64,000 nt of DNA. It comes from Rugalucina vietnamica (taxonomy: Eukaryota > Mollusca > Bivalvia > Lucinida > Lucinidae). Under the pieces are notes generated by a model that was not told the origin of the DNA, ran no database searches, and saw only the letters and a list, made by a program, of their open reading frames with translations. Below are positions 1 through 64,000 of the stretch, in pieces (position 1 is the first letter of the stretch; the number at the start of each line of letters is the position of its first letter). The position numbers and the translations under genes were made by a program. Location: assembly GCA_964017185.1 (NCBI GenBank), contig OZ024870.1, positions 56,050,312-56,114,311 of the forward strand, written 5' to 3'.

Positions 1-230
1 GGGAGCTATCTGTTGCCATGGAAACCAGAGTTCCAATCCGACCTGGCCCAAAACCTAATGCAACCTTTCCCCCTCCTCAATGATGCTTTAGATAAAATTT
101 GATCACGATCGGCCTTGTTGTCTTAGAGATATTTGAGTTTGAAAATGTGGACGCAAGGACGGACGGACGCCGGCTCGACTACTGTAAGTACTATAAGCTC
201 ACCTTGTGAACCTTTGGCTCAGGTGAGCTA
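1..230 (+). mobile_element. gacgg-tail element, 3' end only (R1)
   Basis: 3' part of the repeat family also seen at 1571, 6345 and 17089: a ggacggacgg tail followed by a terminal hairpin ending CTCAGGTGAGCTA. The element starts left of the window. Confidence 0.75.
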
Positions 231-375
231 AAAATGAAATATCACCGAACTTTTTTTTTCTATATCAATATTATTCTTTGTAACTTTATTTGATAGTGAT
301 AAAGGCCACCGGCCTTAAACACATTTACTTCAACCCATGTACTCCACCAATTTCAGAAATTTAATTGTCATGAAA

Positions 376-569
376 TGAGCTGTGCCAACCTTTGCTTTGC
401 AAAAAAGGCACAGATCAGCTTAGCAGTAACTGCTACAGTGATAGTACAATTTCTCTACTTTCTAAATCTAAAATTTCCAGCCTCTAGCCATCTTTTGTAC
501 TTGTACAGCTCGGTTTGTGTCCAACCTGTTCGGAAAACCATATTGTTGCTTTTCATGCATCACGGCTCA
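376..569 (+). mobile_element. P-family palindromic MITE, degraded
   Basis: Recognised by GAGCTG...CACGGCTCA ends and a partial internal hairpin (gcagatcagcttagcagt). Part of the inner hairpin's second arm is lost. The open frame over it is not a gene. Confidence 0.7.
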
Positions 570-1340
570 GATATAATTAAAGGGCATCAGATAAAGGAGC
601 AAGCTTCAATGATAATTATGATACAGGCAATTCTTATGCAAGGTTTCAACCTCACAGTATCACAGGGGCAGAGAAAACCAACTGCCAAAGTCATTGGACC
701 TTGAACTATAGGTCTAGGGCTCCTGGTCCAACTGTGTGCTTCAATGATATGTCAAGGACAATTACTATATATGCGAGGTTTAAATTACAGCTGGTTGCTA
801 TGGTAACCTACTTGGCAGGTGTGGGAAACGAGGGCCCCTATTTCCAGTTTGTGGCCCTTCATACATAGCATTCACATGGTAAATGACCCACTAGTCGGCT
901 GTAGCTGCTTCATTACAAAGTGACAAGAATCAACATTATTAGTGGAACAAATGGTTGCTATGGGAACCTATCTTAGCAAGTATTGGAAATTTGAGCCCCT
1001 ATTTCCTGTAAAGTACCACTCATTACCCACTGTTTGTGGCCCTTCATGGCATACACATGATAAGTGACACAGTGGTATGCCATAGCTGCTACAATGCATA
1101 GCGACTGAAAAGGAAGGTTATTGGTGGAACTATTGGTTTGCTATAGTAACCTACCTTGGCAAGTATGGGAAACCAGAGCCCCTATTTCCTGCAGGGTTTC
1201 ATTCATAACCCATTGTCTGTGACCCTTCATAGCATTCACATGGTAACTGACACAGTAGTAGGCCGTAGCTGCTTCATTACATAGCGACAGGAAGGCAAGA
1301 TCATTGGTAGAACTGTTGGTTGCCATGATAACATAGTTGG
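570..1340. repeat. Tandem array, about 183-bp unit, plus leading fragment
   Basis: Three units start near 780, 953 and 1136, each opening with GTTGCTATGGTAACCTA-like sequence and containing CCCCTATTTCC and GTGGCCCTTCATA. A partial fourth begins at 1318. The preceding 570-780 resembles the unit at 11985-12516 and 40499-41021 (GGACCTTGAA.TATAGGTC). Confidence 0.75.
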
Positions 1341-1570
1341 TGTTAAAGTTCACTACATTGAAGGCTGTAATATGAATGAATATGAATATGCCAAAGTATG
1401 CTTCTTTTCACTTCAAATATTTCTTTTTCTTACTATATGTATCAGAAAAAAATATTCACAGTCCGAACACAAACATTTACAGCAACAACCTGTATAGACA
1501 TCAAGCTTGAAGTTTAAAGACATACTTTCATAAGCCCTTTTGCTTTGAATGACAATTCCAGATTAACACT

Positions 1571-3726
1571 AGAGGACCATTGGTCCTGTAGCTCACCTGA
1601 GAGATTATCACATTGTAAGCTCATGAGATTTAAATTAATTGAGAATCGACCAATGAAAGTCTATGCATGGACACTATTGACCCCCGGGGCATGGCCAAAT
1701 TTGACCCAGGGGCATGACTGGCACAATTTATAATGGGGTCTACCAGACATTGCTACATACAAAATATAGAAGCACTGGGCCTTTTGGTTTCAGAGAAGAA
1801 GATTTTTGTTAGTTTTTCCCATTGTAAGTCTATAGAGACTATCTACCCCCGGGGCGTGGCCAAATTTGACCCCAGGGGCATGGCTGGCACAATTTATGTA
1901 GAGGACCATTAGCCATTGCCACATACAAAATATCAAAGCTGTGTGCCCTGTGGTTTCAGAGAAGAAGATTTTTGAATTTTTTCCCATAGCAAGTCTATTG
2001 AGACTATCAACCTCCGCGGCCTGGCCAAATTTGACCCCAGGGGCGTGAATGGCACAATTATGTAGTGGACCATTAGCCATTGCTACATACCAAATATCAA
2101 AGCTGTGGGCCTAGTGGTTTCAGAGAAGAAGATTTTTTAATTTTTTTCCCATAGTAAGTCTATGGAGACTATCAACCCCCGGGGTGTGGCCAAATTTGAC
2201 CCCAGGGGCATGAATGGCACAATTTATGTAGAGGACCATTAGCCATTGCTACATACCAAATATCAAAGCTGTGGGCCTAGTGGTTTCAGAGAAGAAGATT
2301 TTTTTAGTTTTTCCTATTGTAGGTCTATGGAGACTATCGACCCCCGGGGCCTGGCCAAAATTGACCCCGGGGACATGATTGGCACAATTTATGTAGAGGA
2401 CCATTAGCCATTGCCACATACAAAATATCAAAGCTGTGGGCCCTGTGGTTTCAGAGAAGAAGATTTTTTAATTTTTTTCCCATAGTAAGTCTATGGAGAC
2501 TATCAACCCCCCGGGTGTGGCCAAATTTGACCCCAGGGGCATGAATGGCACAATTTATGTAGAGGACCATTAGCCATTGCTACATACCAAATATCAAAGC
2601 TGTTGGCCTATGGTTTCAGAGAAGAAGATTTTTTTAGTTTTTTTCCTATTGTAGGTCTATGGAGACTATCGACCCCCGGGGCGTGGCCAAATTTGACCCC
2701 AGGGGCATGAATGGCACAATTTATGTAGAGGACCATTAGCCATTGCTACATATCAAATATCAAAGCTGTTGGCCTAGTGGTTTCAGAGAAGAAGATTTTT
2801 TTAGTTTTTTTTCTATTGTAGGTCTATGGAGACTATCGACCCCCGGGGCGTGGCCAAATTTGACCCCAGGGGCATGATTGGCACAATTTATGTAGAGGAC
2901 CATTAGCCACTGCCACCTACAAAATATCAAAGCTGTGGGCCCTGTGGTTTCAGAGATGATTTTTTATTTTTTTTTCCCATAGTATGTATATGGAGACTAT
3001 CAACCCCCGGGGCGTGGCCAAATTTGACCCCAGGGGCATGAATGACACAATTTATGTAGAGGACTATTAGCCATTGCTACATACCAAATATCAAAGCTGT
3101 GGGCCTAGTGGTTTCAGAGAAGAAGATTTTTTTAGTTTTTCCAATTGTAAGTCTATGGAAACTATCCACCCCCGGGGCGTGGCCAAATTTGACCCCAGGG
3201 GCATGGCTGGCACAATTTATGTAGAGGACCATTAGCCATTGCCACATACCAAATATCAAAGCTGTGGGCCCTGTGGTTTCAGAGAAGAAGATTTTTTAAT
3301 TTTTTTCCCATAGTAAGTCTATGGAGACTATCGACACCCCGGGGCGTGGCCAAATTTGACCCCAGGGGCAAGAATGGCACAATTTATGTAGAGGACCATT
3401 AGCCATCGCTACATACCAAATATCAAAGCTGTGGGCCTAGTGGTTTCAGAGAAGAAGATTTTTTTAGTTTTTCCCATTGTAAGTCTATGGGACCTATCTG
3501 TTGCCATGGAAACCACAATTTTGATACAATCTGCTCCAAAACCTAATGCCATCAATCCCCCTACCCAATTATGGTTCACGTTAAATTTGATCAAGATCGG
3601 CCTACTAGCTTCAGAAATATTCTTCTTTGAAATTGTGGACGGACGACGGACGGACGACGGACGGACGACGACGGATGCCTGCCTATCCTTTAAGCTCACC
3701 TGTGAGCCTTCGGCTCAGGTGAGCTA
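1571..3726 (+). mobile_element. gacgg-tail element R2, complete, with 165-bp internal array
   Basis: Opens with the palindrome AGGACCATTGGTCCT, then TAGCTCACCTGAG; closes with a gacgg tail and a hairpin ending in the inverted copy CTCAGGTGAGCTA. About ten internal units of 164-167 bp, each with ACCATTAGCCATTGC and GGTTTCAGAGAAGAAGATTT, run from about 1905 to 3490. No transposase is encoded. The open frames on both strands repeat with the unit and are not genes. Confidence 0.85.
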
Positions 3727-3949
3727 ATAATTATATTTTCCTATCTTCAGTTTACAAAATGGTCATAATTTAAAGCATTGTCAGTGCAGAGTCAGAAGTA
3801 AGAGTTATGCTCCCTAAGAAACTTCTTTGATATTTCATGCTTTTTTTTTTTTTCAAAAATGTTAAACAAACTCAACTGTTTCCAATTTTAGGACAATTTG
3901 AGTAAATGTTTTTATGCTTGAAAGATAAACATTTTGACAGTAAACATAC

Positions 3950-4110
3950 CTGACATCATGAGAGTGCGTAAACAGGCTGGGAGTGTCACCTCACATGCCT
4001 GCCCCCGCTCACCGACAAGTAGTGCCATCTCCTGGAGCAACAGCTCACCAACACTTCTCTCACAATACTGGGCGTTGTCATAGATACACTGCTTGGTTTC
4101 TGCTATCAAA
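3950..4110 (-). CDS. Gene 1 exon 19: module 15 end, last exon in window
   Basis: 161 nt, phase 2 to 1, residues 1200-1253. TKQC and AQYC are C4 and C5, GQAC is C6, and LPAC starts another module. The donor TCAG|gtatgt is in phase 1 and no stop codon precedes it. Nothing between it and base 1 looks like the next exon, because that interval is nearly all repeats; the gene must continue to the left. Confidence 0.87.
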
Positions 4111-7100
4111 CTGAGGGAAAAGAAAGTGTTTTTCATTTTTATTGCTTTACAAATTCATCATTTCTCATGAGTTGCTTGGTTTCATGACAGCTTTTGACAT
4201 ACAGCAAACATCTATTGAATATCTCCAAAGTTCTTTTCATTGTATACTATTGATTTACATCATGGCAATTATGAAAACAAAATTTTTTGACTGACGTTTC
4301 TATTTGAGTTAAATCATGATAGACTGGTAAATGGTATATTTCATGAACAGTAAACCATATGCAGTCTTATTAACCTGAATACCCCAAAAAACTGAAGTCA
4401 GCGTGACAACTTACACACAAAGATCATCATAGTCATACTGCAAGCTGTGGTAGAGATCAGAGAGGCACTGCCGAGCCTTGCACTCCTCGCAGTACATCTG
4501 AGGGCACTGGTTTCCTAGGCGAGCATTTAAACGAAGTAATTGTCGACTCACAATGGCTGCTGTGTTCATATCACAGCCACTGGAATGACGTTGGATACAG
4601 GCTTTCATGGCTGGAATCATGCTGAAATTGATATATATGGATATAGTACTTAATCTCTAGAGAAGTTGAACTTAACACTAAAAGGGTAATTAATTTCTCT
4701 TACAAAAATTTAAGCTTTCAATCTAGTTTAAAAAAATGTGTTGTGAATAAATCAAACATTAATCTGATGACTCAGACTGTTTGAGTCAAACTATCCCAAG
4801 AAATTATGTCACAATTCATCCATTACATACCCACAAACCTCTCCCACTGACGTTGTTTGTGGGTGCACCATTTTAGCTCTGACCGGAACCATACATGTCA
4901 GTATTTCCTCTAAATCACATCTCATTATCTCCCCTGTTGCTAGACAACCCTGGGACTCAGCCTCTGGTTCCCGGCTACATCTCTGTTGTACAATGCTGGA
5001 TAGTGTTGAGAAAGTTCCCAGAATATCATTCCTGGTATTATAGTCGCAACTGCTAGTCCTCTCATCCACACATACTGAGGTGGTCAACAGTTGTCTGGCA
5101 ACAAAAAGAGATCAGATTTTGTAAGTCATCTTTGTTTTCATGTCTTTGAACTGACTTTTGAATCTTTTGAAGCAAACATTTTAGTCAAATTCAAGAAAGT
5201 CACAATATATAAAGTGCTTTCATTACTGCCATGGCAAATTTGGGTCATATGATTACTCAAATGCTTTCTTCCGCTTGTTGTTATGACTTGTATTACTTGA
5301 AAATTAACATTAATTTCATTTTGCTCTTTAATTGTTGCCTTGAAATTTCATCTCTTTCTACAATTCAAAATATGGGAAATCAGTACCAAACTACCAAATG
5401 AGACAACTTACGAGCATACAACTTTATCTTCAGTGGAACCAGTCAACAGTGTGGTTCCCAGCTCATTAATACAAAATAGAGCAAATGCTGGGTCACAGTC
5501 CCTGGTCACATGACTGTCATGGCTACACACTCCTGTAGACTGCAGTCTCTCTGACAGCCACTGAGAATTGGTGAGCATTGCCCTTTCCAGAGAGTTGGTA
5601 CAACCCGCAACTTGAGCCTGCACACAGTCAAATAGTCGATTGAATCTGAAATATATTCACAATAAATAAGAAGTGAACTGAGCCCCGTCAAAATTAGTGA
5701 CTGATGTATGAGCCCCATCGTGAGAAAACCGGAATTTCACCTATGCAAAAACAAAGGTGCAGACCAGCTTCGCAGTAACTGCGAAGCTGATCAACACCTT
5801 TGTTTTTGCCACTCAGATAGTAGAATTTCTCTTCTTCCTAAATCCTTAATTCCAAGCTTTCAACCATTTTCTGAGATTGCACAGACCGGTTTATGTTTGA
5901 CCTGGTCGGAAACCCGAAGACTGGCTTTCTCGCGTCACGACTCATGTATCTACCATGGGATTCAGTCTTAGCCTTATTATTATCTACCTGTACTTAATGG
6001 TAAGCCTCCGAACCTCAGACTTCTTCATCTATTAGGCTCCTATTTCAACTTATTATGCTATGCATTGCACATGGACACAGATGGATAATGAGTTGCCTGC
6101 ATTTGCTTGTCCGAACTTTGCAGCATTTTGTTTTTGTCTCCCTGTGACTCAACCAAGTATGCTTTCTTGATCGTAGTCATGTTTGCTTGTTTGTTTTTGT
6201 TTGACAGGGTTCCCACAAATCATAAAAAGTAAAATTCCCTGACTTTTCACTGACTTTTCAATGACCAAATTCCAAAATTCCCTGACCAAAATAAGCAGCA
6301 TTTCTCCACTATTTCTGAAGTTCATCGGTACTAAAATTCCAACCAGAGGACCAATGGTCCTGTAAACGCTCACCTGAGATCTGCTGCATATACCAATAAA
6401 CATGTATGAATATTATGGTATTTTATTCCAGTGCAGGGGCAGATGAAGCCCTTGGGCCATTTTCTTTTTTCTGAATCTTCAATATTCTGTCCATTTGCCA
6501 ATTTCCTGCTGGCTTTTCCCTTCAAATGACATTTTAACAGTTTTCCCAATTCAAATGCATAGGCAACCCATGTTGACCTTGCCATAAACTTGGTCAATGT
6601 CATCACAGGGTCCTGATTTATATATACATTTAAGTACTTTAGCCATCGATGCTTCATGCCAAGTTTCCTTGAAATCAGTCTATTGGTTTCAGAGAAGAAG
6701 GTTTTAGATGGGTTTTTACCATATATGGGCATGGCGGCCATCTTTGTCATGTGACCTAGATTATTTATATACACATTGATTCACCCTTTCTATAGATGCT
6801 TCACAAAAAATTTGGCTTTGATTGGCCAAGCGGTTTCAGAGGAGAAGACGTTTGAATATTATGGAAATATACATGTATATTGCCGCGGGGTGGGGGCACA
6901 TGAGCCCCTGGGGTCCAATTTTTTTTCAGAATCATTAATATTCAGTCCTACTTCCCATTTCCTGCAAGACTTTCACTTTAAATTACATTTTAAAAGTTTT
7001 CCCCATTCCAATGCATTGGTGACCTATGTTGACCTTGCCGTAAAATAGGTCAAGGTCATCACAGGGTCATGATTTATATACACATTGTAGTGCTTGAGCC

Positions 7101-10100
7101 ATCAATGCTTCTTGCCAAGTTTTGTTGAAATCGATCCACCGGTTCTGGAGAAGAAGATTTTTGAAGGGTTTTACCATATATGGGCATGGCGGCCATCTTG
7201 GTCATGTGACCTGGATTATTTATATACACATTGGTTCCCCCTTCCCATAGATGCTTCATGTAAAATTTGGCTTTGATTGGCCAAGCGGTTTCAGAGAAGA
7301 AGATGTTTGAATATTATGATAATATACATGTATATTGCCCCGGGGTGAGGGCGGATGAGCCCCTGGTGCCCAATTTTTTTCAGAATCATTAATATTCAGT
7401 CCTACTGCTCATTTTCTGCAAGATTTTTCCTTTAAATGACAATTTAACAATTTTTCCCATTCAAATGCAAAGGCGACCTATGTTGACCTTGCCGTAAAAT
7501 AGGTCAAGGTCACCGCAAGGTCATGATTTATATATACATTGTAGTGCTTGAGTCATCGATGCTTCATGCCAAGTTTGGTTGAAATCGGTCCAGTGGTTCC
7601 GGAGAAGAAGATTTTTGAAGGGTTTTTACCATATATGGGCATGGCGGCCATCTTGGTCATGTGACCTGGATTATTTATATACACATTGGTTCCCCCTTCC
7701 CATAGATGCTTCATGTAAAATTTGGCTTTGATTGGCCAAGCGGTTTCAGAGAAGAAGATCTTTGAAAATTGTGGACGACGGACGGACGGACGGACGACGG
7801 ACGACGGACGGACGACGGACGGACGACGGAGCATGGGTATACTATAAGCTCACCTTGTGAGCCTGACGGCTCAGGTGAGCTAAAAAAGGTGAGAAATAGC
7901 CCCGTAAATACACATTAGGTAAGAATCCTTATCTAGAGCACTCAATAATGCCACTGATATGGCTTCATGAATAGCATAGCTCACCTAAAAGTTGGAAATC
8001 ATTAGATTTAAAACAGTAATTATCATCACTAAAAAATATGGTCTGACTTTTGTTTCTAAAATTCCCTGATTTTTCCCTGACTTTTGCCAAAATTTCAAAT
8101 TTCCCTGACCAAAAACAAAATTCCCTGACTTTTCCCTGACCTTGAACTTTTTTGATTATTGGTTTTCCCATGAGGTGGCTCAATTGACAAATGCTCTTCT
8201 TGAACCAGCGGAAGAGGGAGAAAAGCTTAAGTTACTTACATTTGACAAAGATTCTCCTGACGTTCTGTCAGTGGCACCATAACATAGGACACAGAGATAT
8301 CAGTGAGAGATCTCAAACACAGCTGACCCTGGTTTGATAGGCAATTATCACCACGGGCTGAAATAGATTTATTTTGGTACTCATGCAACCTTTTACACTT
8401 ACATATTTCAGACAGAAAACCATGTATAATCTAAACATTTTGTTCATATCTTAAACTTAAAGACATGTGCACAAAATCTACAAGTATCTTTCACAAAGGT
8501 TTTTAACTGTAAATATGAGCCGCATCTTGAGAAAATCTGACATTTTGCATATGATTTGTGAAAACAAATGCGTAGATCAGCTTTGCAGTAACTGCGAAGC
8601 TGATCAGCGCCTTTGTTTTTGCTACACGGATAGCACAATAATTTGTTTGTTTCCAGGCTTTAGCCATCTTCTGTGCCTGTACAGCTCGATTTGTGTCCAA
8701 CTTGTTCAGAAACCTCATTATTGGTTTTCTCAAGACACATATTTTGGGCAAAAATTTTCTCCACATCACAATCCTCATGACTGTCAGTAAAAGCAGCATC
8801 TTTGATATTCATGAGTGAGATTAGGGCGTAAATATGTCAGAGGTAAACTTACCTGTATCACTAAAACCATCGTCCACAATAAATGTTTCTCCATCTGAAA
8901 ATAAAAATATTTGAAAGGAAATTGAATATATACATAGATTCTTAATTGTATCTTCATGTTCTTGATTACATATGTCTAAATTTAAAATAGGTCGTCATGC
9001 CCTAAGTGTAAATGACCCCCCCCCCCCCCCCCCCCCCCCCCCACAAATGGAACGCCATGAGCTGCTTTCTCTTACAGAATTCAGAATTTCAGATCTTTTT
9101 TTTTTTATTTGTTCCAACGAATTTTCACAATTGTAGCCAATGCTTCCTGGGTAGTAACAGTACCATATGGGGACTTAACGTGCCTCGCTCAAATGAACTG
9201 TAAAACAAGTAGGATCTTAACAGTATTAACACTCACCTGTCATCTGACAATCCAGATACCATCTCTTCTGCCACAGAAGTGCATTCCTGCCCAGAATTCC
9301 TCTCCACAACACAGGCAGCCCTGATTGGTCAACCGATGTGACACACTGCACAAACTGACCAATGGCATTGCAGAGACCAGACCTTGTGACATCAGTTGCC
9401 ATGGAGATGATCTGCTGACACTGGTTTATGTTGTAATGAATCTGCTGAACTGAGGGAGGGTCCTCTGGGATAAAGTTACTAGGGTAACCAAGAATAAGGT
9501 CACACTGCAAGCCATTGTTTGTGATAGTCTGCATCATGAAAGACTTTGCCAGAGTGTACTGTAGTGGATCACAGCCACATAGTTTTTCTTGAATACAGTT
9601 TTGGGTTTCCGTTAAGTTGCTGAAAGCAAAATTTAATGTGTACAATCATTTGACGAATCCCTTTCAGTATTGAAAGTAAGAATAGAGGGACCAGGAATCG
9701 ATGCAATTAAATTTAAAGTCCCAAGATAGACGGTGGCAAAGAAAATACATAAAGCACAACATAACATTTTCCGACAACACACTCAAAGAGCAGAATGACT
9801 AGCTCTTTCCCAACAAGGTAGCCATCCGGCTAAGTTTCAACAGGAACGAAAGGGAATGAGCACAACAGAGAGGTAGGCACAATAAACTGTAGTATAATGA
9901 AGATAAACCACTTTTCCTGTGACACTGATTATCGTTTTAACTGGGAACAAGCATGATGAAGACAAACCTCTCTATCTGGGACACAACTTAACGTTTTTAG
10001 TGGGCACAACGCCGAAAACCACTTCTCCTGGGGACGTCCTCAAATTCATAAAGAAAGAAATTTAATGAACTTAAAAACCAGTAACTGATCTGTTTTGAAA

Positions 10101-13100
10101 ATTTTACAATATGAAGCCATTTGAAACTGAATAAGCCATATTAAAAGAAGATGAATTAAGACATATTATGCAAAATACTAAATACAGTTAATATGGATCA
10201 CACCCCATTCATCACATATCATGACTTTGTTTGTTTTGTGGTTTTCAGACAATGTTAGGATGGAGCCACAGGTTCACCTGTACGTATCTTGCTCAAGGAC
10301 ACAACCTGGCACTAGTGGGGATTGAACCCCCACCCTCTAGATTGGGAGTTAGACATTATAATTACAAGTTTTGCCATGTATCCTGTATTTAATGGTGCTA
10401 ATAAGCATACTTACAAACAGAAAGCATATCCTGTGTATGCAACACAAGATGACCAGTCTAAGGAACATGGTTTTGGACTGGTACACATCTGTTCCACCAC
10501 AACTGACTGGTTCTCTGTGCTATCACACCATGACTTCAGAGGACAAGTCAGATTACCCAGCATGCTCTGAATGGCCTTGACCTCTGATAGCAGGTGACTT
10601 TCAACAGAACTGTCACAGCCTTCAAGGTTGTCATATATACACTGGTATGCCTCGTCAAGTTCACTACAAGAAAGACATGATTTTAAGGTAAAATCTGAGA
10701 AAACATCAATCCTTTAAATTTTCTGGCAGAGACTGAGCATGTCAAGGACAATTACTATGCAAGGTTTCACATTCACAGCTACCTTAGGTGTAGAGAAAAT
10801 AAAACTTTGACATAAAAATTAATAAAGTTGATGGACTGTGAAATATAGGTCAAGGGCAACAGGTCAAGGTGTTTGCTTGCTTTATGGTACTATGAGAAAA
10901 AAAAAATTGTTTGCTAGGCATTCGCCAAGGCGCAGTTTTCTTACAGTTTCTCTTTATGGTTCTATGAGAAAAGAAGAAAAAAAATCGTTTGCCAGGCATC
11001 GCCAAGGTTCTGTTTTCTAACAGTTTTTCTTTATGGTACTATGAGATGAAGTAATATTACGTATTTTCCGGCAGTAAAAAAGTTAAAAATCATCTTTTCT
11101 AATATAAAGCATAATTTGTGTATGAATCGTGTCGGCTGCCTAAATAGCTTGTGTATTCACAAGTGATAATTGTCATTTTTAGACAACACAGTTTAATGCT
11201 AGCAAAGCGTGAATGACACATTGTTTTCTTAAGATTAGTGACAAAAGCTGTGAAAATAAGGCAAGCGATGCACAATAACTTGCTAGGGGATTATCGACAG
11301 ACCATAACGTGACCATAAACAAAGGTTGCTGAAGGCTATTAATGACACATGTTACGCAACGTTGCTCGATGTTTTCGTTCAGTGATTTCTGAAGTCCAAA
11401 AATTGGGACGCCTAAATCTTGTATTAATCTACCTTTTTCGATAATGTACTTCTTCCTTTGTGCTTGAGAACGGCGCATTGTAAATACGGTATCGTTATTG
11501 TAAAGGTAAAACACCACAAGCAAAAGTGATTCAAGTCCGGGTGCGCCGAAAAGTCAACGGCGGAGCTCTACGAAACAACAAAAAAATATTCTATTCTATT
11601 CTAACAACACGCAGAGTTATCCTTCTTACAAAAATGGCGGTCGATCATCCATAAAACATCGCGTCACATGCAAAATATACATGAACAATGATTTTACTCA
11701 ATAGAAATCAGTGGAAACCTTGGAAATCAACCGACCTTTACGTTTTCTCACATCGATTGGCATTTGTATGCAGTTTGAAGCTCATTATCAATCATTTTAG
11801 CTATTGTCATGGGTTTTCGCGACCGACAAATTTTACAAAAAGAAGTCTGAAATTTGGTGTTCTTATACAAAATGCGCACCAAATTTTGTACTCCACAATC
11901 TGAGCAAAAAAAGTGCGTGTTATACGCATGTGAATACGGTACCATGCAATGTTTCACACTAGCAGGTATCACTGATGCAGAGAAAACCAAACTTCGACAT
12001 AAGAATTAACAAAGTCAATGGACCTTGAAATAAAGGTCAGGGGCACAGGGTCTAGATGCGTGCTTGAAGGGTATGTCAAGAACAATTACTATGCAAGGTT
12101 TCACACTCAGGGCTATCACTGATGCAGAGAAAACCAAACTTTTATGTAACTGACGTAAAAACAACAAAGAATGGACTGTGAAATATAGGTCAAGGGCACT
12201 GGGTCAAGGTGCGTGCTTGAAGGGTATGTCAAGGACAATTACAATGCAAGGTTTCACACTCACGGCTATCACTGATGCAGAGAAAAGCAAACTTCGTCGT
12301 AAAAATTAGCAAAGTCAATGGACCGTGAAATATAGGTCAAGGGCACTGGGTCAAGGTGCGTGTTTGAAGAGTATGTCAAGGACAATAACTATGCAAGGTT
12401 TGAGACTTGCAGCTATCACTAACTTAGAGAAAATGAAACTTCGACGTAAATGTTGACGGACAGACGGACGGAAATTTGGACTCCTATATCACACCCTGCT
12501 TTAAACAGGTGCGATAAAAATCTGGTGTGTAAAATTATATGAACTTGAAAGGATTCGTAATATTTCAAACATGCACATTGCATATTGGCCCTTTAATGAC
12601 CACTTTTTGGCAGATCTGTCAACGCTCAACACCATGTTTTTTCAGAACTTAGTGATGACAACATAATTCTATGATGTGCTAATAAATTGAAAGATGATAA
12701 ATATACCATACCCACAAGCGCTTTCAGAAGCAGAGGCAAAATTGAGGAATGATCCAAAATTTTCTAGACACTGTTCAATCTTATTGATATCACATGACTT
12801 TGGCATTTCTAGGTAGCTCTTCTCACACTGGAGATTGTGAACCTCAGACAAGAACGTGTAGGTCTGCTCAAAAATCTGCTTTCTCTGAGCCGAGCATCCA
12901 GAAACGTCGAGAGGTATGTTTAACAGAATACTGAAACACAAAGCACACTTTTAATAACAATAAAATAACATGTCGAGGTAATAAGGCTTAAGCAGCAACC
13001 ATAAAATTTAATCATTTGGCATGATGCGATAGATCCTGGACTTATTTTCTGAAATTTTCATTTTTGTTATAGTGAAATGAACTGTAAATAGGAAAAACAA

Positions 13101-16100
13101 ACTAGTCAATGATGCAAGTCTGTGAAAAAAAACACGCTTAATTAACCCATATTTGACGGAATGGATTTTCCCATCATTATCATTAGGGTGAGTCCACTTT
13201 CATTTTTAGGGACATCAAGAGTAATTTTTAAATTTTATTCATTTTTTTTATGAAAATTCTCTATGCAAACAGAACAGCCCCAGATGGGACGCCGCGTTCT
13301 GTGGCGTCACATCTGGGGCTATTCTGTTTGCCTATAAAAGGGACGCCAGGCTTAAATGAGTTAATGTAACAAATAGACTTACCCACACAAAATCTGTTTA
13401 TAATCTGCTGGCAGTAAGTGCATATTACTCAGGAACATCACTGTAAACTGTGACAGCTCACTCGTGATATACTCCCAGTGGCAGTCCTCATTCTCTGAAA
13501 TATGAGCCAGTGCATGAGAAAACCAACAATTTTGGATTATGACCAGGTCTGACACAAACCAGCCTGTAGTGTCACAGGAGAAAGCTAGAAGCTTTAAATT
13601 TGGATTCATGAAGAAGAGGGATTGTACTATATGTGTAGCGAAAACAAAGGCGCTGATCAGCTTTGCAGTTACTGAACAGATGATCTGCGACTGTATTCGT
13701 ATATATGCAAATTGTTGGTTTTCTTATGCGGCGGCTCATATCAAATTGACAGAGCCATTAAAGGATGGGCAAGTTACTCACTTCTCTTGTGCTTACATTA
13801 TTTTAACATAGTAGCATGCATAAAATTTCAAATGCTCAAGCTTAGGTGTACATTTTAAATACTTGTTAGAACAGTTTTAATCAGTTACCACTATTTTAGA
13901 AAAGAAAAGAAAATTTGTATACAATATGTATTTTTTTTATCACAGAAATCATCAAATGAGCCGTAGTTAAATAGAAAAGTGCATATCTAGGCCAATACAT
14001 TGTATGTACTTTTTGTTTCATTACAAAGAGAGGACAATCTCTTTTGTCTAAACAAATCCAGAATTTCAAGCTAGGCCCTAAAAAGCTTTGATCTATGTTT
14101 CTCCATATGAAAGGCGTACTGCTTCTCAAAGAGGTCCTACTTTTCACATTTTCTATCTTTCTCAGCTATACATACCTTCAAAGTTGACCAATAAACTATT
14201 ATCCTGTGTCCTATTATTACACTGACTCTGTTGAAACAACTTTATAAAATCATTCACAGGCTGCATGTACAGTAACGCCATCTGTGGAATTGACTGAGTT
14301 GAAAGACAAGACTCGTACAGTTCCGTTGCCGCACAAACCAAAGAATCATAGTCCGAGGACACTTGTAAAGCATTGTAGATGTTATATCCGAGCTGCAGAC
14401 TGCAGGCAGAAACACCACTTAGGATGTCGTATGACAGGAGGGTTTTGTTGAGGGGACAATCGTGTAGCAGCCATTCTAGGTAGAACTGGGGCATCGTGTT
14501 GGCAATAGAGGTACAGCCTTCAGTTAAATCATGGAAACATTGGAAAATTTCATTAGGGGACCTGAAAGAAAAAATCAAATACTTGTAAACAAGTGTGTAT
14601 AAAATTAATGCTAAAATATTTGACAATGTTTAAATGGTGAACATTTTTTTTATAAAGTCATGAAGTACATGATTGTGAGCAAATTAGTCTGTGTCTGTGC
14701 TTCAAAATTTACACGCAAAGCACAAAGAAGACATGAATGGCTGGCAGAAGAATTTGAGGCACATATGCACATAATGAGAAAAGTGGCTTTTTTCCTTATG
14801 CCAAAAACAATGACCCTCTTCTTGTTAAATCCAAAGCTTAAAGATTCTAACCCTTTTCTTGTGATGCAGCTCATTTGTATTGCTTACAGTTCTACAGTAA
14901 GTTCCAAAATGTTCATGAGAACATTATTTTAGACATTGTCAATTTACACCTAGTGACAGTGATTTAGCTAGCCAAGTACATTGTATTTTGCTACTAACAG
15001 AACAACTTTTGGTCCTATTTCGTATTTTGTATATGTGCCTCATATGATCATTTGAATACTTACAAGCATGCTGTTTCCTTATCTGCAGTACAAACCACAT
15101 AAGCCTGCATCACATCACACACAGGCCTAGCCTCATCACATGACTCTGGATACTGACCGGTAACCCGCAGATTACAATGAGCTCCTACAAGCTGGAACAC
15201 AGTCTGGAGAGACTGGTTCACAGATTTTACCTCATCAAAATCATGACAACCATCAAGAAAATGGGAAGCGCAGGCAATCATGTTGGAAGTGTGTCTGGAA
15301 ACATACATGCGCAAGGCATTGAATAAACGATTCCCTGAATTAACTGTCTGGAAATATACATGCGCAAGGCATTGAATAAACGATTCCCTGAATTAACTGT
15401 CTGGAAATATACATGCGCAAGGCATTGAATAAACAATTCCCTGAATTAACTGTCTGGAAATAATAAGGCATTGAATAAACAATCCCCTGAATTAACTGTC
15501 TGGAAATATACATGCACAAGGCATTGAATAAACCATTCCCTGAATTAACTGTCTGGAAATATACATGCGCAAGGCATTGAATAAACAATCCCCTTTTTTT
15601 CTGTGTGTTGTTTTTTTTTTCTAAAAGAAAAAAGATCACCAAACCTTTAGCTAGTATGCAAGAATGGCTGCATGACGACACTTTGGCTGCTTGGGAACCA
15701 AAACAAATTGAAGGCAGTCACACTGTTTGCATATAATTGACATTTTACACAAAGCATAGGAGAGGACTATGTCTACATCTAATTGTTTGACATGTATATA
15801 GTTATGCTCATATAATTATGTTAGTCTAAATATTTGTACTGAATGTGTATTTTCATGCAATATCAAACAAATAAATAGAATTCATCTACAGTATACTTGG
15901 ACATGTCCATCTATAAGAATGGAAAAGATGGAAAAGACCATTCATGGCATGTGACTTTGCTTCTGATCCTACTGAACATCTACTTGTAACAACCTGCATA
16001 TATTTTCCCATGTTTCTTTCTGTAATGATGCCTCGACAACCATTTTACTGACAAAGCCAACATCCAAACATCTTTCTGCTTCTGCAACATCACAGACCTC

Positions 16101-19100
16101 AACGCCATTGGCTGAGCTCTTCAGCCAATCACAGGCTGCCGTCTGCTTGGGGAGACAGAAATCATTGTACAGTTCCAAAGTAATCTCCATTGAGTGTTGC
16201 CATACCAACAGGCTGTCAGTATAGGCCGTCATGACATCGCCATGGTGAGCGGCTGTCATAAGAGTTGTCTGGTACATACTGAAAAAAAATATGATTAAAG
16301 TCATTAAGTTCTAGACATCTAGATTTACAGAAGATTAAACACCTTGGCATTCAGATTTTGCTGTAAAAAGTAGTGTAAGTACATGTACCTAATGCAACAT
16401 TCCCTGAACAAAATGGTGAAGCGAATATATATCTGTTTTTCATTGCCTTAAATGGGCTAGGTGGCCACCTTGATCATGTGACCTACATATCCCAAACAAT
16501 CTTGCCTACCCATTAAAAATGCATCAAAAAACAATGTTACTGCTTGAATTTTGTAAGGGAATCTCTTTTGTCTGGGTCTATCTATAGGCTTTTCACTACA
16601 TGAGGAGCAAATATTACTTACTTGCAAAGCTGCTCTTTAGATGTCAATGAATTTCTCGAAAGCACAGATAAATACATTGGTCCAATCAATTCTGTAGGTA
16701 TGTCCAGGAACATGAAATCATCTGACATCATTCCACAGTTGTCCGTGGACAGTCTGTACAACTGATAGTAGTGCTGTACTATGGATTCCGGGACAGAGCC
16801 GGGCTCGCACTCCATGGTGTGGTTGGTGACACAGGCGAGAGCATTCCTGATCTTACTGAAATGATAAAAGACCTTGAAGGCTTAGAGAGGTGTCATTATA
16901 AAGTATTCCAGTAGCCTAAATGGGTGGTTAAGCCTCATCAAAAGGGATTGATTTCCAGTAATTTTCACATATTCAAGAGAAGATACATACAGGCATTTTG
17001 TCTACAATCTGCCTCCTTAAAGGCACAAATGTCAAAATTGAGTAGACTTAACCCCCGTGGAGGAAACTGGAGAACCTTGAAAAAAATCAGAGGACCATTG
17101 GTCCTGAGAACGCTCACCTGAAGCCTGATCCTGCAGTATTAAGTCATCATGAAATGACCTTGACCTTGAATACTCACACACCTTTATTGAATTCATAAGT
17201 TGTCTGCATCTGCAAAGTTTCAGGTCTCAGGCTGCAATAGTTTCCAAACCCAGTGATTTATGAAAAAAACACAATTTTAATTTTGATATTTAAATGACTT
17301 TGGGTCAAGGTCAAGAAATGACCTTGGCCTTCATTAATTACTTACCTTCATTGACTCCATTGGTTGTCTGCATCTAGCAACTTCCAGGTCTCAGACTGCA
17401 ACAGTTTCCAAAATATCCATTGTTTCCGCCTTTTCCCATGTAAAAGCCTATGTTTCCAAAATTGACCTTGCCGTAAAATAGGTCAAGGTCATCCTATGGT
17501 CATCATTTGATCAAACTAGGATGGGCTGGAGTCCCAAATGCTACATACCAAGTTTCGCGAAAATTGGCCTGCCGGTTCTGGAGAAGAAAATTTTTGAGTG
17601 GTTTTTACCATATATGGGCGTGGCGGCCATCTTGGTAATGTGACCTGGATTTCGCGATCAAACTTTCGTCTCCCCTACCCATGGATGCTCCACATAAAAT
17701 TTCACTTTCATTGGCCCAGCAGTTTCAGAGAAGAAGATCTTTGAAAAGTGTGTATGGACAACAGACTGGCCAAGGTCAAGAGATGACCTTGACCTACATT
17801 AATCACATACCTTCATCTACTCCATTAGTTGTTTGCATCTACCACTTTTCAGGCATCAGGCTGCAATAGTTTTCAAAAAATCCATAGTTTTCACTTTTTC
17901 CCATGTAAAAGCCTATGTTTCCAAATTTGACCTTACCGTAAATTAGGTCAAGGTCATCCAAGGGTCATCATTTTATCAAACTATGATGGGCTGAAGTCCC
18001 CAATGCTACATACCAAGTTTCGTGGAAATTGGCCACCCGGTTCTGGAGAAGAAAATTTTTGAGTGGTTTTTACCATATATGGGCGTGGCAGCCATCTTGG
18101 TCATGTGACCTGGATTTCGCAATCAAACTTTCGTCTCCCCTACCCATGGATGCTCCACATAAAATTTCACTTCGATTGGCCCAGCAGTTTCAGAGAAGAA
18201 GATCTTTGAAAAGTGTGAATGGACAACAGACTGGCCAAGGTCAAGAGATGACCTTGACCTAAATTAATCACATACCTTCATCTACTCCATTAGTTGTTTG
18301 CATCTACCACTTTTCAGGCCTCAGGCTGCAATAGTTTTCAAAAAATCCATAGTTTTCACTTTTTCCCATGTAAAAGCCTATGTTTCCAAATTTGACCTTG
18401 CCGTAAAATAGGTCAAGGTCATCCAAGGGTCATCATTTTATCAAACTATGATGGGCTGATGCTACATACCAAGTTTCGTGGAAATCGGCCCACCGGTTCT
18501 GGAGAAGAAGATTTTTGAAGGGTTTTTACCATATATGGGCGTGGCGGCCATCTTGGTCATGTGACCTGGATTTTGCGATCAAACTTGAAATGCCACTACC
18601 CAAGGAGGCTCCACATAAAATTTCAACTAGATCGGCCAAGCGGTTTCAGAGTAGAAGATCTTTGAAATTGTGGACGACGACGACGACGGACGGACGACGG
18701 ACGGACGACGGACGGACGCCGGATCATGGCCATCCTATAAGCTCACCTTGTGAGCCTTCGGCTCAGGTGAGCTAAAAAACCAACTGACCTTTGACAAGTG
18801 AGTATCATATGAGCCGCAACGCGAGAACCAACCGGTCTTTGGGGTTTCCGACCAGGCTTGACACAAACCAACCTGTACAGTCACAGAAGCAGGCTAGAAG
18901 CTTGAAATTTCGGATTTTATTGTACTATCCATGTAGCGAAAACAAAGGTGCTGATCAGCTTCGCAGATACTGCGAAGCTGATCTGCGCCTTTGTTTTGGC
19001 ATAGGCAAAAATCCTGTTTACTCCTGACACGGCTCTAATATGGCTGCAGTCATGCTTTCTCATGGTCTAATTCATTTGTTAAGCTTCTATGATCTTTTAT

Positions 19101-22100
19101 TAAAGAATATAACAGTGTTTGTAATTGTCATTAAGAATAATGAAAGCAAATATTTACTGTCAATTGTCTCCTTTTACAATTCATTAAACCATACTGCAAA
19201 ACAATTTAAACAAACATTGAATCCCTGCTGCACTGCTCTAAAAGGACATCTATATGAGAAAACCAACATTTTGCAGATGTGAAAACAAAAGCGCAGATCA
19301 GCTTCGCAGTAACTGTGAAGCTAATCAGCGCCTTTGTTTTCGCTACACAGATAATACAATTCCTCTACTTTCTAGATCCAAATTTTCCAGCATCTAGCCA
19401 TCTCCTATGCTTGTACAGCTTTGTGTCGAACCTATTCGGAAACAAAATTGTTGGTTTTATCATAATGTGGCTCAAAATGCATTTCAGCATAATGTTTTAA
19501 CCAACTTACCCACATACAATGGGGGATTGTGGTACTATGGCCAGTGTGAAATCCAGTGATTCCATGACATCTTGAAGACATTGACCTGCAATGTCAAGGT
19601 CACAGCCGCCATGGTGACAAACTAGGTCAGAGGTCAACTTTATCTCATCGGTTACCAAGGCAACCAGGTATCTGGGGATCCCCGAGCAGGAGTCTAGAGG
19701 CTCTTCTAAACATTGTAATGTCACCTCTGCTTGCCTGTAAATAATAAAAAGAATAACATTGAAAATATGTGATAATCTGCAACCTCCCCCCCCCCCCCCC
19801 CCACATGGACTGAGTACATGTATTATAGTTTTGTGTTATTGTTTTGCAGATTGAATTGTTGACATGGTTTGAAAAGAAATGAGCCGCCTCATGGGAAAAC
19901 CAACAATGTGGTTTCCGAACAGGTCCGACACAAACCGGCCTGTACAGTCACAGAAGCAGGCTCCCTTGCGAAAATTAAACTCGGCTCTATATAAAAGCTG
20001 CAGAAAAGCCGGCTTTTCCGCAGCTTTTCTGCGTTTCTTTTTTAAAGCTGTAGAAAAGGCGCGTTTCTATTTTAGACCTGCGTTTTAGCTGCGTTTTTTT
20101 TCAGTGAGCTGCGGAAAAGCCGTACTGTTTTTAAGTGAGCTGCGTTGAAGCTGTATATTTAATTTGGATATCTGAAAAAGCTGCGTCTTTAGGTATAGAA
20201 GCTGTAGAAAAGCTGGATATTAATTTTTTTTCAAAACAGGTTAAACCTACAGCTCTTGAAAGCTGCAGAAAAGCTGTGTATTAGTGAAATTTCAAATCAG
20301 ACTATTGAAAAACATTAAGACGCAGCTTTTCTACAGCTTTTTGAAGCCGCGTATTAAACTTTTCAATAAAGCTTCTGTATACAGCTCTACTTGAAAGCTT
20401 TGTAAAAGCTGGCTTTTCTCCAGCTTTTCTGCATTTACAAATAGGGGCTGTAGAAAAACTTTACTTTTTTAACTTAAGGTGCAGAAAAGGTGTCTCTTTT
20501 TCAAATAGCTGTGTTTCTTCATTTATTAACTGTAGAAAAGCTGGATAATTCCTGATCTTTCAAATTAGAAATAATTTGAGCTGAAAATGAATAATACGCA
20601 GCTTTTACGCAGAGCTGCGTATTTCTTCAACCATAGTCAGGTCTTATGTAAAATTAAGCAGTTTTATCTTGTTGCTATGGCAATTTTACCTGAGGGGGGG
20701 CATCTGGCAAAGAAATCTGTTTCAAAAACACTTTCGAGTGTCATTTATAGGCTGACAAGTATTAGCTTGAAATTTCGGAATTAAGTAGAAGAGGAACTGT
20801 ACTATCCGAGTAGCGAAAACAAAGGTGCTGATCAGCTTCCCAGTTACTGCGAAGCTGATCTGCGCCTTTGGTTTCGCATATGCAGATTGTTGGTTTTCCC
20901 ATGAGGCAGCTCAAATGTCTTAACTGAGAAAAGCATGCAATTCTTTGCAAGTTCTGTGTTTATTTCTTTTTTTGTTTAATTTTTTACAGTTCCTCAAAGA
21001 AATTTTCAAGTTTGGCTGCTTGTGTTAAAAAGCCATTGTGTAAATAAACTGGTTTATAATCTAGATTCCTGAACCTGAATATTGCATTTACATAAAAAGC
21101 CATGGTGTTAGTGGACCTGAATTTTCACATCCAAAATGAAAAAAAAAAAGTCTCAACAGAGCTGATTAGCATGTTATTTGATAGTACAATCCCTCTACTT
21201 CCAACCACCTAAAACACTTCAACTATCTTTCAGATGTAAAGCCCAGTTTATGTCGAACTCGGTAAGACATGCTGGAGATTCTTTTTTAACATGGCTCAAA
21301 TTATATGACCATATGAGCCACCACATGGGAAAACCAACAATATGCATAGGCGAAAACAAAGGCGCAGATCAGCTTCGCTACTCGGATAGTACAATTCCTC
21401 TTCTACCTAAATCCGAAATTTCAAGCTTCTAGCTCTTTTCTGTGCTTGTACAGGTCGGTTTGTGTCGGACCTGTTCGGAAACCACATTGTTGGTTTTCCC
21501 ACGAGGCGGCTCATATGTAAGTGTTCCTATTCAGTATTAAAGCAAACATCCGAACAAATGGCTGGGCGTTGAACCCAAATAATAACCCTGTCTTATGTAA
21601 ATCCTTTCATTACAAAAACTTGCCCATGCAATATACAGAGATTTTTATCAGCTGTAAAAATCGAAAGAATTCATCAGAAAAAGTTTGATTTTTTTTTTTC
21701 ATATTTTTGCTCAAAACATGTTTTGGAACAAAAATAAGAAAAAAGGTATACCCTTCTACATCTCAGTTTTACTATATAAAAGTGGGGTTTAAGGGGGTAT
21801 ACATCTCCTGGACATGTTATCCTGAAGAACAGAATTATTGAAAAGAACAATGGGGTTACTCCCTTGCACTAAAGCTCAGAAAACAAAAACAGCCAGGAAA
21901 ATGAGTCAATTTTTACTTCCACAATGCCTCTGCAAAACAAAATTGTACATAATATCGAAAATTAACATCCTTTTTCCAATTTAAGCTGTGCCTTCATTCA
22001 TAGTTGTGGGTAAGTATGCAGGAAACAATAGTTTGTCCAAAATGACTTAAAAAGTGTTGATTAGGACATCATGATCAGGCCTCAACCAAAACAAATCCAT

Positions 22101-25100
22101 GCTGTATTATGGCCTAGGCCCAAAAATGCATATTTTGAGTCGCCTCATGGGAAAACCAACAATCTGCATATGCGAAAACAAAGGCGCAGATCAGCTTCGC
22201 GGTAACCGCGAAGCTGATCAGCACCTTTGTTTTCACTACATGGATAGTACAATCCCTCTACTTCCTAAATACGAAATTTCGTACTTCTAGCCGTCTTCTG
22301 CTACTGTGCAGTCCGGTTTGTGTCAGACCTGGTCGGAAACCACAACGTTGGTTTTCCCACCAGACGGCTCATTTTATACTAAGGGGATTTGTTGGACTAG
22401 AACTCAGTTCCTGCTGCTCCCCTGTATTTGGTAGAATGATTACAAATGAGCCATCTCGTGGGAAAACCAACAATGTGGTTTCCGAACAGGTCTGACTCAA
22501 ACCGAGCTGTACAAGCACAAAAGATGGCTGGAGACTGGAAATTTTGGATTTAGAAAGTAGATCCATGTAGAGAAAACAAAGGCGCTGATCAGCTTCGCAG
22601 TTACTGCGAAGCTGTAACTGCGAAGCTGATCTGCGCCTTTGTTTTCGCCTATGCAGATTCTTGGTTTTCCCATGGGGTGGCTCAATGACAGATGCAAACT
22701 GAAACTAACCTGCATATTGGTCCAAGCTGGCCATGTGACAAAATTTGTCCAAAATGAAGAAGACATTTCTCTGCACCTTCAAATTCACAGTCTACAGTTT
22801 CCACCCCTGCAAAAAAGAGATTCTTTTTATGCATTCAGTTTTGTTACATCTATTCTAATACAAATTAATGAGATGCTGCATAAGAATACCAATAATATCG
22901 TTGGTCCGATAACAAATTCTTGTATCTCAACTTTTGGTAGGAATGCTTTTTTACACTGTGGGAATGCTAACTATACAGCACACAATCTATCAAAATAGAT
23001 AGATTGGCCATTTGGAGGCCAAGTTATCATCATGTGCTCAAACCTTGTATCTCATTTTTTTTTTTTTTTTTTGAAATCATGTCATTTATACGAAAAAGAC
23101 GCATCTCCAGACTTGAAAATTTTGAAGAAAGCGGTTACTCAAACTGCTGAGATAAGTGAACACTGTTACTGAATATGTATTCTTTTTATGTATATAATAC
23201 AATTTCCTCACAGGTGTGCACTGAAACAGAGGCTACCATGCCAAAGGTTCAAACTGCTTCCAAGAAAGGTCTAAAATTAACAAATGAGCCAGAATCCCTA
23301 TAGATGACCTTATCCCATTGAATAGGCATCACAGAAATCAACACTCAATGATCAGATGATATTTCAGATACATACATGTGATACCTCCCTCAAGGAGACT
23401 CCAGGAAATGAGCTGTGTAAATTGCTCTAATATTTTATCTTACAGTCAAACCACATTGACTAGTTTACCTACATGCAGCTGGCCGGCATCAGCAGCTAGC
23501 CTCGCTCTGATTTTATGTAAATGCAATTTTAAAAAGACAAGAAGCAAGCGGTTATGCACTAGTCATTTGTAACCACAGCCCCCTCCCCCAGGGGGAAAGT
23601 GGGGACTTTGACTTTTGGTGCAGCAAATCCCCACTAAAAACCAAATAGTGCGGGGACTGCTTGTTGGTAAAACCACTGCTGTTTTCCCCCACAGCCTGCT
23701 AACTAGAATGTCTGTGAGGGCGAATGGCAGTATATAGAGATAGATCTTTTCATTTCAAAGCCCTTCTTGCTACTTAAAGTAAACCTGTGGTATTTTCCCC
23801 GCACTGTCATGGCAAAAGTTTGCCTCACTTGTGCATTCTAGGGACTAATTTCTCCCCCACCCGAACCCCTATGATTTTATGTGACTTTTATGTGACTTCC
23901 TAGTGGGGGGGGGGGGAGATACAAATGACTAGTGCATTAAGTTCCTTGGCTTTTGAAAGTCTGAATTCAAAGACTACTGTAAAACGGAGTGTACAATGTA
24001 CACCTCCCAAGAATAATCAGAAACTGATTGATGGGAGTAACAAGAAAACAAACCAAACAAAACCAAAACAAACCCCTAGCTGCCTAGCTGGGGTCAAAAA
24101 ACATTAAATAAACCAATAGGAAAGTTAAAAATGCAGTATAGTCAACATTGTCCAGCGCAATAACATTTGCCTAGAAAGTGATGACTAGCTAAAGTAATAA
24201 AATGCAGACCAACTAGCAAAACAGGCACTGGTCAGCCTTATTTTTTTCTTCCCATTTCGCGCGCTTTGTCAAATTAATCAAAGAGGGCTACCAAGGGCGG
24301 CTACTCTTCGTCATACTATTCTACTTCCCGGTATCTTAGCTGACACTGGCTATCCGCACGACGGTCGTGCCAAACTCCAAGCCGCGGTGTTCCACTTTCG
24401 GACGAAAGTCCTCTCTATGGTGTACTCGAAGGGTCAAAATGGCCGAAGTGGTTAACCGATCGGTCCATGCCTATTTCAAAATAGACATGCACCCGCAAAT
24501 ATAGGGGTGCACCCGCATATTTAGAGGTTCACCCCTATTTTAAGATAGAGGTTAGCCCCTAAAATGCAAGTACATGCCTATTATAGGGGTGCATGCCTAT
24601 TTTAGGGGTTAACCTCTACTTTACGGGTGCACCTCTAAAATTACGGGTACACCCCTAAAATAGGCATGCACCGCTATTTAGGGGTTAACCTCTATTTAGG
24701 GGTGCACCCGCATATTTGCAGGTGCATGTCTAAATATAGGGGTTAACCCGCAACCCGTCTGAATCTGAATCTGGATGGTTTACTGACTTTACTGGTGATA
24801 CACCAAATTGACAATACTTCACCAGGGGGTGTACCAGGAGGAAAATTAGTCCCTGGCTCTCACAAGAGATGCGAACTTGGACACACAGTCATCAGACATT
24901 TCAGAAGAGATCAGAGAATCCGAGAATCCGGGAGGTCATTCCAGTCCCTGATAGTCTGTGGAAAGAAACTACTTTTTGTACGCTTCTTTGCTAGCTGAAG
25001 GTATCTGAAAAGCCAAAGAGTGTTGCTTTCTACAATGCCTATTCTTCGGGATAAGGTCATCTGTGGGTATTCTGGCTTTCCCCTTTAGACCTTTGTATAG

Positions 25101-28100
25101 CAATATCAGTCTACTATCCTTCCCCCTTCTCCTGAGAGATTCCCATTTCAGTTGACCTAAAATGCCAGTCATGCTCCCAGTTTCAAAAACATAATTTCCA
25201 GTTACAAATCTTGCCGCACGATTTTGGACTTTTTCCAGTTCTTCCTGGAGGCCATTAGTGTGAGGGTCCCAAACTGAGCTTCCATATTCCAAGACTGACC
25301 GCACCACATCAGGAAAATATGTCCGTGCAATATATACCCCTTTAAATCCCACTTTTATATAGTAAAACTGGGGTATGCAGGGGTATACCTTTTTTTCTTA
25401 TTTTTGCTCCAAAACATAGATTGTGGGTACTCGTTAGAACCGCCTCAGCGAGACGGTTCTAACGTGTACCCACAATCTATGTTTTGAGCAAAAATAAGAA
25501 AAAATTCAAAATTTATCCACTGAAAATTTTCAGTTTTTACAATTAAAAATAGAACTTATATCCTTTAAGAGCAGTGAACATATTAATGAGAAAGGGAATG
25601 GGACATACCATGGTTTCGGCTACTTAAGCCTCTTCAGTGACCCTACAGATTTGACAACATGGAGCCAAAGAGAATTACTGTAATTTCGCATCTTTCAGCA
25701 CGATAGTCGAAACAAAGACTATTAAAGTCGAAATGGGGCCAAATATATATTAAATGTTGGTTAGAAAATGAATCTAAACCAATAATGATTTTCTGATTTC
25801 TCAGAATACCCCCACTGATCTCAAAGGACCAAAAGGAAAATATAATCTGCACTATGGATGATGTACGGGGAGACTTTTTAGGGCCGCCACACGGCACAAC
25901 ACCAGCTGCAGTAATAGCAAATAAAAATAGAACTTATATCTTTTAAGAGCAGTGAACATATTAATGAGAAAGGGAATGGGCCATACCATGGTTTCGGCTA
26001 CTTAAGCCTCTTCAGTGACCCTACAGATTTGACAACATGGAGCCAAAGAGAATTACTGTAATTTCGCATCTTTCAGCACGATAGTCGAAACAAAGACTAT
26101 TAAAGTCGAAATGGGGCCAAATATATATTAAATGTTGGTTAGAAAATGAATCTAAACCAATAATGATTGTCTGATTTCTCAGAATACCCCCACTGAATAC
26201 AAGAATACAAGTCTAAAATCTCTGTATATTGCACGGGCAAGTTTTCGTAATGAGTCCTTTATAAGCTGCTTCTTTCACATGTGGGGGACAAGAATACAAA
26301 TTTCTCCTCAAGAATCTGAGAGGTCTGTTAGCCTTTGTACAAACATTGGAAATATGAGTATAAATCCATCTCAAATAATTTGTGATAGTTACACCCAGGT
26401 ATTTTATGCTTTCAACGTTTTCCAGTATAGTGCCCTCAATGGTATAGTTAGCCTGTATCTTACTAGACCGTTTATTTGTCAGCTGCATCATGTTGCATTT
26501 TACGGGTTGAAATCTCATTCCCCATTTCCTAGCCCAAATGCCTAAACGATCAATGTCTGAAGTTTCAATGTATCCTCTTCATTCTTGATTTCACGATGGC
26601 AAACACAATCATCAGCAAATAGTCTTATTTCAGTCTCAATGTCTACTGAGATGTCATTTATATACAAGGAAAACAGCAAGGGGCCGAGAACGGTGCTCTG
26701 AGGGACATCCGACACAACCGGAGTCCAATCTGATTCAATACCATTTACCACTACCCTTTGTTGTCTGAAACAAAGGAAAGCATTTATCCGATTCAGTATA
26801 GTTCCATAGCTAAAACAATTTGCTTTTAAGGAGTTCATGGGGAGGAGTATAGAATCCCTTTTCAAAATCCAGTATAAAAGTGTCAACCTGGCCTTTTTTT
26901 GTCTAAGATTTTTGCCCAATCATTTATCACCGTAGTCAACTAAGTTTCACAGCTATGCCATTTCCTAAATGCGTGTTGCCTGTCCGACAGGAGTTCATGT
27001 TCATCAACTAATATGGGCCATAATACTTGAGCATACAATATGTTCAACAAGCTTACAAGGAATGCATGTCAAAGAAACAGGGTGGTAATTGCGGGCAAGA
27101 GACTTGTCGCCCTTCTTAAACAGGGGGCAAATATTAGTAAGAGACTATTCTTTAGGAATTTCACCAGTATCAATTGACTGCTGGAAGAGATGGGCGAATA
27201 CCGGACCTAATTCCATTGCCAGTTCCTTTAGGACTCTAGGATGAAGCTCATCAGGCCCTAAGGCTTTAGACGGGTTAAGACCTCTGAGAAATTTGGTCAC
27301 ACCTTCCTTTGTGACCACAATATCATGCATAAGTGGAGCAGATCTATCTTCACTGTTAGTGAAAACATCCGAGAACTGACCATTAAATTCTTCCGCCTTC
27401 TCAAATTCGGGCTGTGCAACTCCACTTCATTCCTCTTTTTCAACGGGGGAATACCTTTGGTATCTTTTTTCTGACTGTTTATGTACCTGTAAAAATCTCT
27501 ATGATTATCCTTAAATCTCCACCAGAAAAAGAAATACTTTGGACTTAATTTTGACCCCTCTTCCTAGTCAGTTTGTAAACATTCATTCCGCGGACAAGCT
27601 CAGTGATCATGACATTGTTTCTGGCACATTGAAAATAGCTATCCCCCTATAAAAAATTCTAGGAGAAAGGTGTATCGTTGTCAGAAATGTGATTATGAAT
27701 CTATGAGAACAGAAACACTAAAATTTGCAAAGGAAAAATACTTCAACGTTTACTCAGATACTCTATCGGTCCAAGAAAATTTCAATCTCATTACATCTTT
27801 TATTCAGGAATACTTCATCCAGTTGTGCGGAAAAGCGGCGTTATCGGCACGACAGGAAAATCGAATCTTAACTTGCTTCCGATTCGGGTTAGGTATGAAA
27901 GCCTGTGTTGCTGCCGCTCAAGAATTTCATAATAAATACCTGTAACTTGAAAGACGATAATGAAACTTTTATATGATGGGAATAAGAATCAGGATAATTT
28001 ACCGATGGAACGCGAATATGACAATACCACGTCAAAGGAGCTTTACCGTTCTAGATTAATACCTAGCTGCTGCTCTGACTTAGACGCAGCGTCATCTGAA

Positions 28101-29740
28101 ATTTCAGTAGAGAAAATCAGGGAACCAGGGAGGTCACATGACAGCCTCTGATAGTCCGATGGAAAACCTTATGTAAAATGCATTTGTACTCTAGGTGTGC
28201 TGGAAGATATATGACGCCGTCGTGTTGATTTATGTTAATATCCAACCTTCTTTTCTTCGGGGGTTACCAGTCTAATTCTGGGCATAATGCAGCTGGCTAA
28301 CAAAACGGCTAATAAAACCAAGACTTCTTACGAACTGGAAGTGCAATGTTGAAAGCAAATTCATCAGAGTAACAGAAAAGAAGGACTAAAATTGAGTGCA
28401 TATCAGAAGCGTTTGTTCTAAGGCTATAAACAATATTGAATTCTTGAGAGAAATAAAATATGATGGTTTGATCATTTGGTTTAAACAATATTTATTCGTT
28501 TAATTCTGCACATATAATATACATGTTTTATGGTACAGGATTTGATAAAAAGCTATAAGCTTATAGACATAATCTCCTGTTTGATCATTTGGAAGCAATA
28601 AAAACATTCAGATAGTATGGACTATATTGCGAAAGTCTACTTTCTTGGCCCTTTCTTGTGAGAGAAAGCTGTCTATAAAGATCAAGTATGCGTAAGCCTC
28701 ACTCCTGAGTATTTTATTATTATATGAGGGTCATACTGATGGATTAGGAATAGCGCAAATTATGCGTACATCTTCGTAACAAGAAATTTAGCACACCTTT
28801 CAAGAATCGGTTCCATCGGTTCCAATCTTACTATAAGTAAAATCTCAAACTCATACATACACAAATGTTTACACCAACTGAAGTTCTAAACTGAATGGAA
28901 ATACAAATTGTTCTTTTTATAATAGTTGACGAAGCTTTTTTTCTTGATGGATAAAAATTAAAACTGAGATCCTTTAAGAGCAGTGAACACATTAATGAGA
29001 AAGGGGATGGGCCATACCGCGGTTTCGACTATTAAAGTCTCGTCAGTGACCCTTTACATTTGGCAAGATGGAGCCAAAGAGAATTACTTAAAATTTTGCA
29101 ATTTTCAACAGGGTAGTCTATACAAAGACTAGTATTATCTAAATGGGACCAAATTTGCTAAACATTGGTTAGAAAATGAATCTTAACCGTATCTCGTCAC
29201 TAGCGAATACCATTCGCTCAAACTTCATACCTTGTTCACAAGCCTTGGAGAAAATGTTCTGGAGCACATTGATATAGGGCCGAGCAAGTGATGCTGTCAC
29301 GTGTCCTAGATGATCTTCGCAGGTGTTTAAATATTGGTCTGTACATTTCACATATGCCTCAAACGAGTTGGCTCTGTAAATCGAAGAAAAATATCAAACA
29401 CAGTATCAAAACAGGATGCGAAAAGGGCGACACAGAAAAAAAAAGCATCGCAAAAAAATCATAAGTTAATGTAAATGACAGAATATCAGTGCAACCTGAA
29501 TCATTTGCAAGAATGTACATTAATTAATCGACTTTTATTAGAGGCCTGTCGATAATACCACAGGTTTCTTGCATACGTTTTCGTCAAACGAATCCTAAAG
29601 ATTATCGCGTGTTTTACCTCTATTTTGACTGTTTAGGTTTTTAATGATTTGATTGTATGAAAACGAATGTGAATGTAGTTTGACAGTGCAATTACTGGGC
29701 TTCCATCTTACCTCAAATAACATGAAACTTTGTTTTAAAT

Positions 29741-29779
<39 letters not shown>

Positions 29780-30667
29780 AAAAGTAAAAAAAATAAAAAG
29801 TTCAAAAGAGAGTATGTGAATATATATGTATTGATCTGATAAATTCTAAAATCGAAGTTCTAGGTAACATTTTATCTACAACTGTTGTAAGAAGGTGTAC
29901 CTGCATATTGTGGTATTCCCATGTATGGCTTCTAAGGTTGAACTGAATGTTTGTATAAAACAGTGGCGAAATTCTGGAAGATCACATATATCTGGTTCAG
30001 CTGAAAGAAAACCCGCGCAAAATGTTATATTTATTACAGTAGGTTTTCAGTTATATTACGAAGAGTGAAACCCTTCTTAACGACATAGGGAGATTGAGAT
30101 ATCAAGCTACGTCCACGTTCAAATGGTCAATTATGTGGAGTTATGGAGCAGAAGCCTCCGCGGTGTAGTGGTCAAGACCCTTGCCTTGTATACCAGGGGT
30201 TGTGGGTTCGATCCCGGGTTTCTCCAATCTTTCAGATGAGACTATAAATCGTACAAGACAAACTGGTGACAAGGACATACTGTGACGAGACTGGAGACTA
30301 TATATGCTGTACCTAATGGGTGGCATCTGCTGGTCCCAGTGCATTTCATAGCGTCATTCATTACTAGCATTTTTCTATTTTCGGACACTGTGCGTCAAAT
30401 AACCGGGACGCACAGCCTTCTGTCTACATTTATATTGTATTCTGTTCTAGTTTTCTTGTCAGCACCTTATTTATAACTTTCGTTTGTTTACCGCTTTCTT
30501 CAATAATGTCCATTTGATTGTCATTTGTTTTCTATCTGTGTTTAAATTGATATGTTGTTTTATGTACGTCGAAGAAATCTTAAAGGAAAATACTTACGCA
30601 AGTTTTCAGTTCTGGAATAAACAGTTTTAACTATCATATAAACAAGGGCAATTATAATCCGATTCAT
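3950..30667 (-). CDS. Secreted multi-module cysteine-rich protein, 19 exons, C-terminus beyond left edge
   Basis: Joined minus-strand exons (5' to 3'): 30667-30598, 30000-29901, 29373-29231, 22806-22710, 19734-19510, 16855-16622, 16278-15994, 15294-15064, 14561-14176, 13494-13383, 12930-12712, 10663-10415, 9619-9237, 8894-8853, 8357-8240, 5645-5412, 5094-4831, 4621-4415, 4110-3950. All have AG acceptors and GT donors, and each phase matches the next, giving one open frame of about 1,253 residues. After a signal peptide there are 15 modules of the form C1-x7-C2-x(8-25)-C3-x(8-10)-C4-x(6-7)-C5-x(20-25)-C6. N-glycosylation sequons (for example NTT, NHT, NKT, NRT, NLT) and the lack of an internal membrane segment point to an extracellular protein. 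The family is not recognised. The cysteine rhythm is loosely like nematode T20D4.11/DUF19 domains, but this was not tested. The frame is still open with a good donor at 3950, so more exons lie to the left. Confidence 0.88.
4415..4621 (-). CDS. Gene 1 exon 18: module 14 end and module 15 start
   Basis: 207 nt, phase 2 to 2, residues 1131-1199. C4 (MKAC), C5 (SSGC), C6 (NQC), then a cysteine-dense turn (MYCEEC-KARQ-C) and C3 in DDLC. The C1-C2 spacing is shortened here. Acceptor aatttcag, donor GTGT|gtaag. Confidence 0.9.
4831..5094 (-). CDS. Gene 1 exon 17: module 13 end and module 14 start
   Basis: 264 nt, phase 2 to 2, residues 1043-1130. C4 (TSVC), C5 (TSSC), C6 (QQRC), an extra cysteine (QGC), then C-DLEEILT-C and C3 in GEVC. 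Acceptor ttgttgccag, donor gtatgt. Confidence 0.9.
5412..5645 (-). CDS. Gene 1 exon 16: module 12 end and module 13 start
   Basis: 234 nt, phase 2 to 2, residues 965-1042. C4 (LFDC), C5 (VAGC), C6 (TGVC), then C-DPAFALF-C and C3 in KVVC. Acceptor atatttcag, donor gtaagt. The P-family copy at 5710 starts 65 bases upstream of the acceptor. Confidence 0.9.
5710..5943 (+). mobile_element. P-family palindromic MITE
   Basis: Full-length copy, GAGCC...GACTC, inner hairpin cagcttcgcagtaactgcga. Flanked on both sides by ATGTAT, an apparent target duplication. In the intron between exons 15 and 16 of gene 1. Confidence 0.85.
6200..8165. mobile_element. Repeat of attccctgactttt type, split by element R3
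   Basis: Both flanks of R3 (6210-6340 and 8040-8150) carry iterations of ATTCCCTGACTTTTCCCTGA, which suggests one older element cut by the later insertion. Its own ends are not clear. Confidence 0.5.
6345..7882 (+). mobile_element. gacgg-tail element R3
   Basis: Starts AGAGGACCAATGGTCCTG, ends with the gacgg tail (7770-7832) and CTCAGGTGAGCTA. The interior has two-plus units of about 430-440 bp with GGGCATGGCGGCCATCTT and GGTCAAGGTCA. Inserted in an older repeat. Confidence 0.85.
8240..8357 (-). CDS. Gene 1 exon 15: first half of module 12
   Basis: 118 nt, phase 1 to 2, residues 926-964. Reads RGDNC-LSNQGQL-C with C3 at ENLC; here the intron falls two residues after C3 rather than one. Acceptor atttcag, donor gtaagt. 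RGD occurs at residues 927-929, directly after the acidic microexon; whether it binds integrins cannot be judged. Confidence 0.85.
8517..8742 (+). mobile_element. P-family palindromic MITE, diverged right end
   Basis: GAGCCGCATC start and inner hairpin gcagtaactgcgaagctgat. The right terminus is eroded. Lies between the 14-codon exon and exon 15 of gene 1. Confidence 0.75.
8853..8894 (-). CDS. Gene 1 exon 14: 42-nt linker microexon
   Basis: 42 nt, phase 1 to 1, encoding DGETFIVDDGFSDT: acidic and without cysteine. Acceptor ttttcag, donor CAG|gtaagt, both strong. Being a multiple of three with the same phase at both ends, it could be skipped without breaking the frame. It separates modules 11 and 12. 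Confidence 0.8.
9237..9619 (-). CDS. Gene 1 exon 13: module 10 end and intron-less module 11
   Basis: 383 nt, phase 2 to 1, residues 784-911. C4 (TQNC), C5 (CGC with an extra cysteine) and C6 (LQC) finish module 10. After a proline-containing linker, module 11 lies wholly inside the exon: one cysteine of the first pair (NQC), C3 (SGLC), one of the second pair (FVQC), and C6 (YLDC). Like exon 9 it lacks the intron seen after C3 elsewhere and ends in phase 1. Confidence 0.9.
10220..10350 (-). repeat. tRNA-derived SINE fragment
   Basis: The minus strand reads GGGGGTTCAATCCCCACTAG, a pol III B-box-like string, followed by TCCTTGAGCAAGA as in the SINE at 63771. The 5' head is not clear. Confidence 0.45.
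10415..10663 (-). CDS. Gene 1 exon 12: module 9 end and module 10 start
   Basis: 249 nt, phase 2 to 2, residues 701-783. AYQC and LEGC are C4 and C5, LTC is C6 with an NLT sequon. Extra cysteines (KSWC, EQMC) precede C-SLDWSS-C and the short run to C3 (YAFC). Acceptor cttgtag, donor gtaagt. The plus-strand open frames over this interval are shadows. Confidence 0.88.
10735..12516 (-). mobile_element. gcacctgc-end repeat (U family), interrupted
   Basis: Units with GAAATATAGGTCAAGGGCA and TGTCAAGGACAATTAC at 10740-10885 and 11950-12470, closing with gacggacgg and GGACTCCTATATCACACC, then CAGGTGCGAT. Roughly 10890-11950 is foreign DNA: a 73-bp duplication (10890-11045) and an unidentified segment (11050-11950). 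Inverted relative to the copy at 40499. Confidence 0.6.
12712..12930 (-). CDS. Gene 1 exon 11: module 8 end and module 9 start
   Basis: 219 nt, phase 2 to 2, residues 628-700. The module 8 half has one cysteine in the C4/C5 region (VSGC) and C6 (LQC). The module 9 half is regular: C-DINKIEQ-C, then C3 in ESAC. An extra cysteine (C-EKSYLEMPKS-C) precedes C1. Confidence 0.9.
13142..13364. mobile_element. MITE with TTAACYCAT ends
   Basis: Left TTAACCCATATTTGAC, right AAATGAGTTAA, with an inner inverted pair (CAGCCCCAGATGGGACG / GTCACATCTGGGGCT). A second copy is at 51227-51458 and a partial one near 43135. Confidence 0.75.
13383..13494 (-). CDS. Gene 1 exon 10: first half of module 8
   Basis: 112 nt, phase 1 to 2, residues 591-627. 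Contains only C1 (NEDC) and C3 (QILC); C2 is missing. The acceptor (atttcag) lies only 9 bases from the end of a P-family MITE, so the pyrimidine-rich stretch used for splicing is transposon sequence. Confidence 0.87.
13504..13737 (+). mobile_element. P-family palindromic MITE abutting exon 10
   Basis: Full-length; flanked by ATAT on both sides. It ends 9 bases from the exon 10 acceptor, so its terminal repeat supplies the minus-strand ttggttttctc tract. Confidence 0.85.
14176..14561 (-). CDS. Gene 1 exon 9: module 6 end, all of module 7 and a linker
   Basis: 386 nt, phase 2 to 1, residues 462-590. C4 (IFQC), C5 (TEGC), C6 (HDC) close module 6. Module 7 then lies in one exon, with no intron after its C3 (SLVC). 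It has one cysteine in the first pair (VSAC), one in the second pair (YESC), and C6 (QSQC). Two sequons (NKT, NRT). The donor GAAG|gtatg is in phase 1. Confidence 0.88.
15064..15294 (-). CDS. Gene 1 exon 8: module 5 end and module 6 start
   Basis: 231 nt, phase 2 to 2, residues 385-461. C4 (MIAC), C5 (LDGC), C6 (AHC), then an extra cysteine before C1 and C2 (C-DVMQAYVV-C) and C3 in ETAC. Its acceptor, tttccag, abuts a minisatellite whose units each contain a copy of the same splice-site-like string. Confidence 0.9.
15295..15597 (-). repeat. Minisatellite, 53-bp unit, duplicating the exon 8 acceptor
   Basis: About six units containing CATGCGCAAGGCATTGAATA, all touching the exon 8 acceptor. 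On the minus strand each unit has a pyrimidine-poor tttccag followed by AC, like the real exon junction. One unit lacks about ten bases. The mutual near-identity suggests recent expansion. Confidence 0.9.
15994..16278 (-). CDS. Gene 1 exon 7: degenerate module 4 end and module 5 start
   Basis: 285 nt, phase 2 to 2, residues 290-384. It opens MYQTTLM and has no C4 or C5; the first cysteine is C6 in NDFC. Normal C1-x7-C2 (C-DVAEAER-C) and C3 (ENIC) follow. Three donors are possible: TGCAG|gttgtt (chosen; keeps phase 2 and the C3-plus-one-residue junction), AGGTT|gttaca (also phase 2), and CAA|gtagat (breaks the frame). Confidence 0.82.
16622..16855 (-). CDS. Gene 1 exon 6: module 3 end and degenerate module 4 start
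   Basis: 234 nt, phase 2 to 2, residues 212-289. The first half is normal (LACVTNHTMEC with a sequon, then DNC as C6). The second half, for module 4, has no C1 or C2: about 38 residues without cysteine run to C3 in EQLC. The matching losses are in exon 7. Confidence 0.88.
17089..18774 (+). mobile_element. gacgg-tail element R4
   Basis: AGAGGACCATTGGTCCTGAG start, gacgg tail at 18672-18720, CTCAGGTGAGCTA end. Interior units of roughly 480 bp each carry GGGCGTGGC and TGACCTTGACCT / AGGTCAAGGTCATC. Lies in the intron between exons 5 and 6 of gene 1. Confidence 0.85.
18811..19035 (+). mobile_element. P-family palindromic MITE
   Basis: GAGCCGCAACGCGAG start, ACACGGCTC end, inner hairpin cagcttcgcagatactgcga. 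Directly follows R4. Confidence 0.8.
19254..19473 (+). mobile_element. P-family palindromic MITE
   Basis: Left terminus eroded to GAGAAAACCAACA; right end GTGGCTCA. Inner arms cttcgcagt / actgtgaag no longer match perfectly. Confidence 0.75.
19510..19734 (-). CDS. Gene 1 exon 5: module 2 end and module 3 start
   Basis: 225 nt, phase 2 to 2, residues 137-211. Begins QAEVTLQC (C4), C5 at PLDSC, C6 at DLVC, then C1-x7-C2 (C-DLDIAGQ-C) and C3 in PIVC. Acceptor ttatttacag, donor gtaag. It is a symmetric exon: second half of one module plus first half of the next, the standard building block of this gene. Confidence 0.9.
19881..20912. mobile_element. P-family MITE split by an 800-bp AGCTG-rich insert
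   Basis: The MITE's left part is 19881-19962 (GAGCCGCC... to GCAGGCT); its right part resumes at 20763 (AGCTTGAAATTTCGG) and ends GGCAGCTC. Between them, 19966-20757 is packed with AGCTGYRGAAAAGCTG-like strings on both strands. Confidence 0.75.
19966..20757. repeat. Degenerate iterated motif patch (AGCTGCAGAAAAGCTG)
   Basis: About 790 bp in which GCTGCAGAAAAGC, GCAGCTTTTCTGC and variants recur in both orientations at irregular spacing, separated by T- or A-rich runs. There is no regular period, so it is not an ordinary tandem array. Confidence 0.6.
21315..21512 (+). mobile_element. P-family palindromic MITE, inner hairpin deleted on one arm
   Basis: GAGCCACCACATGGGAAAAC start, GAGGCGGCTC end, flanked by ATAT. 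The sequence jumps from gatcagcttcg straight to ctactcgg, losing the second inner arm. Confidence 0.8.
21595..21830. mobile_element. Short copy of the TIR element found in the LINE
   Basis: Left end CATTACAAAAACTTGCCCAT and right end GTGGGGTTTAAGGGGGTATA match the two ends of the insertion at 25309-26258, with only about 170 bp between them. Confidence 0.5.
22137..22370 (+). mobile_element. P-family palindromic MITE
   Basis: Inner arms cttcgcggt / aaccgcgaag pair perfectly, differing from the common gcagt/actgc version on both sides. Flanked by ATTTT. Confidence 0.85.
22448..22683 (+). mobile_element. P-family palindromic MITE next to exon 4
   Basis: GAGCCATCTCGTGGGAAAAC to GGGGTGGCTC. Contains a short duplication of one inner arm (gcgaagctgtaactgcgaag). 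Ends 26 bases from the exon 4 donor of gene 1. Confidence 0.85.
22710..22806 (-). CDS. Gene 1 exon 4: small exon, first half of module 2
   Basis: 97 nt, phase 1 to 2, residues 105-136, acceptor ttttttgcag, donor TGCAG|gttagt. It reads VETVDC-EFEGAEK-C and ends GPIC, which is the module signature with C1-x7-C2-L and C3. It is the only piece I found between exons 3 and 5 that repairs the frame. A P-family MITE ends 26 bases into the downstream intron. The exons on either side are 6.4 kb and 3 kb away. Confidence 0.8.
23555..23936. mobile_element. MITE with TGCACTAGTCATTTGTA termini
   Basis: Inverted ends TGCACTAGTCATTTGTA / TACAAATGACTAGTGCA, flanked by TTA on both sides. A 3-bp TWA duplication is typical of PIF/Harbinger elements. 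Other copies are at 45372-46026 and 61329-61864. Confidence 0.8.
24455..24760. repeat. Degenerate iterated palindrome patch (AGGGGTTAACCYCTA)
   Basis: About 300 bp of TAGGGGTGCACCC, GGGGTTAACCYCTA, ATAGGGGT and GCATGCCTATTTTA strings, many self-complementary (GGTTAACC, GGTGCACC), in irregular order. Confidence 0.6.
25309..26258. mobile_element. TIR DNA element inserted in the LINE
   Basis: Separates LINE codons for EAAYKGL from VRSVLEYG. Inverted ends share GAAAAYNTGYCCGTGCAATA. Inside are a hairpin (25390-25510) and a roughly 270-bp direct repeat (25545-25818 and 25925-26194). No transposase seen. Confidence 0.65.
25390..25510. repeat. Long hairpin
   Basis: Arms of about 50 bp: TTGCTCCAAAACATAGATTG...CGTTAGAACCG and its complement CGGTTCTAACG...CAATCTATGTTTTGAGCAA, around a short CCTCAGCGAGA-like centre. 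One arm recurs at about 50950-50990. Confidence 0.8.
27566..27815 (+). pseudogene. LINE endonuclease-linker fragment, inverted relative to its RT
   Basis: The plus strand reads SQFVNIHSADKLSDHDIVSG, then after a stop RCQKCDYESMRTETLKFAKE and SDTLSVQENFNLI. The SDHD motif is the C-terminal catalytic signature of LINE (APE-type) endonucleases, and VQENF..I is the usual linker. The rest of the open frame to 27945 is not recognised. Confidence 0.7.
28965..29190. repeat. Third, diverged copy of the 270-bp repeat
   Basis: TTTAAGAGCAGTGAACA, ATGGAGCCAAAGAGAATTAC and TTGGTTAGAAAATGAATCT recur in the order seen at 25545 and 25925. It ends about 40 bp from exon 3 of gene 1. Confidence 0.7.
29231..29373 (-). 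CDS. Gene 1 exon 3: second half of module 1
   Basis: 143 nt, phase 2 to 1, residues 57-104. C4 and C5 (C-TDQYLNT-C) are followed by a helix-like stretch to C6 (SKAC). Its donor CAAG|gtatga is in phase 1, which does not fit exon 5 directly and led to the search that found exon 4. A diverged copy of a roughly 230-270-bp repeat (28965-29190) lies in the intron just beyond the donor. Confidence 0.85.
29742..29780. repeat. (TG)n microsatellite
   Basis: About 18 uninterrupted TG units, in the intron between exons 2 and 3 of gene 1. Confidence 0.95.
29901..30000 (-). CDS. Gene 1 exon 2: first half of module 1
   Basis: 100 nt, phase 1 to 2, residues 24-56. It carries C1, C2 and C3 (C-DLPEFRH-C, then GNTTIC with a sequon). 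The acceptor is ctttcag and the donor is TGCAG|gtacac. Too short to stand out as an ORF; identified from its cysteine spacing and exact phase fit. Confidence 0.85.
30152..30330 (+). repeat. tRNA-derived SINE
   Basis: The head AGCCTCCGCGGTGTAGTGGT (A box) and GGTTCGATCCC (B box) look like tRNA-Thr; the body has GATGAGACTATAAATCG, shared with the copies at 57424 and 58331. In intron 1 of gene 1. Confidence 0.75.
30598..30667 (-). CDS. Gene 1 exon 1: start codon and signal peptide
   Basis: Residues 1-23, starting MNRIIIALVYMIVKTVYS, a short basic start followed by a hydrophobic stretch, as in a signal peptide. Cleavage after YS near residue 18 is plausible. The ATG is at 30667-30665. An in-frame TGA lies 15 bases upstream (30682-30680), so translation cannot begin earlier in this exon. 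The exon ends with a strong donor (C|gtaagt) in phase 1. The lysine inside the hydrophobic run is slightly unusual. Confidence 0.85.
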
Positions 30668-30742
30668 TGTGTTAACAATTCATTTATTCTTTCTGATAAT
30701 CTTGTTAATGGATTAGAATAAAACTAAAACCAATATCATTTT

Positions 30743-30752
30743 CTTATATATA
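30743..30752 (-). promoter_or_regulatory. TATA-like motif upstream of gene 1
   Basis: TATATATAAG on the minus strand, about 75-85 bases before the start codon. That spacing would allow a short 5' UTR. An ATTGG (inverted CCAAT) follows a few bases downstream, which is not a usual position. AT-rich DNA yields such motifs by chance. Confidence 0.25.
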
Positions 30753-31060
30753 TTTCTAATTTCAAAACTTCATTTTATTCCATTAACTGATCCACGACCG
30801 GTTTTCATTCGAAAATTAAACTGATGGCTCCAGAGACACCCTGCATAATTTAAGTCACATGAATCTAATTATAGCGAAATTTCAAGACGGGTTTTTCATA
30901 ACTGATCAACTTTTATGTACATTTCGATTTTTCTACAGTTTGTTTTTCTGGATTAGTGGAAAGTAAATACTCTATTCTGAGGCAAGCAATTGTGAATGAC
31001 AAATTGTAAACGAGAAGACGGTGAACACTCAGCCATTGAACAAACAACGTGGTTTAAATG

Positions 31061-31292
31061 AGCCTGTGCGTGAGAAAACCAACAATTTGGGCTCTGACCA
31101 GGTCTGACACAAACCGGTCTGTACAGTCATAGAAGCAGGCTAGAAGCTTGAAATTTTGGATTTAAGAAGAAGAGGAATTGTACTATCCGTGTAGCGAAAA
31201 CAAAGGCGCTGATCAGCTTCGCGGTCACCGCGAAGCTGGTCCCTTCTTTGTCTTTGCATATGCAAAGTGTTGGTTTTCTGATGCGGTGGCTC
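31061..31292 (+). mobile_element. P-family palindromic MITE
   Basis: GAGCCTGTGCGTGAGAAAAC to GCGGTGGCTC, flanked by AAAT. Inner arms cttcgcggt / caccgcgaag. In the intergenic gap. Confidence 0.85.
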
Positions 31293-31846
31293 AAATATTG
31301 TTGAAAAACCTTAACACTTCACTGAATAGAATAGAGTCATTTAGTAGGACAAGTCGTGACGAACCGATGGAACTTTCAATAGAAATAGGGCTTATATAAA
31401 AAGCTACAGTAAACGAATACCAATCAATCGTTTTGAGTATCTCTCTTAGTACAATTCCATATTTGTAATATTTATATTATTAAAAGCGTGTAGAGCAAAT
31501 CTTTTATGTTAATTTTTAAATGTCCGTTGCGCTCTTCAATTACATAAAATACATGGTTATAATGTGCATTTTCATCCAAGCGTGTAACCGAATGCTATTG
31601 CCGATATGAAGAACTTGTGTTAGTCGTCACTCAGTTGTTCTAAGGCGTGGTCAGTCGAATACAAATGCAAATATCACGTTTTAAAGTATAAAATAAAACT
31701 CAAGTCACACTTATGGAGAAAGACCAAGATTAAAAAAGTGTTGTTTATGAAGATGTAATTAATAAGAATTTTTGCGACAAAGTTTCGGGGCTGCTGATGG
31801 AAATTGTTCGGCGCTGCTGAAAATTTAATATGATTACATTACAAAA

Positions 31847-32460
31847 AGGTACAAGTAGGCAACGATCAGGAGAAGGCGCAATCCCACTCCAAAAACCGAG
31901 GTGGGAAAAAACTAAATTAAGAATCAGGTACTAATACAATGAAACCATATCGTAAGCCGAATGAGCAGCTATTTTCCCAATAGGTGGCCACTTAAATCGC
32001 CAGACAAATGCATGAGTTTAATTCCAGATATATGAGGCCGGAATCGTTTTAGCCTCTGATTATTTTATTATATTGTTTTTGCTCGATTATTCGTCGATAA
32101 CTGTAGTTTGCAGACCCATTAGAGACCCTGAAGACTGTGACACCTGCAGGAAGATCTCAATACTGGCCGATCGAGGAAAAATGGTTTAGGTGGCACCCCC
32201 GAAATATAGCATATTGTAAAGGAAAACTCATCAGGAATTTGTGGAAACAGAACCAAAGGCCCGCCCTAAAACGCTGTTGAAAAAAATAGGTACTATATCT
32301 CGAACCACTTTTACAACATTATTACTCGCAAAAATATAAGAACATGCAATAAAATTAATTTAATCCTCAGATTGAATGTGCGTTTTCATATTTTAGTTAT
32401 ATTTAGGTAACTGAGTGGCCGCCTATTGGGAAATATCTGCTCACTCGGCTTACAATATAT
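31847..32460. repeat. Fragments of the long-TIR element, inverted pair
   Basis: AGGTACAAGTAGGCAACGAT at 31850 through CCCAATAGGTGGCCACTTAA at 31995, and an inverted GTGGCCGCCTATTGGGAAAT at 32415, match arms of the element at 32469-34580. Confidence 0.6.
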
Positions 32461-32468
32461 TTTAGTAC

Positions 32469-34580
32469 AAAGGTACAAGTAGGCAAAGATCAGGAAAAGG
32501 CGCAATCAGAAAAAGATTCCCACTCCAAAAACCGAGGTGGGAAAAAACCAAACTAACAATCAGGTACTTATACCATGAAACAATCGTAAGCCGAATGGGC
32601 AGCTATTTTCCCAACAGGTGGCCACTCAGTTACCTTAACTTAACTAAAAATATGAAAACATACATAAGGCGCCAACAGCACAAAAAAAACCCCTAAACAC
32701 CAAGACATAAAACAAAAAGAACCACCACAGAAGTATCGACTTGGAACGATCAGTAACACAAAGTTACTGGCGGGATTATCTAATTACAAGTATCTAATTG
32801 TCAATTTAGTTTTTTACCTTTACCATTTCGGTTTTTGGAGTGGTATTTCTTTCTGATTGCACCTTTTCCTGATCATTGCCTATTTGTACCTTTCTGTAGA
32901 CACAACATTGGCCATGCCAATGACCTAGTAAATAATGTGTGACTTCATTCGGCGCATTAACGGCACGGTCCATTAAATCACCACTAAATTCATCGTTCCT
33001 TCAGTTGTTGGAAGACTATTTCATATCGTTTTCAGATATAATAATGCAAGGCAATTAGGGAAAAAAGGGGTATTTTAATGCAAGAAAATATGGTAAATAC
33101 AAGCATGTCACCACCATGGTCATTATGAGTAGGTCCAACCCAAACACTGCGCATGCACCACGCTTTATTAAATTATTACCATGTTAGGTTTTACCCACAT
33201 CAAAAGAGACACTTTTGTCTATTTATATTTGATTTTCGAGTGTTAAACACATGATATCATAAGGGAGAGCAACATGGAATGGGAGGTAGTACCAGCAATG
33301 TTCACGGGTACGGTATTTTCACAGTGGTGTAAACAAACACGTGTAAAGCTGAAAAAGGCGCTATGCGTGTTTCCTTCTTTAAAATTGGATATAAATTCAT
33401 AGAAGAGAGCCTCTGGCATAATACATCATAAATAATTGAATTTAAGAGTGTTTCCTGAGCAGAGAAAACTTTGCTGAACAAACTGAGTAAGTGTTTTGGT
33501 TGGTATCCATCGTTTGCTGAGGAAAACAAAAACGAGGCTTACACTTGGCACTGTGCCAGTTTTGTCGCCCATTGATTGACGAGGAAACACTGCCTAAATT
33601 TTATTACTGCTGACAAGCCATTATGTTTTATTTAGTGTAAATCAAATTATTGTTCGAGAATTGGTACCGTTCGAGAAATGGCACAAAGATAACATACCAC
33701 AAAGTGGGTAAGCAGATATTTCCCTAAATGTGGCTACTCAGTCTAATATTTGAACTTAAATAAATACATACACAGGTATACATGCATAAAAGGCGCAAAC
33801 AGAACAACACTTTACATCAAAACACCAAAAAATAAAACCACAACACAAGTACCGCATCGGAGCGGTCAGCAATATAAAATTAGTGGAAGGGTGTTTCAAC
33901 CAATTTTACAAGTGCTTAACATCTCCTCCTGCAGTGGTCCATTTAGTTAGTTGTCTAGCCCCGACATAAAGCTATTCATTTTAGTTGGTTGGGACTGGCG
34001 CTTCTTGTCTGTTGCTTGACCCACCGGGGTTCAACTGGTGGTTTTCTTTTGCTCCGGAGTTAGTAAGTTATTGGGCGCCCAGGGATCTCCATCGTCGGGC
34101 AGCTTACTCATTCTGTGAGTCCTCGTTTTTGATTCATCATGGAATTTATCATGATTTATTTGTTTGTCCATGATGATTCATTGACTAGTTAGAAATTCAC
34201 TACGAGGACCGAACAACTATCTAAATGTTATGAACCACTGCAGAAGCTGAGGGTGAGGTTAGGATCCTGTAAAACCGGTTTAAGCCAGTAATTTTATATT
34301 ACTGATCGTTCCAAGGCGATACTTCTGTTGTGGTTCTTATTGTTTTATGTCTTTGTGTTTATTTTTTGTGCTGTTGGTGCCTTATGTATGTTATCATATT
34401 TTAGTTAAGTTTAGGTAACTGAGTGGCCACCTATTGGGAAATAGCTGCTCATTCGGCTTACTAAATGTATTCATGGTCTTAGTACCTTATTGTTAGTTTG
34501 GTTCTTTCCCGCCTCGGTTTTTAGAGTGGGAATCTTTTTCTGATTGCGCCTTTTCCTGATCGTTGCCTACTTGTACCTTT
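32469..34580. mobile_element. Element with about 290-bp terminal inverted repeats
   Basis: Left arm 32469-32757 runs from AGGTACAAGTAGGCAAAGAT through CCAACAGGTGGCCACTCAGT to GAACGATCAGTAA; the right arm 34301-34580 is its inverted copy. The 1.5-kb interior has further partial arm copies (32815-32890, 33700-33880) and no coding region that I recognise. Confidence 0.7.
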
Positions 34581-34599
34581 TCATAGTAAATCTCTAACT

Positions 34600-36140
34600 A
34601 GTCAATTAAACAAATAAACCACGATAAACACCATAATGAATAAAAACGAGGATTCACAGATACTGTATGCTGCCAGAACGGAAGCTCGAGATCGTACAAA
34701 GAAAAGCTGCACCACGTACGCTACAAACCAGTTCAGCTATACAAAAAAAAAACCTGGACTATGCTTGAGCAAACGCGCTGGATCACTCGACTCAAGGAGA
34801 ACCAAACCTCTAGATAATCATATTTCAAAAAGTGGCTAATGGTTTAATTGACGTTGTAGCAGCTGACTAATTGGTTCCAATTCCAACTTCGGACAGAACA
34901 ACAGAAAACATGCAGACAGTCATCCTCTGATTCAGGTTGTTTTATGTTCAGCTTTTCTTCTGAACGCTTCCCTTGTGGAGCTCCTTAGAAGTTAACGTTG
35001 GGAAACGAACTCCCTACCAGTCAAAGTTGTGATATCACACACTACTAACCGGGCTATCTTCTTTGTTTATCCATACTGCTATTGCAAGTGACGTTAGTTA
35101 GGGGTCCAGTTGTTGAGTAATTTGTGGGCGATGCTATTGGAGACATGAGAGCCATTGTACATTGGTCGATCACTTTCTGGTCAGCCAAAGGCCTCTGAGA
35201 AGACTTTCTTCATTCTGTCTTTTATCATAGTTTTTTCTTTCTGCTTATCATATGTTCTCTATTTACCAGTGTCTGATTGGCAATCCTTTTAATTCCCACC
35301 TGTTTTTTTTTCTTGGGTAAACCTTTGGTTCTCATTGCTTCTGTTCTTGACACTTGCTTACTTTTACCTTATCGTTGTCGCATTTATTATCATTTACCAT
35401 ACGGTAACCAGTCTTTTTTTAATATATACATGTACTCTGATTATGTTGATACTGCTTCTGTCTTTGTTCTCTTATCTGTTACCTTTGCCTAAACGCATCG
35501 CAGCAAGAAGTCATCTCGTTGTGTAATTGTGTCGGTTCAACGTAAAAAGGTAGATGTATATGTACGTACATTAAAATGTTTAGCGGATCCTGTTTCATCC
35601 TCAATTCAAGCATAGGTTCAAAATATTTGGTAAGTTAACCAGTTCGCCTGATGACATAATACAAACTCCCAGCTAAATTACACGTGTATAATTGCATCAG
35701 AGTATCGGCATTTTATTAATATTAACATACCATGGACCTTCTATTCCCACTTTAATTAAATGCGATTCATGTGGATAAATTTGATTAGCATTGTCGTGCT
35801 CTCCCACATTTGTGTCACAGTTTTGTCATGTTATTAGCCAGGTTTTGCATGTATTAAATTCAGATTAAGCTTTGAATAAACCAAGATAGTTTAACACTCT
35901 ACTTTCATTTTACAGATTCATCAGATTCATTTCACCCACTTGATTGTGTCTCAGTTAATACACAGTAGCACATTAGTATGCTTGTTTGTTTCGTAATGTC
36001 CATGTATGTGGAGTTTAAATGTTTGTTAATGTCCTTACGTTTCATGTTATATGTTTCTTTTTTCCAATCATATAAATGTACATTTTTAACTACCCGAAAG
36101 GGTCATTGATTTGAAATAAAAAAATAAAAAAAAAAAAATA
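34600..36140. other. Intergenic DNA, no gene recognised
   Basis: AT-rich. Two overlapping hydrophobic open frames (35277-35526) lack any sign of a gene. It ends in an A-rich run (36119-36140), then AGCTACAAGTAGGCAATGC, which resembles the tip of the long-TIR element. Confidence 0.5.
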
Positions 36141-36229
36141 CCAGAGCACCTTCTGAAAAGCTACAAGTAGGCAATGCTCAGGAAAAGACGCAGAGAAATA
36201 AAATTTTCCACAGGGCGTCGGTCTCAATA

Positions 36230-36560
36230 TGCTATGCTATGTCCGAGTCGGAGGTTAAGAAGAGATGAAAAATAAATGTCCGGTATTTGTTTTGATACCG
36301 GGAAATAAATCGACAGCTCTGACGCTTACGTTTTCGGTTCGGTTTACTCATAGAGGTTACGTCCCTTGTTCCGATAGATGTCGCAGCTAATGACGTGAAA
36401 ACATTGCCCAGAAATTTATTGGAGCGATCTGTCAAAATAAACTGTTTTCTGTGCCACTATGGAGAATAATTTGACTTAAATGATTAAATTAAAAGCATTT
36501 GATATTGAAATAATCTTCCATCGATTTTGGAGCGCTTTCCGAGCGCCTTAACTTTAGAGG
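36230..36560 (+). promoter_or_regulatory. Probable INPP5A promoter and 5' UTR region
   Basis: About 330 bases before the start codon, largely free of the repeats that fill the flanks. They carry more CpG than the surroundings and a CRE-like TGACGTGA near 36393. No TATA box is evident. Assigned by position; the transcription start cannot be seen. Confidence 0.35.
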
Positions 36561-36623
36561 ATGGAAGGACTCAACACAAAATTGTTGCTTGTCAGTGCCA
36601 ATGTTGGTTCTATTTTTGAAGAT
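36561..36623 (+). CDS. INPP5A: INPP5A exon 1
   Basis: 21 codons, MEGLNTKLLLVSANVGSIFE plus D. An in-frame TAG lies 6 bases before the ATG (36555-36557), which fixes the start within this exon. The donor GAT|gtgagt is in phase 0. The first beta strand and the metal-binding Asn are encoded here. Confidence 0.92.
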
Positions 36624-39600
36624 GTGAGTATTAAAGTGTGCTTCATACGGAATATTTGTCTGGCATAAACCAGGATAAAGGTGTTTGTAGAGATAGAGCT
36701 GCTTAGAATATTGCAATGCCATTCCTATTCGTATTGAGTATCCTCAAAATGTGTGCTAGCGTAAGAGGACCAGTGATCGATCAGGGACCAGTGATCAATC
36801 AGTTTGTGGTTTATTCCCAAACTATAATTGAAGCAAATCCTTTGTTTGTCATAACAGAAAGTACATTGCATTACCTTACAAGTGCGAATTTAAATTTATT
36901 TCATTAGCGCTTCTATCTTGCAATTACTATGATCGTAGCCTTTTAGCTTTTTTTAGGGAGAGGGGGTCTTAGTAAGTCTGCTTAAAAGCTAAGAATGTTC
37001 AATAAATTATCCAAGATGAAAAGACCTGCATTTATTCAGTAAACCATGGAGAAGGTTAAAGCTTGAAGATGGAATGCAACAATATGCTCAAATGCATATC
37101 TGATCGGAAAAAATATCAAATATGCATATTTTTGATCCATGAAAAGGATAGTTCAGTCAATAGCACATTTGGCTTCTACTAGCATTGTACCTCTGCCATG
37201 TAGGTTTGAATCCCACTGGCGATGCCAGTGAAAAATATTGATAATTGAAAAAACTATCAATGGTTCCTGCATCAGTATGTATCAGTGGTTTGACTGTCAC
37301 CATCCGGTTGCGGTGGTTTCACATGGTATTTCCCGACCGAAGATCGAGAACTGCCCTGGCTTTCCCCCACCACTAGACAGTCACCATCTAAGAAGCAGAA
37401 TTGCTTAGCTGAGTACAAATGCCTAGCTTGACGTCTATCTCCAGTAAGTCAGATCCATCACTGGTCCCCTTATGCTACTCATCCTTTGCAGTGTCACTGT
37501 GTCTGCTAGTGAGGACACTCACTGTCAGTAAACAAACTCCGCGTAAGCTATCATTTGTGTAATAGACGGTGATGTCACAGGTGAATCTAACAGTTCCGAC
37601 TGAACCTTACTTTGGAAGTTATTTTTAGAATTCTAGACCTATCCTGTCATATGCAGCATATATTCTTGATTCTATAACTGTCAAACTTTCAGTAGCCTTT
37701 ATCTTGTTGCTGAGAATACTTGGAGAACTTTATTGTCTCAAAATGTTCTAAATATAGACAAATGTTTAAAAGAAAACACATAGTGCTAAATGATGCCCAC
37801 AGTACGCTGCATATGATAGAATATATGCTAATTATTCTTCTTTAACATGAACAAAGCAATATGTGATTATTGAAGTTAGGCGAGTTCGAACATGCTATCT
37901 ATCGCGTGATGTCTACATAAATGATAGCAAACACAGACTTTGTTTCCCGTCTCTGATTCTGTTACCTCGGTGATCATCAGGTGATGCTTGCAATTATACT
38001 GCATACATCTAGGTGTTGCAATGGCAGAACCAGCAAAATTTAAGTTATATATATACACAAAGAGCAAACGCAGTCAAAGTTGTATCTTAAAAACGATTAA
38101 AAACTAAAAAGCCACTGAGATGTGTAATAGCCTTGATTTCGCATACCGTACTTGTTTTATTTCTCAAAATTGTCTCTGCAGTATGAATATTACTACCTCA
38201 TAGTCTAGCTTCATCTGATGTGCCCCGCACATTGGGGACTGTGAGAAATCTGTGTGCAGCTGGTGGACCCAGGCAAAGCTTATAACTATTTATAACTGAT
38301 AACTGTTTTACCGTTGGGAGGTCTCAGCCTGTCCAGCAAGCAACAACCCAACAAGACCATAGCTATTGACCAAATCATTAAATCAAACAGACAAACATAC
38401 CTTTGTCCAACACATGATAAAGATACACTAAAGCCCCTATCTCACTGGAATGCGACAACTGGAGACTAGTTCGCGAATAGTTCGCGACTATTTCGCGACA
38501 AAGATAAACGATATATAAACACAACTTTCATGTTGCAGTCTCATTGAATAGACATTTTTGCGACAAATTCGCGATTTTCGGTCTAATTTTGAAAATATAT
38601 CGCGCGATAGTCGCGCGACTGTTGCGCGACATTCGTGAGAGTGTCTCACAACTTTCCCGCGAATGTTACTTATTTTCATTTAAATTGGTACGACAGCTTG
38701 GTTTTATTTTCTCGCCAGATAGTCGCAAGGTTTTCGCAAGACTGTCACGCGACCGTCGTGCGACACTCGCGCGACATTGGTACGAATGTCGCGAAAATTT
38801 CGCATTGTAAATTCGCCAGAATTTTGCGGCGACAAGTTCGCGACACTCGCACGAACTTCGTGCGACAGTCTTGCGAAATATTTTGGAGAAAAAATTCGCA
38901 CAAAATTTTTCAACATATTTAAAAACTCCGCGACCAGTTCGCGACTAGTTCGCGACACAAGAAAATTCTCACGACACTCGCACGAATGTCGTGCGAAAGT
39001 CAGAGACAAAATTCGCAAAACAGTCGCGAGAAATTGGCATGCCAGTGAGATACTAGCTTAAGGTAGTAATCAGCATGCCCACTCCAATATTCAGCTGAGG
39101 GTACATGTACCCTTTGTTCCCCATTTTGGGGGTACAGGCCAAAATTTGAGGGTACACCATATTTTTGAACTGAAAACTCACATTATGCATTAATATGAGA
39201 TCCAGCCTTTTTTCCAAGTTGTCCAATGAATACTGATATTTTCAGTAAAACAGCAATTTGTATGTCTTTGTGGTTAAATTTTTTCTCAAAAAGCTAATAC
39301 TTGCATTTCTGTTTTTAGCCAAAAGAAAGACAAAAATCCACATTTCAAACAACACAAAATATTTAGAATGCTGCTTCTTCTTCTTGTAAAAAGTATTTTG
39401 CTCAATGAGCTAATATATGGAAATTATCTAAGTTTGATATTTAAACTCATAATGCAACTAAATGCAGCAATCACGCTTATTATAATACAGGCATAGTGGG
39501 TGGGGTACGGTTAACAGAGATCGTAAGTTGCGTCGGATTTTAGGGCGCCCATTAGCTTTTAATCGCAGAATCAATCCATTGTTTGCATAGAAATAATGAA

Positions 39601-42600
39601 AAAAATAAAACTTTAACTTGTAAGTGTTCTTCAACTTTACATACAATAAAACAAATCTAATGGGTCATAATTTAAAGAAATGGGCTAAGGAATCGGACAT
39701 TATTTTCTCCCAGTGAAACTGAAAATACAATTCAAATTGCTAAAGCCAAAGTATTGTAACACGCTACCTGGCGGCGAAAATCGATTGGCTGAAATTCTTG
39801 GCTGACCAATCAAAACTGTAAATCTTAATTTAGAACACAAAAATGGAATTTTTTTAGCTTTATTTAGAGCTTTATATTTAGACTCTTTGAAAAGCCGCTC
39901 GCACAGGTATTTTAATTTCTGCATGCATCATTTCTTTGTATACGTTTTTGCTCGTAAGCGGCAGGCATTTTGTGCGTGCAGAGCAGTTTCTGTACGTGAA
40001 TTACGTACTGCAGTACGTGAATGGGCATGCTGAGTAATATCATTTTTAGGTATGGTAATTCCAGTAAGAACACTATACATGATTGCTGTTATGTGGTGAC
40101 AAGAACATGACATGTCTTTAGTTTACTTATAAAAAATGGTAGACATGAAAAGAACATGGCTTTCTATGTCTTTTCTCATTCATCCTGATGCATTAACTTT
40201 TTTAGAGCATTTAAAGATTCATAGCCTTAATTCATTCCTATTTTTCAAATGTAAAAAAAGATAGAAATTACCTGTGAAGAACCTCTGATGTTGAAACTTG
40301 TAATGCGCCCACAATTCAGTGTTAACAACCTTGCATTGTTGTAATAATTGTACATTGTAATAGAATGTTACACTTAGATGACAATGAAACCTGTTACATG
40401 AAAAGTTGGTGACTAGCCCAGTTTTGGACTCCATCAGATTCAGATTAGCCTAATATTACAGTTTCTACAGTGAGTAAGAGATCATAGAGATTTTATTATC
40501 GCACCTGCTTATAGCAGGGTGCAGTATAGGAGTCCAAATTTCTGTCCGTTTGTTCGTCTGTCCGTCCGTCAACATTTATATTTTCTCGACATCAGAGATA
40601 GCTGTGAGTCTGAAACCTTGCATAGTAATTGTCCTTGACATACCCTTCAAGCACGCACCTTAACCCGGTGCCCTTGACCTATATTTCACGGTCCACTGAC
40701 TTTGTTAATTTTTACGTCAAAGTTTGGTTTTCTCAACACCAGAGATAGCTGCAAGTCTGAAACCTTGCATAGTAATTGTCCTTGACATACCCTTCAAGCA
40801 TGCACCTTTACCCGGTGCCCTTGACCTATATGTATTTTACGGTCCACTGACTTTGAAAATTTTTACGTCGAAGTTTGGTTTTCTCGACATCAGAGACAGC
40901 TGCGAATCTGAAACCTTGCATATATATAGTAATTGTCCTTGACATGCCCTTCAACTATATTTCACGGTCTGTTGACTTTGCCCGATGCAGGTGCTATCGA
41001 CCTCCGCGGAGTTCTTGTTAAAATAAATATACTGAAAAGCCTAACTTGAAATAATTTTGTTTACTGGATAAGGAAAAGTTAACACACCTAGTAAACTGCA
41101 AATTGACTATCGGTGGTCACTGTTAAACAACATGAATGACAATTTCCTTGAAATTTAATAATTTAGTGACAGTAAATACTCAAGGTGACCACCAGAACTA
41201 ATTCAAATTGTTTTATGTTGACCTCAGACATTGGTCAATTTGCAGTTTACCAGGTGTGAGTTAAGGTGATGGTTAACCAAATTAAAAATCCTGGTCTGAA
41301 GCAGTCCGTCTCTGTGTCCTTGCTTGCACAGATATGCATAATGCATAAACATGACTTGTTAGATCATATTCTGTTGATGCAGCTCAAATAAATAAAATTA
41401 AATAATGCAACCTGTCACTTTGGATAACTGCAAATGTGTGTTTATGGACAAAAGCATCATAACCACATGAGCAGAAACATATTTAGAGAATTTCATCCTG
41501 GTTTATGGCTGAAGTTGTCACAGCTAATAGGATTTCTCAATTAAGTTGTGGACTTGAGAGTTAGGACTTGAAGTAGGATTTCTAAGGCTTAATTTGGACT
41601 GGAGTGGAGTTTCTTGTAGACTTGTTGAACATGGGGATTTTGCAGTCCTTGGAATGACTGTGGGATTAATTAACACTGAGAAATCCATTATTTGTATTTT
41701 CATCAAAACTTTTAATGCCTACTTGTTTCAGTCCTAGAGTTCATTGCCTTGGTTTGTGGTGACAGTGTTTACTACAGGGGACATCATTGTACATGACATA
41801 GACATTTTTACTGTTCATAAGATTTTTACCAAGGCTTTTTCTGACCTTTATGGGAATTTTTTGGTACCATTGAAATTGGGAAAAATATCCTGATTTTGGG
41901 GAAAAAAATATTGCAATTTTTTTGTCAAAATGGGAAAATTTACCTTTTAAATTTGGATTTTTCTGCTAATTGGGAATGTTTCAGATCAAATGGGATTTTT
42001 TTTTTTTCAGCCAGTTGGGAAAAACCTTTGGTACCGGAAACCTGACCCAGTTTTGTTTCTAGAGAAAAAGCCCTGTCTACTGATTTCCAATTCAAGAAAA
42101 TAATTTTAAGACCGAAATATTTGACCTGAATACTGATGTGTGCTATTCATACTTATTTTCTCTTTCTGTTTTCTTTTTGTCAAACGGCCCTCCATGTCTA
42201 TCATTTTGTTGGCTTTTAATAACTAGACTAGAAAGAGATTGTTGAAAGTTTTTTTTTTAATGCCATGTGAAAAGCTGTGTTTCGTTGTTCTAATCCCACA
42301 GTTTTATCTCACAGCAACAGAAAATACAACTGCCTAAAAAGTACATGTGTATGCAAATTAAAAATCACAGATAACAAAATTATTGATCAGGCTGCTAGGG
42401 CGCTTTTGCTGATCACTTACTATGATGTAGACATTTGCAAAAAAAAAAAGAAATTCTGAAGTGTATTGTCTATGTTCCAAGACTTGTAATCAATTCTGCA
42501 AGCTTTTTATTTAGTCTTTTATTCTGAAACAAAAATGAGCCGCAGAATGAGAAAAACAGATTTTTTTGCCTATGCGAAAACAAAGGTGCAGATCAGCTGT

Positions 42601-45600
42601 GCAATAACAGCACAGCTGATCAGCGCCTTTGTTTTCACTAAACGGATAGTACAATCCCTTTTCTTTTTAAACTCAAAATTTCAAGCTTCTAACTTTCTTC
42701 TGTGACTGTACAGGCTGCTTTGTGTCAGACCTGGTCAGAAACCCCTAAGACCGTTTTCTCGCATCGCGGCTCATCTTGTGTCAGGCAGTTTCTCTTTATA
42801 TTACATGGAAATGATCCACATCATGAGAATACTGGCTTCTTCTGATGTTCTGTATTATCTCAGTTGTGTCTTTATTTTGGTGAGTACAATCTCCTTATTT
42901 CTGGACTCTTGAGCTGTCTAAATATCCAGATGTTGCTGTAAACCTCTGTTTGGATTCGACACGGTGGAAAAAAAGGCAGGCATTTTTTCATGACATGTCA
43001 CTAATTTAGTTTCAATTTATCAAGAGATATTGAACTGCATTTTCTTTAAATGAAATAGACACAAAAACGTCTTTGCCTTAAAAAAAGAAAAGAAGACAAA
43101 ATGTCCTGATTTGCAAAATTTCCTAAGACCACCCTTATATTGGAAAAAATCAGTCTTAATGCCGCTAAAAATGAAACTGGATTCACCCAATCGATAGTGT
43201 TGGGCAAATCTATTTGTCAAAAATGGGTTAAAGTGATGTGAGGGATGAAACAATGCATATTCATGCACGGATCCAGAGGGGGGGACCGGGGGTCCGGACC
43301 CCCCCTGGAATTTGAAAATTTTACCTAAAAAAGGAAATTTCGGGATTTTTTTGGGGGTTGGACCCCCCCTCGTCTGTGACCAAAAATTACCATTTTCGTT
43401 GGACCCCCTCTCATGAAAATTTCTGGATCCGTGCATGCATATTCTTAATACTGTGCACATGCATGTGAAAGTACAGAACACAGTGATTAATAGCTAGCAG
43501 GTCTGGATCATCTTGGAAAATCACGATCAAAATTATTGCGCAGATGCACGACGGGCAGTACAGGAGGTTCAATATCTCAACAGAAATGCGACAATCTTAT
43601 CGCAGTTGAACTGCGCGACAGAAAGCTTTTACGTTTGCTATCATGTAGTCTGGTTTTCAAAGATTCGGCTCAGCTTTTTTCGGATGTGATCGGACCATGT
43701 GGAGGGAAACTATAGAGGTTAGCAGACGAAAATTTTGCATAATAAATCAGGATTTCAACCATCTGCTTATAGAATAACAGAATTTTTCTACTTACCATTT
43801 TTTACATCATTTTCATCTCTGATCTTTGAAAGAGTTTCAGATAGTAAAATATTTGTTTGTAATCTTCTGTTTCTGGGTTGTAATCTTTTTTGAAGAGGGG
43901 GACCTCACTGCTGGAGCCAACACCTCAAGACTCGGATATGGCTTGATTGCGCAATCAGCCTTTTCCGATTCGTGTCATTTATTTAGTCCCAATTCGTTTC
44001 ATTATTTAGTCAGAAATAGTGGTTTGGAGTGATTCCTCTTGAAAAGGAGAATTAGTGTCTCATATATATGCGATAATTTCGATCGCGATTTTCCGAGATG
44101 ATCCAGACCTGGCTAGGAAGTGTTGGCTTTATCCAGACATGACTGAGACATTGTTGACTATGATGTTAATCCATAATCCATGATCATATCAAGCCAAATG
44201 GTGTGTATGACTGTATGTTCATATTGGCGAGCTTCTTTATTAGCGGCAATGTGGAATGTGTGATTTTATACAAAACTGCATTTCCGACTGCCAAAAAAGG
44301 CATTATAGATTGCCAAAAAGCACATGTTGGCGATGGAGAACGTTCAATTTACGTTCTACATCGTTTTGGCAATCCGAAACACCTTTTTATGGCAATTTAG
44401 AACTCTTTTTATTTATCAAAATGGTTGTTCGCGATTGTCCCTAATACGGTGTGGTTTCTGGTAAACTTGTAATTAAAAAATATGGAAGAGGCAGCTGTTA
44501 AACTTATGTAGGAAAAAGTTAGACATTAGTGCACTGAAGTACAACAAAAAAGTGCAACAGATTGAACTGAATTTATTCCCAAAGCAGACTGTAAAATATT
44601 TACAGAGGAATTGGTTAAGATATATTGACTATGAGTGTCAGGTATTTCCAAGTGATTGCCTTGCTTCCATTACATGAAAGCCACATCACAAGAAAACTTA
44701 TCATCAGGAGTTTCTGATCTTCTTGGACATAGACTTGGTGTCATGGACACAGAATATGGTTAGAGGCTAGAAAATTCAATGTTAGAAACAAGTGTGATTG
44801 TACTATGTATGCAGCAAAATTAAAGACACTGAGTAACTGCACACCAGTCCTGATCTTTGTTTTTGCACAATGCAGAGAGCAGGTTTTCTCTTGCAGTGGC
44901 TCACTTGAAAGCTGCTGCTTATTGATTGATCAAACATTGGCAATCTAGATACTTTTCTGTCTGGTTAAGTAATTTCTACAGTATCTTTGGTGATCCTACA
45001 CAAGAATTCCAACTTTGATGCCTAAGTAATATAATTGTAACATCAATGCTCATCATAAGAAATGTGAGGTGAGAAAGAATATTTGAGCCACGTCACAAGA
45101 AAACATATATTTTGCCTTTGCGAAAACAAAGATGCAGATCAGTTGTGCAGTAACTTCACAGCTGATCAGCATCTTATTTTTTTGCTTCACATATAGTATG
45201 ATTATAATTTATTTTTCTTGTTAAGTCCGAAATTTCAAGCCTCTAGCTTTTTTCTGTGACTGTACATGCCAGTTTGTGTGGGACCTGGTTGGAAATCCTG
45301 AAAGACCAGTTTTCTCTCGTCAAGGCTCATTTGATACCTATGTCTGAAGATGTTGCACTGAGGAGCATTTATGCACTGGTCATTTGTATCCCCGGCACCC
45401 CTAGGGCTGGGGTTAGTGGGGACACAGCGGGGCTGAAGTGCCTGGGTTTTACATCTGATGAGTCCTGGCAGTGCCGGGGATGTGCCGCAGTTTTAATTTC
45501 CCACCAATGCATGGTCACATTAATTCAAATTAGATATTAGTTGTATTTGTAACATTTGAGCCGCCTCGTGGGAAAACCAACAATGTGGTTTCCGAACAGG

Positions 45601-48600
45601 TCTGATACAGTCGCAGAAGCAGCCTAGAAGCTTGAAATTTCGGATTTAAGAAGAAGAGGAAGTATACTATCCGTGTAGCGAAAACAAAGGCGCTGATCAG
45701 CTTCGCGGTTACCGCGAAGCTGATCTGCGCCTTTGTTTTCGCATATGCAAATTGTTGGTTTTCCCATGAGGCGGCTCATTTATTGATTACTTTTATTGTC
45801 CTTATTTAATTTGCAAATGTACCTGTACGTTTACATGCAGAAATTCAAGCCCGTCTCTTCTTCTATTGTATTATTAGGACAACTCCCAGCTGTTGTTTTT
45901 AGCAGGGATTTTAACACAAATCTGACCCCGCAGTGCCAGGCTTTTAGCAGGGCGTTAAACAATGAAAAGTTAAATGCCCCGCTGTTCCCCGGTCCCAGAG
46001 GGGCCGTGGATACAAATAACTGGTGCATTACTTTAAAGCACTCAAATGTACAATTTAAAAATCTTCTCTAATTTTGTTATAGTGCATCAGAAGGAGTCAC
46101 AGTCTTCACTTTTCTGTTTACTAAGGGTTGTTGTTAAAAGTGTATAAATAAGTCTGAAGGTCGTGGAATCGCTTCTAATCAATAAAATTTAAAAAAAACA
46201 AAGCCGAAGATATCAAGCGGCAAAGAAAGAACTATACTAGACAATACAAAAAAATTAACGGTGGCCCCTGTGGCTGAGTGGTTAAGAGCACTGATATTTA
46301 TTTCATTACTGCGCTTAATCATTCAATCATCTCAGTTCTCACCGCTGTGTCTGGTGTGGGATCGAGCCCCACATGGGGCACATGTGAGACAAGACAAGTC
46401 CTGCTTGTGGGTGTGCTAGGTGTTTTTTCTCGGGGTTCTCCTGTTTTTGGCTCACCTACTGACTGGCCTGTCTCAAATGAGCTGAAATAATCTTGTAAGG
46501 GAAGTAAATAAAATTTTAACGGCGGATGACTAGCTCTTTGTCAGTGAGGTTGCCATACAGCCAACCAAAAATAACTGACAGTCGGAATAAAGTGGCAACA
46601 TAAAGATAAATCACAGGAGAACCACCTTGGAATGGCCAGTGAAGAAATTAATGGAAGTCTTTTCTGTGAGTTTTTAGAACTTTTTTTTTTATCTGGCGCA
46701 CTTGCATTTTTATTGGCCAAGTAATGTCAACTATGAAAGTAAAGGTGACATTAGACATTTACAAATTACTAGCAATATTGACATTTAACTGAACAACCAT
46801 CCATGTCAGATAAGCCGACAATAAATCACATTTTCAGTTGATAAGCTGCAGTTTGCCATAGATGAAACTCCTGGCAAATTGCTGGGTAATATTACAGATA
46901 TTACACTGTTGCTGTCACTCTGCCAGAGTTCTCAGGTAGAAAAATGAGCAGCATGTTGAGAAAAACAGTTTTCAGGGTTCCCGACCAGGTCTGACACAGA
47001 TTGTCCTGTACAGTCACTGGAGAAGGCTAGAAGATGAAAGTTGCAGATATTAGAAGAAGAGGGAGTGTACTAACTGTGAAGCGAAAACAAAGGCACTGAT
47101 CAGCTGTGCAGTTACTGCACAGCTGATCTGTGTCTTTGTTTTCGCATAGGTAAAAAGCAGGTTTTCAAAATTATAAATTATAAAGCACAGCTTCTCCTCT
47201 GATAATCATGATCATCTTGAGAAAAATTGAAATCAGAAGCAGCAGGTTTGCATTCTGTGAACAGTGAAAAAAGTTGAGTTTCTCAGCCTGGCAAAACTAA
47301 ACATTGAAGGCTTAATTTTGTGCCCATTGAAAACTTGAATATGGAGAAGACAACTTTTAAAACAAACTATCCTCTGTGTTAGGATGTGTCAGACTGACTG
47401 CATGCTCAGTGTTAACCAAATCATTGATAATAGGATAAGAGAAACTGTCATATTGTTACCTTTTGTTCCATTGTTTTAGGAAAGTCTATCAGCTTTAGAA
47501 ACTCAATTGAGCCACCACATGGGAAAACCAACAATCTGCATAGGCGAAAACAAAGGCGCAGATCAGCTTCGTGGTGACCGCGAAGCTGATCAGCGCCTTT
47601 GTTTTCGCTACTCGGATAGTACAATTCCTCTTCTACTTAAATCCGAAATTTCAAGCTTCTAGCTCTTTTCTGTGCTTGTGCAGGCCGTTTTGTGTCGGAC
47701 CTATTCGGAAACCACATTGTTGGTTTTCCCACGAGGTGGCTCAATTTGAGACTCTCCATTCAGCTGATGGTATTTGCTTGGTCAGAAGTGGCTCAACTCT
47801 CAGCCATTTGAGTTTTCAAATATTTTTTGTAGGCTGTACGATGCATTGATTTATCTTGAGATTTTTGCTATTGTTTTTGGTCCACCTGTTGCTGCCAATA
47901 TGAGCCGCCTCGTGGGAAAACCAACAATGTGGTTTCCGAGCAGGTCCGACACAAATCAGGCTGTACAGTCACAGAAGCAGGCTAGAAGCTTGAAATTTAG
48001 TATTTAGGAAGCAGAGGAAGTGTAGTATCCGTGTAGCGAAAACAAAGGCGCTGATCAGCTTCGCAGTTACTGCGAAGCTGATCTGCGTCTTTGTTTTCGC
48101 ATATGCAGATTGTTGGTTTTCTCATGAGGCGGCTCATATGTTTATGCAGGCAGCTGATGCTGACTGATCATGCATTGATGGAAAAAATGAGCTTTGTCCG
48201 GAGATAATTTGCCTCCGTGATTTCGGACCAGGTCTGACACAGACTTGGTTTTGTGGTCACAGAAAAGGCTTGAGGAAGAAAAGAGATTGTACTTTGTGGG
48301 GAAAAATGACAAAGACTGATCTAAGCTTTACAGTTACCAGATGATGTATCAGATCTGTGGGATGATCATGCAAAAAGGTTTTTCCCACTGGAAAAAGCTG
48401 CTAAAATGCTGAAAAAAAATTATTTTAGTAGCTGATAGGAAAGATCAACCTATTAACATTATTGGGTTATCAGAAGATATTTGCTATTTCAGGGGACTGT
48501 GAACTAATTATTTATCCCATAGACTCCAATGCTAAATCCCTGCTCTTTGACAGTTTACTGTGCATGCCAGGTAACACTAAGGCCATCAAAATATACCTGA

Positions 48601-51600
48601 ATTTCAAGCCAAAAGATAGATGAGAAGATTTAAAAATGAAAAAACATACCGTCACCGGCTCTTTTCTCAGCTGTTGCATGTTGAAGAATGGCCGTCAATT
48701 TTTGGAAAAACCCACCTGACCTCATTTTCAAAATCACTGTTTTTACTTTTTGGACCAGAAAAAACACAATTTATATGCATCAGGTGGTAAATTATATACC
48801 AATTTGAAGAAAAATAATTTTTCCAGTTCCTAGAAAGAAAAAAAGTATTTTTAGTTCACAATTATCACCCAATCAGGTGCCTCCATTACCAGATAACAGT
48901 CTCGGAGCAACCTGCAGATTTTGACTCATGGGATATGTTGACATAATTAGTTCCCGGTCTCCTATACTGCATACTTTTTTGAAGGAAATCTTCTTGTTCT
49001 GTGTTTTATATGACAATTTAATGTTTTTTGAATAAACTTGTGTGATTTTTTTACTTGTTTTTGTCTCCTTTAGTCCCAAATATCTTAATTTAATTACCTA
49101 CCCCTCCTGTAGCAATGTAATGAAATAAATCAGATTTTCACAAAGTAGAGTGGCACTAAATACTAAAGTGAAACTCTCATTACAACAGAAATGAACATCA
49201 TATTCATTTGAAATCTTCAAGAAATACTAAATGCATTAGTGTATTCTTGCTTGAATGGTACATTTCAGATGAAGGCATTTAAAGGACCCTACAGTGATGA
49301 AATTACCCCACCCACCCCATATTTTAGTCATTTTCTACCCCCATGCTAGTACATCATATCTGTCAAAGAGATTTTCACCCTGAGCTTGCAGTTTTGATTT
49401 AAATGGAAACCAGTATCTTTATTAAACATCATATTGGCAGAACATATTAAAATTTCAGTTATATTGCAAGTCAAAATTGGGAAATTCCACCCTTGGGGCT
49501 GATTTTACAATGGTACTGCGGCCGAAGCCACATGCACTGCTTAATGATGAAAAAAAAATCTGGTATGGACAAAACCTATGTTACTTTGCAGTTTTACTTC
49601 TTCCTGATTGCTGCCTGACAAAATAATACTACATACAGAGCCAAACAAGACTTTTCAGTCACATTTTTACATCAAAATGACAGCATTTTGACATCAAAAT
49701 GACAGAAAAAGAGCAAAATTGAGATAATTTCCTTTAAAATTCAAGGGAATTCACATTTAAATGCCATATAAAACACTAAAATACAGCTTATATTGAGGAA
49801 AAAGAATTTAAATCTTCTTAAAGCAGTGCATTCTTGTCAAAAAAGAAGAAAAAATAAGCAAAAATAGCACATATCTACTCACAGAGCTCTGCAGCAATAC
49901 AAGGGAAACAACTCTACTCCAGTGTTCATTCTACTAAGATTAGCAGAAAAAGGCATATAATATTGCCCGAATCACACTTAAATTGGTTTTACGCAGATGA
50001 AAAACAGGTAAATCTGGATAATGCAGTGCGCGCGCATGCTGAGCACCTCTTGTCATGGCTTTTCAGGGGAGGCTCTGACTGCTGAAGCATTATTTCATAC
50101 TGGAAGGCTATGGGATACCACCCCCACCCCCTTCCTGGAGATCTCCTGGAGGATCCTTTCAATTTTTTAACCAAAAATGTGCATAGCATCCATATTAAGA
50201 CATTAATTTACCATCCAGATGCTGCATTCATCCCAAGAAATGGATAATTTGACCCTAAATCAGCCAAATTCATCCTGTTGAACAATTAGTATAGGGGACT
50301 GTGAACTAATTATTTATCCCATAGACTCCAATGCTAAATCCCTGCTCTTTGACAGTTTACTGTGCATGCCAGGTAACACTAAGGCCATCAAAATATACCT
50401 GAATTTCAAGCCAAAAGATAGATGAGAAGATTTAAAAATGAAAAAACATACCGTCACCGGCTCTTTTCTCAGCTGTTGCATGTTGAAGAATGGCCGTCAA
50501 TTTTTGGAAAAACCCACCTGACCTCATTTTCAAAATCACTGTTTTTACTTTTTGGACCAGAAAAAACACAATTTATATGCATCAGGTGGTAAATTATATA
50601 CCAATTTGAAGAAAAATAATTTTTCCAGTTGCTAGAAAGAAAAAAAGTATTTTTAGTTCACAATTATCACCCAATCAGGTGCCTCCATTACCAGATAACA
50701 GTCTCGGAGCAACCTGCAGATTTTGACTCATGGGATATGTTGACATAATTAGTTCCCGGTCTCCTCATGGAGATCAATGCATTCCAAACTAGCTGTTCCA
50801 TCAATCGAACAAGATACAGACTTCTGTGATAGAATATGCACTTCAATGATGCATGAATATTGCATCAGGAAAACATGTCCATGAAATGTAAAGCCCCTTA
50901 AACCCCACTTTTATATAGAAAAACTGGGGTCTGGAGGGGTATGCCTAATTTTCTTATTTTTGATCCAAAACATAGATTGTGGGAACTCGTTTAAACCTTT
51001 CAAAGGATGCTCCACATGAAGTTTGGCTTTGATTGGCCTAGCGGATCTTTGAAATTGTGAATGATGCTGGCTGGCCGGATGCCGCATGGGTATACTATAT
51101 GGTTATACTATACTATAAGCTCACCTGTGAGCCTTCGGCTCAGGTGAGCTAATAACAAAAATATCTACAACCCTTTACAAGATATTCAATAAAATAAAAA
51201 CTGGAAGTTCTTGCCAGCAAACATCCTTAACTCATATAAGCCTGGCGTCCCTTTTGTCGGACATTGGCAAACAATATAGCCCCGTCTGTGATGCCGCAGA
51301 ATGTGGCGTCCCTGATCTGGAGCTATTCTGTTTGCACAGAGAAATGTCATCGAAAAATGAGATAAAAAAATAAAAATCACTCCTAACACCCCTAAAAATG
51401 AAAGTGGACTCACCCAATTGATAACGATGGGAGAATCCATTCGTCAAATATGGGTTAAGCTGTATGTTACAGTCGGCTGACTTGATCAACTCTTAACCAG
51501 GCATGACCAAAGCATGGCTACCTGCTGATTTTACAAAGTTAACCAGACCCAACACATTTACCTATCTTTCTTATTAATTTAATATCATTTGATCTCATCA

Positions 51601-54600
51601 AGGAAAGATCACAGCACACGTTCATGACTATATAAATATCTCTGGCGGTTATTATTAGCCAAACCTATCCAGTTAGCATTAATTCCAAAGAAAAATATGG
51701 CAGGTTTAATTGCTGATTACAAGAATTTCCCATGCTTGTTAGCCAAAGAAAGAGCAAAAATAAATATTCAGGTGTTCTTGATGATTATTAGATGAGTTCA
51801 AAAATGAGCCAAAATATAGGCAACATAGCAACTTGAAGCTTCTTCAAGGGTTCAATACATGACAAGATTTATTTTAACTAAACGTTAAAGCTCCAACAGG
51901 AGCTTGGTACTAGCAATTATATGTTCAAAGCCACATCTGTACAGGGAATAAATCAAATATGCATTTTTTGATTGATTGCAGTATTGCCACAGGTATCCTT
52001 AGGCTACTCAATGGAATAAGAGCAGAAATATGGTAGCTAGCCACTACAAAGCTACCCGGCAAAATGCTGAAATTGCACCTAATGAAGACAGATCAGCCAT
52101 AGTGGTCAGTCTTTACTGTCCATATGTAGAGAGATTTTGTAGGTGGTTTATCATATGAGCTGCGACACGAGAAAACCAGTCTTCAGGTTTCCGACGAGGT
52201 CTGACAAACCGGCCTGTGCAGCTACAGAAGATTGAAATTTCGGATTTAGAAAGAAGAAGAATCATTATTCATACTATCCCTGTAGCCAAAACAAAGGAGC
52301 TGATTGTCTTTTTTCTTGTAGACTATAAGACAGAACCCTGACTGTGGGGAATAGGAGTGTTATAAGATCATACATATTTATTCAATCCAACTTATCTTAG
52401 CTCTGATCAGCTCTGTCATGAGTTAAAATCTGTGTTTGCATATGCACAAGCAAAGGTGCAGATCTGCTGTCCAGTTACTGTAGTAGTAGTAGTAAAGTGC
52501 AGGCAAACGTCATCCTGGGCTGAGCGGACTTAATCCATATCCCCACCTCAAGGACGTTGTCCAGTAGTGCCTTTATTTCAGCTACAAGATGAGCCTTCGC
52601 ATGAGAAAAACAACCAACCAGTTCTGACACAAACCGGCTTGTACAGTCACAGAAGCAGGCTAGAGGCTTGAAATTTTTTATTTAAGAAGAAGAGGGATTG
52701 TACTGTCTGTGTAGCGGGGCCTGTACAGTCACAGAAGCAGGCTAGAGGCTTGAAATTTTGGATTTAAGAAGAAGAGGGATTGTACTATCTGTGTAGCGGG
52801 GAAAAAAAGGCGCTGATCAGCTGTGCAGCACAGATTGTTTGTTAGCTCGTCTGCACGAAGTGCATAGAGCTATTGTAGTCACCTCGGTCGTCCCCGTTTA
52901 CGTGTACGTTTACATGTACGTCCGCGTCACACTTTCGGTTAAAGTTTTTTATAAGTCTATATCTCTTGACCATAATGATGGATCAAGTTGATACTTTGCA
53001 TGTTGCTAGATATTGGTCTGAAGTTTTACGCAGTACCATCATGACCCACCCTGGGTGACCTTTAGGTCAAGGTCACAGACTTAGAAATTTTGTGTTTAAG
53101 TTTTTGATTTAAGTTTTTGTAAGTCTATATCTCTTGACCATGTTGATTGATAGAGTTGATACTTTGCATGTTGGTAGATATTGGTCTGAAGTTTTATGCA
53201 GTACCAGCATGACCTACGCTTGGTGACCTTGAGGTCAAGGTCACTGACTTACTGAATTTGTGTTTAAGTTGTTTTTAGCTCGCCTGCACGAAGTGCACAG
53301 AGCTATTGTTGTCACCTCGGTTGTACCCGTTTACGTTTACGTTTACGTGTACGTCCGCGTCACACTTTCGGTTAAAGTTTTTAAAATTGTTATATCTTGA
53401 TAGTCACTGACCAGAAATCATTCATATTTGGAACATTGCTGCATATGAGGGTCCTCTGTGATTTAGTGTGAAGGGACCCGTGGGGTCGTGCCTGGGGGCG
53501 GGGCTAGAGGTCAATATCTAGAACACCTTTGTACAATGCTCAGATGCTGTGTTAGTTTCTCATCAACTATAAAGCCTAGAACTGTCAAACCTTACATATG
53601 ACTTCTCCTTGATGTCCTGACTCGGCACCCACATTGACCTACTGACCTTGACCTTTTTAAGCCAACCCTTAATATCTCATCAACTATAAAGCCTACAACC
53701 ATCAAACCTTGCATATGGCTTCTCCTCGATGTCCCGACTCGGCACCCACATTGACCTACTGACCTTGACCTATATTTCGTGCTCCAGTGACTTTGTCATT
53801 TTTTAAGCCAACCCTTAATATCTCATCAACTATACAGCCTACAACCATCAAACCTTGCATATGGCTTCTCCTCGATGTCCCGACTTTGCACCCACATTGA
53901 TCTAGTGACCTTGACCTATATTTCGTGCTCTAGTGACTTTGTCATTTTTGAAGCCAACTCTTAATATCTCATCAACTATAAAGCCTACAACCATCAAACC
54001 TTGCATATGGCTTCTCCTCGATGTCCCGACTTTGCACCCACATTGATCTAGTGACTTGACCTATATTTCGTGCTCTAGTGACTTTGTCATTTTTGAAGCC
54101 AACTCTTAATATCTCATCAACTATAAAGCCTACAACCATCAAACCTTGCATATGGCTTCTCCTCGATGTCCAGACTCGGCACCCACATTGACCTACTGAC
54201 CTTGACCTATATTTCATGCTCCAGTGACTTTGTCATTTTTTAAGCCAACCCTTAATATCTCATCAACTATAAAGCCTACAACCATCAAACGTTGCATATG
54301 GCTTCTCCTCGATGTCCCGACTTTGCACCCACATTGATCTTGTGACCTTGACCTATATTTCGCGCTCTAGTGACTTTTTCATTAAAGTTTTTAGAAGTCT
54401 ATATCTCTTGAACATGTTGATGGATCAAGTTGATACTTTACATGTTGGTAGATATTGGTCTTAAGTTTTATGCAGTACCATCATGACCCACCCTTGGTGA
54501 CCTTGAGGTCAAGGTCACAGACTTAGAATTTTTTTGTTAAAGTTTTTAGAAGTCTATATCTCTTGAACATGTACATTGATCAAGTTGATACTTTGCATGT

Positions 54601-57600
54601 TGGTAGATATTGGTCTGAAGTTTTATACTGTACCATTATGACCCACCCTGGGTGAACTTGAGCTCAAAGTCATGGCCTTAGAAATTTTTGGTTAAAGTTT
54701 TGGGTTAAAGATTTTTGAAGTCTATATATCTCTATGTTGATGGATCAAGTTGAAACTTTGCATGTTTGTGGATATTGGTCTGAAATTTTATGCTGTACCA
54801 TCACAACCCACCTGAGCGACCTTGAGGTCAAGGTCATTGGTCATAGATTTTGATAAGTTTAGTGGCAAAGCACAAGTCAGGCGAGCTATGCTGTCCTGCG
54901 ACAGCTCTTATTTTTAAGTTTTTGTAAGGTCACGGACTTAGAAATTTTGTGTTTAAGTTTTTGGTTAAAGTTTTTGTAAGTCTATATCTCTTGACCATAT
55001 TGATGGATTGAGTTGATACTTTGCATGTTGCTAGATATTGGTCAGAAGTTTTACGCAGTACCATCATGACCCACCCTGGGTGACCTTGAGGTCAAGGTAA
55101 CAGACTTAGAAATTTTGTGTTTAAGTTTTTGATTTAAGTTTTTGTAAGTCTATATCTCTTGACCATGTTGATTGATAGAGTTGATACTTTGCATGTTGGT
55201 AGATATTGGTCTGAAGTTTTATGCAGTACCAGCATGACCTACGCTTGGTGACCTTGAGGTCAAGGTCACTGACTTAGAAATTTTATGTTTAATTTTTTGG
55301 TTAAAGTCTAAATCTCTTGAACATGTTGATGGATAAATTTGATACTTGCATGTTGAAAGATATTGGTCTCAGGTTTTATGCTGTACATCACAACTCACCT
55401 GGATGACCTGTAGGTCAGGGTCACGGACTTGGAAGTTTTGTATTAAAGTTTTGGTTAATGTTTTTATAAGTCTATATCTCTTGAACATGTAGATTGATTA
55501 AGTTGATACTTTGCATTGGTCTGAAGTTTTATGTTGTACCATCATGACCCACCTGAGTGACCTTTAGGTCAAGGTCATGGGTCATAGATTTTAACAGATG
55601 TAGTGGCAAAGCACATTAGTCAGGCGAGCTACGCTGTCCTGCGACAGCTCTTATTTTCTTGTGCAGTGGCTCAGATGTTACAATCTCTCTACTTCTAAAA
55701 CTGAACTATCAATCCTGTTGTCTTGTATGTTTGGTTTATGTCTTATAACATGATCATTAATCTCAAAGACAGGTTTTGATCAACACTTCTTATGGTTTGA
55801 GCCGCGACGCGAGAAAATCGGTCTTCGATGTTTCCGACCAGGTCTGACACAAACCGGCCTGTGCATCTACAGAAGCAGGCTAGAAGCTTGAAATTTCGGA
55901 TTTAAGCAGAAGAGGGATTCTACTATCCCAAGTGGCATATGCCACTTGACTATCCATGTAGTGAAAACAAAGGCGCTGATCAGCTTCGCAGTTACTGCGA
56001 AGCTGATCTGAGCCTTTGTTTTCCCATAGGCAAAAATCCGGGTTTTCTCTTGACATGGCTCATTTGCTATAATTGCTTATTGTTATTTTATTTTCTCTTT
56101 TCAGCCAGAACATATGCTGAAGATATGGCTCAAAGAATTCCTAGCAGTAAGTATCAATGCAAAAGAATTTTTGATGGGATAATAAAACCTTCGTTTGCAG
56201 TTTCTATGCAATTTCGGCCCACTGATGCCCAAAGAACCATGCAGAATATATCGCTGGGTTTCTGGCTACCTTTGGCTCAATCCTGGTCATGTAGGGTTGG
56301 TTAAAGAATTCTATTTATGATGCACCAAATCTACATATCGGCCTAATAAAAGAGTTTCATAAATTGCCCATTTATTTAAGCTAGCCACTTAGTTACTGAC
56401 TAAAAGACTGTGGTGCAGTTTTGTTTAATGCACCAAAAAGAAGCACGCTGGTGATATCAATTTTAATGACGTTTAGTTCATCGTTCTCCGGCATTGTCAT
56501 GCAGCTTTGCTTAAATGAAACAGTGGACAAGGAAAATAATAATTACCAACAAAATGTACTGCTATGGTGGCGAATATTGAGGTGTCCTTCTGTGGAGTGA
56601 TTACTGAGATGTTGACTAAATTAACAAAATGGCAGAGCGCAACTCTCCTCACATCGGGTGATTTTTTTTTTTTTCAAAAATTGTCCAGTTTGGTTGCATT
56701 ATAAAGTTAATAACAACCCCATGACCAAAAACAAACAGGTTTATCACGCTAAGGATTGTAAACTGATGAAATGGTTCGGTAGAACCTCTCCATTTCATCA
56801 GTTTACTAACCCTAGTGTGATGAACCTGTTTATTTTTGGTCATGGGGTAGTTATTTACTATATATGTATATATTAATGGTGAGATCTCCTGAACATGCTG
56901 AAATACCTTTATGCTGTCATTTTTGTGGCATAAAGCTGATTTTGTCACAGATAACAAATGTCATCGAAGTTTTTTCTGTCTGGGTGTTTGAGTTAACAAA
57001 TTGGAGAGTCAAGACATAACTGCCTGAAAACAAGAAAGGTTATGTAAATAATTACCAGCTTCCTCAGATTGGCTTGCTTGTGGTTGTAATGAATGCAAAC
57101 AGCAATAAAAACAATCAGTTGTCCAAGAAAACATCGGCCTCCAGACAACACTGTGTTAAAGCTAATAGAATTGACAGACAGACAGACAAATTCCTCTTGA
57201 TGTTCTTAGTTTATTCAACAAGTACAGAACCATGTAATCGTTTAGAAGAGATTTTTACAACTCACTATAGGTATTTCTATAATAATTGATATTTATAATA
57301 GACAATATGAATGTCTACTACTGTATGTCTGTGTGCCTGCCAGCCTGCCTGCACACCCACACACCTGCCCGCCCGCCGTCCTGCCTGCTTGCTAGTTGGT
57401 TGGTAGGTCAGTCTGTGAATGAGAAGCCTCCATGGCACAGTGGTTATGTCACTGGCCTTGTAAACCAGGGGTCACAGGTTCGATCCTGGGCTTCTACAGT
57501 CTTTCGACTGAGACTATAAACCGAGGTCCTGTCTACATATGACCATAGCTGTTGGTGGGACTTTCAACCCAAAGGTGACCAATCGGTCTGTTAATGTTGG

Positions 57601-60600
57601 CCTGTTTCTGTCTTTCTAGCCATGTGCTTTATCTCTGCAAAGCATTCTGGAAGTAATTACTCATTTTTTTCAAATCATGCTTAATCTCCTGTAATTACTG
57701 TTGTAAGGCATAGGGTAAATGACCACAATATGTTGCTTCTGGTTATTAATGAAATGTCAGCTCATCATTTCCCCATTAACTCGGCTGAAAATTGGGTCAT
57801 GCAAGTATATGAGCCGCGTCATGAGAAAACTAACAGTGTGGTTTCCGAACAGGTCCGAGCTGTACAAGCACAAAGAGTGGCTAGAGGCTTAAGAACAAGA
57901 AGAATTGTACTATCTGTGCAGCGAAAACAAAGGAGCTGATCAGCTTCGCAGTTACCGCGAAGCTGATATTGGCCTTTGTTTTCGCATATGCAAAATGTTG
58001 GTTTTCTCATGGCAGCTCATTTATATGCATTAAATGGTCAATTTGTTTTAAGTTTATAAAGTTCAACCAAGGAAGTCATTTTAATTTTTGTCTCCAAAAC
58101 AATTTATTCTTAAAACAGGATCAAATACTTAAAAAAGTAATTAATTGAATTACAAATACAATGACATCTGCTCAGTTGAATTACAATAAGAATTACATGT
58201 TCAGTTTAAAACCTAAGAAAACTGGCATCCTAATTAACGTGGAAACCTTTGCATCCAGTTCATGTTGTATTGGCTTTGTTGTGGAAGTCCCTTTCAGGAG
58301 ACTTATTTCCCATAATAGGTGTAAAGATTAAGCCTCTGTGGCGCAGTGGTTATGTCACTCACCTTGTAATCCAAGGGTCGCAGGTTCGATTTCGGGCTTC
58401 TTCAGTCCTTCTGAATGAGACTATAAACCGAGGTCCCATCTCCATATGACCTTAGCTGTTGGTGGGATGTTAAACCCCAAATCAATCAATAAAAGGTGTA
58501 ATTCATTTCAGTCTCGATATAAAGACTTTTCTGTTGCCTATATGTTTGGGAAAGTGTTTAGGAGATGCAAGTTTTTTGTGCAATTGTAATGTTAAAGCAT
58601 TCTGCTTTATTTTCAAGGAAACTGAAGATTTTTGCTTAACATTTAGACAAACTTCACATACCTGACCCAATGTGTAGGAAATTATTCTCAGACCTGCTTT
58701 TATTTTCACCTGAATGTAAAATGGTTGTTATAGAGAAATTTATGAGGCAGTTCTTTGTAAGAATAGAGATTTGTTTTTGGCAGATTCACAGACTTTTGGA
58801 ACTTTTAAAGTAATCAGTGAACGAATAAGAAGTTTATATATACTTCAACCCATCTGCTCTGGTAATTTTAGGCTGTTTTTGTCCAAATTACCCAGTAAAT
58901 AGGTCTGCATTGCTACATGAGGTGGTTTGATGTAAATTAAGTCACACCTGATATCCAGCATTGGAATGTTTTTTACGTGAATCAGTAATGCAGAGTTTGG
59001 GGTATAACCCATATTTCTGACAAAATTTTGAAGCTATGCATCATTCACCAGGTCCTTGGGGTTGAGCATGGAGCTGCTAGGGTGCATGGTCATTGCTTTT
59101 GATAGTCTTGACTGTGTGTGGGATGTTCTTGATTACAGGTATTAACATTTTGGACCCTTTCCCACCTAGGATTTTAAGTCCTCTTGCCTTCTTGTGTCGG
59201 TGTATATGCCCAAAAACCCCATAGACTGGTTTTGTCGTATGAGCCGCATCATGAGAAAACCAGGTATTTGCCTATGCGAAAACAAAGACGCAGATCAGCT
59301 TCGCATAACTGCGAAACTGATCAGCGCCTTTGCTTTCGCTACAAGGATAGTTCAATTCCTCTTCTTCCTAAATCCGAAATTTCAAGCTGCTAATGATCTT
59401 CTATAGCTGCACAAGCCAGTTTGTGTTAGATATGGTCGGGAATCCCGAAGACCAATTTTCTCGCGTGGCGGGCTCGGATTATTTAGGCGGCATGCATAAA
59501 CTTCAGGTTCTTCTCATCGCAAATGAGTTTTAAATTCTAGACCTCCAGAAATTAAAGCAGCAAAATTGAATCTCTTAGGCTATTTAAAGCAGTTGGAAGA
59601 AATTTCCATCCAGATTTAATTAATTATCTCCATATTTATTGTTTTGAGCCAGTGAATCAGAAAAACCAACAATCTGCATATGCAAAAACAAAGGCGCAGA
59701 TCAGCTTCACAGTAACTGTGAAGCTGATCAGTGCCTTGGGTTTCACTGCTCAGATAGTACAATTCCTCTTCTTCTTAAATAAGAAATGTCAAGCTGCTAC
59801 CTATTTGCTGTGGATGTACAGTTTGGTTTGTGTCAGACCTGGTCTGAAACTGAGTTTGTTGGTTTTCTCACATGAAGGCTCATATGAGAAATGAGGTAAC
59901 AGTTACACTGAAATGCAATTATACAGTAATTGGTGCGAAGCCGTAGGCAACTTGTTGAACCCCAGGCAGGCAAATGCTTTCCAGTTGTTGACAGCTATGC
60001 CTGGAGAGTATGGTGCATGGCCTTGTGGTTGAGAGTCAGGTTCTGGGTTTCACCTGCCTCGAGCATGGCCCATGGGTCTGGCTAAGTACAGAGGAAGTGT
60101 AGCCTCTATCCCAACCAACAAACAATTACACTTGATGACAATTATACATTTACCAGGAAAATGTCAGCAACCTTTGGAAATAAACGGTGAGTGTGCTTGT
60201 GAGTTTCTAAGATGGGCCGATAGAATGGGCTCAACAGCCAAAGAAGTCTCAGAAAATGGAGCGTTTGTACCCTCTATTCACAGAAAATAGAGAACCTGAG
60301 CTTTCATAGATGTGATGTGACCCAAATGTTGGAGAATTCCATTTAAAGTTAAACATCCCATAATCTGTTCCCTAAGTATGGCAAAGTGTAAAAATACAAC
60401 TTGCAAGTTTCAGATGTTAGAAATAAGAAATTGAATACAATCTCACATCTCACATTTATATTTGAAAATATCCCTGGTATGTATGTTTATTGACATCATT
60501 GATACATTAGAATATTGGATGTGAAATTGTAAATTGTCCTTGCCAAAGATTTTTAATGTCAGCTATAAAATTAGCATAAATTTAATTTGTTTGGCCAAAT

Positions 60601-63600
60601 TGTTAATAAACTGTGTAACAGTGCATGAAACTTATATACCTGTACAACCCACAGATCTATATTTCTATATTTCTTTTATGTATTTTCTATCAGGGATGGG
60701 GGGAGGGGGGGGGGGGCAGGGTTACTTAATGAATAGTGTGCAATAGTGCATCAATCACCAATTATTTCCCATGGGATACTAAGCCCAGGTTTATACCCAG
60801 CACTGTCGGACATTCTAATTTTTACTGTTTTGAAAAAAGTCGTGCTCAAATCCAGACAGACACACTAACAGCCACTTAAGGCTTGAAATCTATGTAAATG
60901 TTCCACATCACATCACTGTAGGGACATTGTGCTTAAGTCAAAAATGTCGAGACATGCTATGCTCCAGCCTCCTGCATAATAATACTTTTTTTGAACAAGA
61001 CTATGAATTTGTATATTCAAATAGATGTTTTCACCAGGCATGTAGAATGGGATATTTTCAAAGTACTTCAATTAGGAATGAATTTCAATTTATGGTGTTT
61101 ACTGATTTGATAGCTTTTTGACAAACACACTTAACCTATAGCTAAATTAAAATAAAGTATCATTGACTGCTTGAGAGTTATAAAATAAGAACATTATTTT
61201 AAGAATGTCCTCAAGAGTTTGAAGGCAATTGTGTATGAAAGAATGAGTCTTTGTATTTATGCACCATAAAAAGGTAACAATTAACTTTGGATGTGGTATT
61301 TTTGGGGTTAGGGTACACAAAATCCATTTATGCACAAGTCATTTGAAAACCCTTGTCCCCTGGAGCTGGGGATAGCAGAGACATAGCAGGGCATACTGTA
61401 TTTGATTTCAATATTGTCCCCACAATGTGGTGGTGTGGCTTGGGGAATGAAAAATAGGATTAATTTGCTGCAATATGAGTGGGGCAGGGCTTTGATCATT
61501 TGAGTGTCCATTTAGTGTGGGGCATGTACCTGTGGGCAGTGGGCTTCGAAAGAGAAGTCAATTTCCACACAATTTTCCAGACCTGGTCCTTAGGTTATAA
61601 AACTTTTTTCATGCTCAACTCAGCTGAGACTAAAATTTATCCTGTTTATAAATGTTAAAATGCCAACTATTGTTGGCATTTTAACATTTATAATCAGGAT
61701 AAATTACAGGCTTTGGTGATTTAAACCTGAAATTTCAATTTATTGGTCTATTTTGTTATTTATGAGCAGTTTAAATTTCATGCTCAGCTGAGCTGAGCTT
61801 GAAAAAAGTTTTATAACCTTGGGACATGGGGGGCTGTAAGGTCTGGTTGGAAATTAGTGGTGCATAATGAATTTTGTCTTACCTTTTGTTACAGACAATA
61901 CAGAAACTGGAGCCTGGCATGGTGGCTCTACATTGTCAAGAAGTTGGTGGGAAAAACTACGAAGATTCCATGCAACATGTCAACCAGTTTGTCAAGTAAG
62001 TTTGTATACCAAAACAGGGAGAGGTTGCTGGCCTAGTGGTAGAGTTCAGTTATAAAGCATTTTTCATGCTCAACTCAGCTGAGCATGAAATTTAAACTGG
62101 TTATAAATAGTGAAATAGCCGAAATAAATTGAAATAACAGGTTTAGATCACCAAAACATGTAATTTTTCCTGCTAATAAATGTTAAAATGCCAACAATTG
62201 TTGGCATTTTAACATTTATGAGCAGAATAAATTTTAGTCTCAGCTGAGCTGAGCATGAAAAATGTTTTATAATCTCGGGACCAGGTCTCTGGAGCAAGAG
62301 GTCTTGGATTCAATACCCACTTCGGCCACATCTGGTCATTTAGCAAAACTCTTTAAGTTCACCATAACACTTTAATAAGCTTGGTGGCTTGGTTTAGACG
62401 TGTAATAAAATTGATGATTGGGATGCTAAAGCCATAACCGAACCAAATAAACACAATGTCTGTGTTCCACAAATTAAAGAAAAGATTAATTAAGATAAAA
62501 AAATGTAATATGAAAATAATGTTGGGGTTTAAAAGCCCAATTATGGAGAAAGATCTCATTCAAAAGACCTGGAAAACTGGGATTGTACTTTCAATATTTG
62601 AAAATATAGGAAGGTTTGGATATTATCAGAAAACTAGGTCGTATATTTTCTTACATTATCGGAAAGAAAACTCATCAGCTTTATGATCTGTTAGAGAAAG
62701 TAATCTTAACTGTCTAGATTGCATTTTCTCTGGAAATAAGTCTGCATTTAGAAACCACACAATGTGAAATTCAATCACCATAGCTTTAAATAGTGTCACA
62801 GAGAATTCCCATAGGCATTTGGCTATAATGCCAGATTGTGTTTTCCAAAAGTGTGTTTTAGCAAGATTTGTAGGATTTTAAGCAGGAAATTGATCCTTAA
62901 GTCTGACATGGAAACTTTTTCCCCCATCTTTGACTGCTTCAAGAAAAGCCATTTATTGAAAAACAGCCAGCATACATATAGCAAAATAAATGATTTGGGA
63001 GCCATGATGTAGCTGTGTTATATTGAAAACCTCATCATAGCAAGGCGCATTATATCGATAACTGGTAAACTTTCAGGGAAGCTTGTCTAATGGCCCCTTC
63101 TGGTCCTCAGCTGTTTCCTTTAGGTAACAAGCGTTGCTGCAGATTTGTTCAGTTTAATCAATGGGAATCACATATGATCCCAACCAGGCCTTGAGGTAAT
63201 AAACATTTTTTCAAGCTCAGCTCAGCTGAGCATGAAATTTCATCTGCTGATAAATGCTGAAATAGTAAAAAATTGTGGAAAATTCAGGTTCAAAACTCAA
63301 AAACTAGTCATTTATCCTGCTAATAAATGTTAAAATGCCAACAATTGTTGGCATTTTAACATTTATGAGCAGGATAAATTTTAGTCCCAGCTGAATTGAG
63401 CATGAAAAAAGTTTTATAACCTCGGGACCTGGTAGAGAGACCATGCAAGCAAATCATTCTTCTGTGAAGTTCAAGTCTTGAAATATGCTAAGCCTGGCTT
63501 CAGTGATTCAAGAAGATTTTCTCAGTAGTGATAGAATATACACAAGGCACTGGTAAACTGCCTGAGAAACACTGTGGCACCCCCACATGACATCAACAGT

Positions 63601-63739
63601 TTAAAGTGGACATAATGAACCCAACAGACAAACTATAATTTGTAATTCCAGAGCGATGTTAGGCAGCGATGAGTTACAGAAGTACGACAGAGCACGAGTC
63701 TTCCTGGATGAAGATTATACGGCAGCAGATAAATTTACT
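36561..63739 (+). CDS. INPP5A: Inositol polyphosphate 5-phosphatase A (type I), N-terminal 98 residues in 4 exons
   Basis: Joined exons 36561-36623, 56105-56146, 61895-61995 and 63652-63739; the gene continues past the right edge. The enzyme removes the 5-phosphate of inositol 1,4,5-trisphosphate and inositol 1,3,4,5-tetrakisphosphate, ending calcium signalling, and in vertebrates is membrane-associated through a C-terminal lipid anchor (not in view). The visible part matches the family from memory: VSANVGSIFED, then a PE..L..WL.EF segment, VALHCQEVGGKNYE, and YDRARVFLDEDY. Asn in ANVG and Glu in CQE are the first two metal-site positions of the exonuclease/endonuclease/phosphatase fold; the later catalytic motifs lie outside the window. 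Phases 0, 0 and 2 agree at all junctions. Confidence 0.95.
37140..37240 (+). repeat. Possible SINE head, degenerate
   Basis: GATAGTTCAGTCAATAGCAC followed by GGTTTGAATCCCACTGG resembles A and B boxes, but the spacing and body match nothing else here. Confidence 0.3.
38431..39060. mobile_element. TCGCGA-rich element with CTATCTCACTGG ends
   Basis: Inverted ends CTATCTCACTGG / CCAGTGAGATACTAG enclose about 600 bp packed with TTCGCGAC, TCGCACGA, GTCGTGCGA and GTCGCGCGAC in both orientations. Long open frames on both strands arise from this pattern and are not genes. Confidence 0.7.
39061..40495. other. INPP5A intron 1 stretch, nothing recognised
   Basis: AT-rich with no clear repeat ends. 39095-39165 has GAGGGTACA strings (GGGTACAYG), possibly a small repeat. 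Confidence 0.5.
40499..41021 (+). mobile_element. gcacctgc-end repeat (U family)
   Basis: Opens TATCGCACCTGCTTATAGCA, has a GTCCGTCCGTC stretch, three units with TGAAACCTTGCATAGTAATT and GCCCTTGACCTATATTTCAC, then GATGCAGGTGCTATCGACCT. Inverse of the copy at 10735-12516. Confidence 0.75.
41022..42536. other. INPP5A intron 1 stretch, nothing firm
   Basis: AT-rich. 41840-42025 is a low-complexity run of TTGGGAATTTTT / GGGAAAAATATCC variants, probably a worn repeat. Confidence 0.45.
42537..42772 (+). mobile_element. P-family palindromic MITE, variant arms
   Basis: Inner arms agctgtgcaat / aacagcacagct: the common cttcgc has become ctgtgc with the matching change on the other arm. Confidence 0.85.
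43263..43435. mobile_element. MITE with TGCACGGATCCAGA ends
   Basis: Left TGCACGGATCCAGAGGGGGG, right CTGGATCCGTGCA, inner GGACCCCCCC blocks in both orientations. The minus-strand open frame across it is a shadow. Confidence 0.75.
44681..44902 (+). mobile_element. P-family MITE, heavily worn
   Basis: AGCCACATCACAAGAAAAC start, TTGCAGTGGCTCA end, remnants of the middle (TGATTGTACTATGTATGCAG). Inner hairpin largely lost. Confidence 0.5.
45085..45328 (+). mobile_element. P-family palindromic MITE, diverged
   Basis: GAGCCACGTCACAAGAAAAC to CGTCAAGGCTC; inner arms agttgtgcagt / acttcacagct are imperfect. Confidence 0.75.
45372..46026. mobile_element. TGCACTRGTCATTTGTA MITE split by a P-family copy
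   Basis: Ends TGCACTGGTCATTTGTATCC and GGATACAAATAACTGGTGCA, flanked by TTA on both sides. A P copy at 45558-45777 lies inside. Confidence 0.8.
45558..45777 (+). mobile_element. P-family palindromic MITE, nested
   Basis: Clean copy, GAGCCGCCTCGTGGGAAAAC to GAGGCGGCTC, flanked by ATTT; inner arms cttcgcggt / taccgcgaag. Younger than the MITE that contains it. Confidence 0.88.
46262..46510 (+). repeat. tRNA-derived SINE
   Basis: CCCCTGTGGCTGAGTGGTTA (A box), GGGATCGAGCCCCACAT (B box region), then CATGTGAGACAAGACAAG. The gap between the boxes is longer than in a tRNA, so this is a SINE or a modified pseudo-tRNA. Confidence 0.55.
46946..47171 (+). mobile_element. P-family palindromic MITE, variant arms
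   Basis: Inner arms gatcagctgtgcagt / actgcacagctgatc pair perfectly. The right terminus is eroded. Confidence 0.75.
47509..47742 (+). mobile_element. P-family palindromic MITE
   Basis: GAGCCACCACATGGGAAAAC to GAGGTGGCTC, flanked by AATT. One inner-arm mismatch (cttcgtggt / accgcgaag). Confidence 0.85.
47902..48135 (+). mobile_element. P-family palindromic MITE
   Basis: GAGCCGCCTCGTGGGAAAAC to GAGGCGGCTC, flanked by ATAT. Close to the consensus. Confidence 0.88.
48186..48390 (+). mobile_element. P-family MITE, remnant
   Basis: GGACCAGGTCTGACACAGAC and GAAGAAAAGAGATTGTACTT survive; both ends and the hairpin are decayed. Confidence 0.4.
48493..48964 (+). repeat. 470-bp direct repeat, copy 1
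   Basis: Nearly base-for-base identical to 50294-50765, with one difference seen (CAGTTCCTAG / CAGTTGCTAG). Starts AGGGGACTGTGAAC and ends GTTCCCGGTCTCCT, which form an imperfect inverted pair. Confidence 0.9.
48965..50293. other. 1.33-kb interval between the 470-bp repeats
   Basis: AT-rich. No open frame that looks like gag, pol or transposase, and no obvious tRNA-primer site after copy 1. Contains TTTTGACATCAAAATGACAG repeated near 49670-49700. Confidence 0.6.
50294..50765 (+). repeat. 470-bp direct repeat, copy 2
   Basis: See copy 1. Flanking bases differ from those of copy 1, so a simple insertion of the whole 2.27-kb block cannot be proved by a target duplication. Confidence 0.9.
50867..51151 (+). 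mobile_element. TIR-element tip joined to a truncated gacgg-tail element (R5)
   Basis: 50867-50990 matches the left tip of the element in the LINE (CAGGAAAACATGTCC, CCCACTTTTATATAG, CATAGATTGTGGGAAC). From about 50995 the sequence is the 3' end of the R family, ending CTCAGGTGAGCTA. Confidence 0.65.
51227..51458. mobile_element. MITE with TTAACYCAT ends, second copy
   Basis: TTAACTCATATAAGCCTGGC to CAAATATGGGTTAA; the inverse of 13142-13364, with the same CTATTCTGTTTGC core. Confidence 0.75.
51459..52155. other. INPP5A intron 1 stretch, nothing recognised
   Basis: Ordinary AT-rich sequence with no open frame or repeat ends seen. Confidence 0.5.
52157..52490 (+). mobile_element. P-family MITE, split and worn
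   Basis: GAGCTGCGACACGAGAAAAC start; broken near 52305 (GGAGCTGATTG) and apparently resuming with GCATATGCACAAGCAAAGGT at 52438. A short (TAG)n run follows. Confidence 0.5.
52843..55653 (+). mobile_element. TAGCTCG-end element, outer copy (S-A)
   Basis: Begins TAGCTCGTCTGCACGAAGTG, ends CAGGCGAGCTACGCTGTCCT then GCGACAGCTCTTA. Made of roughly 170-190-bp units with AAGTCTATATCTCTTGA, GATACTTTGCATGTTG and GACCTTGAGGTCAAGGTCA. Interrupted by S-B at 53276-54910. Confidence 0.8.
53276..54910 (+). mobile_element. TAGCTCG-end element, inner copy (S-B)
   Basis: Complete: TAGCTCGCCTGCACGAAGTG to CAGGCGAGCTATGCTGTCCT and GACAGCTCTTA. Holds a second array, five units of about 147 bp (53655-54380) with AATATCTCATCAACTATAAA and CATATGGCTTCTCCTCGATG. 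The frame on the minus strand is array shadow. Confidence 0.8.
55799..56061 (+). mobile_element. P-family palindromic MITE beside INPP5A exon 2
   Basis: GAGCCGCGACGCGAGAAAAT to GACATGGCTC. Contains an extra inner palindrome, CAAGTGGCATATGCCACTTG. Ends 43 bases before exon 2. Confidence 0.85.
56105..56146 (+). CDS. INPP5A: INPP5A exon 2 (42 nt)
   Basis: 14 codons, PEHMLKIWLKEFLA, phase 0 to 0, acceptor ttttctcttttcag, donor gtaagt. It corresponds to the PEN..KNWL.EF helix of vertebrate INPP5A. It follows a 19.5-kb intron, and a P-family MITE ends about 43 bases before it. Confidence 0.92.
56709..56856. mobile_element. Foldback MITE, about 148 bp
   Basis: Arms AACCCCATGACCAAAAACAA and TTTATTTTTGGTCATGGGGT, with inner arms GTAAACTGATGAAATGG / CCATTTCATCAGTTTAC around GTTCGGTAGAACCTCT. 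Confidence 0.85.
57424..57600 (+). repeat. tRNA-Thr-like SINE
   Basis: AGCCTCCATGGCACAGTGGT, GGCCTTGTAAACCAGG (TGT in the anticodon position), GGTTCGATCCTGGGC; body GAGACTATAAACCGAGGTCC and GCTGTTGGTGGGA. In INPP5A intron 2. Confidence 0.8.
57811..58018 (+). mobile_element. P-family palindromic MITE
   Basis: GAGCCGCGTCATGAGAAAAC to CATGGCAGCTC; inner arms cttcgcagt / taccgcgaag with one mismatch. Confidence 0.8.
58331..58490 (+). repeat. tRNA-Thr-like SINE, second copy
   Basis: AGCCTCTGTGGCGCAGTGGT, ACCTTGTAATCCAAGG, GGTTCGATTTCGGGC; same body as 57424, ending AACCCCAAATCAATCAAT. Confidence 0.8.
58491..59240. other. INPP5A intron 2 stretch, nothing recognised
   Basis: AT-rich intron sequence; no repeat ends, RNA gene or exon seen. 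Confidence 0.5.
59241..59475 (+). mobile_element. P-family palindromic MITE
   Basis: GAGCCGCATCATGAGAAAAC to GTGGCGGGCTC; inner arms cttcgca / tgcgaaac, slightly worn. Confidence 0.8.
59646..59881 (+). mobile_element. P-family palindromic MITE, variant arms
   Basis: Inner arms cttcacagt / actgtgaag: the usual CG is changed to CA on one arm and TG on the other, keeping the pairing. Confidence 0.82.
59882..61328. other. INPP5A intron 2 stretch, nothing firm
   Basis: 60000-60110 has a weak SINE-like string (GGCCTTGTGGTTGAGAGTCA). 60692-60718 is a G-run. No exon seen. Confidence 0.45.
61329..61864. mobile_element. TGCAC MITE ending beside INPP5A exon 3, with nested Q element
   Basis: Left TTA|TGCACAAGTCATTTGAAAA, right GTGGTGCA|TAA. 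The interior holds a Q-family copy. The right end is 30 bases before exon 3. Confidence 0.6.
61592..61819. mobile_element. Q-family foldback MITE, copy 1
   Basis: Ends AGGTTATAAAACTTTTTTCA / AAAAAAGTTTTATAACCT, inner TGCTCAACTCAGCTGAG, and a 40-plus-bp palindrome with ATGTTAAAATGCC arms. Confidence 0.85.
61895..61995 (+). CDS. INPP5A: INPP5A exon 3
   Basis: 101 nt, phase 0 to 2, acceptor ttttgttacag, donor CAA|gtaagt. Encodes TIQKLEPGMVALHCQEVGGK and on to HVNQFV. Contains the CQE metal-site motif and the GGKNYE signature of type I 5-phosphatases. A TTA-flanked MITE ends 30 bases upstream of the exon. Confidence 0.95.
62018..62470 (+). repeat. SINE split by Q-family copy 2
   Basis: The head GAGGTTGCTGGCCTAGTGGT stops at 62047. 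After the Q insert it continues CTCTGGAGCAAGAGGTCTTG, GATTCAATACCCAC and GCTAAAGCCATAACCGAACC. The unbroken relative is at 63771. Confidence 0.75.
62048..62276. mobile_element. Q-family foldback MITE, copy 2
   Basis: Contains a perfect 44-bp palindrome at 62176-62219 (half-site ATAAATGTTAAAATGCC plus AACAA). Ends worn to AGTTATAAAGC / GTTTTATAATCT. Confidence 0.85.
63193..63423. mobile_element. Q-family foldback MITE, copy 3
   Basis: Perfect 44-bp palindrome at 63323-63366, the same as copy 2. Ends GAGGTAATAAACATTTTTTC / GAAAAAAGTTTTATAACCTC. Confidence 0.85.
63652..63739 (+). CDS. INPP5A: INPP5A exon 4
   Basis: 88 nt, phase 2 to 0, acceptor taattccag, donor ACT|gtgagt. Encodes AMLGSDELQKYDRARVFLDE and on to ADKFT, collinear with the LLSSDAMKEYNRARVYLDE stretch of the vertebrate enzyme. 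Confidence 0.94.
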
Positions 63740-63770
63740 GTGAGTACTCTTCCGTCACTTCTTGAAAATG

Positions 63771-63985
63771 AGAGGTTGGTGGCTGAGTGGTAGAGTAAAG
63801 GACTCTGGAGCATGAGGTCCAGTGTTCAATTACCTACCTTTGCTGTGAAAGTGTCCTTGAGCAAGACACTTTAAGTAACAAGTGGTACTGCTTATTATAC
63901 CCAGGAAGTGTTGGCCCCATCCCCAAAATGACTGAAAATTTCTGACTGGGGCGTTAAGCCATAACCAAATCAAACCAAAACTTTC
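63771..63985 (+). repeat. tRNA-derived SINE, intact relative of 62018
   Basis: GGTTGGTGGCTGAGTGGTAG (A box), GTTCAATTACC (B-box position), TCCTTGAGCAAGACACTTTA, ending GTTAAGCCATAACCAAATCA. Lies 31 bases after INPP5A exon 4. Confidence 0.75.
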
Positions 63986-64000
63986 TTTTAAAAACTACAT

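Follow-up and report, generated by a model that had tools for sequence, protein, structure and literature searches.

The window analysed here, a 64,000-nucleotide stretch of the Rugalucina vietnamica genome (contig OZ024870.1, positions 56,050,312 to 56,114,311, forward strand), carries on its minus strand a gene of 19 exons running from 30667 to 3950 and continuing beyond the last exon found, which ends at a phase 1 donor; neither a following exon nor the gene's 3' end was found. Exon ends are AG/GT and introns GT...AG, exon 1 begins at ATG, and the spliced frame is consistent, giving 1253 amino acids of which 88 are cysteines. The N-terminus, read directly from the exon 1 translation, is hydrophobic and by its sequence probably a signal peptide, and the protein is large and probably secreted, secretion being what we infer. 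It contains 15 complete modules of a six-cysteine type (M1–M15, with cysteine positions C1–C6), the number given in a sequence-only reading of this DNA for the range 3950..30000; that range misses the start of the gene at 30667. The exons are as follows.

Exon 1, 30598..30667, minus strand: initiation codon and likely signal peptide (MNRIIIALVYMIVKTVYS...); donor in phase 1
Exon 2, 29901..30000, minus strand: M1 half with C1-C2-C3
Exon 3, 29231..29373, minus strand: M1 half with C4-C5-C6; phase 1 donor
Exon 4, 22710..22806, minus strand: M2 half with C1-C2-C3
Exon 5, 19510..19734, minus strand: M2 C4-C6 and M3 C1-C3
Exon 6, 16622..16855, minus strand: M3 C4-C6 and M4 left half, with L262 and G270 (placed by hand) at the C1 and C2 positions and C3 kept
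Exon 7, 15994..16278, minus strand: M4 right half, with T298 and M306 at the C4 and C5 positions and C6 kept; M5 C1-C3
Exon 8, 15064..15294, minus strand: M5 C4-C6 and M6 C1-C3 (extra Cys453)
Exon 9, 14176..14561, minus strand: M6 C4-C6 and the whole of M7, with one cysteine of C1/C2, C4 kept and Q555 at the C5 position
Exon 10, 13383..13494, minus strand: M8 left half, with C1 kept and E603 at the C2 position
Exon 11, 12712..12930, minus strand: M8 right half, with C4 lost and C5 kept; M9 C1-C3
Exon 12, 10415..10663, minus strand: M9 C4-C6 and M10 C1-C3 (extra Cys747 and Cys774)
Exon 13, 9237..9619, minus strand: M10 C4-C6 (extra Cys798) and the whole of M11, with Q843 at the C1 position, C2 and C4 kept and G884 at the C5 position
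Exon 14, 8853..8894, minus strand: a short linker flanked by phase 1 introns
Exon 15, 8240..8357, minus strand: M12 C1-C3
Exon 16, 5412..5645, minus strand: M12 C4-C6 and M13 C1-C3
Exon 17, 4831..5094, minus strand: M13 C4-C6 and M14 C1-C3
Exon 18, 4415..4621, minus strand: M14 C4-C6 and M15 C1-C3
Exon 19, 3950..4110, minus strand: M15 C4-C6, followed by 14 residues that include one cysteine; phase 1 donor

The intron between exons 3 and 4 holds a reverse transcriptase fragment (26542-26916, minus strand; RVT_1, E 1.1e-05, 25.7 of 29.6 bits), probably from a LINE-like element, and the open frames near it (24972-25397, 26216-26578 and 27148-27426) had no Pfam match. Long tandem arrays lie at 1667-3498 (unit of ~165 bases), 6465-7770 (~455) and 17306-18667 (~465), the latter two inside introns of the module gene. 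An array of 53-base units (15292-15594) occupies the intron just upstream of exon 8 and touches its acceptor site (first base of the exon, 15294).

Among the 11 modules that keep all six cysteines, C4 and C5 are 8 residues apart in every case, C3 and C4 are 9 apart in ten and 11 apart in one, and C1 and C2 are 8 apart in nine, with 7 and 6 in M6 and M10. The C2-C3 distance varies over 16-24 and the C5-C6 distance over 19-27; C1 lies 22-32 residues from C3, and C4 27-35 from C6. Cysteines outside the six module positions number 8 of the 88, and include one in each of M6 and M10 located 8–9 residues ahead of C3 (Cys453 at 15092 and Cys774 at 10446). With these extra cysteines and their short C1-C2 spacing, M6 and M10 have position labels to be read with caution. 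In 13 of the 15 modules a phase 2 intron follows just past C3, one residue past it in 12 and two in M12, as between exons 16 and 17 (5412/5094); this internal intron is absent from M7 (14210-14452) and M11 (9238-9468). The C1-to-C6 unit thus resembles a phase 1-1 module interrupted a single time, past C3. That introns within modules are all phase 2, while those outside them (five, plus the last donor) are all phase 1, points to growth of the gene through duplication of phase 1-1 units.

Loss of cysteines follows a regular pattern, and here our recount from the gene model bore out the sequence-only reading throughout. C3 and C6 are present in 15 of 15 modules, both cysteines of C1/C2 and both of C4/C5 in 11; one of each pair remains in M7 (exon 9), M8 (exons 10/11) and M11 (exon 13), and C1, C2, C4 and C5 are all gone from M4 (exons 6/7), so that losses from the left and right halves are equal in number in every one of the 15 modules. 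Dealing the right-half losses over the modules at random would give this full match once in 5460 (39 of 200,000 shuffles), a figure that is optimistic, as are the column-shuffle and full-column-match figures given below, since the modules are related and losses may be common by descent. The matched losses support the earlier proposal of two bonds linking {C1,C2} with {C4,C5}, leaving C3-C6 as the third pair.

Which partners are joined depends on which cysteine survives in the three modules with single losses, and the identity of the survivors is plainer by spacing than by alignment. In M8, the left cysteine lies 32 residues from C3 and is thereby C1 (range 22-32, against 16-24 for C2), and the right one lies 23 from C6 and is thereby C5 (range 19-27, against 27-35 for C4); the latter is 13 residues from C3, which fits neither C4 nor C5 and implies that a few residues have been deleted. 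Cys851 of M11 is 16 residues from C3, outside the C1 range of 22-32, and would be C2, an assignment made by spacing only; the right cysteine of M11, 9 from C3 and 32 from C6, is C4. The right cysteine of M7 is likewise C4 (9 from C3, 29 from C6); its left cysteine, Cys515, is 23 from C3 and fits C1 or C2. In module alignment A1, the two cysteines of M8 stood at C1 and C5 and those of M7 at C1 and C4; in M11 the left one fell between the C1 and C2 columns and the right one at C4. Across four MAFFT modes, Cys515 of M7 fell at C2 in three and at C1 in one, and Cys851 of M11 at C2 in one and between the C1 and C2 columns, matching neither, in three; other trial alignments were split over Cys515, and a two-sequence alignment put it at neither C1 nor C2.

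Since M8 keeps C1 with C5, and M11 C2 with C4, the crossed form, with bonds C1-C5 and C2-C4, fits. Reading Cys515 of M7 as C2, this pairing leaves 25 of 30 bonds intact, none half-lost and 5 lost, as against 22 intact, 6 half-lost and 2 lost for C1-C4/C2-C5 and likewise for C1-C2/C4-C5. With M7 set aside, half-lost bonds number 0, 4 and 4 of 28 for C1-C5/C2-C4, C1-C4/C2-C5 and C1-C2/C4-C5 respectively, and with Cys515 read as C1 they number 2, 4 and 6 of 30. The crossed pairing is hence favoured by the survivors of M8 and M11, M7 being readable either way. The sequence-only reading had named C1-C4/C2-C5 first and the crossed form second; the spacing of the survivors in M8 and M11 speaks against the first, and the second is favoured (0 versus 6 half-lost, M7 as C2).

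With Cys515 as C2, C1 and C5 are gone from the same three modules (hypergeometric 0.0022) and the two modules lacking C2 are also those lacking C4 (0.0095), a full column match expected by chance once in about 47,800; when the four cysteine columns were shuffled separately, zero half-lost C1-C5/C2-C4 bonds arose in 14 of 500,000 trials, and zero for any of the three pairings in 0 of 100,000 column shuffles, the same M7 assignment applying to both. Without M7, the C1/C5 and C2/C4 co-losses would each occur once in 91, and the survivors of M8 and M11 by themselves would agree by chance once in 4.

The parallel pairing C1-C4 and C2-C5 (with C3-C6) also explains why the loss numbers match, and M7 fits it if Cys515 is C1, as in alignment A1. 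It would, however, leave two free cysteines each in M8 (C1, C5) and M11 (C2, C4), and we consider it quite unlikely. Bonding within halves (C1 to C2 and C4 to C5), if something else made the losses match, accounts for the zero-cysteine M4 but not, as the sequence-only reading had already argued, for the three single-loss modules; M7, M8 and M11 would each hold two free cysteines (6 of 30 bonds half-lost). In addition, C1 and C2 are mostly 8 residues apart and share a helix in the predicted structure described next, and cysteines 8 apart on one helix are too distant for an intra-helix bond. We regard bonding within halves as very improbable.

M7 and M11, the only modules lying within single exons, were the two folded. 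AlphaFold2 run on M11 with an 8-row alignment gave a model (pLDDT 82.7, pTM 0.67) in which three helices (residues 7-22, 29-45 and 53-75) cover most of the domain, whereas the single-sequence M7 model was poor (pLDDT 62.4). In the M11 model, helix 1 carries the C1 position (9) and C2 (17), helix 2 carries C3 (33) and C4 (42), with the C5 position (50) five residues beyond it, and C6 (74) sits where helix 3 ends. Should helices 1 and 2 prove antiparallel, a pair of rungs joining them would have to take the nested order, C1-C5 and C2-C4; for C1-C4/C2-C5 to form, the two helices would have to be parallel or crossing. On the other hand, the plain hairpin register given by the M11 helix ends (arithmetic, not coordinates) brings C2 close to C3 and the C1 position close to C4, which favours C1-C4. 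For nested bonds, helix 1 would have to be shifted down by about 8 residues relative to this register, as the loop would permit. Two cysteines 8 apart on an ideal helix are 80 degrees off one face. A C1-C5 bond could not show in the M11 model, since both cysteines are missing from that module.

Common ancestry, or a general decay affecting a few modules, might account for the matched losses in place of bonding, and the pairing would then be undecided. The internal intron and C5 are missing from both M7 and M11 (C1 too, if Cys515 is C2), C2 and C4 from both M4 and M8, and the members of each pair stand four modules apart. Of the three modules that have lost C5, two are those with no internal intron, a coincidence with a chance of 1 in 35, and it is possible that intron absence and C5 loss in M7 and M11 reflect common ancestry or one joint event; separate paired-loss events may number as few as three. 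Between-module similarity gave no clear sign of a four-module block duplication. We judge ancestry or decay, as the whole explanation of the matched losses, to be unlikely.

Our preferred reading, to which we give a probability of roughly 0.77, is that the module is a three-helix, up-down-up bundle with three disulfides, C1-C5 and C2-C4 (nested) and C3-C6; the actual bonds, the up-down-up order and the fold of modules other than M11 are what we infer. C1-C5 and C2-C4 would form two nested rungs joining antiparallel helices 1 and 2, and C3-C6 would fasten the beginning of helix 2 to the far end of helix 3. Rungs would be lost only whole, because a cysteine left without its partner would give the secreted protein a free thiol; C3 and C6 are retained in every copy. 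The array would then amount to a secreted chain of 15 or more of these bundles.

Comparison with known families gave few leads. No Pfam family reached its cut-off with the whole protein or any of the 15 modules, and NCBIfam yielded only weak matches among those listed (best E 0.05). DUF1397 (PF07165) matched M9 only (one of 15 modules; E 0.0024, 17.7 of 25.7 bits) and CPG4 (PF15481) M5 only (one of 15; E 0.067, 14.2 of 32.7 bits), both well under their curated cut-offs. Orthologous modules were searched for and none was found; a search with exon 12 gave no match in viral contigs or plasmids and a single one in genome contigs, a cyanobacterial sequence with an in-frame stop and one seed peptide in common, which we attribute to chance. 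The literature titles among the matches listed included none on such a tandem protein, which is not proof of absence.

A profile search and Foldseek weakly point to the N-terminal domain of the RGM proteins (RGMA, RGMB and RGMC/hemojuvelin). The RGMB domain matched in the profile search at E 0.011, and Foldseek placed RGMB at rank 2 (probability 0.80, E 1.6), with at least eight RGM complexes among the best 50 of 173 matches (best E 1.6); its E-values are weak, with none below 0.001 among the matches listed, and MIT domains did as well as RGM or better (TM 0.61 versus 0.55 for RGMB, VIA-align Z 8.0 versus 6.6). RGMB shuffles that kept the cysteines reached the module-profile score in 2 of 1000 (alignment A1) and 8 of 1000 (A6), so that the match is marginal beyond cysteine spacing. 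Profile-profile comparison with RGM gave probabilities of 5.0 and 7.5 percent, equalled by 5 and 4 of 100 shuffles, and no RGM model was among the Pfam matches listed for the whole protein or any of the 15 modules at E <=10 with HMMER filters on.

The RGMB N-terminal domain is described as a three-helix bundle with three disulfides (PMC7354924). It resembles the module in its three helices (predicted here for M11, one of 15 modules), in its six cysteines with a common C3-x8-C4-x7-C5 spacing and in a C5-C6 distance of 22 (19-27 here), and differs in a C1-C2 distance of 5 rather than 6-8; at least 15 modules occur here, where RGM proteins have a single such domain. Of the 15 modules, 4 lack two or four of the six cysteines. 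The cysteine alpha-hairpin of p8MTCP1, as outlined in PMC4596865, has two helices held together by nested disulfides, two in number, that connect one C-xn-C pair with the other, similar to the arrangement proposed here; as given there its spacing is C-9-C-10-C-9-C, whereas the modules mostly have C-x7-C and add a third helix and the C3/C6 pair. The TWSG1 N-terminal domain, according to PMC11167000 a compact disulfide-rich three-helix bundle of ~50 residues, is like the module, beside which we set it by description only, in having three helices and being rich in disulfides, and unlike it in the 7 disulfides described there, compared to three per module here.

Fifteen diverged copies in one gene amount to a natural experiment on disulfide pairing, in which the surviving cysteines suggest the partners without a structure. 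As no Pfam cut-off was reached and NCBIfam matches were weak, the predicted bond pattern and fold offer a handle on the nature of the protein. As a highly speculative analogy, the protein could be related to the RGM N-terminal domain and be multivalent: a secreted invertebrate chain of 15 or more RGM-like bundles that might bind a number of BMP-type ligands simultaneously, and in which the loss of a helix-helix rung would tune some modules. The RGM N-terminal link, if true, would extend a BMP-binding fold to tandem arrays.
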